This document shows positions 1 to 64,000 of a stretch of 64,000 nt of DNA, in pieces. Under the pieces are notes generated by a model that was not told the DNA's origin, made no database searches, and worked only from the letters and a program-made list of their open reading frames with translations. Each line of letters opens with the position of its first letter. Within the stretch, counting starts at the first letter, position 1. The DNA is from Labia minor. Its lineage: Eukaryota; Arthropoda; Insecta; Dermaptera; Spongiphoridae. The stretch is taken from positions 21,981,875 through 22,045,874 of the forward strand of contig OY720350.1 of assembly GCA_963082975.1 (NCBI GenBank), written 5' to 3'. The position numbers and the translations under genes are program-made.

Positions 1-1010
1 TTAAGATCGATTTCAATTTGTCAAAAGAGCGTTCCGACAAAGAGACACGTTAAGGGACGTTGAGAAAAACATTATAAAAAATTGAATAAAAATTATAATT
101 TTAGTTCTCTTTTTTTAATTCTTACAAAAGAAAAGCATTTTTTCTGTAATTATTGTAGGTAATTAATTGTTTAAAATTGAAATTTTTATCTATAATTTCA
201 ATTTTTTTATTAGATTACAGGGAACAATGTATTTGATTAAATACAGGAATACTCTGTTAACATTACTTAATGCCTGCATATTTCGACGTTCATAGCCAGG
301 TAATCTTTCAAACTATACCAAATTGATGTACTACTAGTAAGATCGAATACAATTTCAATTATTTTTCTTTTAAATTTATATATGATTTAATATTATTTTT
401 TTATCAATATAAAATCACAAAAGAGAATTTATTAAATAAAAGAGTAACATTTTAATAAATTTATTTCTTTATGTTTAAATTTATAAAGTTTTTCTAAAAA
501 GTATTTTTTAATTTAAAAATGTTATATTTTATAATTGTATTCAATGTAAATACAAAGCGTTAAATATATAATTTTTTTTATCTACTTTGTTTTAGAAACT
601 AATAAACTATATTTTGTAGAATATAATTATTTGTATATTAAAGATACATATATAATATCTATCCAATGTTAAAAAGCGAAAAATATTAAACCTCTCAATA
701 TATCATTTGTCTAAAAAATTATATTTTAATTTTTATATATTCTATAAATCGTTTTTATCCGAAAAAATATTGTGGATTGTAATAATTGAGAAATAAACTT
801 AAAAACAAAAAATAATCTAATTTAGTCATTTTAATTGTCATTGAAATAATATTTTAGACTTAAAAAATAAAACTAAAAAACACTTAAAATATTAAAGCTT
901 TGGTGGTTGTTTTTATTTATAAGTGAATTTTGTAAATAAAACCTCATATTGATATTTTTTTGAATAAATTGTCAATAAAAAATATCAATATGTCGTTTTA
1001 TTTACAAAAT
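1..1010. repeat. AT-rich repeat module R1
   Basis: No gene is visible. The first 310 bases recur at 12620-13560, where a 640-bp element interrupts them. The part from about 366 to 1010 recurs at 13740-14390, 44600-45250 and in part at 1653-2030. It ends in a short inverted repeat (an AATATCAATATG-type hairpin near 945-1000). No coding potential, TIR or target duplication was recognised, so the class is unknown. Confidence 0.7.
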
Positions 1011-1033
1011 TTTTTTCTTCTTTATAATTTTAC

Positions 1034-1612
1034 ATTATAACAATACTAATTACAGTAGTTATAATATATGGGGAATTTTCAACTTTGACCGCCGATTTGA
1101 CCATGTTCCCGAACGAATTTTAAAAAACCAAGACCAATTTACATTTACACATTTTAAGCTCTAATCGAATCCTAAATCAAAATTTAAAAAATCGAAAAAC
1201 TGACACACAGATTTATAGATTTTATAAACGAAGATTTATATAATTTATTTTAATTATTTTGAAACATTTTAGGAAACAAATTTTTAATGGGTCATTTTTA
1301 GAAATCCCATTTAACAATTAAAATAAATAATTAAAAAATTGTAAAATTTTTAAAGTATATAAAAATAAATTGTATAAATTCGTTAAAGGCTCGAGTGATA
1401 GTTCGGTATACGAGGTATATTTTTTAAATCAACTCGCCTACTTTTCTGTTTGTATGTTATTATTATTTGAATGGCGATTCGGTGAATGGTTAATGGTTAA
1501 TTAACGATCCATATAACATCATCGACTGGGCTGCTACCATAAGGAGTCTTCTCTTGCTCTGATTAGGGCCACCTGTATTTGCCATTAGACTCTAAAAAAT
1601 AATAATATTAAA
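1034..1612. repeat. Repeat module R2 with LINE reverse-transcriptase scrap
   Basis: This module recurs at 17588-18160, in part at 45436-45640, at 63368-63935, and inverted at 50146-50745. On the minus strand about 1505-1600 encodes GGPNQSKRRLLMVAAQSMML. That peptide resembles the segment just before the LYG(S/A)EIWA block near the end of R1/Jockey-type LINE reverse transcriptases. Only about 30 codons survive, so this is a LINE 3' relic carried by a larger repeated unit. R1 and R2 are often adjacent, suggesting they spread together. Confidence 0.6.
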
Positions 1613-2033
1613 TTGTATATAAATTTAAAAATTAAAATATTTGAATTTGTTTGTATTCAATGTAAATACAAAGCGTTAAATATATAATTTTTTTTCCTAC
1701 TTTGTTTTAGAAACTATTAAACTATATTTTGTAGAATATAATTATTTGATACATATTTAATATCTATCCAATGTTAAAAAGTGAAAAATATTAAACACCT
1801 CTCAATATATCATTTGTCTAAAAAATTATATTTTAATTTTTATATATTCTATAAATCGTTTTTATCAGTAAAATATTGTGGATTGTAATAATTGAGAAAT
1901 AAACCTAAAAACAAAAAATAATCTAACTCATTCAATTGTCATTGAAATAATATTTTAGACTTAAAAAATAAAACTAAAAAACACTTAAAATATTAAAGCT
2001 TTGGTGGTTGTTTTTATTTATAAGTGAATTTTT

Positions 2034-2400
2034 TTGAAATTCACACCAGAGATAGTATTTATAAAGAAAAATTGAGTTTTATTGATCATATCTCTGGAAA
2101 ATACATCTTTATTAGTTTTTTTTCTAAATTTAAATGTATATATGTGACGTCACAGCCACCGCCTGTGAGATATATATATCTTATCTTATTATGCTAGCTA
2201 AAATTGTATATATCTATCTATATATATATATTTCTATATATAGCCATTGGTTCTCAAAAACCGCTCTAACGATTTTTTTCAAATTCACACTAGATATAGT
2301 ATTTATAAAGAAAAATTGAGTTTTATTGATCACATCTCTTGAAACTTACAGCTTCATTATTAATTTCTTAATTAAAAATTATATATGGGTGTGACGTCAT
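2034..2400. repeat. Short interspersed AT-rich repeat
   Basis: The motif GGTTCTCAAAAACCGCTCTA and the following TTCAAATTCACACTAGATATAG stretch recur at 14510-14730, at 45380-45420 and 63310-63350 in part, and inverted at about 20970-21130. A GTGACGTCA motif sits near 2141 and 2391. No gene is visible. Confidence 0.5.
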
Positions 2401-2407
2401 CAATTTT

Positions 2408-3240
2408 ACTCCCGCCTTTTTTTAAAAGATATTGTATTAATATTTTTTTTATATTTAAAATATTTTAAAATTTATTATTTAATTTCGAAATAAAATTAAA
2501 AATATTTATTTTTAATAAAATATATATATATATTTATTAATCTCTCTAAAAAAAAAATTAACAACAAAATAAAAAATTGTTTGGAAATAATTTTTTTTTT
2601 TTTTTTAATCTATTATTTTTTAATAAATTACTATTTTATATTTATTTATTCATTGTTCTTTTATTAAATTTAATATTTATTAATATTATTTATTATTAAT
2701 TTATATATCGATGACATATGGCATTCATATTGAAATTTGACTCCCGCCTTTTTTTAAAAGATATTGTATTACTATTTTTTTATATTTAAAATATTTTAAA
2801 ATTTATTATTTAATTTCGAAATAAAATTAAAAATATTTATTTTTAATAAAATATATATATATATTTATTAATCTCTCTCAAAAAAAACAAAAACAAAAAC
2901 AAAAAAAAATATAATTTGGAATTTTACTCCCGCCTTTTTTTAAAAGATATTGTATTAATATTTTTTTTATATTTAAAATATTTTAAAATAAAATAAATTT
3001 CGAAATAAAATTAAAAATATTTATTTTTAATAAAATATATATTTATCTCTCTCAAAAAAAACAAAAAAAAAAAAACTAAAAAACATATAATTTGGAATTT
3101 TACTCCCGCCTTTTTTTAAAAGAAAAATATTTTAAAATTGTTTATTTAATTTCGAAATAAAATTAAAAATATATATTTTAATAATATTTTATAATTATAA
3201 ATTACGATATATTTATCATTCTTCCAATAAAAAAAAAATT
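2408..3240 (+). repeat. Tandem array of about 180-330 bp AT-rich units
   Basis: At least four units begin with ACTCCCGCCTTTTTTTAAAAG (near 2408, 2741, 2926 and 3102). Each continues through a TTTCGAAATAAAATTAAAAA block into a poly-A/ATAT tract. A single unit lies near 14800 and an inverted one at about 51180-51290. No open frame is present. Unit lengths differ mainly in the A/T tracts. Confidence 0.7.
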
Positions 3241-3334
3241 TTCATGCACTTAGAAACATACCTAATAATACATTTTAATCAGATTGATGCAATGATGCAA
3301 CATTTAATAATTGTAATAAATAATTAAAGAATTG

Positions 3335-3445
3335 TATATCAGCTCGGTGTCCCAAGTATTAATATTACCAGCCAAACCCAATATAATAATGAATTATTTT
3401 TTTTTAACTTAATTACCTAGCCGAGGCTCGGGGTCCCGGTGTGAT
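3335..3445 (+). repeat. Short repeat P (paired CTCGG-GTCCC motifs)
   Basis: About 105 bp bounded by two similar direct motifs, AGCTCGGTGTCCC at the left and GGCTCGGGGTCCCGGT at the right, with TAATATTACCAGCCAAACCCA between them. Other copies are at 3578-3690, 17470-17583 and 45660-45716 (right half), and inverted at 49373-49490 and 50896-50995. The right motif sits in an imperfect palindrome (GAGCCGAGGCTCGG). Class unknown. Confidence 0.6.
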
Positions 3446-3577
3446 CTTAATATATTGTCAGAATTAGATAAATAATGTAGAGAGAAAAATTATTTAAAAA
3501 TAGATATTTATTTAAATGAAATAAAATTATTTAATTTACAGAATGAAAATGTCTATAATAATGTCTAAACATTTTTT

Positions 3578-3690
3578 CGAGCGACAGCTCGGTATCCCAG
3601 GTATTAATATTACCAGCCAAACCCAATAATAATGAATCATTTTTTTTAACTTAAGTACCGAGCCGAGGCTCGGGGTCCCGGTACTCTATT
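3578..3690 (+). repeat. Short repeat P, second copy
   Basis: This is a second direct copy of the element at 3335-3445, about 240 bp away, preceded by the palindromic GAGCGACAGCTC. The sequence after it, to 4345, is plain AT-rich DNA in which I see no gene. Confidence 0.6.
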
Positions 3691-4589
3691 CTTAAAATAA
3701 AATTAAAAATATTTATATTATATTCATATATTTGATTTTTTTTATTTCATTAATACGTTTAAAAGAAGATTATATCTTTATATTCGAATCGATATATAGT
3801 AGGAGAATTAAATGACATCATCAATTATACTCCGTAAACGTAAATATATTTTTAATATTATATATTATCAGTATATTAGATAAAACATTTATTTGTTTTT
3901 GTGTTTTTACTTTTAATATATTTTAATTTAATCAGTAAATTAATTATATATATTATTATTGTAAATGTTATATCAATCTATCTCTGTGTGTCTCTTCATA
4001 TATTGTGATTCCAGCCATCTTACTTACTTAAAAATGAAAATCCAATTATGAGATCAAAATTAAAATTATTTATTCATATAATCTTGAAAATGTGTTCAGT
4101 GTTTATTTAAAAAGGCCAATATTATATTAAAAAAATTATAAACATAAAAAATATACATATTCTTTGAATGAGATGAATGTAGTTATCAAATTTTAAATAA
4201 GTTGACATTAATAATTAATAATAATTAATAAATAATTCCATTTTATATGATCTTCATATATTTTGAGAATTAGATAAATAATATATAGAATAAAAAAATA
4301 TTTAAAAATAGATATTTATTTAAATGAAATAAAATTATTTAATTTACAGAATGAAAATGTCTACAATAATATCTAAACATTTTTTCTTTATAATTTTCCA
4401 TTATAATAATACTAATTACAGTAGTTATATAATATATGGGGAATTTTCAACTTTGACCGCCGATTTGACCATGTTCCAAGCTCAGTGCCAGACACTTAAG
4501 TGCTGCGGAATTTATTTGCAATCCCCATGTTTTTCCCACGGTCAATTATATGTTGCATGTTGTGAGTATGTGATTACACAAATTGGAAA

Positions 4590-5110
4590 TAAGTTGACCT
4601 GTGGCCAGGTCCGAACCGACCGACGGTTTGAAATAAATTAATTTCCAGCTACAGAAACAATTTCAAATAATTTTAATATATCTATTAATGTAATAAAAAA
4701 CAGATATGGATACATAAATAATAAATATAAACATTTTTAATTTTATTTTATTTATAATATATATGCAAGACCAAAAATAAAAATAAATTATTAACAAAAT
4801 AAGTTGACCTGTGGCCAGGTCCGAACCGACCGACGGTTTGAAGTAAATTAATTTCCAGCTACAGAAACAATTTCAAATAATTTTAATATATCTATTAATG
4901 TAATAAAAAAACAGATATGGACATAACATAAATATTTTTAATTTTATTTTATTTGTAATATATATGTAAGACCAGGCTGTGACGTCATGAATGGCTGGGT
5001 GACGTCATATAATTTTAAATTAAGAAATATTCGTGGAGATATGTAAAAATCTCCACATGTGAAATTTGGTGTGAAAACAATACCTCCCTTACTATCGTCG
5101 GTCGGTAAAA
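4590..5110 (+). repeat. Family A repeats, two partial copies
   Basis: Family A is the dominant interspersed repeat of the window. Full copies start AATAAGTTGACCTGTGGCCA and end near CTATCGTCGGTCGGTAAAAA. Here one 5' fragment starts at about 4591. A second copy (about 4798-5108) keeps both ends but is internally deleted. Members share GTGACGTCATGAATGGCTGG. No coding frame or clear target duplication is seen, so I leave the class open. Confidence 0.75.
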
Positions 5111-5154
5111 AATAAAAATAAAAATGTAATAATAAAAAATAAAATTTCAATTAT

Positions 5155-5345
5155 ATTAATTTAATAAATTATTATTATTATTATTATTATTATTTTCACG
5201 TATTAAACGGTATATTATTATTATTATTATTATTTGTAATAATTCCAATAAAAATAAATAAAAATAAAAACCAAAAAAAGTGCAATTAAATCTAAAATTT
5301 CAATTATATTCATTTAATACATTATTATTATTATTATTATTAAGT
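5155..5345. repeat. ATT trinucleotide microsatellite
   Basis: Two ATT/TTA runs (about 5169-5235 and 5320-5342) are embedded in family-A-like AT-rich DNA. The adjacent stretch to 5480 holds only a short GC-rich piece near 5390 and no gene. Confidence 0.8.
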
Positions 5346-5489
5346 GTTCAGTTATCATATACGTAGATATGTATACAGACACACATGCAAAAGCGAAGCT
5401 TTGCCGGGTCTGCTATTATTATAATAGGTGTTTACTTCGTCATTATTATTAAACATTCGTTTTAATCGTTATCATGTTTTATACATAAT

Positions 5490-5905
5490 ATGTAAAATAA
5501 AGAGCCACAAATATTGGGAAACATCCGGTGGAAGACCAAAGATCAAGGTGGGTGGACAATGAAGGAAGGGACATGGGAGAGATGGGACAGGGTAGGATTT
5601 GGTTGTAGCTCAGGATAGGGACTCTTAGAGAAAAGTGGATGCTGCGGCTAAGAACTTTCGAAAACTGTATAGACACAGAGTTAGATAAATATAACATATA
5701 CAATAATAATATATAATTAATTTACTGATTAAATTAAAATATATTTTCCAAGAAAACAAATATATGTCTTATCTACTTATACTGATTGAAACAAAATGGA
5801 TGAAAACCTTTTACATACAGACTTTCAACCAAATACTCGGGGGTACAGGGGGCGGAGCCCCCGTCTAGGTGTGAAGAGCGCCTGGAAGGCGCTCGGAGCA
5901 GCTAG
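5490..5905 (+). mobile_element. Helitron 3' end with captured LINE tail
   Basis: The right edge has the Helitron 3' signature: stem GAGCGCC at 5876-5882, loop TGGAA, stem GGCGCTC at 5888-5894, then seven bases and CTAG at 5902-5905, followed by a T. The same terminus ends at 9481 and 34830. The inner part (5510-5690) is a degenerate RTE LINE 3' segment (compare 8734-9260), followed by a shared tail with ACTGATTGAAACAAAATGGA. I see no 5' TC end, Rep or helicase gene, so it is non-autonomous or truncated. Confidence 0.7.
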
Positions 5906-5929
5906 TCTTATATATAAAATTCTCGTGTC

Positions 5930-6601
5930 CAGTGGCGTACCTAAGGGGGGGGGGGGTGCGGCACTTATCTTGGGGCGGCATTTTTTATATTTAGTTATAG
6001 TTGTAAAAAGCAACTTATTCATTTCATATTTATTTTTTTTCTTTCTTGAATAATAAATGATTATTATGATTATTATAAGTTTACTATTTGATTTATATAA
6101 ATTATGATCAACAATATGATTTCGAATATTATTCCTCGGTGTATATAAATGCATTTTAGTGTAAATTTTGAATTCTATTCCAAGAACAGGATAATAATTT
6201 TATTTTATTGTATTCATTAAAATTTGTTGAATTCGTAAACGCATCTTTAAGATTTTGTTCGGCTAAATTATCTTCGTTCTACAATGAGTCAATTAAGACT
6301 ACAAAATCTTGCAATATTGTCAATAGAACAAGAAATTAAAAATAATATAAATTTTGAGAGCATTATACACGATTTTTCTAGTATGAAAGCTAGAAGAGTA
6401 AATAATATATAAATATGTTTACGAGTGCATACAAATATGTGTAAAAAAATTTACTCTGTTTATTAATTAATATTGATTAAATAACTTAATAATTTATTTA
6501 GGTGTATTAATTTATAAAAACCACTATTTGATTGACTTATAATAGAAAGGGCGGCAAACTGGAGATCGCCCTGGGCAGCAAAAGTTCTAGGTACGCCACT
6601 G
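5930..6601 (+). mobile_element. hAT DNA transposon relic, TSD CTCGTGTC
   Basis: The termini CAGTGGCGTACCTAAGG and CTAGGTACGCCACTG are inverted. The element is flanked by the 8-bp direct duplication CTCGTGTC (5922-5929 and 6602-6609), diagnostic of hAT. Near the 3' end (about 6284-6412) the plus strand still encodes LRLQNLAILSIEQEIKNN, followed by FSSMKARRVN. This resembles the extreme C-terminus of hAT transposases, after the dimerisation domain. The rest of the transposase is gone. It sits just inside DNA flanking the Helitron tail ending at 5905. Confidence 0.85.
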
Positions 6602-6609
6602 CTCGTGTC

Positions 6610-6940
6610 ACAAAACTTTGAAATTATACTCCTCCGAAACGGCTGGACTGATTATATGAAATTTTTTATGCATATTCAGTAGGTCTCAGGGCATGCCAGA
6701 CTTCTTTTATTAAACCGCTAATTGGTAAGGTGTGTCCAGGGTGTGCTAATTAACTAAAAATAGTTTAGTTACAATGCTAGATCATAGAGGCGCTGGTGGC
6801 GATAATTTGACATCTATATAAATTCCAATAGGGGGCTTGCAAACAAGACTGGTTCCTGGCTAAACGAGCTAGCCCGTCTGTCATCTTATGACTTTGCACC
6901 CTCAGTTCGAAACGCGCAAAGGCACAATTTTTTTAAAGTA
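6610..6940 (+). repeat. Interspersed repeat with tRNA-like A and B boxes
   Basis: The piece around 6765-6815 (CTAGATCATAGAGGCGCTGG) recurs at about 25620-25680. At 6853 the sequence TGGCTAAACGAG fits the polymerase III A box, and AGTTCGAAACG near 6902 fits the B box. The anticodon arm between them does not fold as in a real tRNA. It is therefore at best a tRNA-derived SINE head. From 6940 to 7970 I see only AT-rich sequence without a gene. Confidence 0.3.
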
Positions 6941-7977
6941 TTATATATTTTTTTTACAAATTTATTAATTTTTATTATTTTAATATTTTATTAAATTAAA
7001 TTTTATTATTAAATTTGATTTTATTAAATTAATAATTATGTCAATTAATTTTTTCTGCATAAATAAACATATATAAAAAACTATATAAAAAATTTGTATT
7101 TTCATTCATTCATTCATTTAAAATGATATTAAAATATTCCTTTAAAATATAATAAATAATTAAATTAATCCCTACTAGGGCCTCGGAGGGGAGGTAACAG
7201 CTTTCTCTTTGGGAAAACCCATAAGGCCATCCCAAGCGTCTATCTATATATATGTATAAAAAAAGGTTTTTGTCTGCACATTGCTCAGAATTTAAAAATT
7301 ATTATAATATTTCACTTTTTATTTTAAATGCTAATATTTAAATATCAATTCAATTAAATAATTTATTCTAAAAGTTCTCATTTTAATTAATTTAATAAAA
7401 TATTTAGATCATATTTAACTTAATTTTTATTTATTCTTTTTATATATTTGAATATTTCTTCTTTTCTATTTGAAAGTGAAAGGTTAAAAAAACAGAATAT
7501 ATTATTTTTAATGTTTTATGAATTCAAAAATATTTTCAAAACGTCAATTAAAATGACTAAATTATATTATTTTTGTTTTTGTTTCAATTATTAATTACAA
7601 CTATATTTTAAGTGAAAAAATGATTTCTTGGTTATATAAAATTAAAATATGAATTTTTAGATAAATGATATAAACGAGATGTTTTATATATTGATTATTT
7701 TTTTAAAATTTGTTTTAAATCAAAATTATTGTATTCTATTATATTTTTTTATTAATAGGCTTTTTTTTATTTTTAATTTTTAATAAATTCTCTTTTTTGA
7801 TATGATATTAATAAAAAATAATATTAAATTGTATATAAATTTAAAAATTAGAATATTTGTTTTTTTATAAATTTTAACACATGTAATCAATCATATGCAT
7901 AAAGAATGGAAAAAATTTTGAAAATCAACTTGATATTAAATTCAGAAAAAAATACTGATATAAAGAATATAATAGAC

Positions 7978-8419
7978 CAGAGGTTCTTAAACTGTGGTCC
8001 GCGGACCCCTGGGGGTCCGCGAAGCCTTTACTGGGGGTCCGCAAAGCCATCGTACAGGTGCACGAGAAAATGATGAGTCAGTTAAAACTTTATTTAATAT
8101 AAAAGGAGCGATGGCATGGCTTTGTGAGGAAACAGATCAAATACCCAAATTCAACGAAATGTGCAAGAAAATTATTGCTACCGTTTCCATCTTCATATTT
8201 AGCTGAATTTTCTAATAAAATCTGTTCTACAATTTGCAAAAAAATCGTTATTCACCAATCACTGTTAGAAATATTCACCATATATCCTTGTTCTTATGAG
8301 ATCTTAAGCCAGAAATTAACTAATAAAATGACGTAAAGTACCTAAAGTTGGGATTGGGTCCGTCAAAAAGAATTTTCTCAAGTGGGGGTCCGCGGAGTAC
8401 ATAAGTTTAAGAACCTCTG
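7978..8419 (+). mobile_element. hAT element, 442 bp, TSD TAATAGAC
   Basis: The termini CAGAGGTTCTTAAACTGTGG and TTTAAGAACCTCTG are inverted. The 8-bp duplication TAATAGAC flanks the element (7970-7977 and 8420-8427). Broken frames inside recall the LLPFPSSYL stretch that precedes the hAT dimerisation domain. It is internally deleted and non-autonomous. The GC-rich subterminal GTCCGCGGACC repeats contrast with the AT-rich surroundings. Confidence 0.85.
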
Positions 8420-8639
8420 TAATAGACCATTCGAATATAATTTAAAACTATTTCCCTCTTTCCATTTTAAATTTAAAAAAAACGGAGTGTTAAGAAATTA
8501 AGATGCGTTATGCAACATGGATAGGTAAATGGGCTGGAAGAGGAGGCAATTTATAATTTTCTTCTAATTCAGATTTAGGACAAATCGGACAACATGGAGG
8601 TTTGAAATTAATAGAGATAAGAAAAAATATTTAGGTACA

Positions 8640-9300
8640 AAATCTTAATATACAAAATGTAGAATTTGAATGGGTAGAAAAATTGAATCTAATCACGAAG
8701 GATAATAATATTTGAGAAGAATTTAAATCGAGGTTGAAATCGGGAAACGCCTGTTATCATGGAGTAAAGAGGCTTATCTCATCAAAATTATTATCAAAAG
8801 GAATCAAAATTAAAATATATAAACCAATTATTTTGCCTGTTGTATTATATGGGTGGGACGCATGGTCTATAACCCTGGGAGATGAGAGTAGATTCAGCGT
8901 ATTTGAAAATAGGATTCTTCCCAGCATTTATAGGTCAAAGAAAGATGAGGACACCGGGGAATGGCGGAGACTGCATAACGAGGAATTGCATGATCTCTAT
9001 GCATCTTCAGAAATAGTTAGGCTTATAAAAGTGAAAAAGCTGCGATAGGCAGGGGACGTGGCTAGAATGGGAGAGGAAAAAGATATTGGATTGGAAAACG
9101 GTGTGGAGACCGATTGGAAAACTTCCGCTTGGAAGACCAAGGACGCGTAGAAAGGGACGTAAGAGATATGGGACATGGGCTCAGGATAGGGACACTTGGA
9201 GAAATGTGGTTGTTGCGGCCAAGAACTTTCGAGTATCTTTGAGCCACATAGATAGATAGATATAACATATACAATAATAATATATATAATTAATTTACTG
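8640..9300 (+). mobile_element. RTE-type LINE 3' fragment, dead
   Basis: The plus-strand frame from 8734 gives SGNACYHGVKRLISS, ILPVVLYGWDAWSITL and EWRRLHNEELHDLYAS. This is the typical C-terminal part of RTE/CR1-like LINE reverse transcriptases common in arthropods. The frame ends in a TAG at 9046-9048, where relatives have the Trp of RWAGHVARMGE; the AGDVARMGEE reading resumes directly after it. The 5' part, endonuclease and most of the RT domain are absent. It leads into the Helitron tail ending at 9481 through the same junction seen at 5690, so the LINE tail was probably captured before transposition. Confidence 0.75.
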
Positions 9301-9481
9301 ATCAAATTAAAATATATTTTAAATAAGAACACAAAAAGAAATGAATGTAATATACTGATTGAAACAAAATGGATGAAAACCTTTTACTACTCAACCAAAT
9401 ACTATGTACCACTCGGGGGGGTACAGGGGGTGGAGCCCCCGTCTAGGTGTGGAGAGCGCCGAAGGCGCTCGGAGCAGCTAG
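9300..9481 (+). mobile_element. Helitron 3' terminus
   Basis: Stem GAGCGCC (9454-9460), loop GAA, stem GGCGCTC (9464-9470), then GGAGCAG and the terminal CTAG (9478-9481), followed by T. Together with 5905 and 34830 this defines one Helitron family. No replication-helicase gene is visible in the window. Confidence 0.75.
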
Positions 9482-9489
9482 TAAGAATA

Positions 9490-10790
9490 TAAAAATATTT
9501 TAAATAGGTTCAAAATGAAAATCTATCCTGAATTCAATATTTATGCTTAAGAATCCGTTGAAAAAAAAATTAATCGGAACAATACTAAAGGAGTTAGTTA
9601 CTAAAAGTAATTAATCGCTAATTAATTACATTTAATTAATTATAATTCAATTATATTAAAAAGATCAAATATAATAAACAAATGATTTAATGTTTTTCAA
9701 ATAAAAATAAATAAATAATAATATCTATATAAAAAAAAATTTAATAATTCATTCATTCATTTTTCTCTAATAAAGTGCAAATGGTTAATGAAGTTGCTAC
9801 ATATATTAAACATTAATATTTGGTGACAGAACTTCCGTACTTCTTCATCACAGACCATCCGTATTCAGACCTGGACACGCAATGGTGTTTCCTGAAACCG
9901 CGTTTTGCGCTATCTGGCGGTGTACCATCTAAAAATTTAAAAAAGGGGGTAGGAGCTTGTTATATTGTGATCTTTATAAATAGTTTCTTTATGAGAAATA
10001 GAAATGATTATTTATTTATAAATTTTCTTCTCGCTAAGAATAATTCGTATGTGTTTCTCAAGTTTCAAATATTTACATTGAAGGAAATTATTAATCCATA
10101 AATATTAAATATTAACAAGAATATTATTCGTTTTTTTTATTTATGTAAATTACATAAAAGATGGTGGAGTTTTCTGTTTAATTAAAAAATTATTTATTTG
10201 GGTATAAAACTAACATTTTTGAAAAAAGCATATTTGATAGCTCTAATGTTAATTTTATATCTCAATAAAAAATGTTTAAAATCCAAATATTCATTAAAAA
10301 AAAATTTAAAAATACCTCTCTACTATCATCGGTCGGTAAAAACGCTCACAAATGCCAGCCCTGCTGGCATTTTGGTGGCTATTACTATTAATCACTATTA
10401 ATACTTCAAAAAATAGCATTGACTGGACGCCTGAAAGAATAATGTTGTATGTGACATATTTATTTGAAAATTAGAAAATATCATTAACAATAATGATGTT
10501 TATTTCATTTGTAAACAAAACTTTTATACATCTAGATGAAAAGAATAATGTTCTATGTAACCTATTCACCTATTTATTTAATAAATACGTTATTATTGTG
10601 AGATGTTTTTAAACAAAAAATGAGTGCCAGCAGCGCCTCTAGTGTTGCGAACAAGCGAAACATGCATTGAGTGATTAAGTGACCACGTCTGTTAAGGGTT
10701 GGTCTGTGAAACAAATTTTCAAATATTTATCCACAGAGCATCTATTTATCTCACTTATGTACTGATAAAATATAAAAAAATTATATTTTT
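9490..10790. other. Intergenic repeats upstream of ZF-1
   Basis: About 9885-9955 is an inverted copy of the segment that precedes the other zinc-finger genes (compare 21330-21430, 41880-41960 and 46350-46450), including a CGCCAGATAGCGCA motif. A family-A 3' tip lies at 10320-10345. From about 10720 the ATTTTCAAATATTTATCC stretch is shared with the DNA upstream of ZF-2 and ZF-4 and probably includes their promoter. No other gene is seen. Confidence 0.45.
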
Positions 10791-10810
10791 TAAAAATTAA
10801 TAAATATAAA

Positions 10811-11905
10811 ATGGATCTTTATTCTCAAGAAGAGAGAAAATATCCAATATATATTGGTAAGTTATAGGTGTGATTGTTCATATATATTATTATTAATTTT
10901 CACAAATATTATTTTTTTAAAATTTAATTTGTAATAACATTATGATTAATAATTATGAATTTTAAAATAGTTTTAAATAAGTTTAAAACCTTTTAAACCA
11001 ATGAAAATGGAAATATTGTTTTAGGTCCTTTATATACTTGTCATTATTGTCATTCAAATTATATAAATGAGGAATTTTTGTCTAAACATTTTAAAAAATG
11101 TATTCATAAAAAAATATTTTCAATTTTAAAAAATAAAATAAAATTCAAAAAAGATACAGATAAGTATCCCAAGGAATACAGTCATGACCTAAAACTTGAA
11201 CAAGATTTTAAAAAATGTATTCGTAAAAAAATATTTTCAATTTTAAAAAATAAATTAAAACTCAAAAAAGATACAGATAAGTATCCCAAGGAATATAGTC
11301 ATGACCTAAAACTTGAACAAAATACCAATTCAACTAAATCGGATGAAAAACTTTTTGAATGCAAGTTTTGTAAAAAGAAATTTAATTATAAATCTCAATT
11401 AAAAACACATTTATTATTCCATACTGGTGAGAAGCCTTATGAATGTAATTATTGTAAAAAGAAATTTAGTCATAAATATACTTTAAATAAACATTTATTA
11501 ATTCATACAGGTGAAAAGCCCTTTGAATGTATTTATTGTAAGAAGAAATTTATTCAAAAATCTAGTTTAGATTCACATTTATTAATTCATACAGGCGAAA
11601 AAAACTTTGAATGCAACTTTTGTAAAAATAAATTTTATAGAAAATCGTATTTAATATCACATTTATTAATTCATACAGGCGAAAAGCAATTTGTATGTAA
11701 TTATTGTAAAAAGAAATTTAATCATAAATCTACTTTAGATAAACATTTATTAACTCATACTGGGGAAAAGCCCTTTGAATGTTATTATTGTACAAAGAAA
11801 TTTAATGAAAAATCTAATTTAAAGAAACATTTATTCATTCATAATGGGGAAAAGCCATTTGAATGTAATTATGTACAAAGAAATTTAATCAAAAATCGAA
11901 TTTAA
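10811..11905 (+). CDS. ZF-1: two-exon C2H2 zinc-finger protein, frame broken
   Basis: Exon 1 (10811-10856) encodes MDLYSQEERKYPIYI and ends at GTAAGT. Exon 2 starts at 11025 after TTTTAG. It opens with an odd finger, C-x2-C-x12-H-x4-C (YTCHYCHSNYINEEFLSKHF), then a basic linker. Part of that linker, about 39 codons (around 11085-11201), is tandemly repeated at 11202-11318. Six classical fingers (C-x2-C-x12-H-x3-H, HTGEKP linkers) follow. In the seventh, near 11870, one T is missing, so the frame runs to a stop at 11903-11905. Fingers resume in another frame to about 12110. It was probably a nuclear DNA-binding protein; intact relatives are at 42118 and 46610. A truncated protein of about 290 residues is still possible. 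Confidence 0.8.
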
Positions 11906-12210
11906 AATCACATTTATTAATTCATACAGGCGAAAAACACTTTGGATGTAATTATTGTAAAAAGAAATTTAGTCTAAAGTCTTCTTTAAAAAACCATGTA
12001 TTAATTCATACAGGTGAAAAGCCCTTTGAATGTAATTATTGTAGTAAGAAATTTATTCAAAAATCTCATTTAGATTCACATTTATTAATTCATACAGAGG
12101 CAAAACCCTTTGAATTATAATTTTTGAAATAAGAAATTTAGTAATAAAAGTAGTTTAAAAAGGCATTTATTATCACATACTGGTCCAACACCTTTTGTAT
12201 GAAAATTTGT
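11906..12210 (+). pseudogene. Out-of-frame 3' remainder of ZF-1
   Basis: After the frame break, about three further C2H2 fingers can be read (HFGCNYCKKKF and PFECNYCSKKF motifs) in a second frame to about 12115. Stops and a lost cysteine codon follow near 12115-12140. A last finger remnant ends with an ATGAAAATTTGTACAAAG tail like that after ZF-4. The segment shows that ZF-1 once had about ten fingers. Confidence 0.75.
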
Positions 12211-12239
12211 ACAAAGAAAATATTATTATTTATTATTAC

Positions 12240-12620
12240 AATATTTTTTATTAAAATAAAATCATCATAAGATATACGATTGACTAATTAATTATATTAA
12301 TTATTTACCTTTATCCACTAATAAAAACAATTGAAAACTAATTTATCTATTTATTTAAAAGTATTATACATACCTGTCTCAACCTCTAATCTAGGAAAAT
12401 CTACTTATGTTCGTCTTTTTTGGTAAGTCATAAGATTTTTTCGATTTAGTAACAAATAATTGAAAATAAAAATATAAATATAAGAAAATTTTATAATATA
12501 ACGTTTTTCATATGGAGTAAAAAGAATAAATTTTTTTCTATAAGCCTGAAAAAGTTTCTGAATGATTTGATTTATATTCATCGAAAAACGTAGGGTCATT
12601 TAAAAAGTCTATCTCAATTT
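12240..12620. other. Shared 3' flank of the zinc-finger unit
   Basis: The sequence from about 12235 to 12600 closely matches 47670-48660, after ZF-4, where a family-A element is inserted at 47842-48465. Flank and gene were therefore copied together. No gene is seen. Confidence 0.7.
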
Positions 12621-14390
12621 TAAGATCGATTTCAATTTGTCAAAAGAGCGTTCTGACAAAGGGACGTTGAGAAAAACATTATAAATAAGTTGACCTGTGG
12701 CCAGGTCCGAATCGACCGACGGTTTGAAGTAAATTAATTTCCAGCTACAGAAACAATTTCAAATAATTTTAATATATCTATTAATGTAATAAAAAACAGA
12801 TATGAATATAACATAAATATTTTTAATTTTATTTTATTTATAATATATATGCAAGACCAGGCTGTGATGTCATGAATGGCTGGATGACGTCATATAATTT
12901 TAAATCAAGAAAAAACTAATAAATATGATTTTCCCGAGGATAAAACCAATACAAAGTGCACGATTCGTGGTTATATATAAAAAAATCTCCTCATGTGAAA
13001 TTTGGTGTGAAAATAACCCTTCCCTTCCTATCGTCGATCGCTAATACTACCACTTCCGGTTTCCGGATTTGCACCAAAAGTTGATCAATTCATCCCACTG
13101 ATGCATTAAGTAAATATACCAAATTTCATCAAAATCGGTTGAGCCGTTCAGGCTGTACACATCTATACGGACGGACAGACGGACAGACGGACGGACAGAC
13201 ATCATGCTAAAAATACTTTTTTCTGTTAAGAAAATGCATGATTCGTGGAGATATGTAAAAATCTCCACATGTGAAATTTGGTGTGAAAACAATACCTCCC
13301 TTACTATCGTCGGTCGGTAAAAATGGAATAAAAATTATAATTTTAGTTCTCTTTTTTTAATTCTTACAAAAGAAAAGCATTTTTTCTGTAATTATTGTAG
13401 GTAATTAATTGTTTAAAATTGAAATTTTTATTTATAATTTCAATTTTTTTATTATATTACAAGGAACAATGTATTTGATTAAATACAGGAATACTCTGTT
13501 AACATTACTTAATGCCTGCATATTTCGACGTTCATAACCAGGTATTCTTTCAAACTATAATAATTTTTATCACATAAATTAGAAGCGACCCTGAAAAATT
13601 GCAAAACGAAAATTTCTTTGGAATTAACAAAGGAATCCATTCGTAGAGTTTTATCCAAATTCATAACATGACAACCAATCTCGACAATTACCCAAATTTA
13701 TATACTACTAGTGAGATCGAATACAATTTCAATTATTTTTTTTCTTTTAAATTTATATACGATTTAATATTATTTTTTTATCAATATAAAATCACAAAAG
13801 AGAATTTATTAAATAAAAGAGTAACATTTTAATAAATTTATTTCTTTATGTTTAAATTTATAAAGTTTTTCTAAAAAATATTTTTTAATTTAAAAATGTT
13901 ATATTTTATAATTGTATTCAATGTAAATACAAGGCATTAAATATATATTTTTTTTCCTTCTTTGTTTTAGAAACTAATAAACTATATTTTGTAGAATATA
14001 ATTATTTGTATATAAACGATACATATATAATATCTACCCAATGTTAGAAAGCGAAAAATATTAAACCTCTCAATATATCATTTGTCTAAAAAATTATATT
14101 TTAATTTTTATATATTCTATAAATCGTTTTTATCAGTAAAATATTGTGGATTGTAATAATTGAGAAATAAACCTAAAAACAAAAAATAATCTAACTCATT
14201 CAATTGTCATTGAAATAATATTTTAGACTTAAAAAATAAAACTAAAAAACACTTAAAATATTAAAGCTTTGGTGGTTGTTTTTATTTATAAGTGAATTTT
14301 GTAAATAAAACCGCATATTGATATTTTTTGAATAAATTGACAATAAAAAATATCAATATGTCGTTTTATTTACAAAATTCCCTTATAAAA
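12620..14390. repeat. R1 module copy containing a family A insertion
   Basis: The outer sequence matches 1-1000. Between 12684 and 13320 it is interrupted by a near-complete family A element (AATAAGTTGACC to GTCGGTAAAAA), including the ACGGACGGACAGAC run and the ATCATGCTAAAAATAC block. The copy at 1-80 gives the empty site, so the insertion is certain, although no clear target duplication can be read. No gene is seen. Confidence 0.75.
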
Positions 14391-14489
14391 AACACTTATA
14401 AAACTTTTACCTCCTTCATTTTTAAATAGAAAATAAAAAATATTCAAATAATACAAGAATAAATAAATCTTACCTTCTTATACGAGTAA

Positions 14490-15000
14490 AAAGTGTATAT
14501 ATATATAGCCATGGGTTCTCAAAAACCGCTCTAACGATTTTTTTCTTCTTTATAATTTTACATCTTATCTTATTATGCTAGCTAAAATTGTATATATCTA
14601 TCTATTTATCTATTTATCTATATATATTGGTTCTCAAAAACCGCTCTAACGATTTTTTTCAAATTCACACTAGATATAGTATTTATAAAGAAAAATTAAG
14701 TTTTATTGATGATATCTCTTGAAACATACAGCTTCATTATTAATTTCTTAATTGAAAATTATATATGGAAAACGTCAAAATTGGCATCCATTTTTTAACT
14801 GAAATTGTATTAATATTTTTTTTTATTTAAAATATTTTAAAATTTATTATTTAATTTCGAAATAAAATTAAAAATATTTATTTTTAATAAAATATATATA
14901 GATATTTATTAATCTCTCTCAAAAAAAAAAACAAAAACAAAAACAAAAAAACATACGTCTTGCTAAGAGAGTAAAAAATGTCGTTTTCATCATCTAAGTA
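14490..15000. repeat. Mixed short repeats and one unit of the 2408-type array
   Basis: Fragments of the 2034-2400 repeat (14510-14770) are followed by a single unit of the tandem repeat described at 2408-3240 (about 14800-14950). No gene is seen. Confidence 0.5.
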
Positions 15001-15003
15001 TTA

Positions 15004-15062
15004 TTAGTCTAATGGGTAGAGCGACTGTCTGACAATTCAACTTCGCAGGATCGAAACCGGCG
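15004..15062 (+). other. tRNA-like sequence (A box, B box)
   Basis: TAGTCTAATGGGTAGAGCG fits the A box and D arm of a tRNA, and GGATCGAAACC fits the B box. GCAGG-ATCGAAA-CCGGC can form a T arm with one mismatch. The anticodon stem does not pair and no acceptor stem is evident. I read it as a degraded tRNA or a SINE head rather than a working tRNA gene. Confidence 0.35.
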
Positions 15063-15479
15063 GAAAATAGTTTTTTTTTTTTTTTAATCTATTATTTTTT
15101 AATAAATTACTATTTTATATTTATTTATTCATTGTTCTTTTATTTTATTTTATTAATTAAGTTTTAGATAGTTTTATAATTTTTAATATTTCTTCACTAA
15201 AATATCATTTAATATTTATTAATATTATTTATTTATTATTATTGAGTACCCGAAGTTCCATTCATTTTAATCAGATTGATGCAATGATGCAACATTTAAT
15301 AATAGTAATATTGTAATAAATTTCTATCTTGAAAATTGTTACATATTATTTAGGATATTTTAAAAACAATTTCTTTCTTTAATATATATATATTCTTAAA
15401 ATTGAATTTGTTTAAAATTTAACACATATATTCAATAATATAAATATATATAAAATAATATTAAATTGTATATAATATG

Positions 15480-15760
15480 TGTGTGTAACGGGCGGACCAT
15501 TTATTTTATTTGTAATTATATTTAAACCTGGTGAACTCATCCACTGGAATTGGGTCCCAGGAGGTGCTGCTCAGATGGAGCCCGCCAAAACTGGCCAAAA
15601 CTAAAAGGGATTCCCCTAAAGATCTTAGCAGCCCTTGGCTCGCTATGATAGACAGTCGTTGGAGTCGTTGTGAAACCATTGAGCCACAGAGCATCCGTAT
15701 CAGAGGGGATCACTCAATGCTATTTTTTTCTCACCCTTAGTGATGGCAAGTGATGGCAAT
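15480..15760. other. GC-richer unclassified island
   Basis: About 250 bp have clearly higher G+C than the neighbours. Both strands carry short open frames (plus 15531-15740, minus 15506-15694), but neither resembles a family I recognise and no splice context is obvious. It may be a transposon piece. The flank to 16250 is AT-rich without a gene; 15830-16140 partly repeats sequence at 9960-10190, in inverted orientation. Confidence 0.3.
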
Positions 15761-16257
15761 GATGGCAAACAGGTTGGACATGTGGGAGCGTTTTTACCGA
15801 CCGGAGAGAGGGGCATTTTTAAATTTTTTTTGTATGAATATTGTGAATTTAAAAATTATTTATTGGGATATAAAATTAGCATTACAGAAATCAAATATGC
15901 TTTTTTCAAATATCCAAATAAATAATTTAAATTAACAGAAAACTTCACCTACTTTTATGTAATTTACATAAATAAAATAAACGAATAATGTTCTTGTTAA
16001 TATTTTATATGTATGGATTAAAAATTTTCAATGCCAATATTTGAAACGAGAGAAACACATACGAATTGTTCTTAGTGAGAAGGAAATTTATAAATAAATA
16101 AATAAATAATCATTTCTATTTCCAAAAAGATCACAAGAATCCATAAATCATTGATTAACTAAGAATAATTAATCCAACGCATTTTTAATCATCTAAGTTT
16201 ATCAAAAAATTGAATTACAAACATTTGGGTAAATTTATAAATGAAAAAAATGTGGGA

Positions 16258-17154
16258 TGTCTCCGGTCGGCTATCATGCAAATTCCAATTGGATAAATTA
16301 ACACATATATATTATATTTAAATGAAATTATAAATTAAAATTAATAAATAGTATTTATTAAACCCCAGCGCGAGTTTGGCTCTTTGTTGAGGGCATCTGG
16401 TCACATGCTGGCGCGTGATTGTTAGTCAACGTGCTAAAAAATTAATTCCGGTACTTTTAGCGATTCAAACAAGCTGAAATACTATATATAGGAGTTTTAT
16501 GCAATTTTTAAACATGTGAAAAACGATAAAAGATATACTGAGAGGAGTATGTGAATATATTTGATTTAATAGTGCTTATTGTGAATTTCTATATTGCTGT
16601 GAAATTTGTATTTATTTATCAAATATTAAATAATTTAACTTTGATATTTGATTTGTTACAATGTAATTTAAATTATTTATCAAACAATTTATAATAAATT
16701 TTTCAATGTTATTTGTGTTAAATGTTAAATAAAATTTATATTTATATTTATGCTGGGTTTGTTTCGAATATTATGTGCACGGATACTCTATGTACGGATG
16801 GTATGTCGAGTTTGATATTCAAATAATTGCAGGGAATTCGGAAGGCCTGTGGGAGGGGGTGATCTTTGGTCATTTTTTTTTGCGGTGCCATCTATTGGAC
16901 GCCTGAAGAGTCGACTTTTTTCATGTAACGCCATCTGGTGTTCGAGTTACACCGGTCCCATTGAGCTGATACCCCCCTGCATTGAGCTGATGAGATAGGG
17001 CATGGTACTCAATCCTTAAATTTATGTTTATATGTTCCATGTTCTGAAATATTTGGTAAATTTATCTTTATTTTTGTTTTCTTTCTTTCTATTAAACCCG
17101 TTAACAATATACAAATATTTTGTGAAAGTTTATTTTTATCAACCCTTATTATCT
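16258..17154 (+). mobile_element. LTR-like fossil with candidate primer-binding site
   Basis: The segment starts TGTCTCC and contains a TATA-like CTATATATAGGAG near 16480. It ends just before TGGCGCCCAA (17155), which matches the start of the tRNA-Lys-type primer-binding site used by many retroelements. Its first 300 bases recur in diverged form at 26440-26715. No internal coding region was recognised. Fossil; family uncertain, possibly Ty3/gypsy; old judging by divergence of the two copies. Confidence 0.4.
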
Positions 17155-17469
17155 TGGCGCCCAAATTAAAGTTATATTCTTTATCAAATCATTATTATTT
17201 ATTATTACAATTGTATATAAAAGAATATTTGAATTTGTTTAAATTTTAACACATTTATTCAATCAAGCTACCGCTTCTTATATCTTATTATTTATATTAT
17301 AATTATTAAATAAAATTAAAAATATTTGTTATACCGATATCTGTTTTCATTGCATGAACACATATATCCATACATTAAACTTTTTGTTTATATTTTTTTA
17401 TTTTTAATTTTTAATAAATTTTCTTTTTTGATATGAGATTTTATTAAAAAATTGTATATCAATATTTTT

Positions 17470-17583
17470 TAAAGGGTCGAGCAATAGCTCGGTGTCTCAG
17501 GTATTAATATTACCAGCCAAATTCAATAATAATGAATCATTTTTTTTAACTTAAGTACCGAGCCGAGGCTCGGGGTCCCGGTA
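17470..17583 (+). repeat. Short repeat P copy
   Basis: Same structure as 3578-3690, with both CTCGG-GTCCC motifs. It is followed directly by an R2 module. Confidence 0.6.
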
Positions 17584-17587
17584 CTTA

Positions 17588-18160
17588 TAACAATACTAAT
17601 TACAGTAGTTATAATATATGGGGAATTTTCAACTTTGACCGCCGATTTGACCATGTTCCCGAACGAATTTTAAAAAACCAAGACCAATTTACATTTACAC
17701 ATTTTAAGCTCTAATCGAATCCTAAATCAAAATTTAAAAAAACGAAAAACAGACACACAAATTTATAGATTTTATAAACGAAGATTTATACAATTTATTA
17801 TAATTAATTTGAAACATTTTAGGAAACAAATTTTTATTGGGTCATTTTTAGAAATCCCATTTAACAATTAAACTAAATAATTAAAAAATTGTAAAATTTT
17901 TAAAGTATATAAAAATAAATTGTATAAATTGGTTAAAGGGTCGAGTGATAGTTCGGTGTCCCAGGTATATTTTTTATATCAACACGCCTACTTTTCTGTT
18001 TGTATGTTACCTATTATTTGAATGGCGATTCGGTGAATGGTTAATGGTTAATTAACGATCCATATAACATCATCGACTGGGCCGCTACCATAAGGACTCT
18101 TCTCTTGCTCTGACTAGGGCCACCGTTATTTGCCATTAGACTCTAAAAAATAATAATATT
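17588..18160. repeat. R2 module copy with LINE scrap
   Basis: Near-identical to 1034-1612. The minus strand of about 18055-18150 carries the same LINE reverse-transcriptase relic. Confidence 0.65.
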
Positions 18161-18400
18161 AAATTGTATATAAATTTAAAAATTAGAATATTTGAATTAA
18201 ATTTTAACTTGCCTTATGCAACATGGATGGTTAAATGAATTGGCCACTAAAAATGTTTATAATATTTAGTACTTTTAGTTTATTAAATCAAACTATATAT
18301 ATTATTTTTTATTTCAATATTTTTAATGTTAATACAATTTTATAATCTATAAAATAATTTAATTATTTTAAAAAACGGCGGTCTTCAATTACATTTTTTT

Positions 18401-19754
18401 GGGTTACATTTTCCGGCCCACCAAAAAACGTATTCAGAACGACAAATTTGGAAGTGCAGGCGACAAAAAAAATATACAACGACAAAAAATTGATAAAACG
18501 ACAAAACATGTAAACAAACGACAATTATTGCAATTTCAGATCGAAATATGTATTGGCACTACAAATTACTGGCAAACCACGTCCGTTCGAAATTTGACAG
18601 AAAATTTAAGGTTATATACAAAGCATGTAAAAATATCCTGATAAAAAGTGACAAGTTTTACTGCTGGACTGACATCGCCTGGACAATTAAGAATAGCTCT
18701 AAAAGATTGCGTTTATTTTATGAAGGTAATATATATATATATTTAAAACATTTTTAAATCTTTTTTATTTTTATTTTTTACCCTTACAGTATAATGGAAG
18801 AAATTTTTTGTTTGGAAGATTATCAGGAGGATGAAAATAATGAAAATGTCAATTTCAAAGTAAAGTCATTAAGGAAGAGAACTAAAGGACGTAACTGGCA
18901 TTTTGTAAAAGATTTTAAAGAATCATCAGAAGCAGAAGAATATATCAAAAATGAAAATTCATGGTGCAAAACATCAAAAAAGAACACCTTAGATGGTGAA
19001 AAAGTAGAATTTCGATGTAAGTACGGGAATTATAGGAAGCGTGAGTGCCCCGCAGCCATTTATTTATTGTATCATGCATTAAGTATGAAAGTTTCTCTTT
19101 TTACAACGAACTGTAAACATTTACATTTCAAAAATAATCCTGTCCGTGGGTTAGACCACAGTACAAAAAAATTTATTGTAGATCTATACGAAAAGGGTGT
19201 ACAAAAACCTAATGCAATATTAGCTGCATTTAGAAAAGAAAATATTGCAGAACCACCCAAAACGCGATTATCAAATTTTTTACGCTTATTAAGAACAAAT
19301 ACATATGGGCCAAGTACTATTACTGGGAATGAACTCAATGAATGGTGTAAAGAAAAATTTGCTACAAATGTTTGTTTTATATTATATATATTATTTACAA
19401 TTATATTTATATTTACATTAATTATAATGTATACTCGTTTTGTTAAATAAATTTACTATAAATAAATTTCTGGTTTATTTATTTTTTATTATTTAATACT
19501 TAATAATAAATAACCATCTGTATACAAGTAGTGCAAATAAGAAAAATATAACCTATAAATTTGGCGGTTGCCGATTGTCGCTTTAAAATCTATTTTTGTT
19601 GTGCTTAAAACATAATTTGTCGTGACATGAATAGTTTGTAAGGATACGTAATTTGTCGCGCTAAATACCTAATTTGTCGTTAATTTTACTACTTTTACAG
19701 CTGACAATTTGTCGTGAAAATTACGTTTTTTGACGGCCTATTATTTATTCCCCC
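18401..19754 (+). mobile_element. MULE-like DNA transposon, 1.35 kb
   Basis: The left subterminal sequence GGCCCACCAAAAAACGTA and the inverse of the right one, GGCCGTCAAAAAACGTAA, are clear imperfect inverted repeats. Both lead into CGACAAATT motifs that recur through both ends. Outer ends are GGG and CCC, flanked by ATTTTTTT (18393-18400 and from 19755). The paralogous region near 49690-49730 (inverted) lacks the insert and gives the empty site. An 8-10 bp duplication and the encoded protein fit a Mutator-like element; the catalytic domain is missing. Confidence 0.75.
18794..19450 (+). CDS. MULE-type N-terminal zinc-finger protein, no catalytic core
   Basis: The 218-codon frame starts MEEIFCLEDYQEDENNENVN. 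It contains a WRKY/FLYWCH-like metal-binding region: WHFVKDFKESSEAEEYI, FRCKYGNYRKRECPAAIYLL, then NCKHLHF, with cysteines and an H-x-H pair spaced as in the N-terminal DNA-binding part of Mutator-like transposases. A helical segment follows (about residues 120-170), then a hydrophobic tail of about 25 residues likely read from non-coding DNA. The DDE catalytic region is absent. An acceptor-like TTACAG just upstream (18784-18789) suggests an earlier exon, perhaps within 18399-18724. It lies wholly inside the inverted repeats of 18401-19754. Expression is unknown. Confidence 0.6.
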   Translation: MEEIFCLEDYQEDENNENVNFKVKSLRKRTKGRNWHFVKDFKESSEAEEYIKNENSWCKTSKKNTLDGEKVEFRCKYGNYRKRECPAAIYLLYHALSMKVSLFTTNCKHLHFKNNPVRGLDHSTKKFIVDLYEKGVQKPNAILAAFRKENIAEPPKTRLSNFLRLLRTNTYGPSTITGNELNEWCKEKFATNVCFILYILFTIIFIFTLIIMYTRFVK

Positions 19755-19759
19755 ATTTT

Positions 19760-21320
19760 TTTTTACTCTCTACTGGCTGTTCATTTCATAACTGAATATA
19801 GTGTTGAATAGAAATAGACGATATTACTTGGATTAATCTTATTATGCTAGATAAAATTGTTTGTTTGTATTATTGAGGACCCCAGTTCCACTCATTTTAA
19901 TCAGATTGATGCAATGATGCAACATTTAATAATTGTAATAAATAATTAAAGAATTGTATATAAAAAATAATGAATCATTTTTTTTAACTTAAGTACCTAG
20001 CCGAGGCTCGGGGTCCCGGTACTTTTTTACTAAATTGAAAGACATTTAAACTTACCATACCAAATAAACGAAAAAAGTAGATTTTCCTTAGTTGAGGTTG
20101 AGATTTGAATGTATAATACTTTTAAATAAATAGATAAATTAATTTACAAATGTGTTTATTGATGGAAAAAGTTAAATAATAAATAATTAATCTAATATAG
20201 TCAATCGTATATGTGAGGTTTAGTGGAAATATGGAAAAAATAACACGAATGGAATGGGTAGCAATATCAAACTATCAACTTTACAAATCATTAATGGAAA
20301 CAAAACAGCTATTATAAATAATACTGTAAAATGTAGCACTGGGTCGAATTGTGAAGATGATCGAAACCAAATTCTCCTCTCCTACAAACCCCCCCCCCCC
20401 CCATAATTAAATTAACTAGCCACAACAATATTAACCTTATCCTTCTCTCCCCTGAGATACCACCACTTTTGATCCTATAACACTCCTGGAAAATAATATT
20501 AACCAGCTGGTCAGAGCGCCTTCGGAGAGAATTTACAGATTAAATTAAAATATATTAAAAATAAGAACACAAAATTCAAGATTATATGAATAAATAATTT
20601 TAAATAATTGATCTCATAATTGGATTTTCATTTTCAAGTATGTATAAGATATTATTGGATGGTTTCAAAATGTATGAGACACATAATAATAATAATATAT
20701 AATTAATTTACTGATTAAATTAAAATATATTAAAAATAAGAACCCAAAAACAAATAAATTTTTTATCTAATATATACTAATTGAATATTTAGTTTATAAT
20801 ATTTTATAATATTGTAATATTTATAGTATGATAAATTGATAACGTCATTTAATTCTCCTATATATCGAATCGAATATAAAGATAAATCTTCTACTAAACT
20901 TTGTGTAAAAAAAATCAAATATGAATATAATATAAATATTTTTAATTTTATTTTAAGAATAGATATATATATCTCACACAGGCGGTGGTTGTGACGTCAT
21001 CCATATATAAATTTAAATTAAGAAAAACTAATGAATATGTATTTTCCCAGAGATGTGATCAATAAAACTTAATTTTTCTTTATAAATACTATATCTAGTG
21101 TGAATTTCAAAAAAATCGTTATAGCGGTTTTTGAGAACCCATATATATATATATATATATTAACAATTTTTACTCGTATAAGAAGATAAGATAAGTATAA
21201 TTGATTCTAAAAATTTTCATTTCTCAATATTCCTTCTAAATAAAAATAAATTTAAAAAAGGTGACAAAATTCAACAATTCTTTATTCTCAATATTCCTTC
21301 GAAATAGAAATAAATTTAAA
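19760..21320. repeat. Repeat mosaic without a gene
   Basis: It contains a partial P repeat (19965-20022), a segment matching 45720-46190 (about 20025-20480, with a poly-C run near 20391), and a TTACTGATTAAATTAAAATA Helitron-type tail repeated at 20530 and 20700. An inverted copy of the 2034-2400 repeat (20960-21130) and an AT run near 21145 follow. No open frame of interest. Confidence 0.6.
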
Positions 21321-21440
21321 AAACGCGTTAAATGCCCCCACTCCCTTTTTTAAAAATTTTTTAGACTGAGGCACCGCCAGATAGCGCATCACGCGATTTC
21401 AAGAAATAACATTGCGTGTCCTAGTCAGGAGGGGACACGC
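21320..21440 (+). repeat. Zinc-finger upstream segment without its gene
   Basis: AATGCCCCCACTCCCTTTTT through the CGCCAGATAGCGCA motif to TTGCGTGTCC matches the segments before ZF-2 (about 41878) and ZF-4 (about 46358). Here no first exon follows, so it is an orphan copy of the unit's left flank. Confidence 0.6.
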
Positions 21441-21552
21441 AATGTTTTTTTTTTTTATAGTGATGTATATTTGAACTAATTGAGAAAAAAAACGGCCTGG
21501 CACCAGGCACCATTTTTAAAATCCAATTTGAATGAATGAGAGGAGCGGGAGG

Positions 21553-21725
21553 AATGAAAAAATTATGAAATTTTTCAGTTAAGTGAAAAATTATTTATTT
21601 AAAACTAAAACAGACATTTCAGAAATAAATTTTTTTTTTTCAGAAAATTGCTTAATTGTTGGTCTTATCACAAAATAAATAATTTTTCACTTAACTGAAA
21701 AATTTCATAATTTTTATGAATAGAA
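21553..21725. mobile_element. Fold-back MITE with about 40-bp TIRs
   Basis: AAATTTTTCAGTTAAGTGAA near 21570 is inverted near 21690 (TTCACTTAACTGAAAAATTT). The arms extend about 40 bp nearly perfectly around a spacer of about 90 bp. Diverged relatives are at 41075-41225, 41580-41690 and 62525-62680. Non-coding; superfamily undetermined. Confidence 0.75.
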
Positions 21726-21854
21726 TAAAAGAATAATGTTGTCTGTGGCATATTTATTTGAAAATAGATTATTACAAAATATCATTAACAATAATGATGT
21801 TTATCTCATTTGTAAACAAATCCTTTATACATATTTTTCTTTAAACACCTTAAG

Positions 21855-24800
21855 AAGAAGAAGCTCGAAGATTGGCACTTTTAGCTGATGATTTTCGTGA
21901 AAGGTGGGGCGCTCATGAAAATGATGAATGGAGTTCTAGAAATTCGATGGGAAGATGAAATCAAGAGAGATATTCCAAAGCCAAAATGTATGGTAGGTAT
22001 TCCAATATTTTAAATTTAATCATTATTAAAAAAAATTGAATAAGATAATATATATTTAAATTAGTATAATTTATTTTAGTTGGAGAAAGATCCAGGGGAT
22101 TATGATATTGAAGACATCAAAACCGTTAAAGCGTATGAAGAACAGGTAGAATTTTTAATGTCTGAACGAGAACGATATCGAAGAATATGCATTAGTGAAA
22201 TGAGAAATCATATTCAAGATATTTGGGTAATTAGTTTTTAAAAAATTCAGAATAAAGGCAGAGATTTCTTATAATATTTAATAATAATATTTAATTTTCA
22301 TAACATTTAATGAAAATAATAATAATTCATTAAAACAAAATAAAAATTTAATTCGTCAATTTTATTAAAAAAAACATTTTGTAGTAATTATATATTAATA
22401 TTATATTAAATATATTATGAATGTATTTTAAATTCCAATTTTATGTACTGCCACATAACTTGATAATAAATATACGTAAATAGAAAGTGAATTTAAAGCT
22501 TTGAAATTTTAATCGCCTAACCAACAAAGAAAAATATAACCAATAAATTAAGAAAATAATTGATTAAAATATTAACATCAATAAGAATTTAGTTTCCTTC
22601 AATTTTCTCCCATTAATTTTTTCTATTTAAAATTCCTTATCATGCTTTTCTTTTAAATTTGTTGTTTATTTATTGTTATTTTAGGAAAATGGAAATAAAT
22701 TTGATGAAAAAATACTTAAACTTTATGATTTGAGATTAAAAGTTGAATCTGCGATTGATCAAGAAAAATTTAAATTTTATCGATTGCGAGAAGAATGTTT
22801 TAGAAAAATGAACATGAATGAGGAAGAGAAAAAGTTAATGTAAGATTTTTTTTCTTTAATATTAGAAGAATTAAAAAGGAACACCACATATTTGTATAAT
22901 TTATTTTTTTACGATTGCTCCGACTCAAGCAGACCATCTTCTTGAGTCGGGACAAGCGTACGATACTAGATAACGACTGAAGAATAAGCACGTTGAAACG
23001 TTGTACATTTATTTTACTAAATAAATAGATTATACAAATATGTGGTGTATTAATAAAAATTCCTTTAATAATCATAAAAACGACAAAAGTTTTAATAAAT
23101 ATATTCGAGAAGAATTATTATATAATGAATGAGAAATTTTTAAAAATCATATTCGATTAATTTCTGATTTGATTTTAGTAATGAACTTGGAAACTGTTAA
23201 AAGCCAAATAGAGGATTTGAAAATAGAAGCATCTATAATGAAAAAAAACTCTCAGTGGTTGATTCATTTCCTGCAAAAGAGCAATTGTTGAATAAAAACT
23301 ATAAAAAAGATTTTCATGCAATTACGCCATATTTGAGAGAACATCTTTTAAAATTATACAGGTAGTAAAAAAATTATTAGTGTTGTAAATTAAAAATTAA
23401 AATTTTTACAGAACATACCTAATATTAATGAAAAAACACCCCAATTTGGGGGTCAATGAAGTTGACTCTCATCCTCGTTTGGATTCAAGTCCCGGGTCTG
23501 ACAAGGGAATTTCTCTAGTTGGGTTCTATGGGACTAAGTTCACCCAGGCTCAGTGATCAAAATTGTTAAGCTACTTGGTAAATCATTAAAATCAAGATTA
23601 AGGTTTAGAGAATCTGTTCTACTGATCATAGAACACCTTAACCCTAATTAATCCTAAAATGGTCTAATATGGAGTAAATTTTACAAATCCTAGAATTTGA
23701 AGAGATGTTATAATTTTTCACGGACAGCTGCCTCTCCAGTTAGCATCTTTGTTTATGATGGTAGTATTTTTTCACCTGACTTTGTTCAATGACTTTTGAA
23801 GAATTTTTTTTCAAAAAAGAAGGAACCGCTACTTTTCATGCCTTGGTTGATAACTTACATTTCATACACATTTACATACAATGCAATATATGTTCTAGTC
23901 CAGGGGTAGGCAACCTTTTTCAATAGTCGGGCACATTTCTTTGAGCCATATTGAAAAATCGAAAATGTTTAAGAGCCTGATCGCAAAAACATTTTATTTT
24001 TTTTAGAACCTTATTGAAAAAATTAAAAAAACTCGAAAATGTTTAAGAGCCTGAATGCAAAAACATTTTACCCTTTTTTTTATAGCCATATTGAAAAATT
24101 GAAAATTTTACCTTTCTTTTGTGCCATGACTTTAAATTAATATTATACTTAGTAATTTGAATGCGGGCACTTGAAAATGGCTTCGCGGGCACCAGGTTGC
24201 CCAGATTGCCTATCCATGTTCTAGTCTTGTTCTGTGAAATGTAACCAAAAGGCTACCAAATGTATGTCAAAAAGGAAATTTTTAGTCACCTATTTAATTT
24301 TTGGTACCTTGAAGTACCTTGAACTTAATAGCAAATTTTTGTTCGACTGTGTTGGATTTTAATGTTTTGTTGAACATAAGTTTTTAACAATTAATTATAT
24401 GACATATTTTCTTTATTATTTGGTTTTATTAAATTTACCAGATCTAAAAAAACAATTTTTTGCCAGTTCGGAGTAAAAATTACTCCACGTTAGCATTAGT
24501 TGAGGCTCGTTAACATTTTAGGGTTAAGCGGCGATCGAATTGATAAGCGGTGTTTTTGCGTACAATGAATATACAAAGGTTTTTTATAATATTAATGAAT
24601 TTTTAGACGTCGCCCTAGAATGGCTCCCAAATTACAAGAACATTCTCTTCAATTACGTGAATTAGTCAAATTTCTTCTTCATGGTGATAAAGAATTACCT
24701 TCTTATTTAACTGCTGAACAATTAGAAGTACTTCAAGTCGTAGACTCTTTAGATAATCCTCAATTCATGCCTGGACAACTCCCACCTGAATTATGGCCTG

Positions 24801-26898
24801 TTTTTTGTAAGCATAGAAGATTAAAAATGGAACATGAAATCAAGGTATGACCACAACTTAAAGGATCAACTCATTTATTAATAAAATATAAAAATTTATA
24901 TTTATATGAATAAATAAATTCAATAATGAATTAGTTAATGAGACAGAATTAGTAATGTTTTATTTTCAATATATCATGAAAATTGATATTTGTATACTAT
25001 TGAACTATTTTTATTGATTAAAACGCTTTTTATAATAGCTATATATTTAATAATTGACAATCATTTTAAAAAATTAACATCTCATTAATATTTATATACA
25101 AGCTATTATCGATTTGTTTATTAGAAAATTTTGTTTTTTAGAATAGGAATTCTAAATATTTTAAAATTAAACATTTTAATTAGAAACAGGAGATAATAAT
25201 GACAATAATTATATGATATTAACCAATTTATTATTATTATATTATTGTTATAATTATAGTTATGATTATTAGTATATGGTATGGAAGAAACTTACTAAAA
25301 TTTTGATTTGCTCTCTCATTTGTATATTATAGTTATTTTATTAATTTAGATTTATTTTTTGGCAACCAATTTAAACCTTCAAGATTCAACCTTCGAGATA
25401 TATCTATAATAATAAAAGCAAGTGTAATGTGTCTGTCTGTCTGTCTGTCTGACCGAGCTCTCCAGCCAAATCTATCGCACGCAGGGACCTGGAATTTTTT
25501 ACACGAAAGCACAAAGGGGCTGGCCACCAGACCTCGAAGCCCGATTTTCGATTTTTGAATTAGAAAAATTTTAAAAAAATTATAAAGAATATAATAGTTT
25601 AGTTACCATTACCAGTTTAGTTACCATACTAGATCATAGAGGCGCTGGTGGCGATAATTTGGCGTTAATTTAAATTCTGAGCAATGTGCAGATAAAAATC
25701 TTTTTATATATCTATTGATATTTACAATATCTCAATTGATCTTATTGGCCTTTAAAACTTTGAAAACATTCACATTACGGCTATAATTTAAAACTATTAA
25801 TTTTTAAGATTATGTGAGTAAATTATTTTAATTAAGAAAATTTGATCTCATAATTGGATTTTCACGTAAGATTTTAATATATAATATATTTTTTAATATT
25901 ATTTTTATAGTAGTTTAGTGTTATGCTAATTTTATATTTTATTTTTATTTTGTTTACTCTGATTTTTTTTTAAATAAATTAATAACATTTAAAGTAGCAT
26001 AAAAAAATAATCGAGGTAGGAAAATTGATGGGGTTTGAAATTAAGATTCAAATTGTAATGCCCAGCGCTCAAGTGGAGATGCCCATTAAAGGGGATTTAG
26101 GTGATTTTAAAGACGCTGTTTTAATTGCAAGATCGGATATTGCTAAAATAAATAAGAAAATTATTGTAAGTAAAAAATATATTAATTGAAATTATAAAAT
26201 TGTGATATAATGATACATTTTATTTTATTTGTAATGTCAGGCGGCTGGAAATAAAAAAATTGAAGTAATGAAACGAGCTGCTAAATTTAAGATAAAAATT
26301 TCAAAAGCCGAATGGCAAAATCAAAAATTAAAAATGCAAATTGAAGATTTAAAAGAAGATTTATACTATATGAACCATTTTAAAGTAAGTATTTTTTATA
26401 ATATTTACCCTAAGAAATTACATATAAAATTAGCTGGAGTGTCTCCACTCGACTATCTCGCAATATGAATTGGATTAAATAACTTAATATATTATATTTA
26501 AATTAAATTTAATTAATTATAAATTATAAATAATAAATATTAAACCAGCGCATGTTTGACTTTTTGTTGATTGCACCACGTCACGTGTTGGCGCGTGAGA
26601 TTTGCAGTGTTAAAAAATTAATTCTGGTAATTTCAGCTAATCAATCAAGCTGAAATTCTATATATAGCAGTTTTATACAATTATTAATCATATGAAAAAT
26701 TATCAAACATATATCTTTATTTTTACCGTCACTTTAGAGGAAAAAAAATCAAAACGTACGTAATGACCCTCTTCCGGTTGAGCTACATTTCTCAAAAGTT
26801 GATAGAAAACTATGAATTTTGAATAATGCTCATGTACCAAATTGCATCATTCTAGCTCAAACCGTTTTTGCGTAATCTTGGTTACACACACACACACT

Positions 26899-26931
<33 letters not shown>

Positions 26932-27782
26932 ACACTCACAGTCATTTTTCTCAACCTTAGTGAAAATGATTCAGGAACCTTCAAAACGTTTAAAAACATC
27001 AAAATCTCAACATCGAAAATTTTCGTGATCGCAATACTATCTCTTACGAGATTGTAAAAAGGATAAAGAAAAACAAATTTTGATCAGATTGTTTTAATCA
27101 GACATTTTTTGTAACAATTTGCATATAGACTTATTTTAATAATTAATATTCATATATTTTAGTTAACGAGAGATATGAGAAATTATTTAATTTTAAAAAA
27201 ACGTGGAATCGAAAAAGACTATGGACCAGAGACTTTGGAAAATTTACCTAAAAGCTATGCAAAGGTAATTTATTTGATTTTCTGATTAATTCTATTAAAA
27301 ATTATAAAAAAATGAATGAATTCTAAATGTATTTTAAATATTTTATCAGAATATTAAAAAAATATTTTTTTAATATCTAGATGTTTGAAAAAATAAAAAA
27401 TTTCGAAAAGAAAAAAGTCGATAAAATTGATAAATTAATAAAAATGAAATTGAAAGAAAATGAAATTTTGGATAAAAAAATTATAGAATTAAATGTTCAA
27501 ATGAATGAATATCAATTAAAGAGAGATTTAAAAAAGGAAGAAAAAGATAAAAAGGAACAAAAGAAAAGGTAAATCAAATTAAATTTAAATAATAATAATT
27601 TTTTTAAGGTAATAAATTCATTAATCAATAATTTTATAGGCTTGACGATATAATGAAAGTTTCAAGACTCACACGTGAAATAAACAAGGCCTTTAATGAA
27701 TATTTACAATTAAATACAATTTATTAATAAGAAAAAATTACGTACATTTCCAACATTAACTCCACATCCCCCTGATTTGTAA
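21855..27782 (+). CDS. CFAP43: CFAP43-like axonemal coiled-coil protein, C-terminal half, frame-broken
   Basis: Exons with GT-AG borders: 21855-21992, 22080-22226, 22685-22839, 23179-23361, 24607-24844, 26016-26165, 26241-26384, 27163-27264, 27381-27568, 27640-27727 (or 27782). Telling segments are LMKMMNGVLEIRWEDEIKRD, DPGDYDIEDIKTVKAYEEQV, KLYDLRLKVESAIDQEKF, the KLY/RRRPR join between exons 4 and 5, FKDAVLIARSDIAKIN and an LRTFPTLTP end. They match my memory of CFAP43, a sperm-flagellum and ciliary protein; CFAP44 is the alternative. The N-terminal WD40 exons are not in the window. Frame breaks: four extra bases in exon 1 (after DDFRER), one extra G and one missing A in exon 4, and an indel before the conserved C-terminus. 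A coiled-coil stretch expected after exon 5 was not found. It is either a pseudogene or carries assembly indels. Confidence 0.62.
22881..23048. mobile_element. 168-bp MITE with perfect 20-bp TIRs
   Basis: ACACCACATATTTGTATAAT at the left is exactly inverted at the right end. Inside, CGACTCAAG and CTTGAGTCG form a second hairpin. It sits in the intron between exons 3 and 4 of the CFAP43-like gene. No clear target duplication. Confidence 0.75.
23450..23730. other. Possible SINE in CFAP43 intron
   Basis: GGATTCAAGTCCC fits a polymerase III B box and T arm, about 40 bases after a candidate A-box region (GTCAATGAAGTTGACTC). The following 150 bases show no coding sense. No poly-A tail or second copy is seen. 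Confidence 0.25.
23901..24218. mobile_element. hAT MITE, TSD TTCTAGTC
   Basis: Termini CAGGGGTAGGCAACC and the inverse of the right end, CATGGATAGGCAATC, are imperfect inverted repeats. TTCTAGTC is duplicated at 23893-23900 and 24219-24226. An internal tandem repeat (AAAATGTTTAAGAGCCTGA, twice) is present. It lies in the intron between exons 4 and 5 of the CFAP43-like gene. Confidence 0.85.
24850..26010. other. CFAP43-like intron with a TGTC-repeat element
   Basis: AT-rich intron. From about 25420 to 25700 lies a GC-richer insert with a TGTC run (25429-25452) and GACCGAGCTCTCCAGCC, ending with the CTAGATCATAGAGGCGCTGG stretch shared with 6765-6815. I looked here for the missing coiled-coil exon and found none. 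Confidence 0.5.
26440..26715 (+). mobile_element. LTR-like fossil fragment
   Basis: Diverged copy of the first 300 bases of 16258-17154, with the same TGTCTCC start and a TATA-like CTATATATAGCAG. Only this end portion is present. Fossil, old, truncated; it lies in the intron after 26384. Confidence 0.4.
26715..27060. repeat. CA microsatellite in element debris
   Basis: A CA run of about 55 bases (26884-26940) follows sequence with a CTCAAACCGTTTTTGCGTAA-type transposon end. Intronic, non-coding. Confidence 0.6.
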
Positions 27783-28210
27783 GATGCACAAATTTACTAT
27801 TTTTATTCTTTTATTAAGTAATAGATAATATTTTTGAAAATACTTTAGTTATTACTTTAACTATTATTTTTTAGAATTTCTTTAACACATTAATATCTAA
27901 TTAAAATTAAAAATATTTTATATTATTTTATTTACCTAATTTCCCTATTTTGGTCCTAATTTATAATATAATATAATATAAAGGTAATTAGTTTATGAAT
28001 AATATTTTGATAATTAATTCAAGAGAAAATTGCGAAAAACAATGTAATAGCAAGAATTGCACCAGCAGTTATTTTCTAAATACAAAAATACAAAAATATT
28101 TATTCAGACAAAGAATATTTAATTTGAACAATAAATTTTATTTAGCGCCCAATAATTGTAGTTTGTTATCTCGATAGTAAAATAATTATCAATGTATTGT
28201 ATTGTAATAA
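27783..28210. other. Sequence after the CFAP43-like gene
   Basis: AT-rich. A 60-codon frame at 27995-28177 is cysteine-containing, but I see no family resemblance. In another frame 28044-28076 reads VIARIAPAVIF, which could be the start of the small gene described next; the bases just before it read ATG, one base out of frame. Confidence 0.3.
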
Positions 28211-28216
28211 TAAGGT

Positions 28217-28514
28217 ATGCTTGGTATGATTTTATTATTTTCATAAGTAGTTTTATTCGTACCTTTATTTCTTGATACTTTCAAACTTAATTATTATGAT
28301 TTATCTTGGATGGGAAGACAAAAGTTTCAGTACCACATCAGTATATTATATCTAAATACATTTTATTAAATTAAATAATAAAATAAGTTTTTTACTTTAG
28401 TAAATATTTGTCAAAAAAATGTTTAATAAAATATTAATTTAATTTTTTAGATATTTTAAAGGACCACCTGCAGATATATTTCATAATTATTGTAAAGGAA
28501 GTCAAGAAAAATAA
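28217..28514 (+). pseudogene. Possible small membrane-protein gene, two exons, uncertain
   Basis: The plus strand 28217-28323 reads MLGMILLFS, a TAA, then VVLFVPLFLDTFKLNYYDL and SWMGRQK up to a GT donor at 28324. After TTTTTTAG, 28451-28514 reads YFKGPPADIFHNYCKGSQEK and stops. The phases join exactly (AA plus A gives Lys). The hydrophobic segment followed by a polar, Pro/Cys-containing tail looks like a small single-pass membrane protein, but I do not recognise a family. The in-frame TAA (28244-28246) breaks it unless splicing avoids it. A possible first piece lies at 28044-28076. It sits between two converging genes. This could be chance; confidence is low. Confidence 0.3.
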
Positions 28515-29049
28515 AATTACATTTTAATTGTCTAAAAATTATTAAGATATACTGTAGTTATTTTTATTGGATTTATAGGATTATAAAATAAAATAAAGAA
28601 AAGTTTTGTAACCAATAATTACTAAAATTTTATTTTATAAAATATAAATGTATGATATAATTCAACATCAGAAAATATACATTTTATTGTGTCATGAAAT
28701 AGAGCTACACTAAAAGAAAAGAAAATTTAAAATAAAAAATTTACTAAAAATATATTTTCTTAAAAGTGTGTTTTTTTTACTTTTAATGGATGATGAAATG
28801 AAAACATATATTTCTTATATATAGATGTATTAGAAGGTAGTTCCAAGGCACAATTCGATTCGTTTGGATGATAACTTAAAAGTATATTTTTACATCATTT
28901 TAATTGTGTTATTAATATTTTATTTTGCATTTTACCAAAAATAAATTATTATTATAATTTATTTTTATAATTCATATTAAATAACTATGAATCATTCATT
29001 AAGATAGTGTTTAATAATTATATTATTGAATGATAAGTTTTTTTTTTAA
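28515..29049. other. Convergent intergenic region
   Basis: AT-rich spacer holding the probable 3' UTRs of the genes on both sides. Several AATAAA-like signals exist in both directions (for example AATAAA near 28590). No gene seen. Confidence 0.5.
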
Positions 29050-32000
29050 TTAAGGGTGGAATTTCTTGGAAGAATCCCTAGCATGTTGTTTGAGAAGTTC
29101 GCAGGGTTGGAAGGGTTCGCCATAGAATGATTGAAATTTTTCCATTTTTTCAACTAATTTGTTAGCACCATATGTGTCAACCCATCGGAATGGTCCACCA
29201 GAAAATGGTGGAAAGCCAATGCCATAAATAGCACCAATGTCACCATCCAACTAAAAATGTATTTAAATTAATAAATAAATAAAAATAAACAATTAAGCAA
29301 TTATACAATTAAAAGGTTTAAGTTTAAATATTTTGAAAAATATTTTTGATTCACTTTAAAATCGTTTAAAATTAGAATTAAGAACTACTTACTGGATTGT
29401 CTAGGATTCCTTCTTGAAGGCATAAAACTGCCTCATTTACAAGTCGAGAAACCATTCTCATCTGAAGATCTTCATCAGAATCTGCTCCTTTTGATTCCAA
29501 AGAATATTTCTTAAGTAATGTTAACAAATCTTCATTAAAATATTTAACATTGACTTCTTCCTCATAGACATATATACCCAAGCCAGATTTTCGACCTTAA
29601 ATGTTAATCAATTAATTAAACATTGCATATATTATCAAATTAATTTAGATTATTTATAAATACAATTATTAAATAAATATTTTATTATTAAAATTAATAT
29701 TTAAAAAATATTGTTGAAATTAAATTATAAATGTCAAATATGTAATGTTTATTTACATTTTATGATTTCCCTACTTTAACCAGATAAGATACAAAGAAGA
29801 TAATTTTGTGTATATTATTTTAAATTATCTTACAATCATTCGAACACTTAACAAAATAAAAAAAAAATAACAAGTCAGACAAATTACGTGTGGCAATGGA
29901 TTTCTCTACGTTGTTTGGTATGATTGATATGATATTATGGAATATAATTAGATAAGCTTGAGTTATTTTCTAATTGTTACTTTCTCCTTTCTTTAATTAA
30001 ATTAAATTTATCTTATCTTTGTTATGAAGCAAAATTTCTTCCATGTTTGATTCATCATCACAAATAAATCGTCAATTATTTTATTTAATTATAACTTAAA
30101 TGCAATTCATTTTTAGAGTGACTGTGATTTAAAATCACATGACTGACTGAATATTCAAAAATGATATCTTTAATTTTTTACATCCATGTTTTAACTAGCT
30201 TCAATGAAATTTCAATATTTTGTTTTTTATTTTTACAACTTTTTATCATAAATAGAAATTTTAGAAAATTAAATTAAAATGTAAATTGTACTGATTAAAA
30301 ATGTAATTTACCAAGGAATCCACTTCGGACCATAACTTTGAGCACTTCAATATCGCCACCTATAAATCTTGGTCCAAATTCTTGAGCAAGGTATTTTGCA
30401 ATATGAGCAGCAACATCAACACCCACTTCATCCAAGAATGTTGCCGCACCAACAATAAAACCGAAGGATTTACTTAATTCGTCAAGTTTCTTTGGATCAG
30501 TTCCTTGTTGAAGGATTCGTAAAGCTTCACCTTGCATGGCAGCAATAATTCGAGTTGTATAAAACCCGGGACCATCTTTTACTGTAATTACGACTTTGCC
30601 TTGACGGAGACCCACATCTACTGCACTTGCCGCTGTATCTTTGGAAGTTTTATCCGTTGTGATAATTTCAAGTAGTTCTCTTTTATCGACTGGGGAGAAA
30701 TAATGCATACCGATAACCTAAAAATAAATAAGGAAATTTATAATTTTTAAAAAAAATTAAACGGTGTGAGTATAATAAAATGATTGAAATATTTGGGAAT
30801 GTAAGTAAGATTTAATGTTTATTCAGAAAACTCACTTTATCAGGGCGAGAGCTTGCTTGAGCAATTTTTGTAATTGAAAGTGCGCTATTATTGATTCCAA
30901 CTATGCAATGAGGAGGGACAGCTGCTTCTATTTCATTAATGACTTTGTTGACTTGCTTCTATTTCATTAATGACTTCAAAACTAAGACCTTCAAAACCAT
31001 TGTCAATAACTAGATCACATTTCAACAAAGAATCATAATCGTCTCTACTATGGAGATTAGATAAATATCGGTGGTGCTCCATACTATTATTTTTTTAAAG
31101 AAATCATTAAATCAAAAATTAATAAAAAGAAAAGAAAAAAATAATGAAATAAATAATAATGAGGGATTGTTTCTAATAAAATTTTACAATTTAGAAATAT
31201 TAAATTGTTAAATTGAAAATAATCACCTTGACATTTTTTTCTTTTTGACAGCAGTAATAAATCTATTTTCAATTTGACTAAGGCCCTGATAAAGGTCTAT
31301 TATATTAGTGTCTTTAAGGATGACATTCATTCCTTTAACTAGAGAAAGGTGAGCGATTTCAGTGCCCTTTAAACAAGGTCCAACAAGAGCTACAGTTCTG
31401 AAAAATAAATTGATGTAAAGTTATTATTTTAATAAGATGAATATAAAATTGAATTTTTTGAAAAATTCATTTTGAAGAAAATAGATTTATTTATTTATAT
31501 TAAATCACACAAATATAAATAAAAAAAATTTCAAATAAAATTATTATATAAATTAAGTATGAACATATATCTTTTTTAATGGAAAAATATAAATAATTAA
31601 TATTTTTGGAAAATGTTATTTATAATTAAATAATGGCTACAATTTAATAAAATTTGAATATATCAATATTATACGATATAAAGAACTCTAATGATCCAAT
31701 AGTTATATCTATTAAATTAAATACAATCTAGATTGTAATAAATTAAATCTTACTTAACACGCCGTTGGGGTTTACCAAATCGATTTTTTTTACATTCAGT
31801 TTGGCCCTTAAAGAGACCCCGAAGTCCTAGGGATTGTGATGTTAAGGCAAGATCACTGAATGCTTCAGCTTCTTCTTTATAGCCAGCAACTTGTCCTTTC
31901 TCAAGTCCTGTTTTGATAACATCAAGAATCTAAATAATCAAAATAAATAAAAGAGATAATTAAAAACAATAATATTTATACTTTGGTTATTTTTGTACTT

Positions 32001-35000
32001 ACCCTTAGTTTAGAGGGATAATGGCCTCCAGACATTTTCATTACTTCCTCTCTTACACTATCAAATATTTTATTACGTGACCATTTATATTTCAGAGCAA
32101 AAGAGATAATTTTATCCTTTAAGGGTTTCTTATGTTTCTCTTTCAATTTGCCACTAGCAATATCCTTTGCCGTTTTAATAGCCGTTTCTTCAAGATACAC
32201 CAGAGTTCTTAAACAAATAAAACTAATATTAATATATAATCATAATATTTTCAATTCTTAAAAAATTTTAAATGGTGTATTTTTATATAATTTAAATGAA
32301 TTGATACATATACATATTACAAATTCTTGCAAATCAATAAAAAAAATTTTTAATTGTATATTTATTATATATATAATAGATTATTATAAATAATTATCAT
32401 AATACAGGATAAAAATGGATCGTTTATTTCATTATGTCCTTTTAGGTGGAGATCGTAGAGAAAAAGACAAAACATAAATACATTAATTATGAATTTTTCT
32501 CTAAAGGAGCTTTAAAATAGTCAGGTAAGTAGTTTACTATTAAGACTCACTTGACGATATTGATTATTGTTATTATTATTAATGTGGAAGAAAAATGTTT
32601 ACCTTTCTTCAGGCCCTATGGAATCTACTAAAAGATCAACTAATCCTAATTTTTTAGCTTCATCTGCTTTTACGGTTCGACCTGATAAAGCCATATTTAA
32701 AAGTATAGGGACACTTGTAATAGCAGGTAATCTTTGCGTTCCTCCAGCGCCTGGAATAAGTCCTAACTCTACTTCTGGAAGACCAAGACCTGTTTTACGA
32801 TCTTTAACAGCTAAACGGTAGTGACAAGCCAAGGCTACCTAAAAATTTAGAAAAATAGTAAAAATAGTTATTCAAATTATAAATATAGATAATGAATTCA
32901 TAACTAATTATAATTATGTAGTGCCTCACGCGACCAACAGATGGCGCTCACTTAAATATTAACATCATTACGATAGTAACACTTGTGAATATTGTATATA
33001 GATTTAAGAGAATAACAAAATAAATTTAGAGTTTTTACCATCAGCAATATATCTATCATTTATATAATTTGCCAACTCTCACATGTCCTTCCTCAGACAT
33101 CCACAACTAAGTGGTGACATGCACCACAATTATATGTAAATTATGATTTAACATACTTCAAGTCCACTGCCTAAACAGGATCCTTGGATCGCAGCAACGA
33201 TAGGCTTTGGCGATCGTTCGATTGAAGCAGCAATATGTTGACCTTGCTCCGAAACTTTTCTGAATTCTTCTTTTGTTTTACATTTGTCCAACATTTTAAT
33301 ATCAGGTCCAGCAATAAAGCAATCCGATTTTCCACTAATGAGAACAGCGCCTTCAATTGAACTATCACTTTGGACTTTAAAAAGAATTTGTTGCATCTCT
33401 GACATAACTTCATGGTTAAGTGAATTTACCTAAAAAAAATTATAATATTTAATTATAATAAAAATATAAATGTTTTTTGTTTAATTCATTAATATTAATA
33501 AACTAATTTAATTATTTCTTTTCAAAAAAATATAAATATAAGTATAAAAATAAAAAAAATAATAAAAGTGTGGAGTAAATATTTATAATTATAAAAATAT
33601 ATAATAAAATTAATTAAATTTATTAAAACATTATATTTATCTTAATTTAATGATTATCTAAAGGAAATTTAAAATAAAACTCACAGGAATTAATAATTTT
33701 AAATAAAAATAATTATTTTTACATTGAAATAAATCAATAATTATATAGGTAAATAGTGAGGAAACAGAATTTTAATTATATATATATACTAGGTGTATGC
33801 ATATGAAACCGCCGTTTTGAGTTGTACACATACCAAAAGGAATAAAATAAAATCGTTTTAAAATAAATAATATAATATATGAAATATCATATTAATATAT
33901 ATATATTTATATTAATGATACAAATTCATAAATGTTATAAACAAATTAAATGACTGAAGAAATTTTATTTTTGAAAGGCAATCCCCTCATAATGGGCACT
34001 GAACGGAGCGGACGATATTTTTTTAACAAACAGGTTAATTTTGCATTTCATCAGCTATAAAACTTTACTATTAATTATTCTTATTTAATTTAAAAATCAA
34101 TTGTTTTTTAAATAAATTGTATCATTTATTTTTTTATTATCGAAATTGGAGTGATGATCACGAAAAATTTTTCTGAATATTTTAATTTAAACATAGAATG
34201 TTTTTTTTTGAATTATTATTAATTATTAATAACCTTATATATCTTCAATCTTTCAATTTTTATCAGTTGATTAAAATTATAACAAATAAATTTTAAATTT
34301 TTATTTATTATTCTAGATTATTTTGAAATGATTTAAATATATAACAGTTAATAATTGTTTACTTTCTAATTAAGGAATTATATCTTGATTTACTATATAT
34401 ACAGATTGTACGTTGACAATTTGTTGTGTGCTGATGAGATTTCTTTAAAGGTTTAAAGTATTCATAGATTTAATAAAAATTTTAGTATAATTGATCATAT
34501 ATAATTTCAATTTTTCTATTAAAATAATTGTAGAATTTTTGTATTATAATATAATGAATAAAAATTAAGTTAAATTTATGTATTCATAGATTTTTATTAA
34601 TCTCCCTTATATTATATATTATTATATTATATATAATTAATTTACTGATTAAATTAAAATATATTTTAAATAAGAACACAAAAAGAAATGAATGTTTTAT
34701 GTAATATACTGATTGAAACGAAATGGAACCTTTTACTACTTTCAACCAAATACTATGTACCACTCGGGGGTACAGGGGGCGGAGCCCCCGTCTAGGTGTG
34801 AAGAGCGCCGAAGGCGCTCTGAGCAGCTAGTTATTTATATATTTATCATTAAACTGTTATTTATAGAATAAAAAAAGTCTTAAAATAATAATGTGATTAT
34901 CAAATGATAAATAAATTATTCAAAGTTCATAAATATAATATTATTAGATTAAATGCAAGTCATTTAGAAGATAAAGGTTATTTATTAAATATTTATTTTA

Positions 35001-36518
35001 AATGATATATGTATGTAAATTTATTTATATAGGATATTTAGCAAATGCTAAATAGGAACTATGCCCACTTCAGTCTTACTTATTTATTATTAATATTTAT
35101 TATATAATATTTATATATATTTTATTTTTGAACGATTCTATTCATAGAAATTTCATTTCAGTTTACGAGAATATATATAATTATATGCCAACAGAGCTTG
35201 ATTAAGAAATCAAAAATATTTCTTAGTAAGAAACAATTTTCATTTTCTAAATATTTTATTGTAAATGTCATTTATGATATATATCTATATATAAAGAATA
35301 ATAATTAAAAATAAATCATTCATTATATCTTAAATCGAATATATATGAATATATAAAAATAATTTTAAATAATGTACATATATTTTATGAATGAAATGAT
35401 GGGTTTAAGTTTTGAAATTGATCAACTAAGCTCCCTCTCGATTAAATCATTTGCTTAGTTTATATTTAAGGTATTATAATAAGTTGACCTGTGGCCAGGT
35501 CCGAACCGACCGACGGTTTGAAATAAATTAATTTCCAGCTACAGAAACAATTTCAAATAATTTTAATATATCTATTAATGTAATAAAAAACAGATATGGA
35601 TAGAACATAAATATTTTTAATTTTATTTTATTTATAATATATAGCTGAAGTAGCCTGCGTTGCCGGCGTTACCCGAGGGTGTGACGTCATGAAGGGCTGG
35701 GTGACGTCATATAATTTTAAATTAAGAAAAACATAATGAAGATGATTTTTCCCGAGGATAAAACCAATACATTCGTGGTGATATGTAAAAAAATCTCCTT
35801 ATGTGAAATTTGGTGCAAAAATAACCCTTCCCTTCTTATCGTCGATCGCTAATACTACCACTTCCGGTTTCCGGATTTGCACCAAAAGTTGATCAATTCA
35901 TCCCACTGATGCATTAAGTAAATATACCAAATTTCATCAAAATCCGTTAAGCCGTTCAGGCTGTACACATCTATACGGACGGACAGACATCATGCTAAAA
36001 ATACCTTTTTCTGTTAAGAAAATGCATGATTCGTGGAGATATGTAAAAATATTCACATGTGAAATTTGGTGTGAAAACAATACCTCCCTTACTATCGTCG
36101 GTCGGTAAAAATGATCAACATGTGTTATATAAATATCAATTATATATTTAATCCTACATAATTTTGTTACATGATTAAATAAATCTCTTCATTACAATTA
36201 AATATAAATTCTAGTGGAATTTATGTAATTTCAAAAATATTTATGTATCAAAGTAGGGAAAAAAGGGGAAGGGTCAAAGTCTATATAATTAAGGTCATCG
36301 AAACTTTTAATTATAATGAAAAAAAATAATGAAAAATTCTTATAGTAGCTTATATTATTATAATTTAAATTATGTAGAATTGCAATGTTGTTAATAGAGA
36401 CAGTTTTTACTTACTTTTACATTTGGAGAATCCAAAGTAATCACACATATCCTATTGACAATTTTAGTTTTAATGTGATTTCCTGGAGCACTAGCAAAAG
36501 CTCGTAAGGGTATAGGTG
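29050..36518 (-). CDS. HADHA: Mitochondrial trifunctional enzyme subunit alpha (long-chain enoyl-CoA hydratase / 3-hydroxyacyl-CoA dehydrogenase)
   Basis: Ten exons, 5' to 3': 36415-36518, 33157-33429, 32603-32838, 32003-32207, 31754-31929, 31227-31397, 30836-31083, 30312-30717, 29393-29595, 29050-29250. All borders are GT-AG and phases agree, except exon 30836-31083. About 728 codons; only the first exon(s) with the mitochondrial targeting peptide are missing. Hydratase half: [10 protein letters not shown] and [15 protein letters not shown] keep both catalytic glutamates. Dehydrogenase half: GMHYFSP histidine and LLEIITT glutamate are kept. The NAD-binding loop is VGPCLKGTE instead of a GAGLMGAG-type GxGxxG, and VIDNGFEG replaces VIEAVFED. 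A 31-bp tandem duplication (30924-30954 and 30955 on) shifts the frame in the same region. In mitochondria the protein pairs with HADHB in fatty-acid beta-oxidation. Confidence 0.93.
30924..30985 (-). repeat. 31-bp tandem duplication inside a HADHA exon
   Basis: GCTTCTATTTCATTAATGAC starts at 30924 and again at 30955. Removing one 31-bp unit restores an exon of 217 nt, whose phase fits both neighbours and whose product reads [18 protein letters not shown]. As it stands, 31 is not a multiple of three and the frame is lost. Confidence 0.9.
34620..34830 (+). mobile_element. Helitron 3' terminus in HADHA intron
   Basis: Third member of the tail family: stem GAGCGCC (34803-34809), loop GAA, stem GGCGCTC (34813-34819), then CTAG at 34827-34830 followed by TT. 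It is absent from the duplicate at 56573, which is deleted there. Confidence 0.7.
34831..35478. other. HADHA intron, AT-rich
   Basis: Plain AT-rich intronic DNA. No element or gene recognised. Confidence 0.5.
35479..36113 (+). repeat. Family A full-length copy
   Basis: Runs from AATAAGTTGACC to GTCGGTAAAAA, about 635 bp, with the GTGACGTCAT repeats and the ACGGACGGACAGAC run. A variant piece reads GTAGCCTGCGTTGCCGGCGT (35648-35667), also seen near 39830 in altered form. It lies within the HADHA intron. Confidence 0.8.
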
Positions 36519-37026
36519 CTAAAATAAAAGAAAAATGAAATAAAAGTTAAAAGCCTCTTATTTGGTATCAATTAGGGGTATCTATACACAATCTATATAC
36601 AAGATTGGATATCAATCCATTGATATCCCATTTAGCTACCATGTCTTATCAGTTTGACCAGCAGACCAAGAAATGCCTAAGGAAAAAGGGTATATATACG
36701 ATCCTCCCTACACCTCGCAGAATTTGATGAAACTTCGCCAGTTGATTCTTTGATTAATTCTAAGAAACTTTTTCCTTAGGCATTTCTTGGGAGAACTTCT
36801 AGTTTTAGAGATAAAATGGATTAAAGATTGGATATCAATTAGATGCTTATGAATGTCGAAATGTGCAGCCATTTTTGTTTTTTTCTGTTCGGTTTGGATA
36901 TAGGAAAATTATTTAATTAATTAATTTTTTAATTTTTCTATATACAATAGGAAGGGAAAAAATAAGTTGACCTGTGGCCAGGTCCGAACCCACCCACGGT
37001 TTGAAATAAATTAATTTCCAGCTTCA

Positions 37027-39154
37027 CAGTGGCGTAACCAGGATTTGATCCTGGGGGGGGGTTTTGACTAGACGCTCCACCTTCCTATGCCCCCCCCCCC
37101 CCGGCTCTCTCAAAGACACATTTTCATTAAGATTTTTTTTTTATATTAAATATTTAAAAAAGTTTTGTAAATGAAACACTGATTTTACAAAATCTGGCAA
37201 AAAAATTTAATTTAATATTTTATTTACTCGTATTCACAGTTTTAGAAAGAAAATATTTTTTTCCAGCTATAAGTAAATTATTTTAGCTTTCCTCATGAAA
37301 TAAGCATAGCTTATACGATGATCGGAAAATTTTGAAAATTTTTGCTCCGAGATTTTTCGAGATTTCCACTTTTCAGACGGTTCTGAATCCAAAACTGCAA
37401 AAAAATAATTTTGAACCGGCTCGTTACCGAGATTACGTCTAAACAAAATGAGATATTGAGTTGAAATTTGATATTTAGTTGTTTTTTTTTTGAGAATGAT
37501 GGGCGGGGATTTTTTTTTGGATTGTTTTTGGACAAGATCGGACCATAAGTAGGGTAGTTTAAAGAGGTGTCAAAGCACATTTTATTGATTTTCTCAATAA
37601 ATACCGATTTTTATGAGAATTATCATACTATAGTATTAAATTTATAGGGAATCGAATTTACTAAAAGTTTCATTATATTCATTTTTACCTAAACTTAATA
37701 ATAAAGGAGTTATTTATAAAAAACTACTTTAAGATTTCGAAAGTTTTTCATCTATTTTGAAAGAAATCATGTAAAAATCCCTAAGAAAAGATCCCTAAAT
37801 GCAAATCCCTAAAAGAATAAATCCATAAATAAAAAATTTCCTTAATTTTTTTTTACTTATTTAATAATAAATAGCCGAATAAACTTGAATGAGGTACATA
37901 TACAATACATCATGCTTGGAGTCATCACATCTGTTCCATCTGGTTTTTTAGCGTCCCATTTTTGATGGTTTGCCTTCATTATGGTCAGAAGCTCATCATG
38001 CGAGTCGCTGAATCGTTTCCTTTGTAGATCAGGCTTCTTACCACGAACATCACGACAGATTTCCAAAGAGATAAGGTTATGCTCAATATGGATTTGCTTA
38101 ATCAGGTCCCATACTAATGTCTTGTAACCTAAGAGTGAACGAAGAGCATTGTTGTAACCTTCCATGTTCGAGGCAAACCCATCAAAGTGGCATCATAGAT
38201 GTTCCCATGTTCCAATGTTCACCTAGCCAAGTGCGCTCGAAATAAGAAAAAAGATCACGAAGTTTTACCCTGTTGATCGTCCGGCTAATGCTTGGTAGGC
38301 TACAATGACGTTTGATGGTGGTACCAAAACCAAAGCTGCAAGAGTTCGTAAATGAGTGGAGTTGAGTGGATTATCTATATCATTATAGAGCTTCAAAACT
38401 TCTGGCATTGATTTGATGTTTCTATAAATGAATTGAGCAAAATGAAAAAGACAACCTCTGAAGATAGTAAATTTCACAAATTGCGTTATATATTCCCTGG
38501 TGAAATATACGGTGCAAATGGTGTATTTTGTATTTGGAATCATTAAGCTATTAAAACGTATGCTAATAAACGGAATTTGAGTAAATTCCCTTTATTTGAC
38601 ACCCCTATTTTTTTGGAAAAATCACGTGTCTGGGCCATATGTATGTATTTTTGGACCTATTTTTCCCTACTTTCGGTCCAGGCCCGATTACCACCTTGGG
38701 AGGTTGTGTCTCAAGCAACCGGGTTTCATGCTCACCTTGTGATTTAATTTTCTGAGACACAATTAAAATTAATACAAAAATGAAAAAATTTGTTTTTAGT
38801 GTTTTTTCAGTCAGCGATATTTTTATTTAGGGATTTATTCTCACAATCATCTAGTAGTCTTATATTGAGTCTTTTGTTTTTTATGATTTAGGAGAAATAA
38901 TAAAATAATTTTTTATTTCTTATATTTAATTCTGTACGAAAAAATAAGCAGGTTTTATTTTTTTAAAATATAATAAACTTACTTATTATACACTAAGTTA
39001 TACTTTAAGAATTATTTTTATTTCAAATAAAAAGGATTAAGTATATTTTTTCTTTTCTATTTATAATATATTACATAATATACAGCAATATATATTTTTT
39101 CTCTCCTGGGGGGGGTTTTAACCCCCAAACCCCCCCCCCCTGTTTGCGCCACTG
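37027..39154. mobile_element. hAT-type element, 2.1 kb, TSD CAGCTTCA, with captured MULE fragment
   Basis: Ends CAGTGGCGTAACCAGG and TTTGCGCCACTG. The 8-bp duplication CAGCTTCA lies at 37019-37026 and 39155-39162. It is inserted into a family A element, and the duplicate at 58610 is the empty site, so insertion followed the segmental duplication. G and C homopolymers lie next to both ends. The left half resembles internal hAT sequence (minus frame MCFDTSLNYPTYGP at 37580, shared with 60564). The right half contains a MULE transposase remnant on the minus strand. Confidence 0.9.
37857..38543 (-). pseudogene. MULE transposase fragment inside the hAT element
   Basis: Two minus-strand frames. 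The upstream one (38265-38543) includes KLYNDIDNPLNSTHLRTLAA and FVKFTIFRGCLFHFAQ. The downstream one (37857-38165) includes MEGYNNALRSLLGY and FSDSHDELLTIMKANHQKW. These resemble the C-terminal region of insect MULE transposases, where a conserved glutamate is followed by N-x3-NAL. The two frames are separated by about 100 bases in shifted frame (still legible as HFDGFASNMEG-type text), so the gene is dead. Its presence between hAT ends implies capture or nested insertion. Confidence 0.55.
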
Positions 39155-40396
39155 CAGCTTCAGAAACAATTTCAAATAATTTTATTATATCTATTAATGT
39201 AATAAAAAACAGATATGGATATAACATAAATATTTTTAATTTTATTTTATTTATAATATATATGCAAGACCAGGCTGTGACGTCATGAATGGCTGGATGA
39301 CGTCATATAATTTTAATTGAGAAAAAACTAATAAAGATGATTTTTCTCGGGGATAAAACCAATGCAAAGTGAATGATTCGTGATGATATGTAAAAAATCT
39401 CCTCATGTGAAATTTGGTATGAAAATAACCCTTCCCTTCCTATCGTCGATCGCTAATACTACCACTTCCGGTTTCCGGATTTGCACCAGAAGTTGGTCAA
39501 TTCATCCCACTGATGTATTAAGTAAATATACCAAATTTCATCAAAATCCGTTCAGCCGTTCAGGCTGTACACATCTATACGGACGGACGGACGGACAGAC
39601 ATCATGCTAAAAATACTTTTTTCTGTTAAGAAAATGCTTGATTCGTGGAGATATGTAATAAGTTGACCTGTGGCCAGGTCCGAACCGACCGACGGTTTGA
39701 AATAAATTAATTTCTAGCTACAGAAACAATTTCAAATAATTTTAATATATCTATTAATGTAATAAAAAACAGATATGGATAGAACATAAATATTTGTAAT
39801 TTTATTTTATTTATAATATATAGCTGAAGTAGCCGGCGTTGCCCGTGATCATAATAAGGAGGCTGTGACGTCATGAAGGGCTGGGTGAAGTCATATAATT
39901 TTAAATTAAGAAAAACATAATGAAGATGATTTTTCCCGAGGATAAAACCAATACATTCGTGGTGATATGTAAAAAAATCTCCTCATGTGAAATTGGGTGT
40001 GAAAATAACCCTTCCCTTACTATCGTCACCACGAGGTGATATGTAAAAAAATCTCCTCATGTGAAATTGGGTGTGAAAATAACCCTTCCCTTACTATCGT
40101 CGATCGCTAATACTACCACTTCCGGTTTCCGGATTTGCACCAAAAGTTGATCAATTCATCCCACTGATGCATTAAGTAAATATATCAAATTTAATCAAAA
40201 TCGGTTGAGCCGTTCAGGCTGTACACATCTATACGGACGGACAGACGGACAGACGAACAGACGGACGGACAGACATCATGCTAAAAATACTTTTTTCTGT
40301 TAAGAAAATGCATGATTCGTGGAGATATGTAAAAATCTCCACATGTGAAATTTGGTGTGAAAACAATACCTCCCTTACTATCGTCGGTCGGTAAAA
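39155..40396 (+). repeat. Family A: interrupted copy plus a second full copy
   Basis: 39155-39657 completes the element begun at 36963 and split by the hAT insertion. At 39658 a second copy begins inside it (GATATGTA then ATAAGTTGACC) and runs to 40396. Within it a block of about 75 bp (GATATGTAAAAAAATCTCCT) is tandemly repeated (39957-40085). The duplicate near 59120 lacks the second copy. Confidence 0.8.
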
Positions 40397-41074
40397 ACCG
40401 AAAATTAGTCGCGCCCTCTGCTGGTCAAACTGATAAGACATGGTAGCTAAATGGGATATCAATGGATTGATATCCAATCTTTAATCCTTTTTATCTCAAA
40501 AACTAGAAGTTCTCCCAAGAAATGCCTAAGGAAAAAGTTTCTTAGAATTAATCAAAGAATCAACTGGCGAAGTTTCATCAAATTCTGCGAAGTGTCCCCC
40601 CTGATCGTATATATACCAATAATTATTTTGAGGATAAAAAAACAATTTTTTCTATAAATTAATGTTAATTTATATTTTTTTAAATGCCATTTGGAAATAA
40701 ATAATAGCTTTGTATACATACCTAAGAGTCTTGTAAGTTTCATATTTTTGTTAGATATTTGATTAATTGCCATAAGAAATCGGTAATTGGCCATTTCGGA
40801 ATCGAACGAAAGCACCACAGACCATCAACAAGACTGGACACCTGGACACGCCCATACATTCCTCTGAAGCCTTATTTGGCGCCCCCTAGGTATTACCCGG
40901 AGCAACTTGATGGAAAAGTGGGTGGGGGGAGTGATGGGCTTTTTGAATTTATTTAGAATTTGGCGCCATCTATTGACCTCCCTCGTAACTACCTGATGTA
41001 AACCTTTTGGGGTGGGGGAGCTTATTGGGCTTTTTAAATTTAATTTTTTTTGAAGGAATAATTGAAATGAAAAA

Positions 41075-41225
41075 AAATTGTGAAAATTTCAGTCAAATGA
41101 AAAATTATTTATTAAACTGACATTTCTTCAAAAAATTTTTATTTTTTGATATTTTTGCTGAAACGTTGGTTTTATCTCCAAATAAATAATTTTTCATTTA
41201 ACAGGAATATTCACAATTTTTAAAT
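41075..41225. mobile_element. Fold-back MITE
   Basis: AAATGAAAAATTATTTATT at the left and AAATAAATAATTTTTCATTT at the right are inverted. Member of the family at 21553-21725; a duplicate lies at 62525-62680. A further related fold-back lies at 41580-41690. Confidence 0.7.
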
Positions 41226-41579
41226 TGAAGCTAGGAAATTTACACATATAAATGAAAAGAGTAATGTTTTATAAGTAATATATTTATTTAAAGAAGGATA
41301 AAAAATAAAATAAATTATGTATTATGTATTATATATTATCTATTACTTAGAACATTACTATTTTCATCTAGCTGTATAAATTAAATAATAACAATTCAAA
41401 AATTGTCAAATTTTTGCACAAGCGAAAAACAATATGTTAAAAAGATATGTTTAATAGTGAGATCACCATATAATTTGTAAATATAATTTTATAATTTTTA
41501 TTAATTTTCAAATAAATATTGTTTATATAATTAAAACATTATTCGTTTCTTTTAGATATGTTAATTATATAACAAGATT

Positions 41580-41690
41580 GTAGAAAAATTTCAGTTTAAT
41601 GAAAAATTATTTATTTGGAAATTAAACTAATATTTATCTCCAAATAGATAATTTTTCATTTAACAGAAAATTTTCTACAATTTTTTAATT
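41580..41690. mobile_element. Fold-back MITE, third copy
   Basis: ATTGTAGAAAAATTTCAGTT and its inverse AGAAAATTTTCTACAAT bound about 110 bp. It sits exactly at the right edge of segmental duplication A. Confidence 0.6.
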
Positions 41691-41874
41691 GTGAAGTCAT
41701 GAATGGCTGGATGACGTCATATAATTTTAAATCAAGAAAAAACTAATAAAAATGATCTTTCTCGAAGATAAAACCAATACAAAGTGCATGATTCGTGGTG
41801 ATATGTAAAAATCTCAACATGTGAAATTTGGTGTGAAAACAATACCTCCCTTACTATCGTCGGTCGGTAAAAAC

Positions 41875-42117
41875 GCGTTTAATGCCCCCACTCCCTTTTT
41901 TAAAAATTTTTTAGTTTGAGACACCGCCAGATAGCGCAACACGCGATTTTAGGAAAAATTGCGTGTCCTAGTTTGATGCGCATGGTCTGTGATTTAAATG
42001 TCAATACAAAAACAAATTTTCAAATATTTATCCTCAGAGCATCTGTATTTATCTCACTTATGTACTGGTAAAATATATAAAAATTATATTTTTTAAAAAT
42101 TAATACTTAAATATAAA
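41875..42117 (+). promoter_or_regulatory. Conserved upstream region of ZF-2
   Basis: It shares with ZF-4 (46350-46609), and in its last 100 bases with ZF-1 (10715-10810), an AATGCCCCCACTCCC block, a CGCCAGATAGCGCA motif and ATTTTCAAATATTTATCC. A TATAAAAATTATATTTTTT tract 35-45 bases before the ATG is also shared. Conservation in three copies suggests the promoter travels with the gene; no transcript start can be proved. Confidence 0.45.
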
Positions 42118-43209
42118 ATGGATCTTTATTCACAAGAAGATAGAAAATATCCAATATATATTGGTAAGTTATAGGTGTGATTGTTCATATATATTATTAT
42201 TAATTTTAACAAATATTATTCTTTTGAAATTTAATCTGACATACCATTATTATTAATAATTATGATTTTTAAAATAGTTTTAAGTAAGTTCATAACATTT
42301 TAAACAAATGAAAATATTGTTATAGGTCCCTTATATACTTGTCCATATTGTCATTCAAATTATATAAATGAGGAATTTTTATCTAAACATTTAAAAAAAT
42401 GTATTCATAAAGAAATATTTTCAATTTTAAAAAATAAAATAAAACTCAAAAAAGATACAGATAAGTATACCAAGGAATGGCAAGACCAACAACTTGAACA
42501 AGATACCGATTCAAAAAATACGGATGAAAAACCTTTTGAATGCAACTTTTGTAAAAGGAAATTTAGACGTAAATATGATTTAAAAATACATTTATTAATT
42601 CATACAGGCGAAAAGAACTTTGAATGCAACTTTTGTAAAATTAAGTTTTATAGAAAATCGCATTTAAAATCACATTTATTAATTCATACAGGCAAAAAGG
42701 ACTTTGAATGTAATTATTGTAAAAAGAAATTTAATCAAAAATCTAATTTAGATAAACATTTATTAATTCATACGGGCGAAAAGCCCTTTGAATGTAATTA
42801 TTGTAATAAGAAATTTATTCAAAAATCTAATTTAAAAACACATTTATTAATTCATTCTGGGGAAAAGCCTTTTGAATGTAATTATTGTAAAAAGCAATTT
42901 AGTGATAAATCTACTTTAAATAAACATTTATTAATTCATACAGGCGAAAAGCAATTTGAATGTAATTATTGTAATAAGAAATTTAATAGAAAATCTATTT
43001 TAAGTAAACATTTATTAATTCATACAGGTGAAAAGCCCTTTGAATGTAATTATTGTAATAAGAAATTTATTCAAAAACCTCATTTAGATTCACATTTATT
43101 AATTCATACAGGTGAAAAGCCCTTTGAATGTACTTATTGTACAAAGAAATTTAATAAAAAATTTAATTTAAAAACACATTTATTAATTCATACAGGTGAA
43201 ATAATCTAA
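42118..43209 (+). CDS. ZF-2: intact two-exon C2H2 zinc-finger protein, 309 residues
   Basis: Exon 1 (42118-42163, MDLYSQEDRKYPIYI) joins exon 2 (42326-43209) across a 162-bp intron with GTAAGT and TATAG. The product starts with the family's unusual C-x2-C-x12-H-x4-C finger (YTCPYCHSNYINEEFLSKHL). A lysine-rich linker follows (about residues 45-70), then eight classical C2H2 fingers with HTGEKP-like linkers, ending HTGEII. All zinc ligands in the eight fingers are present. Residues at helix positions -1, 3 and 6 vary between fingers (RDI, RHS, QNK, QNT, DTK, RIK, QHS, KNT) while the rest is nearly constant. Presumably nuclear and DNA-binding; target unknown. There is no internal ATG in exon 2 near its start, so the exon-1 ATG is the natural start. 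Decayed finger remnants follow to about 43320. Confidence 0.85.
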
Positions 43210-43320
43210 TTATTGTAAAAAAAAATTTAATTTTAAGTCTCAATTAAAAAAAGATTTATTAATCCATACATGCGAAAAGCCTTTTCAATGTGATTTATCT
43301 ACTAAGAAATTTAATAAATA
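43210..43320 (+). pseudogene. Zinc-finger remnants after ZF-2
   Basis: One further finger and part of another (TATTGTAAAAAAAAATTTAA, then a CEKPFQCD-like stretch) can be read after the stop, showing ZF-2 was shortened at its 3' end. Confidence 0.65.
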
Positions 43321-43727
43321 TTAAAATCCATATGGTGACGAAAATAATGATTAAATTAATGAAATTATTAAAAAGAAATACACCCGAAAATACTTTATCA
43401 AATAAGAAATACATTTGGAAATTATTTATGGACTTTTCAATTCATTTACCCATCCAAGTTGCATGAGAAATATTAGTAATATTTTAATATTATAATTTAA
43501 AATTAAAATTTTAAAGTATAATAAACGAACTCAATTTCTGAATTTAATATCCAGTTGATAGTGGAAATTTTCTATTTTATTTGTATATGATAAATATGCA
43601 AGAAAAGCGTGTTTGTATAAATAAATAATTTATAACACGTAACAATTTCTGAATTTAATAAATTTTTTCCTGAAAATTTCAAACCGTACAATACCAAATC
43701 CTGATTCAACGGGGTATTCCTGTATAT

Positions 43728-43923
43728 CAGTGATTCTCAACCACTGTACAGCGGCACTTTAGTGAGCCGCGAGAATTTCAAAATATGCCGACAAATTTTC
43801 CAAATGTAATGAGGCTCTTAAACATTTCGGACTTTTACACTTATCTTTTGATTTGAAAGCCGAAAAATTTTTAAACCGTTAAAAGTGTGCCTCGGTAAAA
43901 AAAAAAAAGGTTGAGAATCACTG
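43728..43923. mobile_element. hAT MITE, 196 bp, TSD CTGTATAT
   Basis: Termini CAGTGATTCTCAACC and GGTTGAGAATCACTG are perfect 15-bp inverted repeats. CTGTATAT is duplicated at 43720-43727 and 43924-43931. It lies between ZF-2 and ZF-3. Confidence 0.9.
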
Positions 43924-43984
43924 CTGTATATAATCAAAACTATTGTTCCCTGTAATAAAATAAAGAATTAATATTATAAAAAGT

Positions 43985-44609
43985 ATTTTCAATTTTGAAC
44001 AAGATTCCGATTCAACTAAATTGAATGAAAAAACTTGCAACGTTTGTAAAAAGAAATTTAATCGTAAATTTGATTTAAAAAGGACATTTAGTAATTTATA
44101 CAGGCGAAAAGCCCTTTGAATGTAATTATTGTAAAAAGAAGTTTAATTTTAAATGTAATTTAAATAATCATTTATTAATTCATACAGGAGAAAAGCATTT
44201 TGAATGTAATTATTGTAATAAGAAATTTATTCAAAAATCTACTTTAAATAATCATTTATTAATTCATTCAGACGAAAAAAACTTTGAATGCAACTTTTGT
44301 AAAAATAAATTTTATAGAAAATCGCATTTAAAATCACATTTATTAATTCATACACGCGAAATGCAATTTGAATGTAATTATTGTAAAAATAAATATAATC
44401 ATAAATATACTTTAAATAGACATTTATTAATTCATACACACGAAATGCCTTTTGAATGTAATTTTTGTAATAATAAATACATTAAAAAATCTCATTTAGA
44501 TTCACATTTATTAATTCATACAGGCGAAAAGCACTTTAAATGCAACTTTTGTAATAAAAATTTTTATAGAAAATCGCATTTAATATCACATTTATTAATT
44601 TTCTTTTAA
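43985..44609 (+). pseudogene. ZF-3: zinc-finger array lacking its 5' part
   Basis: There is no exon 1 and no N-terminal finger. After a frame-shifted first finger (CNVCKKKFNRKFDLKR), an open frame runs from about 44099 to 44609 with six fingers. The last loses its second histidine because the sequence passes straight into an R1 module near 44600 (SHLLIFF, stop). Some linkers are altered (HTREMQ, HTHEMP). It is flanked by ZF-2 upstream and repeats downstream, and is a truncated duplicate. A short protein from the ATG at 44361 is conceivable but unlikely to be functional. Confidence 0.75.
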
Positions 44610-45260
44610 ATTTATATACGATTTAATATTATTGTTTTATCAATATAAAATCACAAAAGAGAATTTATTAAATAAAAGAGTAACTATTTAATAAATTTAT
44701 TTCTTTATGTTTAAATTTATAAAGTTTTTCTAAAAAATATTTTTTAATTTAAAAATGTTATATTTTATAATTGTATTCAATGTAAATACAAGGCATTAAA
44801 TATATATTTTTTTTCCTTCTTTGTTTTAGAAACTAATAAACTATATTTTGTAGAATATAATTATTTGTATATAAACGATACATATATAATATCTACCCAA
44901 TGTTAGAAAGCGAAAAATATTAAACCTCTCAATATATCATTTGTCTAAAAAATTATATTTTAATTTTTATATATTCTATAAATCGTTTTTATCAGTAAAA
45001 TATTGTGGATTGTAATAATTGAGAAATAAACCTAAAAACAAAAAATAATCTAATTTAGTCATTTTAATTGTCATTGAAATAATATTTTAGAATTAAAAAA
45101 TAAAACTAAAAAAGACTTAAATTATTAAAGCTTTGGTGGTTGTTATTATTTATAAGAGAATTTTGTAAATAACACCGCATATTGATATTTTTTATTGTCA
45201 ATTTATTCAAAAAAATATTAATATGAGGTTTTATTTACAAAATTCCCTTATAAAAAACAC
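44600..45260. repeat. R1 module copy
   Basis: Close copy of 366-1010 and 13740-14390, joined directly to the last finger of ZF-3. Confidence 0.7.
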
Positions 45261-46340
45261 TTATAAAACTTTTACCTCCTTCATTTTTAAATAGAAAATA
45301 AAAAATATTCAAATAATACAAGAATAAATAAATCTTACCTTCTTATACGAGTAAAAAGTGTATATATATATATATAGCCATGGGTTCTCAAAAACCGCTC
45401 TAACGATTTTTTTCTTCTTTATAATTTTACATTATAAGAATACTAATTACAGTAGTTATAATATATGGGGAATTTTCAACTTTGACCGCAGAGTTGACCA
45501 TGTTCCCAAACGAATTTTAAAAAACCAAGACCACTTTACATTTACACATTTTAAGCTCTAATCGAATCCTAAATCAATATTTAAAAAATTGAAAAACAGA
45601 CACACAGATTTATAGATTTTATAAACGAACATTTAAATAATTAAAGAATTGTATATAAAAAATAATGAATCATTTTTTTTAACTCAAGTACCGAGTCGAG
45701 GCTCGGAGTCCCGGTACTTTTTTACTAAATTGAAAGACATTTAAACTTACCATCCGAATAAACGAAAAAAAGTAGATTTTCCTTAGTTGAGGTTGAGACA
45801 GGAATGTATAATACTTTTAAATAAATAGATAAATTAATTTACAAATGTGTTTATTGATGGAAAAAGTTAAATAATAAATATAATTAATCTAATATAGTCA
45901 ATCGTATATGTGAGGATTAGTGGAAATAGGGAAAAAATAACACGAATGGAATGAGTAGCAATACCAAACCATCAACTTTACAAATAATTAATGGAAACAA
46001 AATATGTAGCTATTTTAAATAATACTGTAAAATGTAGCACTGGGTCGAATTGTGAAGATCATGGAAACCAAATTCTCTTCTCCTACAATCACCTCCTAAT
46101 TAAATTAACTACCCACAGCAATATTAACATTATCCTTCTCTCCCCTCAGATACCACCACTTTTTATCCTATAACACTCCTGGAAAATAATATTAATAAAA
46201 CAGATGAATGCAGATGATGAGATAAGCATAATTGATTCTACCATTTTTATTTCTCAATATTCCTTCTAAATAAAAATAAATTTAAAAAAGGTGACAAAAT
46301 TCAACAATTCTTTATTCTCAATATTCCTTCTAAATAGAAA
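45260..46340. repeat. R2 fragment, P fragment and shared flank
   Basis: 45436-45640 is the left part of R2 and 45660-45716 the right half of P. 45720-46190 matches 20025-20480. 46230-46350 matches 21190-21330. No gene is seen. Confidence 0.6.
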
Positions 46341-46349
46341 TAAATTTAA

Positions 46350-46609
46350 AAAACGCATTAAATGCCCCCACTCCCTTTTTTAAAAATTTTTTTAGACTTT
46401 AGCACCGCCAGATAGCGCAACACGCGATTTCAGGTAACAACATTGCGTGTCCTAGGCTGATACCCATGGTCTGTGACAGTCTGTGATTTAAAAGTCAATA
46501 CAAAAACAAATTTTCAAATATTTATCCACAGAGCATCTATATTTATCTCACTTATATACTGATAAAATATATTATAAAATTATATTTTTTAAAAATTAAT
46601 AAATATAAA
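46350..46609 (+). promoter_or_regulatory. Conserved upstream region of ZF-4
   Basis: Same block order as 41875-42117, ending in a TATATTATAAAATTATATT tract before the start codon. Part of it also occurs alone at 21320-21440. Confidence 0.45.
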
Positions 46610-47617
46610 ATGGATCTTTATTCACAAGAAGACAGAAAATATCCAATATATATTGGTAAGTTATAGGTGTGATTGTTCATATATATTATTATTAATTTTC
46701 AAAAATTTTATTTTTTTGAAATTTAATTTGTAATAATTATGAAATTTAAAATAGTTTTAAGTAAGTTTAAAACCTTTTAAACCAATGAAAATGGAAATAT
46801 TGTTTTAGGTCCTTTATATACTTGTCATTATTGTCATTCAAATTATATAAATGAGGAATTTTTGTCTAAACATTTTAAAAAATGTATTCATAAAGAAATA
46901 TTTTCAATTTTAAAAAATAAAATAAAACTCAAAAAAGATACAGATAAGTATCCCAAGGAATACAGTCATGACCTAAAAATTGAACCAGATACCAATTCAA
47001 GTAATACGGATGAAAAACCTTTTGAATGCAAGTTTTGTAAAAAGAAATTTAATTATAAATCTCATTTAAAAACACATTTATTATTCCATACTGGTGAGAA
47101 GCCTTATGAATGTAATTATTGTAAAAAGAAATTTAGTCAAAAGATTTCTTTAAAAAAGCATGTATTAATTCATACAGGTGAAAAGCCCTTTGAATGTAAT
47201 TATTGTAGTAAGAAATTTATTCAAAAATCTAATTTAGATACACATTTATTAATTCATACAGGCGAAAAAAACTTTGAATGCAACTTTTGTAAAAATAAAT
47301 TTTATATAAAATCGCAGTTAATATCACATTTATTAATTCATACACGCGAAAAGCAATTTGAATGTAATTATTGTAAAAAGAAATTTAGACATAAATCTAC
47401 TTTAAATAAACATTTATTAATTCATACAGGCGAAAAGCAATTTGTATGTAATTATTGTAAAAAGAAATTTAATCGGAAATCAATTTTAGATAGTCATTTA
47501 TTAATACATACTGGGGAACAGCCCTTTGAATGTGATTATTGTAAAAAGAAATTTAGTCGTAAAAGTAGTTTAAAAGGGCATTTATTATTACATACTGGTG
47601 CAACACCTTTTGTATGA
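46610..47617 (+). CDS. ZF-4: intact two-exon C2H2 zinc-finger protein, 284 residues
   Basis: Exon 1 (46610-46655) joins exon 2 (46809-47617) across a 153-bp intron (GTAAGT to TTTTAG). It has the family's N-terminal C-x2-C-x12-H-x4-C finger and a Lys-rich linker (KLKKDTDKYPKEYSHDLKIE). Seven classical fingers follow, ending HTGATPFV. Helix positions -1/3/6 read YHT, QSK, QNT, IQS, HTK, RIS, RSG. The linker matches ZF-1 almost exactly but is not duplicated. The 3' flank to 48660 is shared with ZF-1, so the whole unit was copied. Likely a nuclear DNA-binding protein with unknown target. All zinc ligands are intact. Confidence 0.87.
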
Positions 47618-47841
47618 AATTTTGTACAAAGAAAATATTATTATTTATTATTACAGGGAACAATATTTTTTATTAAAATAAAATCATCATAAGATATACG
47701 ATTGACTAATTAATTATATTAATTATTTACCTTTATCCACTAATAAAAACAAATGAAAACTAATTTATCTATTTATTTAAAAGTATTATACATACCTGTC
47801 TCAACCTCTAATCTAGGAAAATCTACTTATGTTCGTCTTTT

Positions 47842-48465
47842 TACCGACCGACGATAGTAAGGGAGGTATTGTTTTCACACCAAATTTCACATGTGGACAT
47901 TTTTACATATCTTTACGAATCAAGCATTTTTTTAACAGAAAAAAGTATTTTTATCATGATGTCTGTCCGTCCGTCCGTCCGTATAGATGTGTACAGCCTG
48001 AACAGCTAAACGGATTTTGATGAAATTTGGTATATTTACTTAATGCATCAGTGGGATGAATTGATCAACTTTTGGTGCAAATCCGGAAACCGGAAGTGGT
48101 AGTATTAGCGATCGACGATAAGAAGGGAAGGGTTATTTTCATACCAAATTTCACATGAGAAGATTTTTTACATATCATCACGAATCATTCAGTTTGCATT
48201 GGTTTTATCCCCGAGAAAAATCATCTTTATTAGTTTTTTCTCGATTAAAATTATATGACGTCATCCAGCCATTCATGTCGTCACAGCCTGGTCTTACATA
48301 TATATTATAAATAAAATAAAATTAAAAATATTTATGTTCTATCCATATCTGTTTTTTATTACATTAATAGATATATTAAAATTATTTGAAATTGTTTCTG
48401 TAGCTGGAAATTAATTTATTTCAAACCGTCGGACGGTTCGGACCTGGCCACAGGTCAACTTATTT
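47842..48465 (-). repeat. Family A copy, inverted
   Basis: Begins TTTACCGACCGACGATAGTA and ends CAGGTCAACTTATT. The ZF-1 flank at 12410-12430 is the empty site (TTCGTCTTTTTTGGTAAGTC), which places the insertion within a T run. Confidence 0.85.
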
Positions 48466-48860
48466 GTATGGTAAGTCTAAATGTCATATGATTTTTTAGA
48501 TTTAGTAAGAAATAATTGAAAATAAAAATAATATAAATATAAGAAAATTTTAAAAAATAACGTTTTTCCAGTGGACTAAAAAGAATTAAATAATTTTTCT
48601 TTAAGCCTGAAGAAGTTTATTAATTATTTGCTTTATATTCAACGAAAAACGTAGGGCGCATTCATTTAATTAATTTTCATAAGTCTATCTCAATTTAAAG
48701 ATAATGAAAAATCGATTTCAATTTGTCAAAAGAGCGTTCCGACAAAGAGACATTCGTATGTGTTTCTCTCGTTTCAAATATTGACATTGAAGAAAATTTT
48801 TAATCCAAACATATTAAATATTAACAAGAACATTATTCGTTTATTTTATTTATGTAAGCA

Positions 48861-49370
48861 GTGGCGCAACCAGGATTTGATCCTGGGGGGGGGGGTTTGA
48901 CTAGCCGCTCCTATGCCCTCCCCCCCCGGGGCTCTCAAAGACAAATTTTCATTAAGATTTTTTTTTTATATTAAATATTTAAAAAAGTTTTGTAAATGAA
49001 ACACTGATTTTACAAAATCTGGCAAAAAATTTAATTTTGTATTTTATTTACTCGTATTCACAGTTTTAGAAAGAAAATATATTTTTCCAGGTATAAGTAA
49101 ATCATTTTAGCTTTCCTCATGAAATAAGGATAGCTTATACGATGATCGGAAAATTTTGAAAATTTTTGCTCCGAGATTCTTCGAGATTTCCACTTTTCAG
49201 ACGGTCCTGAATCCAAAACTGCAAAAAAAATTTTTGAACCGGCTGGTTACCGAGATTACGTCTAAACAAAATGAGATATTGTCTTGAAATTTGATATTTA
49301 GATGTTTTTTTTTTGGGAATGATGGGCGGGGATTGGATTGTTTTTGGACAAGATCGGACCATAAGTAAGG
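48861..49370. mobile_element. Truncated hAT element like 37027-39154
   Basis: It begins CAGTGGCGCAACCAGG and follows the left half of the 37027 element closely to about 49366. It then passes straight into an inverted P repeat; the right end is missing. Poly-G and poly-C runs sit near the left end. Confidence 0.8.
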
Positions 49371-49372
49371 AG

Positions 49373-49490
49373 TACCGGGACCCCGAGCCTCGGCTCGGTA
49401 CTTAAGTTAAAAAAAAATGATTTATTATTATTGGGTTTGGCTGATAATATTAATACCTGGGACACCGAGCTGTCGCTCGACTCTTTAAAA
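49373..49490 (-). repeat. Short repeat P, inverted
   Basis: GTACCGGGACCCCGAGCCTC starts the inverted copy; a second one is at 50896-50995. Confidence 0.6.
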
Positions 49491-49494
49491 AATA

Positions 49495-50145
49495 TTAATA
49501 TACAATTCTTTAATTATTTATTACAATTATTAAATGTTGCATCATTGCATCAATCTGATTAAAATGAATTGAACTTGGGTCCTCAATAATACAAACAAAC
49601 AATTTTAGCTAGCATAATAAGATTAATCCAAGTAATATCGTCTATTTCTATTCGACACTATTTTCAGTTATGAAATGAACAGTCAGTAGAGAGTGAAAAA
49701 ATTGTAATTGAACACCGCCGTTTTTTAAAATAATTAAATTATTTTATAGATTATAAAATAAAAATTATTGTATTAACATTAAAAATATTGAAATAAAAAA
49801 TAATAGTTTGATTTAATAAACTAAAATATTATAAACATTTATAATGGGAATTTCTCAGGGAGGTAGGGAGCCCAATTCATTTAACCAAACATGTTACATA
49901 AGGCAAAATAATGTCTTAACACTCCCTTTTTTAAAATTTAAAATAAAGGGAGAGAAAGAGTTTTAATTATATTCGAATAGTCGATATATTCTATATATCA
50001 GTATTTTTTTTTCTGAATTTAATACCAAGTTGATTTTCAACATTTTCTATTCTATATGCATATGAATGATTACATGTGTTAAAATTTAAACAAATTCAAA
50101 TATTCTAATTTTTAAATTTATATATAATTTAATATTATTTTTTCG
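49495..50145. other. Inverted copy of the region flanking the MULE (empty site)
   Basis: 49560-49830 is an inverted relative of 18290-18400 plus 19760-19920 without the MULE-like element, which defines that insertion's borders. No gene is present. Confidence 0.7.
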
Positions 50146-50745
50146 AGACTAATGGCAAATACAGGTGGCCCTAATCAGAGCAAGAGAAGACTCCTTAAGG
50201 TAGCGGCCCAGTCGATGATGTTATATGGATCGGAGATTTGGGCTTTACAACTATATTTTAAGTGAAAAAATGATTTCTTGGTTATATAAAAATTAAAATA
50301 TGATTCTTTATATCTTTATTATACAGAAAAGTAGGTGTGTTAATATAAAATATATACCTAGGACACCGAACTATCACTCGACCCTTTAACCAGTTTATAC
50401 AATTTATTTTTATATAGGTACTTTAAAAATTTTACAATTTTTCAATTATTTATTATAATTGTTAAATGGGATTTCTAAAAATGACCCATTAAAAATTTGT
50501 TTCCTAAAATGTTTCAAATTAATTAAAATAAATTGTATAAATGTTCATTTATAAAATCTATATATCTGTGTGTCTGTTTTTCGATTTTTTAAATTTTGAT
50601 TTTGGATTCGATTAGAGCTTAAAATGTGTAAATATAAAGTGGTCTTGGTTTTTTAAAATTCGTTTGGGAACATGGTCAAATCGGCAGTCAAAGTTGAAAA
50701 TTCCCCATATATTATAACTACTGTAATTAGTATTATTATAATGTA
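50146..50745 (-). repeat. R2 module, inverted, with longest LINE scrap
   Basis: On the plus strand 50149-50260 reads LMANTGGPNQSKRRLLKVAA, continuing MMLYGSEIWAL. This is the best preserved copy of the R1/Jockey-like reverse-transcriptase relic found in all R2 modules. Confidence 0.7.
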
Positions 50746-50895
50746 AAATTATAAAGAAAAAATGTTTAGACATTATTATAGACATTTTCATTCTGTAAAT
50801 TAAATAATTTTATTTCATTTAAATAAATATCTATTTTTAAATATTTTTTTCTCTCTACATTATTTATCTAATTATCACAATATATTAAGATCATA

Positions 50896-50995
50896 CCGGG
50901 ACCCCGAGCCTCGGCTCGGTAATTAAGTTAAAAAAAAAATAATTCATTATTATTGGGTTTGCCTGGTAATATTAATACTTGGGACACCGAGCTGA
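50896..50995 (-). repeat. Short repeat P, inverted second copy
   Basis: Same as 49373-49490; followed by the ATTGCATCAATCTGATTAAA stretch common to P flanks (3280, 15260, 19900). Confidence 0.6.
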
Positions 50996-50999
50996 TATA

Positions 51000-52540
51000 C
51001 AATTCTTTAATTATTTATTACAATTATTAAATGTTGCATCATTGCATCAATCTGATTAAAATGAATGGAACTTGCTTGGGATCCTCAATAATACATAAAT
51101 ATGTATTATTAGGTATGTTTCTAAGTGAATGAATATTTTTTTTTATTGGAAGAATGATAAATATATATCGTAATTTATAATTATAAAATATTATTAAAAT
51201 ATATATTTTTAATTTTATTTCGAAATTAAATAAACAATTTTAAATATAAAAAAAATATTAATACAATATCTTTTAAAAAAAGGCGGGAGTCAAATTTCAA
51301 TATGAATGTCATATGTCATCGATATATAAATTAATAATAAATAATATTAATAAATATTAAATTTAATAAAAGAACAATGAATAAATAAATATAAAATAGT
51401 AATTTATTAAAAAATAATTACCACGTTTTTCTTAGCTTGCTTTCTTGTTTGTTTGTTTGTTTATTTATCTGTTCGGGTCAAATCTTGCAATCGAAATTTC
51501 GACCACTTCCAGTCATCCAATCGCTCTGAACCTTTTCAGAGTAATGTATTCTGGATGACAATACAATAAAATAACACATTCGTAGCTTGCAAGTGTTTAA
51601 TTAGAGCATAATTAATGAATATAATTTTGTATGGGAAAATCAAAACAAAAAGTGTAAATATTTAAATTTGAAAAAAACCGTTAAAAACCCGTTAAAAGAA
51701 TAATATAATATGTTTAATATTTAAAATGTAAATAAATTTGAAAGAAGGTATATTAATGTTTTGTACTGTAATTTAGAAAACAAAATTTAAATTTATGATG
51801 AGTTTTAGGCAATAAAGAATTAAAATATGACAAATTTAAAAATTTCTCTTTATATTTCAATTTAAATTTATTACTTTCAGGATAATAGTATTTCATGACT
51901 ATTAAAGTCAATCAAAAAACTTAAAAGTAGTATAGGTCAAGTGAAATCGATTGCAATATATGAAGACTAAAAAGTAGAAAATAATACTTTATATAAAAAA
52001 AAAACTTTTTTAAAAAACCACGTTTTTAACGCACTAAAAAGAAGAAAATAATTTTTCTGAAACCCCATAGGTACTGACATTTCAAACAAGAGATATGATT
52101 TGAAGAAAATTTTCTATAACGTAAAACGTGGGGCGCAACTATGGCTAAAATATTCTGTATCGTATAAAAATTTATAAATAAATGTTATTAGGTACAAATT
52201 AATAGGATAAATGAATTCATATTTTAATTAGCTTCAAAAAGTAAAGCTTATAACTTATCGAAATTTTTAAAAGAGGTAAATTTAATTTATGAAAAGATTA
52301 CCTTTAGATTACTAATAATATTCACTTTTAAAAAATTCTGATAAAAAATGACATCCTAACAATATTCTGGTAAATAATATAAGAAATTTAACTTGAAGAA
52401 ATCTAAAACTAAATTTTGCTACTGCAAAACTTCTAGCAAATATTTAATATTTATGTTAATAAAATTTCTAAAGTGTAAATTGAAGATGTTTATTTAATAT
52501 TAAGGAATTAATTTTCCAAAAAAAATTTACATTAATAAAA
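51000..52540. other. AT-rich DNA with one inverted 2408-type unit
   Basis: 51110-51420 mirrors 2640-3250. From 51420 to 52540 I see no gene, no inverted ends and no repeat shared with the rest of the window, apart from a TTTG/GTTT run at 51445-51462. This is the longest unique stretch of the window outside the two genes. Confidence 0.5.
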
Positions 52541-52546
52541 GTATTC

Positions 52547-53036
52547 TGTTGGATTACTGTTAACGCCAAAATGGCCAAATGGCATTGGGCGATTGGGCGC
52601 TCCTAGCGGACAGCGAGGATAACACATCGCTCCGCCCCGGTCCGCCTACTAGACACTTCTCGTCAAGCGCTCGTCGTGTGAACACATCTTGAGTGGACAC
52701 CTTCACCTTTTAGTTATATCTCGTTACGGGCGTTCCAGTCAACCCAACTGAACCACCCCCCACTCCATTGTGTAACTATTTAGTAATAAGTAAAATATTA
52801 AGTAATTGTAATAAATTTTAGGGATATTTTTATGTTATCTCATTTGGATTAATAAATTAAATTATCTATCTGTACGTTATTCTTCTTGTGATTATCCCTC
52901 GAATTCCTAATAAGGTGGGTTTGATCGGGAATAAGCAATTCCCAATCAAATCAACATTGTATATGACCGGCGGGCCAAATGCTGAATCGGTTTTGGCCTA
53001 AACATATACAATAAAATTTGGTGACCCCGACGTGAT
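52547..53036 (+). mobile_element. LTR fossil with tRNA-Trp-type primer-binding site
   Basis: LTR of about 464 bp from TGTTGGATTACTG to CATATACA (53010), then TGGTGACCCCGACGTGAT at 53019-53036. This primer-binding site is typical of CsRn1/Kabuki-like Ty3/gypsy elements. The LTR is GC-richer in its first half than its surroundings. I recognise no gag, pol or second LTR downstream, so only the left end of an element remains. Fossil, truncated; age not estimable from one LTR. Confidence 0.7.
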
Positions 53037-53640
53037 CTTAATGTTATTTTCTTTGTTAATCACGTATTACTTGTAATAGTTATAATTACGATTGTTAATC
53101 ATATAGATATAATTAATGATAAAATTTTGTTTTCATGTTCTTATGTAAAAATAGAAAATCTCTTCTAAGAGAGATTATATTTCATTTAAATTTAAAATAA
53201 AATAGAAATATATCTATATTCATACTAATCCCCATTCATACTTATGTTAATATTGATTAAAATAGAGAATAAATTATATTTGAGCATTGGTTCAAATGTA
53301 ATTTTATATATCTATAATTACATTTAAAGTATAAGGTTTCACAAGATTTAAAATTGAATTGAAAATAAATATCAATTATAATTTTATATATCTATAATTA
53401 CATTTGAGATATATTTAAGTATTGGTTTACATATAATGTGTTTTTAATTACATTTAAAGTATAAGGTTCCATAAGATTTAAAATCGAACTGAAATTAAAT
53501 ATCAACTATAACTTCTATATATCTATAATTACATTTAAAATATATAAAGGATTAATTAGTTTTTGTCAATAATAATATAAAAGGGATTAAAATAATTTAA
53601 TTTAAGATCTAATGTTTTGATAAGCTTATGTCAAATAAAT
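53037..53640. other. AT-rich stretch with internal tandem similarity
   Basis: A block of about 115 bp around TATATCTATAATTACATTTA is repeated about three times (53290-53540). No gene. It may be leader sequence of the fossil LTR element or unrelated DNA. Confidence 0.4.
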
Positions 53641-53642
53641 TA

Positions 53643-53762
53643 TTATTTTTTTTTGTGTTTGAGTAGTGTACGCTCTGCTGCTGTTTTAGCTACTTTTTTT
53701 ATTTTGGGTACATTTTTTCCTCCTTTAGTCCCTTGTGGTTGGTCGTTATTTTTTTTCGGCAT
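53643..53762 (-). CDS. Small basic ORF, 39 residues, uncertain
   Basis: Minus-strand frame MPKKNNDQPQGTKGG, then KNVPKIKKVAKTAAERTLL and KHKKK, stop TAA. Thirteen lysines make it strongly basic, and its codon use is less AT-biased than the surroundings. The ATG context (CACTATGCC) is unremarkable. It may be a small basic protein, the first exon of something, or the start of a mobile-element protein. I do not recognise a family. Confidence 0.25.
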   Translation of the reverse strand: MPKKNNDQPQGTKGGKNVPKIKKVAKTAAERTLLKHKKK

Positions 53763-54050
53763 AGTGAAATCTGTGGAGTAAAATTATAAATGTAAAGTAT
53801 ATTGTGTCATTGTATGCTGTATGTGGTGAAAAATTTTGTTGAGAAAAGCAGTTTTAAATGCAATAATAATTTTAAATTGATTTAGTAGTGTTAAAGTAAT
53901 GTTGAGATTCGGATAAATAACGTGAATGGTCATCGACGCACATAACTGTAAGTGTTGGCGTGTGAATCGCCGACCACGTTCACACACACAATTACATGCG
54001 TCGGTATGCGTGCACGCTGTATATTTGACTTGAGAATTTTAATTATTTCA

Positions 54051-54051
<1 letters not shown>

Positions 54052-54100
<49 letters not shown>
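54052..54100. repeat. AT dinucleotide microsatellite
   Basis: About 24 AT units in a row. Around it, 53780-54400 shows no gene. Confidence 0.9.
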
Positions 54101-54103
<3 letters not shown>

Positions 54104-54397
54104 TCAATTTTTATATATGACTTACATGTATAGCAGCGATAGGTAGAAATATTTATCGATAGCTCAGAAGTAATATGCCTCTCTCACGTACTGATGCGTA
54201 AAATGTGTTGTAGTTATCTGTGATGAATCACGATTTTTAATTCATTGACCCAGTAGAGGCTGAGAAATATTATTTTTGATAATATTTTAAATTTGAATAT
54301 ACTTACATATTAACGGATCAAGGATATTATCAATAATTTCACAAAGGTCACTTTCTTAGGTCAATCAGCTTATGCGGCGTTTCTTGTTGCTGCCTAA

Positions 54398-54683
54398 TTT
54401 AAATGTGGCCTCTAATGGTAAAAAGGTCCCCCACCTCTGGTCTAGGCTATACGTACTCGCGCGCATGCGCGTCATGGACTTTGGACCTAGCGTATGAGTG
54501 GGGATTAGAACGAAAGACCGCACAAAAGGGAGACGCAGATAGCCTAAACTGTATAGCTCTCTTTCTCATTCTCACTCGTTATATATCTTTTTTCTCTCTT
54601 GCGTTACGAAATCTCAATCTCTCAATTCACTCTCCATTCTCGACCAAATGTCAGGACGCCGCTAAAGAAGTTTCACTTCAAAA
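54398..54683 (-). mobile_element. Arm of TIR element ending AAGAAGTTTCACTTC
   Basis: This is an inverted copy of 55340-55680, lacking about 70 bp near 55545-55615. Its inner end AAGAAGTTTCACTTC is the element's terminal inverted repeat. It starts with the clipped end CCACCTCTG of the hAT MITE also present at 55644. The arm directly abuts the left edge of segmental duplication B. Confidence 0.75.
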
Positions 54684-55339
54684 ATAATAAAAGTGGAGTA
54701 AATATTTATAATTATAAAAATATATAATAAAATTAATTAAATTTATTAAAACATTATATTTATCTTAATTTAATGATTATCTAAAGGAAATTTAAAATAA
54801 AACTCACAGGAATTAATAATTTTAAATAAAAATAATTATTTTTACATTGAAATAAATCAATAATTATATAGGTAAATAGTGAGGAAACAGAATTTTAATT
54901 ATATATATATACTAGGTGTATGCATATGAAACCGCCGTTTTGAGTTGTACACATACCAAAAGGAATAAAATAAAATCGTTTTAAAATAAATAATATAATA
55001 TATGAAATATCATATTAATATATGTATATTTATATTAATGATACAAATTCATAAATGTTATAAACAAATTAAATGACTGAAGAAATTTTATTTTTGAAAG
55101 GCAATCCCCTCATAATGGGCACTGAACGGAGCGGACGATATTTTTTTAACAAACAGGTTAATTTTGCATTTCATCAGCTATAAAACTTTACTATTAATTA
55201 TTCTTATTTAATTTAAAAATCAATTGTTTTTTAAATAAATTGTATCATTTATTTTTTTATTATCGAAATTGGAGTGATGATCACGAAAAATTTTTCTGAA
55301 TATTTTAATTTAAACATAGAATGTTTTTTTTTGAATTAT

Positions 55340-56405
55340 TGAAGTGAAACTTCTTTAGCGGCGTCCTGACATTTGGTCGAGAATGGAGAGAAATGTAACG
55401 TTTTGAGATTTCGTAACGCAAGAGAGAAAAAAGATATATAACGAGTGAGAATGAGAAAGAGAGCTATACAGTTTAGGCTATCTGCCTCTCCCTTTTGTGC
55501 GGTCTTTCGTTCTAATCCCCACTCATACGCTAGGTCCAAAGTCCAAGTTCCTTGAAGGGGGAATAGTTTAGGAAGCATCGTACGAGCAACAGAGAAGAGA
55601 ATATAGTATGACGCGCATGCGCGCGAGTACGTATAGCCTAGACCAGAGGTGGCCAACCCAAATGATCTTGCGGGCCACTTTGGAAATGCATCATTACTTC
55701 GCGGGCCGCATATAAAATTATACATACCCATATTAGATTTAGACCCATTGTAGATATTGTTTGGTGTGACAAATTGAAAAAATAATGAATTTTTATTATG
55801 TTTACTATTATTTTTATATATAAATATATATAATATAATAATAATGATAAAAGTGTGATGAATCTCGCGGGCCGCAAAAATGTTTACGGAGGGCCGCATG
55901 CGGCCCGCGGGCCGCGGGTTGGCCACCCCTGGCCTAGACCTTAGACGCCACACTACAGCGGAGAAAGAGAGAGCGACATATGGACTCAGTACCCAGCGAT
56001 AAAACATTCGCAATCATTAGTATATGTTGCTTTATCACGAGTCACCTGTATTGAAGGCTTGTGGATAGTAACGAATGGAGATGACTTCAGATTTTACCAT
56101 GGTCGACGAGCATCAGTCAGTATGTCTCATTTACAAGATGAATTTCGGAGACTTTCATTAAACAGACTTCAAACCGTCGATAAACAAATTATTACCAATT
56201 GAAGCACCAACCGACAATAGTACAGGCAATGTAGATATGATGATAGAGTAGATAATAATAATAATAAAGCGAATATTTGTTACGAAAATTTTATACTGTT
56301 ATATGTCTTTCGAAATGATCCCTTTCTTTTTCTCTATTTCTCTCTCACTCACACTCTCAACTAAAATTTCTCTTATTCTCTAGATTGTAAGAAGTTTCAC
56401 TTCAC
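55340..56405. mobile_element. TIR DNA element, about 1.07 kb, with nested hAT MITE
   Basis: GAAGTGAAACTTCTT at the left is inverted at the right (AAGAAGTTTCACTTC). It interrupts segmental duplication B between sequences equal to 34210 and 34250, with about 30 bases lost. No transposase frame is recognised; an open frame on the minus strand (55336-56013) crosses the MITE and is not protein-like. Superfamily unknown. Confidence 0.7.
55644..55931. mobile_element. hAT MITE, TSD GCCTAGAC, nested
   Basis: Termini CAGAGGTGGCCAACCC and GGGTTGGCCACCCCTG; GCCTAGAC duplicated at 55636-55643 and 55932-55939. Clusters of CGGGCCGC sit at both subterminal regions. Confidence 0.9.
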
Positions 56406-56573
56406 ATCTTTCAATTTTTATCAGTTGATTAAATTTTAACAAATAAATTTTAAATTTTTATTTATTATTCTAGATTATTTTGAAATGATTTAAATATATA
56501 ACAGTTAATAATTGTTTACTTTCTAATTAAGGAATTATATCTTGATTTACTATATATATACAGATTGTACGTT

Positions 56574-56723
56574 GACGGACGGACGGACGGACGGACGGAC
56601 AGACATCATGCTAAAAATACTTTTTTCTGTTAAGAAAATGCATGATTCGTGGAGATATGTAAAAATCTCCACATGTGAAATTTGGTGTGAAAACAATACC
56701 TCCCTTACTATCGTCGGTCGGTA
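56574..56723 (+). repeat. Family A 3' end
   Basis: Begins in a CGGA run (56576-56600) and ends GTCGGTCGGTAAAAA. It replaces about 1.75 kb present in copy A, consistent with a deletion between family A and flanking sequence. Confidence 0.7.
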
Positions 56724-56815
56724 AAAATAATGAAAAATTCTTATAGTAGCTTATATTATTATAATTTAAATTATGTAGAATTGCAATGTTGTTAATAGAG
56801 ACAGTTTTTACTTAC

Positions 56816-56919
56816 TTTTACATTTGGAGAATCCAGAGTAATCACACATATCCTATTGACAATTTTAGTTTTAATGTGATTTCCTGGAGCACTAGCAAAA
56901 GCTCGTAAGGGTATAGGTG
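56816..56919 (-). other. HADHA: Duplicate of HADHA exon 2
   Basis: 104-nt exon with the same AG acceptor and GT donor as 36415-36518. It encodes [18 protein letters not shown], then [16 protein letters not shown]. It differs from the other copy by one base (TTG to CTG, both Leu). The exon starts in phase 1 and ends in phase 0, so splicing both copies into one mRNA would shift the frame. Either copy alone would work with an exon 1 lying further upstream on the minus strand. Confidence 0.88.
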
Positions 56920-57083
56920 CTAAAATAAATGAAAAATGAAATAAAAGTTAAAAGCCTCTTATTTGGTATCAATTAGGGGTATCTATACACAATCTATATA
57001 TAAGATTGGATATCAATCCATTGATATCCCATTTAGCTACCATGTCTTATCAGTTTGACCAGCAGACCAAGAAATGCCTAAGG

Positions 57084-58098
57084 AATAAGCGGGAGTGTCC
57101 TCCCCTAGACTTTCCCGCATATAAATAGGTATAAAGAGTTGTGAATGAATATTTAGAATGTGTAAACTTGGTATTGATAAAGAGCCAGTTCGTATTAGTT
57201 TATTGGTGTCAAATTTGATATTTGGTAACATTTATATATATAGATATATATAGATATATATAGAATAAAGTGCTACTTCCGGTTAACTGATATTTTAAAT
57301 GTAAAAAAAAACAGATATGGATATAATATAAATATTTTTAATTTTATTTTATTTATAATATATAAGGGCTGGCTGTGACGTCATGAAGTGCTGGGTGACG
57401 TCATATAATTTTAAATTAAGAAAAAACTAAAGATGATTTTTCTCGAGGATAAAACCAATACAAAGTGCATAACACGTGCAGATATGTCCTCACGTGAAAT
57501 TTGATATGAAAATAACCCTTCACTTCCTCTCTTCGATCGGCAATACTAGCACTTCCGGTTTCCGGATTTGCACCAAAAGTTGATCAATTCATCCTACTGA
57601 TGTATTAAGTAAATATACCAAATTTCATCAAAATCCGTTGAGCCGTTCAGGCTGTACACATCTATACGGACGGACGGACAGACATCATGCTAAAAATACT
57701 TTTTTCTGTTAAGAAAATGCATGATTCGTGGAGATATGTACCTAAAAATATCCATAGGTGAAATTTGGTGTGAAAACAATACCTCCCTTACTATCGGTAA
57801 AAAAGAAACGCTACTTGTATAGGTAAAATGTCACTTCCGGTAGTCAGATCATGATGAAATTTGGTATCTCAATTTTTTTCATATTTTTAAATCTATATAC
57901 AAAATATGAAGCAAATATCTCGAAGCAAACTGGTACTTTACTTGAAAGGTAAACGCAACCAGTGTAGGTAAAGTACCACTTCCGGTGAACCGATTTTGAC
58001 GAAATTTTGATAGAAATCTACAAACTGTGAATAATATCGGTGTACCAAATTTTGAAGTCCTAGCTTGATTAGTTTTTGAGTAAATTTGCTTACAGACA

Positions 58099-58129
<31 letters not shown>

Positions 58130-58283
58130 CATACATACATACATACACACACACAGACATAATTCGAAAAATGGTATTTTCCGACTCAGGGAGGTCTAAA
58201 ACGTCAAGATCTATCGAAATCTCGAAGTCGAAATTTTTGACGATTCCAATACTTCCCTTATACGAAGTATGCGGGAAAGTAAA
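57084..58283. mobile_element. 1.2-kb insertion with ACTTTCCCGCAT inverted ends
   Basis: Present in copy B only; copy A at about 36682 is the empty site. The left end includes CTAGACTTTCCCGCATA and the right end TATGCGGGAAAGTAAA. Inside are a diverged family A copy (57287-57790) and a CATA microsatellite (58102-58148). No transposase frame seen. Confidence 0.65.
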
Positions 58284-58559
58284 AAGGGTATATATACGAT
58301 CCTCCCTACAACTCGCAGAATTTGATGAAACTTCGCCAGTTGATTCTTTGATTAATTCTAAGAAACTTTTTCCTTAGGCATTTCTTGGGAGAACTTCTAG
58401 TTTTCGAGATAAAAAGGATTAAAGATTGGATATCAATTAGATGGTTATGAATGTCGAAATGTGCAGCCATTTTTGGTTTTTTCTGTTCGGTTTGGATATA
58501 GGAAAATTATTTAATTAATTAATTTTTTAATTTTTCTATATACAATCCGAACGGAAAAA

Positions 58560-59188
58560 ATAAGTTGACCTGTGGCCAGGTCCGAACCGACCGACGGTTT
58601 GAAATAAATTAATTTCCAGGTACAGAAACAATTTCAAATAATTTTATTATATCTATTAATGTAATAAAAAACAGATATGGATATAACATAAATATTTTTA
58701 ATTTTATTTTATTTATAATATATATGTAAGACCAGGTTGTGACGTCATGAATGGTTGGATGACGTCATATAATTTTAAATTAAGAAAAAAACTAATAAAG
58801 ATGATTTTTCTCGAGCATAAAACCAATGCAAAGTGCATGATTCGTGATGATATGTAAAAAATCTCCTCATGTGAAATTTGGTGTGAAAATAACCCTTCCC
58901 TTCTTATCGTCGATCGCTAATACTACCACTTCCGGTTTCCGGATTGGTACCAAAAGTTGATCAATTCATCCCACTGATGCATTAAGTAAATATACCAAAT
59001 TTCATCAAAATCCGTTCAGCCGTTCAGGCTGTACACATCTATACGGACGGACGGACGGACTGACAGACATCATGCTAAAAATACTTTTTTCTGTTAAGAA
59101 AATGCATGATTCGTGGAGATATGTGAATATTTTTATATGTGAAATTTGGTGTGAAAACAATACCTCCCTTACTATCGTCGGTCGGTAA
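58560..59188 (+). repeat. Family A full-length copy
   Basis: Counterpart of 36963-39657 without the hAT insertion; runs AATAAGTTGACC to GTCGGTAAAAA. Confidence 0.8.
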
Positions 59189-59887
59189 AAACCGAAAATT
59201 AGTCGCGCCCTCTGCTGGTCAAACTGATAAGACATGGTAGCTAAATGGGATATTAATGGATTGATATCCAATCTTTAATCCTTTTTATCTCAAAAACTAG
59301 AAGTTCTCCCAAGAAATGCCTAAGGAAAAAGTTTCTTAGAATCAGTGGCACAACCAGGGGGGGGGGGGTTTTGGGGGTTAAAACCCCCCCCAGGAGAGAA
59401 AAAAATAATAATTGCTGTATATTCAGTGGCGCAACCAGGGGGGGTTTTGGGGGTTAAAACCCCCAGGAGAGAAAAAAAAAATAATTGCTTTATATTATGT
59501 ACTATATTTCAAATAGAAAAGAAAAAAAATTCTTAAAATATAACTTAGTGTATAATAAAAAAGTTTTTTTTTATTAATACATGTGGAAATTGATACCGAG
59601 GTCAAGGGATGTTTCGAGCTCCTCACTCCACTTCCTTATCCCTCGTTGTAAAATGTAACCGAGGGATAGCGGAAACGCAGGCCCTCACCCCCACAGGGCC
59701 TTTGGTGACGTCCAGGAGAAAGTCTCCCGCCCCCTTCTCCCACCACAACGGGTAGGGCATTTGTAAATAAACCATTTTATAGAAATTCGCAAACAAGAAG
59801 TTGCTCTATCGAGAACATTTACTCTAGACACCAATTCAACCCCTTCCACATTGCTACATACATTAATTGCTATTTTCATAAAAATTA

Positions 59888-60085
59888 TGAAGCGAAGACT
59901 AATTACAGTTTTTTTTCAAAATAAGAAAAACAAGAAAGGTAAGATTTAAAATTTTTTTTTAAATTAGTGAATTAATTCTTAAATACTTTTCCATTTAAGA
60001 ATTAGATAGTGAAGCTGGACCTTCAGAAACAACAGATTGTGTTAATAGCAATAGCGAAGAAGACAATAAAGAAATAGTTGAAAAG
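59888..60085 (+). pseudogene. hAT transposase, first two exons
   Basis: Exon 1 reads MKRRLITVFFQNKKNKK up to a GTAAGA donor at 59942. Exon 2 after TTTAAG reads ELDSEAGPSETTDCVNSNS, then EEDNKEIVEK up to GTAAAA at 60086. A short basic start followed by an acidic Ser/Glu-rich stretch is typical of ZMYM/TTF-type hAT transposases. The middle of the gene, including the zinc finger and catalytic core, is missing. Confidence 0.6.
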
Positions 60086-60119
60086 GTAAAAATTTATTTT
60101 ATTTGTTTATATATATTAA

Positions 60120-60250
60120 CCCATTTGTAGAGCCAGCGTTCCCAAATGGGAACATTTATTTTTATACACCAAAAACCCTTTCAAAAATATTTTTTTGTAA
60201 AAATATATTTTTTTCTATATTTATCTACATGATATCTGGTCACCAATGGG
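60120..60250. mobile_element. piggyBac-like MITE with TTAA duplications
   Basis: TTAA at 60116-60119 and 60251-60254 flanks a 131-bp insert with ends CCCATTTG and CAATGGG, near-perfect short inverted repeats. It is nested in the hAT element. Confidence 0.7.
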
Positions 60251-60563
60251 TTAAAATCGAATTTCATTTTTTCACGTAGCCAGGGAAGAGGCAGGGGGGG
60301 ATTCGGGAGCTTCAGTTCCCACACATAAAATCTATTTTTTTCTAAATTTTCTTAAGTTTAATTTTTTCAAATTATTCTACCACTACGGGCGGACGAAAAG
60401 CTTTCGACATCTTAAAGTAGTTTATTATAAATAACTCCTTTATTATTAAGTTTAGGCAAAAATGAATATAATGAAACATTTAGTAAATGAGATTTCCTAT
60501 AAATTTAATACGATAGTATGATAATTCTCATAAAAATCGGAATTTATAAAGAAATTCAATAAA

Positions 60564-61336
60564 ATGTGTTTTGACACCTCTTTAAACTACTTATGGTCCC
60601 ATCTTGTCCAAAAACAATCCAATCCCCGCCCATCATTCCAAAAAAAACATCTAAATATCAAATCCCAAGATAATATCTCATTTCGTTTAGACTTAATTTT
60701 GGTAACGAACGACCGGAAAGTTTCTGATATTTGTCTCAAAAATAATATACCTTTAAGTCTACCTAGAATTTGTTCTCGACAAACAATGAGTGCCAAGTGA
60801 TTCGATTGAAGAATATTTTAAAAGATCAATCTTTATCTCTTTTCTTGAGCAAACAATCGAATCCTTGGACAGTAAATTTTTAAAACATGAAGGTTTATTA
60901 TACCCATTTCAGATGCTTATAAATGATAAAGATGATATTTTTTTTTGATGATAGCCTAGAAAATTTAGCAAAATTTTATGGCCTAGTCCCAGATGGGGAA
61001 ACCACAAAAGGAGAATTCACTCTTTGGAATCAATTTATTTCAGGGAAAGAATTAAAAAATTCCATTGAAGCATTAGATATATGTAATCCTGAAATGTTCC
61101 CTATGGTACATAATCTGATTACAATAATGGCTACACTACCTGTGACGACTTGCTCTTGTGAAAGATCCTTTTCCTCACTTAAGCATTTAAAATCTTATAC
61201 AAGAAACAGTACTGGCGAAGACCGTTTAAATGGGCTAGCCTTAATGAATATTCATTTTAATGTTTCTATTTCTTCGGAGGAAATATTGGATGAGCTTGCC
61301 AAAAAACCAAGAAGAATAGACATTAGATTAAAATAA
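60564..61336 (+). pseudogene. hAT transposase C-terminal part
   Basis: Reading 60564-60800 gives MCFDTSLNYLWSHL and ends near LPRICSRQT. Then, with at least two frame breaks, SIEEYFKRSIF and FLKHEGLLYPFQ lead into an open frame 60923-61336. That frame has the hAT dimerisation signature: LVTTCSCERSFSSL-type text (here LPVTTCSCERSFSSLKHLKS), NGLALMNIHFN and the end LAKKPRRIDIRLK. It belongs to the DUF4371/ZMYM-like hAT group. Catalytic DDE residues are not all present. The same 5' text occurs inverted at 37311-37580 and 49135-49362. Confidence 0.8.
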
Positions 61337-62006
61337 TATATCAATGATGGTACGTATATTAGATATACATGTATTAATATTTATTGTTAGAAAAAAAAAA
61401 CAGTCTTTCTTGTTCCAGATGTTTCAGATTAATTTATTTTTTATCAATTGTGTTGGACATTATTTTTGAGACAAATAGCAGAAACTTTTTTGAATATTAC
61501 TGAAAAATGATTCTCAGAATCTTTCCGCATATTTTCAAGTGTAGATTTAATATTTTTTGCACTATTAAGAGCAAGACTTAAATCTATATTGATAGTTTGA
61601 AGAAATTTACTAAATGGTAGAGTGATTTCAAAAACAGAGTTAGTCGCAGACCCGGTCGCAGTGTGATCTTTTGTGATTTATTTTTATATTTATTAATTAT
61701 TGTTCTAATATGTTATCTGATATTATCTATTGTTTATATTTATATTTATTTTTATATTTATATTTATATTTTTTTTTCAAATAAATGTTGTTTATATAGA
61801 CATTGGATAATTATTTTTATATTCCTCATTTTTGTAATAATTTTCTTAATTAATCCTATGGATACGGCTAAATGGGCAAATAAAAAGGCAAAAGGCGCGC
61901 ACGAGCGAGTTGGGGGGGAACCCGGTGGGGGGGGGAAACCCGGGGAGCGGCTAGTCAAAACCCCCCCCCCCCAGGATCAAATCCTGGTTGCGCCACTGCT
62001 TAGAAT

Positions 62007-63060
62007 TAATCAAAGAATCAACTGGCGAAGTTTCATCAAATTCTGTGAGGTGTAGGGGGATCGTATATATACCAATAATTATTTTGAGGATAAAAAAACA
62101 ATTTTTTCTATAAATTAATGTTAATTTATATTTTTTTAAATGCCATTTGGAAATAAATAATAGCTTTGTATACATACCTAAGAGTCTTGTAAGTTTCATA
62201 TTTTTGTTAGATATTTGATTAATTGCCATAAGAAATCGGTAATTGGCCATTTCGGAATCGAACGAAAGCACCACAGACCATCAACAAGACTGGACACCTG
62301 GACACGCCCATACATTCCTCTGAAGCCTTATTTGGCGCCCCCTAGGTATTACCCGGAGCAACTTGATGGAAAAGTGGGTGGGGGGAGTGATGGGCTTTTT
62401 GAATTTATTTAGAATTTGGCGCCATCTATTGACCTCCCTCGTAACTACCTGATGTAAATCTTTTGGGGTGGGGGAGCTTATTGGGCTTTTTAAATTTAAT
62501 TTTTTTTGAAGGAATAATTGAAATGAAAAAAAATTGTGAAAATTTCAGTCAAATGAAAAATTATTTATTAAACTGACATTTCTTCAAAAAATTTTTATTT
62601 TTTGATATTTTTGCTGAAACGTTGGTTTTATCTCCAAATAAGTAATTTTTCATTTAACAGGAATATTCACAATTTTTAAATTGAAGCTAGGAAATTTACA
62701 CATATAAATGAAAAGAGTAATGTTTTATAATTTATAAGTAATATATTTATTTAAAGAAGGATAAAAAATAAAATAAATTATGTATTATGTATTATATATT
62801 ATCTATTACTTAGAACATTACTATTTTCATCTAGCTGTATAAATTAAATAATAACAATTCAAAAATTGTCAAATTTTTGCACAAGCGAAAAACAATATGT
62901 TAAAAAGATATGTTTAATAGTGAGATCACCACATAATTTGTAAATATAATTTTATAATTTTTATTAATTTTCAAATAAATATTGTTTATATAAATAAAAC
63001 ATTATTCGTTTCTTTTAGATATGTTAATTATATAACAAGATTGTAGAAAATTTTCAGTTT
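62007..63060. repeat. Right end of segmental duplication B
   Basis: Matches 40536-41600 closely, including GGCGCCATCTATTGACCTCC and a fold-back MITE (62525-62680). No gene. Homology stops near GATTGTAGAAAATTTTCAGT. Confidence 0.85.
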
Positions 63061-64000
63061 TCAAATAAATAAATAAACTTGTGTGTGTGTGTCTGTGTGA
63101 TTTTTTTTTTTTTTTTTTGAAGTGATATTTTTTATTGTCAATTTATTCAAAAAAATATCAATATGAGGTTTTATTTACAAAATTCCCTTATAAAAAACAC
63201 TTATAAAATTAATACCTCCTTCATTTTTAAATATAAAATAAAAAATATTCAAATAATACAAGAATAAATAAATCTTATCTTCTTATACGAGTAAAAAGTG
63301 TATATATATATAGCCATGGGTTCTCAAAAACCGCTCTAACGATTTTTTTCTTCTTTATAATTTTACATTATAATAATACTAATTACAGTAGTTATAATAT
63401 ATGGGGAATTTTCAACTTTGACCGCCGATTTGACCATGTTCCCAAAGGAATTTTAAAAAACCAAGACCACTTTACATTTACACATTTTAAGCTCTAATCG
63501 AATCCTAAATCAAAATTTAAAAAATCGAAAAACAGACACACAGATTTATAGATTTTATAAACGAACATTTATACAATTTATTTTAATTAATTTGAAACAT
63601 TTTAGGAAACAAATTTTTATTGGTTCCTTTTTAGAAATCCCATTTAACAATTAAAATAAATAATTAAAAAATTCTAAAATTTTTAAAGTATATAAAAATA
63701 AATTGTATAAATTGGTTAAAGGGTCGAGTGATAGTTCGGTGTCCCACAGGTATATTTTTTATATCAACACGCCTACTTTTCTGTTTGTATGTTACCTATT
63801 ATTTGAATGGCGATTCGGTGAATGGTTAATGGTTAATTAACGATCCATATAACATTATCGACTGGGCCGCTACCATAAGGAGTCTTCTCTTGCTCTGACT
63901 AGGGCCACCGGTATTTGCCATTAGACTCTAAAAAATAATAATATTAAATTGTATATAAATTTAAAAATTACAATATTTGAATTAAATTTTAACTTGCCTT
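63061..64000. repeat. R1 tail and R2 module
   Basis: A TG/T-rich microsatellite (63081-63118) is followed by a copy of 45185-45640 and the R2 module (63368-63935), with the LINE scrap on the minus strand near 63838-63935. No gene. Confidence 0.65.

Follow-up and report, generated by a model that had tools for sequence, protein, structure and literature searches.

A large two-exon C2H2 zinc-finger family with a constant front end and hypervariable DNA-contact residues

The window, i.e., the whole 64,000-nt stretch of DNA analysed here, contains four copies of a two-exon C2H2 family. Genes B and C are intact, gene A is frameshifted and the fourth copy is a remnant that is truncated at its 5' end, with the following features:

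10811..10856, + strand: gene A exon 1, 46 nt, MDLYSQEERKYPIYI plus a split G codon, followed by a GTAAGT donor
11025..12202, + strand: gene A exon 2, a frameshifted copy with C2HC finger, linker and about 9–10 fingers across three frames
42118..42163, + strand: gene B exon 1, 46 nt
42326..43209, + strand: gene B exon 2, intact, with C2HC finger, linker and 8 C2H2 fingers
43990..44609 (approximate), + strand: fourth copy, a 5'-truncated, frame-broken array remnant
46541..46609, + strand: conserved 5' proximal stretch of gene C, matching other copies
46610..46655, + strand: gene C exon 1, 46 nt, MDLYSQEDRKYPIYI plus a split G codon
46809..47617, + strand: gene C exon 2, intact, with C2HC finger (GPLYTCHYC..H..C), Lys-rich linker and 7 C2H2 fingers

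The three members described in the initial annotation are present at 10811, 42118, and 46610. Their first exons are 46 nt long, with GTAAGT as donor and AG|GT as acceptor in all three. Gene A is interrupted, however, and a fourth, broken copy has to be added to them. The first open frame of gene A stops at 11905, after which a second frame carries the array as far as 12120 and a third, reaching 12202, holds the last, degenerate finger; the linker of this gene contains an internal duplication. The fourth copy has neither exon 1 nor the C2HC finger. The stretch 46541..46609 together with exon 1 of gene C showed 88–94% identity to other copies, located on C10 and C1 (40 of 943 candidates scored). 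All four arrays matched PF13465 and PF00096 over the cut-off, which identifies them as C2H2 (Krueppel-type) poly-zinc-finger arrays. The common front end and the Lys-rich linker proposed initially are real, both in the window genes and in the family comparison, while the spacing of the N-terminal finger, given as C-x2-C-x12-H-x4-C, is actually C-x2-C-x12-H-x3-C.

The family was found throughout the genome, with at least 150 matches to the N-terminal region and, using the gene C exon-2 protein as query, 220 matches far above chance. Copies appear on at least seven contigs, amid interspersed repeats. In a comparison set of 78 loci, mostly the top-scoring ones, every locus has the AG|G splice acceptor as well as an N-terminal finger of C,C,H,C type, and the short first exon was found in 71, all of them with the intron. 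Arrays have 5–21 standard fingers per gene, making 858 finger units of the C-x2-C-x12-H-x3-H type with TGEKP-type linkers. No relative was found in viral contigs, where 156 stretches fitted a pattern and none was confirmed, and none of the papers searched contains any of four family peptide strings. The telomere patterns TTAGG, TTAGGG, and TTATTGGG gave zero matches, which is uninformative because the DNA search skips simple repeats. A phytoene desaturase family typical of aphids gave 8 short matches, all below the cut-off, which speaks against an aphid as the source.

Seven near-identical copies were removed before the tree, array-turnover and front-end counts, leaving 71 of the 78 genes, and neighbours in the resulting tree come mostly from the same contig. 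Up to 250 bp upstream of exon 1, 79–91% of the genes have a paralogue that matches them at an equal distance, a value that drops to 20–27% at 0.8–1.25 kb, so the proposal that members were copied with their flanks is partly right. On both sides homology fades gradually, with no common boundary. It is for this reason that we reject the possibility that the genes are passengers of a spreading mobile element; the presence of copies on several contigs among repeats would suit it, but the gradual two-sided decay, the intron in every locus where exon 1 was found and the same-contig tree neighbours all go against it, leaving a probability close to nil.

The front end, composed of the 15-residue exon-1 peptide, the C2HC finger and the Lys-rich linker, is constant across the family and is under purifying selection (pN/pS 0.41 for 36 N-terminal codons in 33 pairs). 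A significant match to any known family was not found. No KRAB, ZAD or other Pfam domain appeared at the front and no repressor domain was recognised among the exon-2 proteins and 12 N-terminal regions. KRAB had no match in the exon-2 proteins of the window or in the 12 N-terminal regions (scans that covered the exon-2 part of the front end), and membership in the KRAB family was thus not borne out. ZAD (PF07776) gave no match among the 12 N-terminal regions and 15 matches over the cut-off elsewhere in the genome, a content that suggests an arthropod. A PR/SET domain was likewise missing from the window's exon-2 proteins. The best hit of an N-terminal profile against PDB sequences had an E-value of 0.02, taken as non-significant. 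An AlphaFold model of the front end was of low confidence (mean pLDDT 68.3, pTM 0.41) and gave zero Foldseek matches at E ≤0.001, the top row being the CCHC finger of MOZ, which was dismissed with an E-value of 1.5. Given the low-confidence model and this top value, the front end was assigned to no family from the fold search.

Residues -1, 3, and 6 of the helix are hypervariable on a near-constant scaffold. Their entropies over the 858 fingers are 3.22, 3.01, and 2.92 bits, compared to 0–1.2 bits for zinc ligands, core and linker, the ligands being invariant by construction since the finger pattern requires those residues. We counted 283 distinct -1/3/6 triplets over these fingers, and those listed initially do occur, RDI, RHS, QNK, and DTK in gene B and YHT, QSK, IQS, and RSG in gene C. 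Within arrays, the fitted dN/dS was 3.5 at contacts versus 0.11 in the framework (69 genes after removal of nine copies, 349 finger pairs), and fixing the contact value at 1 cost 265 units of 2ΔlnL; a contact-only fit was saturated (dN/dS 41) and was set aside. Between genes, pairs >99.85% identical were excluded and each gene was used once. Strictly matched fingers from nine gene pairs gave a contact dN/dS of 0.86 (likelihood profile approximately 0.5–1.4) versus 0.16 for the framework, the middle set (14 pairs) 1.40 (p 0.13 against 1), and the loose set (34 pairs) 2.6, while a simple count over the nine strict pairs gave a contact value of 2.1 (bootstrap range 0.98–4.3). On the strict and middle values, positive selection is not proven at the scale of matched fingers between genes. 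In every fitted set, contact and framework rates were unequal, so the outcome named initially as refuting the pattern did not arise.

The arrays also change block by block, with fingers duplicating inside them. The family shows tandem as well as segmental duplication, together with turnover of its arrays. Among the 71 genes there are 36 repeated two-finger blocks, versus 13.1 expected under shuffled finger order (at most 22 across 500 shuffles). Repeated triplets number 159 in 764 fingers, versus 30 expected. Mosaic arrays, in which fingers have their nearest match in a different gene, strongly suggest that finger blocks have been exchanged between paralogues. Gene C and its near-identical neighbour, at C9:22047356, illustrate how an array can change within surroundings that stay almost the same, as 19 of 2641 flank and intron sites differ (0.7%) and so do about 12 of 49 contact nonsynonymous sites (24%). 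The array synonymous divergence of this pair (10%) exceeds that of the flanks, which indicates exchange rather than point selection. Of ten recent or collinear pairs, which were hand-picked once the triplets were known, five had 0 or 1 contact changes in the counted fingers; in four of the ten the count stopped after the first 6, 7 or 10 fingers, and two of the ten include gene B.

One explanation for these patterns is relaxed constraint, in which the contacts of a redundant birth-and-death family are free to drift and the resulting variation is spread by exchange between paralogues. The strict contact dN/dS near 1, the broken state of gene A and the fourth copy, and the exchange indicated for the gene C pair are in its favour, but the within-array contact value, with the large cost of fixing it at 1, and the constraint still acting on framework and front end make it rather improbable.

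KRAB-ZNF proteins have a KRAB domain at the N terminus, bind transposons and recruit KAP1. Those of tetrapods resemble the present family in having a short N-terminal module, a tandem C2H2 array, TGEKP linkers, clustered duplicates and hypervariable residues at -1, 3, and 6, and differ in that here no KRAB was found and the front is a 15-residue peptide with a C2HC finger. Some of these KRAB-ZNF features are described in PMC10547256 and PMC7655104. The KRAB-ZNF-like mode of evolution proposed initially is supported by the constant scaffold, variable contacts, clustered and broken duplicates, shuffling and within-array contact dN/dS >1, but the strict-pair contact value of 0.86 is not above 1. 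In the FiNZ-ZNFs of cyprinid fish, a lineage-specific N-terminal sequence also defines a large ZNF family. Zebrafish has about 700 of them, and four of the seven clades tested showed positive selection. FiNZ is set apart by description, being a Glu-rich sequence of 28 residues (PMC10547256), where the front end described here combines a C2HC finger with a Lys-rich linker. Large lineage-specific C2H2 expansions in insects include the APEZ/ZF271-like genes of the pea aphid and the milkweed bug, which form tandem clusters, include pseudogenes and show shuffled arrays; compared by description, these are presented in PMC6444547 as finger arrays only, whereas the genes reported here have a C2HC front and a 46-nt exon. 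Insect ZAD-ZNFs share the plan of N-terminal zinc-binding module, linker and C2H2 array and are evolutionarily dynamic (excerpts of PMC7655104), but the present front end lacks a ZAD match. The same excerpts report positive selection in Drosophila ZAD-ZNFs mainly on the linker and not the fingers, in contrast to the contact-focused variation seen here (PMC7655104).

On balance, we consider it somewhat probable that this is a large host family of C2H2 proteins, with a constant front end and a variable array, diversified against transposable elements. Each array would read its own DNA sequence, the front end would recruit one common partner, and changing targets, most likely transposable elements silenced by the family, would keep it diverse. 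Transposon silencing is the likeliest candidate role, by analogy with Wells et al. (2023; PMC10547256). Solved relatives include DNA-bound arrays of the same finger type, the best match being ZNF568, a KRAB-ZNF.

The arrays could instead belong to host transcription factors whose diversity serves gene regulation or the organisation of chromatin and is not directed against transposons, which would fit the conserved front end. In Panfilio et al. (2019), Hemiptera repeat content was uncorrelated with ZF271-like expansion, a result that stands against a transposon-driven reading, and transposon arms races are not favoured as sole driver (PMC6444547). Rapid turnover in some recent duplicates is hard to square with stable gene targets, and we regard the regulatory explanation as unlikely, albeit worth keeping in mind.

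Binding to satellites, centromeres or recombination sites, in the manner of PRDM9 or Kipferl, seems very unlikely. PRDM9 is among the solved relatives of the arrays, and its arrays also change through finger shuffling at contacts. The ZAD zinc-finger protein Kipferl directs Rhino to piRNA clusters (PMC9531945). However, the exon-2 proteins showed no PR/SET domain, and so many diverse paralogues suit many targets better than one.

Diversification against transposable elements might extend to genome defence of the KRAB-ZNF kind in an arthropod, by a self-standing family that has an effector module of its own (the 15-residue exon-1 peptide and C2HC finger) and at least 150 arrays whose DNA specificity is re-dealt by block exchange between paralogues faster than the flanks mutate, a proposal that we advance tentatively, as possible and short of probable. 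Vertebrates provide the best-understood cases of fast-evolving zinc-finger arrays, and a probable arthropod family with contact-focused variation would offer a direct test of independent zinc-finger arms races outside the KRAB system, for which its single conserved front end is usable as bait.

Within the window, which has a G+C content of 26%, a six-frame scan identified 31 finger motifs (three of them N-terminal fingers), arranged in four groups and all on the forward strand. The groups and the other features recovered from this stretch are the following:

10811-12202, + strand: gene A, with six array fingers in frame until the frame closes at 11905, a second frame to 12120 and then a last degenerate finger in a third frame
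18758-19450: 230-aa open frame without a Pfam match
30295-30717, - strand: 3-hydroxyacyl-CoA dehydrogenase domains (PF02737 and PF00725) in a single open stretch, gene exon or fragment
42118-43209, + strand: gene B, an array of eight fingers in an intact frame
about 43990-44609, + strand: fourth family copy, absent from the initial annotation, frame-broken, with at least five fingers and without exon 1 or the C2HC finger
46610-47617, + strand: gene C, an array of seven fingers in an intact frame
60923-61336: hAT transposase C-terminal dimerisation region (PF05699, E 4.9e-10)

The frame at 18758-19450 resembles the N-terminal portion of a transposase of the FLYWCH/Mutator type. A repeat of ~1.06 kb (40541-41597 and 61999-63060) was found at 98% identity and 21 kb apart, with further pieces, 97-99.5% identical, at a similar but unequal spacing; these could be either recent repeats or the pieces of a disrupted segmental duplication.

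Genes A, B, and C have a common structure, in which an exon-1 peptide, a C2HC finger, and a Lys-rich linker precede the array, and the 46-nt first exon attributed to them is indeed present in all three, with donor GTAAGT, acceptor TTTTAG or TTATAG, and a junction reading ...YI-G-PLYTC. Gene A also carries an internal duplication in its linker (11085-11320, 117-nt spacing), in which FKKCI(H/R)KKIFSILKNK is repeated. The N-terminal finger, previously described as C-x2-C-x12-H-x4-C, has to be corrected to C-x2-C-x12-H-x3-C. The constant fourth ligand is Cys and not the later His, since C, C, H, and C occupy these positions in 78 of 78 loci compared, whereas the residue two places past the fourth varies (His in 58, Phe in 17, Tyr in two, and Asn in one).

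The assembly searched (604,477,936 bases in 71 contigs) contains at least 220 matches to the protein encoded by exon 2 of gene C (of 4132 candidates, 139 were scored) and at least 150 to the 71-residue front end alone (weakest E 2.6e-20; 150 of 1309 candidates scored). For twelve of these 150, the open frame is under 170 aa. The 78 distinct loci compared comprise 71 of the 72 best-scoring exon-2 matches (C10:69290489 was left out) and seven lower-scoring ones, a sample biased to well-preserved copies because it was drawn mostly from the best-scoring places. The AG|G acceptor lies at the same place in all 78, and 71 have a first exon of 15 or 14 residues ending before a GT donor, with introns of 69-1401 nt. 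A front-end DNA tree of 71 loci (the 78 less seven near-identical copies) has three main groups, largely by contig, with exceptions. Exon 1 with ~70 nt upstream showed 88-94% identity to copies on contigs C10 and C1 (40 of 943 candidates scored).

The contact residues of the arrays are hypervariable. Among 858 fingers from the 78 loci we found 283 distinct triplets at helix positions -1, 3, and 6, with entropies of 3.22, 3.01, and 2.92 bits, against <1 bit at most framework positions (zinc ligands are zero by construction), so that the constant scaffold and variable contacts originally proposed stand. Next in variability were helix 5 (2.06), the residue after the second Cys (1.91), -2 (1.64), and helix 2 (1.39 bits). 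Numbering follows the standard C2H2 scheme and fits an ungapped alignment with ZNF568. Three loci (L031, L059, and L061) have their first 36 front-end codons identical, yet when aligned without gaps at the best offset, their arrays differ in almost all contact triplets, on scaffolds 96-97% identical.

By counting over 34 non-overlapping gene pairs, a loose set in which some of the paired fingers may not correspond to each other, pN was 0.255 at contacts, 0.027 in the rest of the framework, and 0.004 at zinc/core positions, with pS of 0.069 overall and 0.135 at contact codons. In nine strict pairs, contact pN was 2.1 times overall pS (bootstrap 0.98-4.3) and ~5 times framework pN (2.1-10.8). 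A codon model with one shared time per gene pair gave dN/dS for contact, surface, and framework of 2.61, 0.50, and 0.16 (34 loose pairs), 1.40, 0.25, and 0.13 (14 mutual-best pairs), and 0.86, 0.18, and 0.16 (nine strict pairs, where the contact value is biased downward because the strict filters also select against contact-changed fingers). The anticipated excess of helix over framework change thus appears in every set fitted, but among the pair sets a contact value of 1 is rejected only in the loose one. Adjacent fingers within arrays (349 finger pairs, 69 genes), a comparison that needs no matching between genes, gave 3.52, 0.44, and 0.11 (2dlnL 265 relative to a contact value fixed at 1), although this contact value could be inflated by codon bias or by homogenisation lowering synonymous sites; framework third positions are A or T in 89%. 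Purifying selection acts on the front end (pN/pS 0.41, 36 codons, 33 pairs); for exon 1, pN was 0.053 and pS 0.104 (14 codons, 25 pairs).

The arrays also turn over in blocks. Framework differences are 6.7% between fingers of one gene versus 9.3% between different genes. Two-finger blocks were repeated within genes 36 times (19 of 71 genes); 500 finger-order shuffles gave 13.1 on average and never more than 22. For three-finger blocks the count was ten (six of 71 genes), versus a shuffled mean of 1.1 and maximum of 5; triplets repeated within a gene involve 159 of 764 fingers, versus 30 with fingers dealt at random. Contact change exceeded flank change in five of ten hand-picked recent or collinear pairs (Fisher p 6e-13 to 0.011), and in each of the other five the counted fingers carry at most one nonsynonymous contact change. 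Between gene C and its neighbour at C9:22047356, 19 of 2641 sites in the flanks and intron are changed; in the array, ~12 of 49 nonsynonymous contact sites and 9.5 of the 95 other synonymous sites differ. This synonymous divergence, 14 times that of the flanks and beyond point mutation, suggests imported segments. Finger 2 of the neighbour (17 differences from its gene C counterpart, four from a finger of locus L072) agrees with such import, as does the mosaic of L025 and L073, which have fingers 5-7 in common (0-1 differences) and first two fingers matching different other genes (2 and 6; 3 and 5 differences). All these matches come from the 78 loci compared and are candidate donors.

In the 250 bp immediately upstream of exon 1, 79-91% of genes have a paralogue that matches at equal distance, falling to 20-27% at 0.8-1.25 kb; downstream the values are 88-92% over the first 300 bp and 14-25% beyond 1 kb. 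This decay indicates that duplication carried variable flanks, and the initial annotation's view of members copied with their flanks holds in part. Carriage by a mobile element was rejected, as the common flank boundary that such an element would leave was not found among family copies. Loci L010 and L011, which lie 23.75 kb from each other and show no difference over 3765 bases, are probably very recent segmental copies, an assembly artefact being also possible for such pairs. Front ends at 11125254, 11130920, and 11136586 of contig C9 score equally and follow one another at an exact spacing of 5666 bases, suggesting whole genes repeated in tandem.

The front end is a zinc finger of the C2HC type, from which a weak structure model would have a long helix running on; a fold search with that model gave nothing significant. 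A Pfam scan of 12 front ends gave no family at E <0.001; the general C2H2 model matched most widely (eight of 12, best E 0.0092). A RasGAP match with the single lowest E (0.008, two of 12) was taken as chance. No KRAB, ZAD, or PR domain was seen in the scans of the window's exon-2 proteins and of these 12 front ends, the exon-1 peptide being too short to scan; elsewhere in the genome ZAD gave 15 matches, all over the cut-off (44 candidates scored), which points to an arthropod. None of eight phytoene desaturase matches passed the cut-off, and since aphids carry this gene, an aphid is an improbable source.

Large lineage-specific C2H2 expansions with such dynamics are already known, insects included. 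For the conserved exon-1 peptide with a C2HC front end we found no description in the open-licence literature searched; the family may yet correspond to APEZ or another named insect family. Two studies count against assuming a transposon-silencing role: repeat content and ZF271-like expansion did not correlate in Hemiptera (Panfilio et al., 2019; PMC6444547), and transposon arms races were not favoured as sole driver of Drosophila ZAD-ZNFs (Kasinathan et al., 2020; PMC7655104). Wells et al. (2023; PMC10547256) report that ZNF and retroelement copy numbers correlate across animals and that FiNZ-ZNF knockdown leads to transposon derepression. Judging from solved relatives, each array would bind DNA sequence-specifically, while the front end would recruit one partner common to family members; on the model of Wells et al. 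(2023), the conflict driving the family would most likely be transposon silencing.
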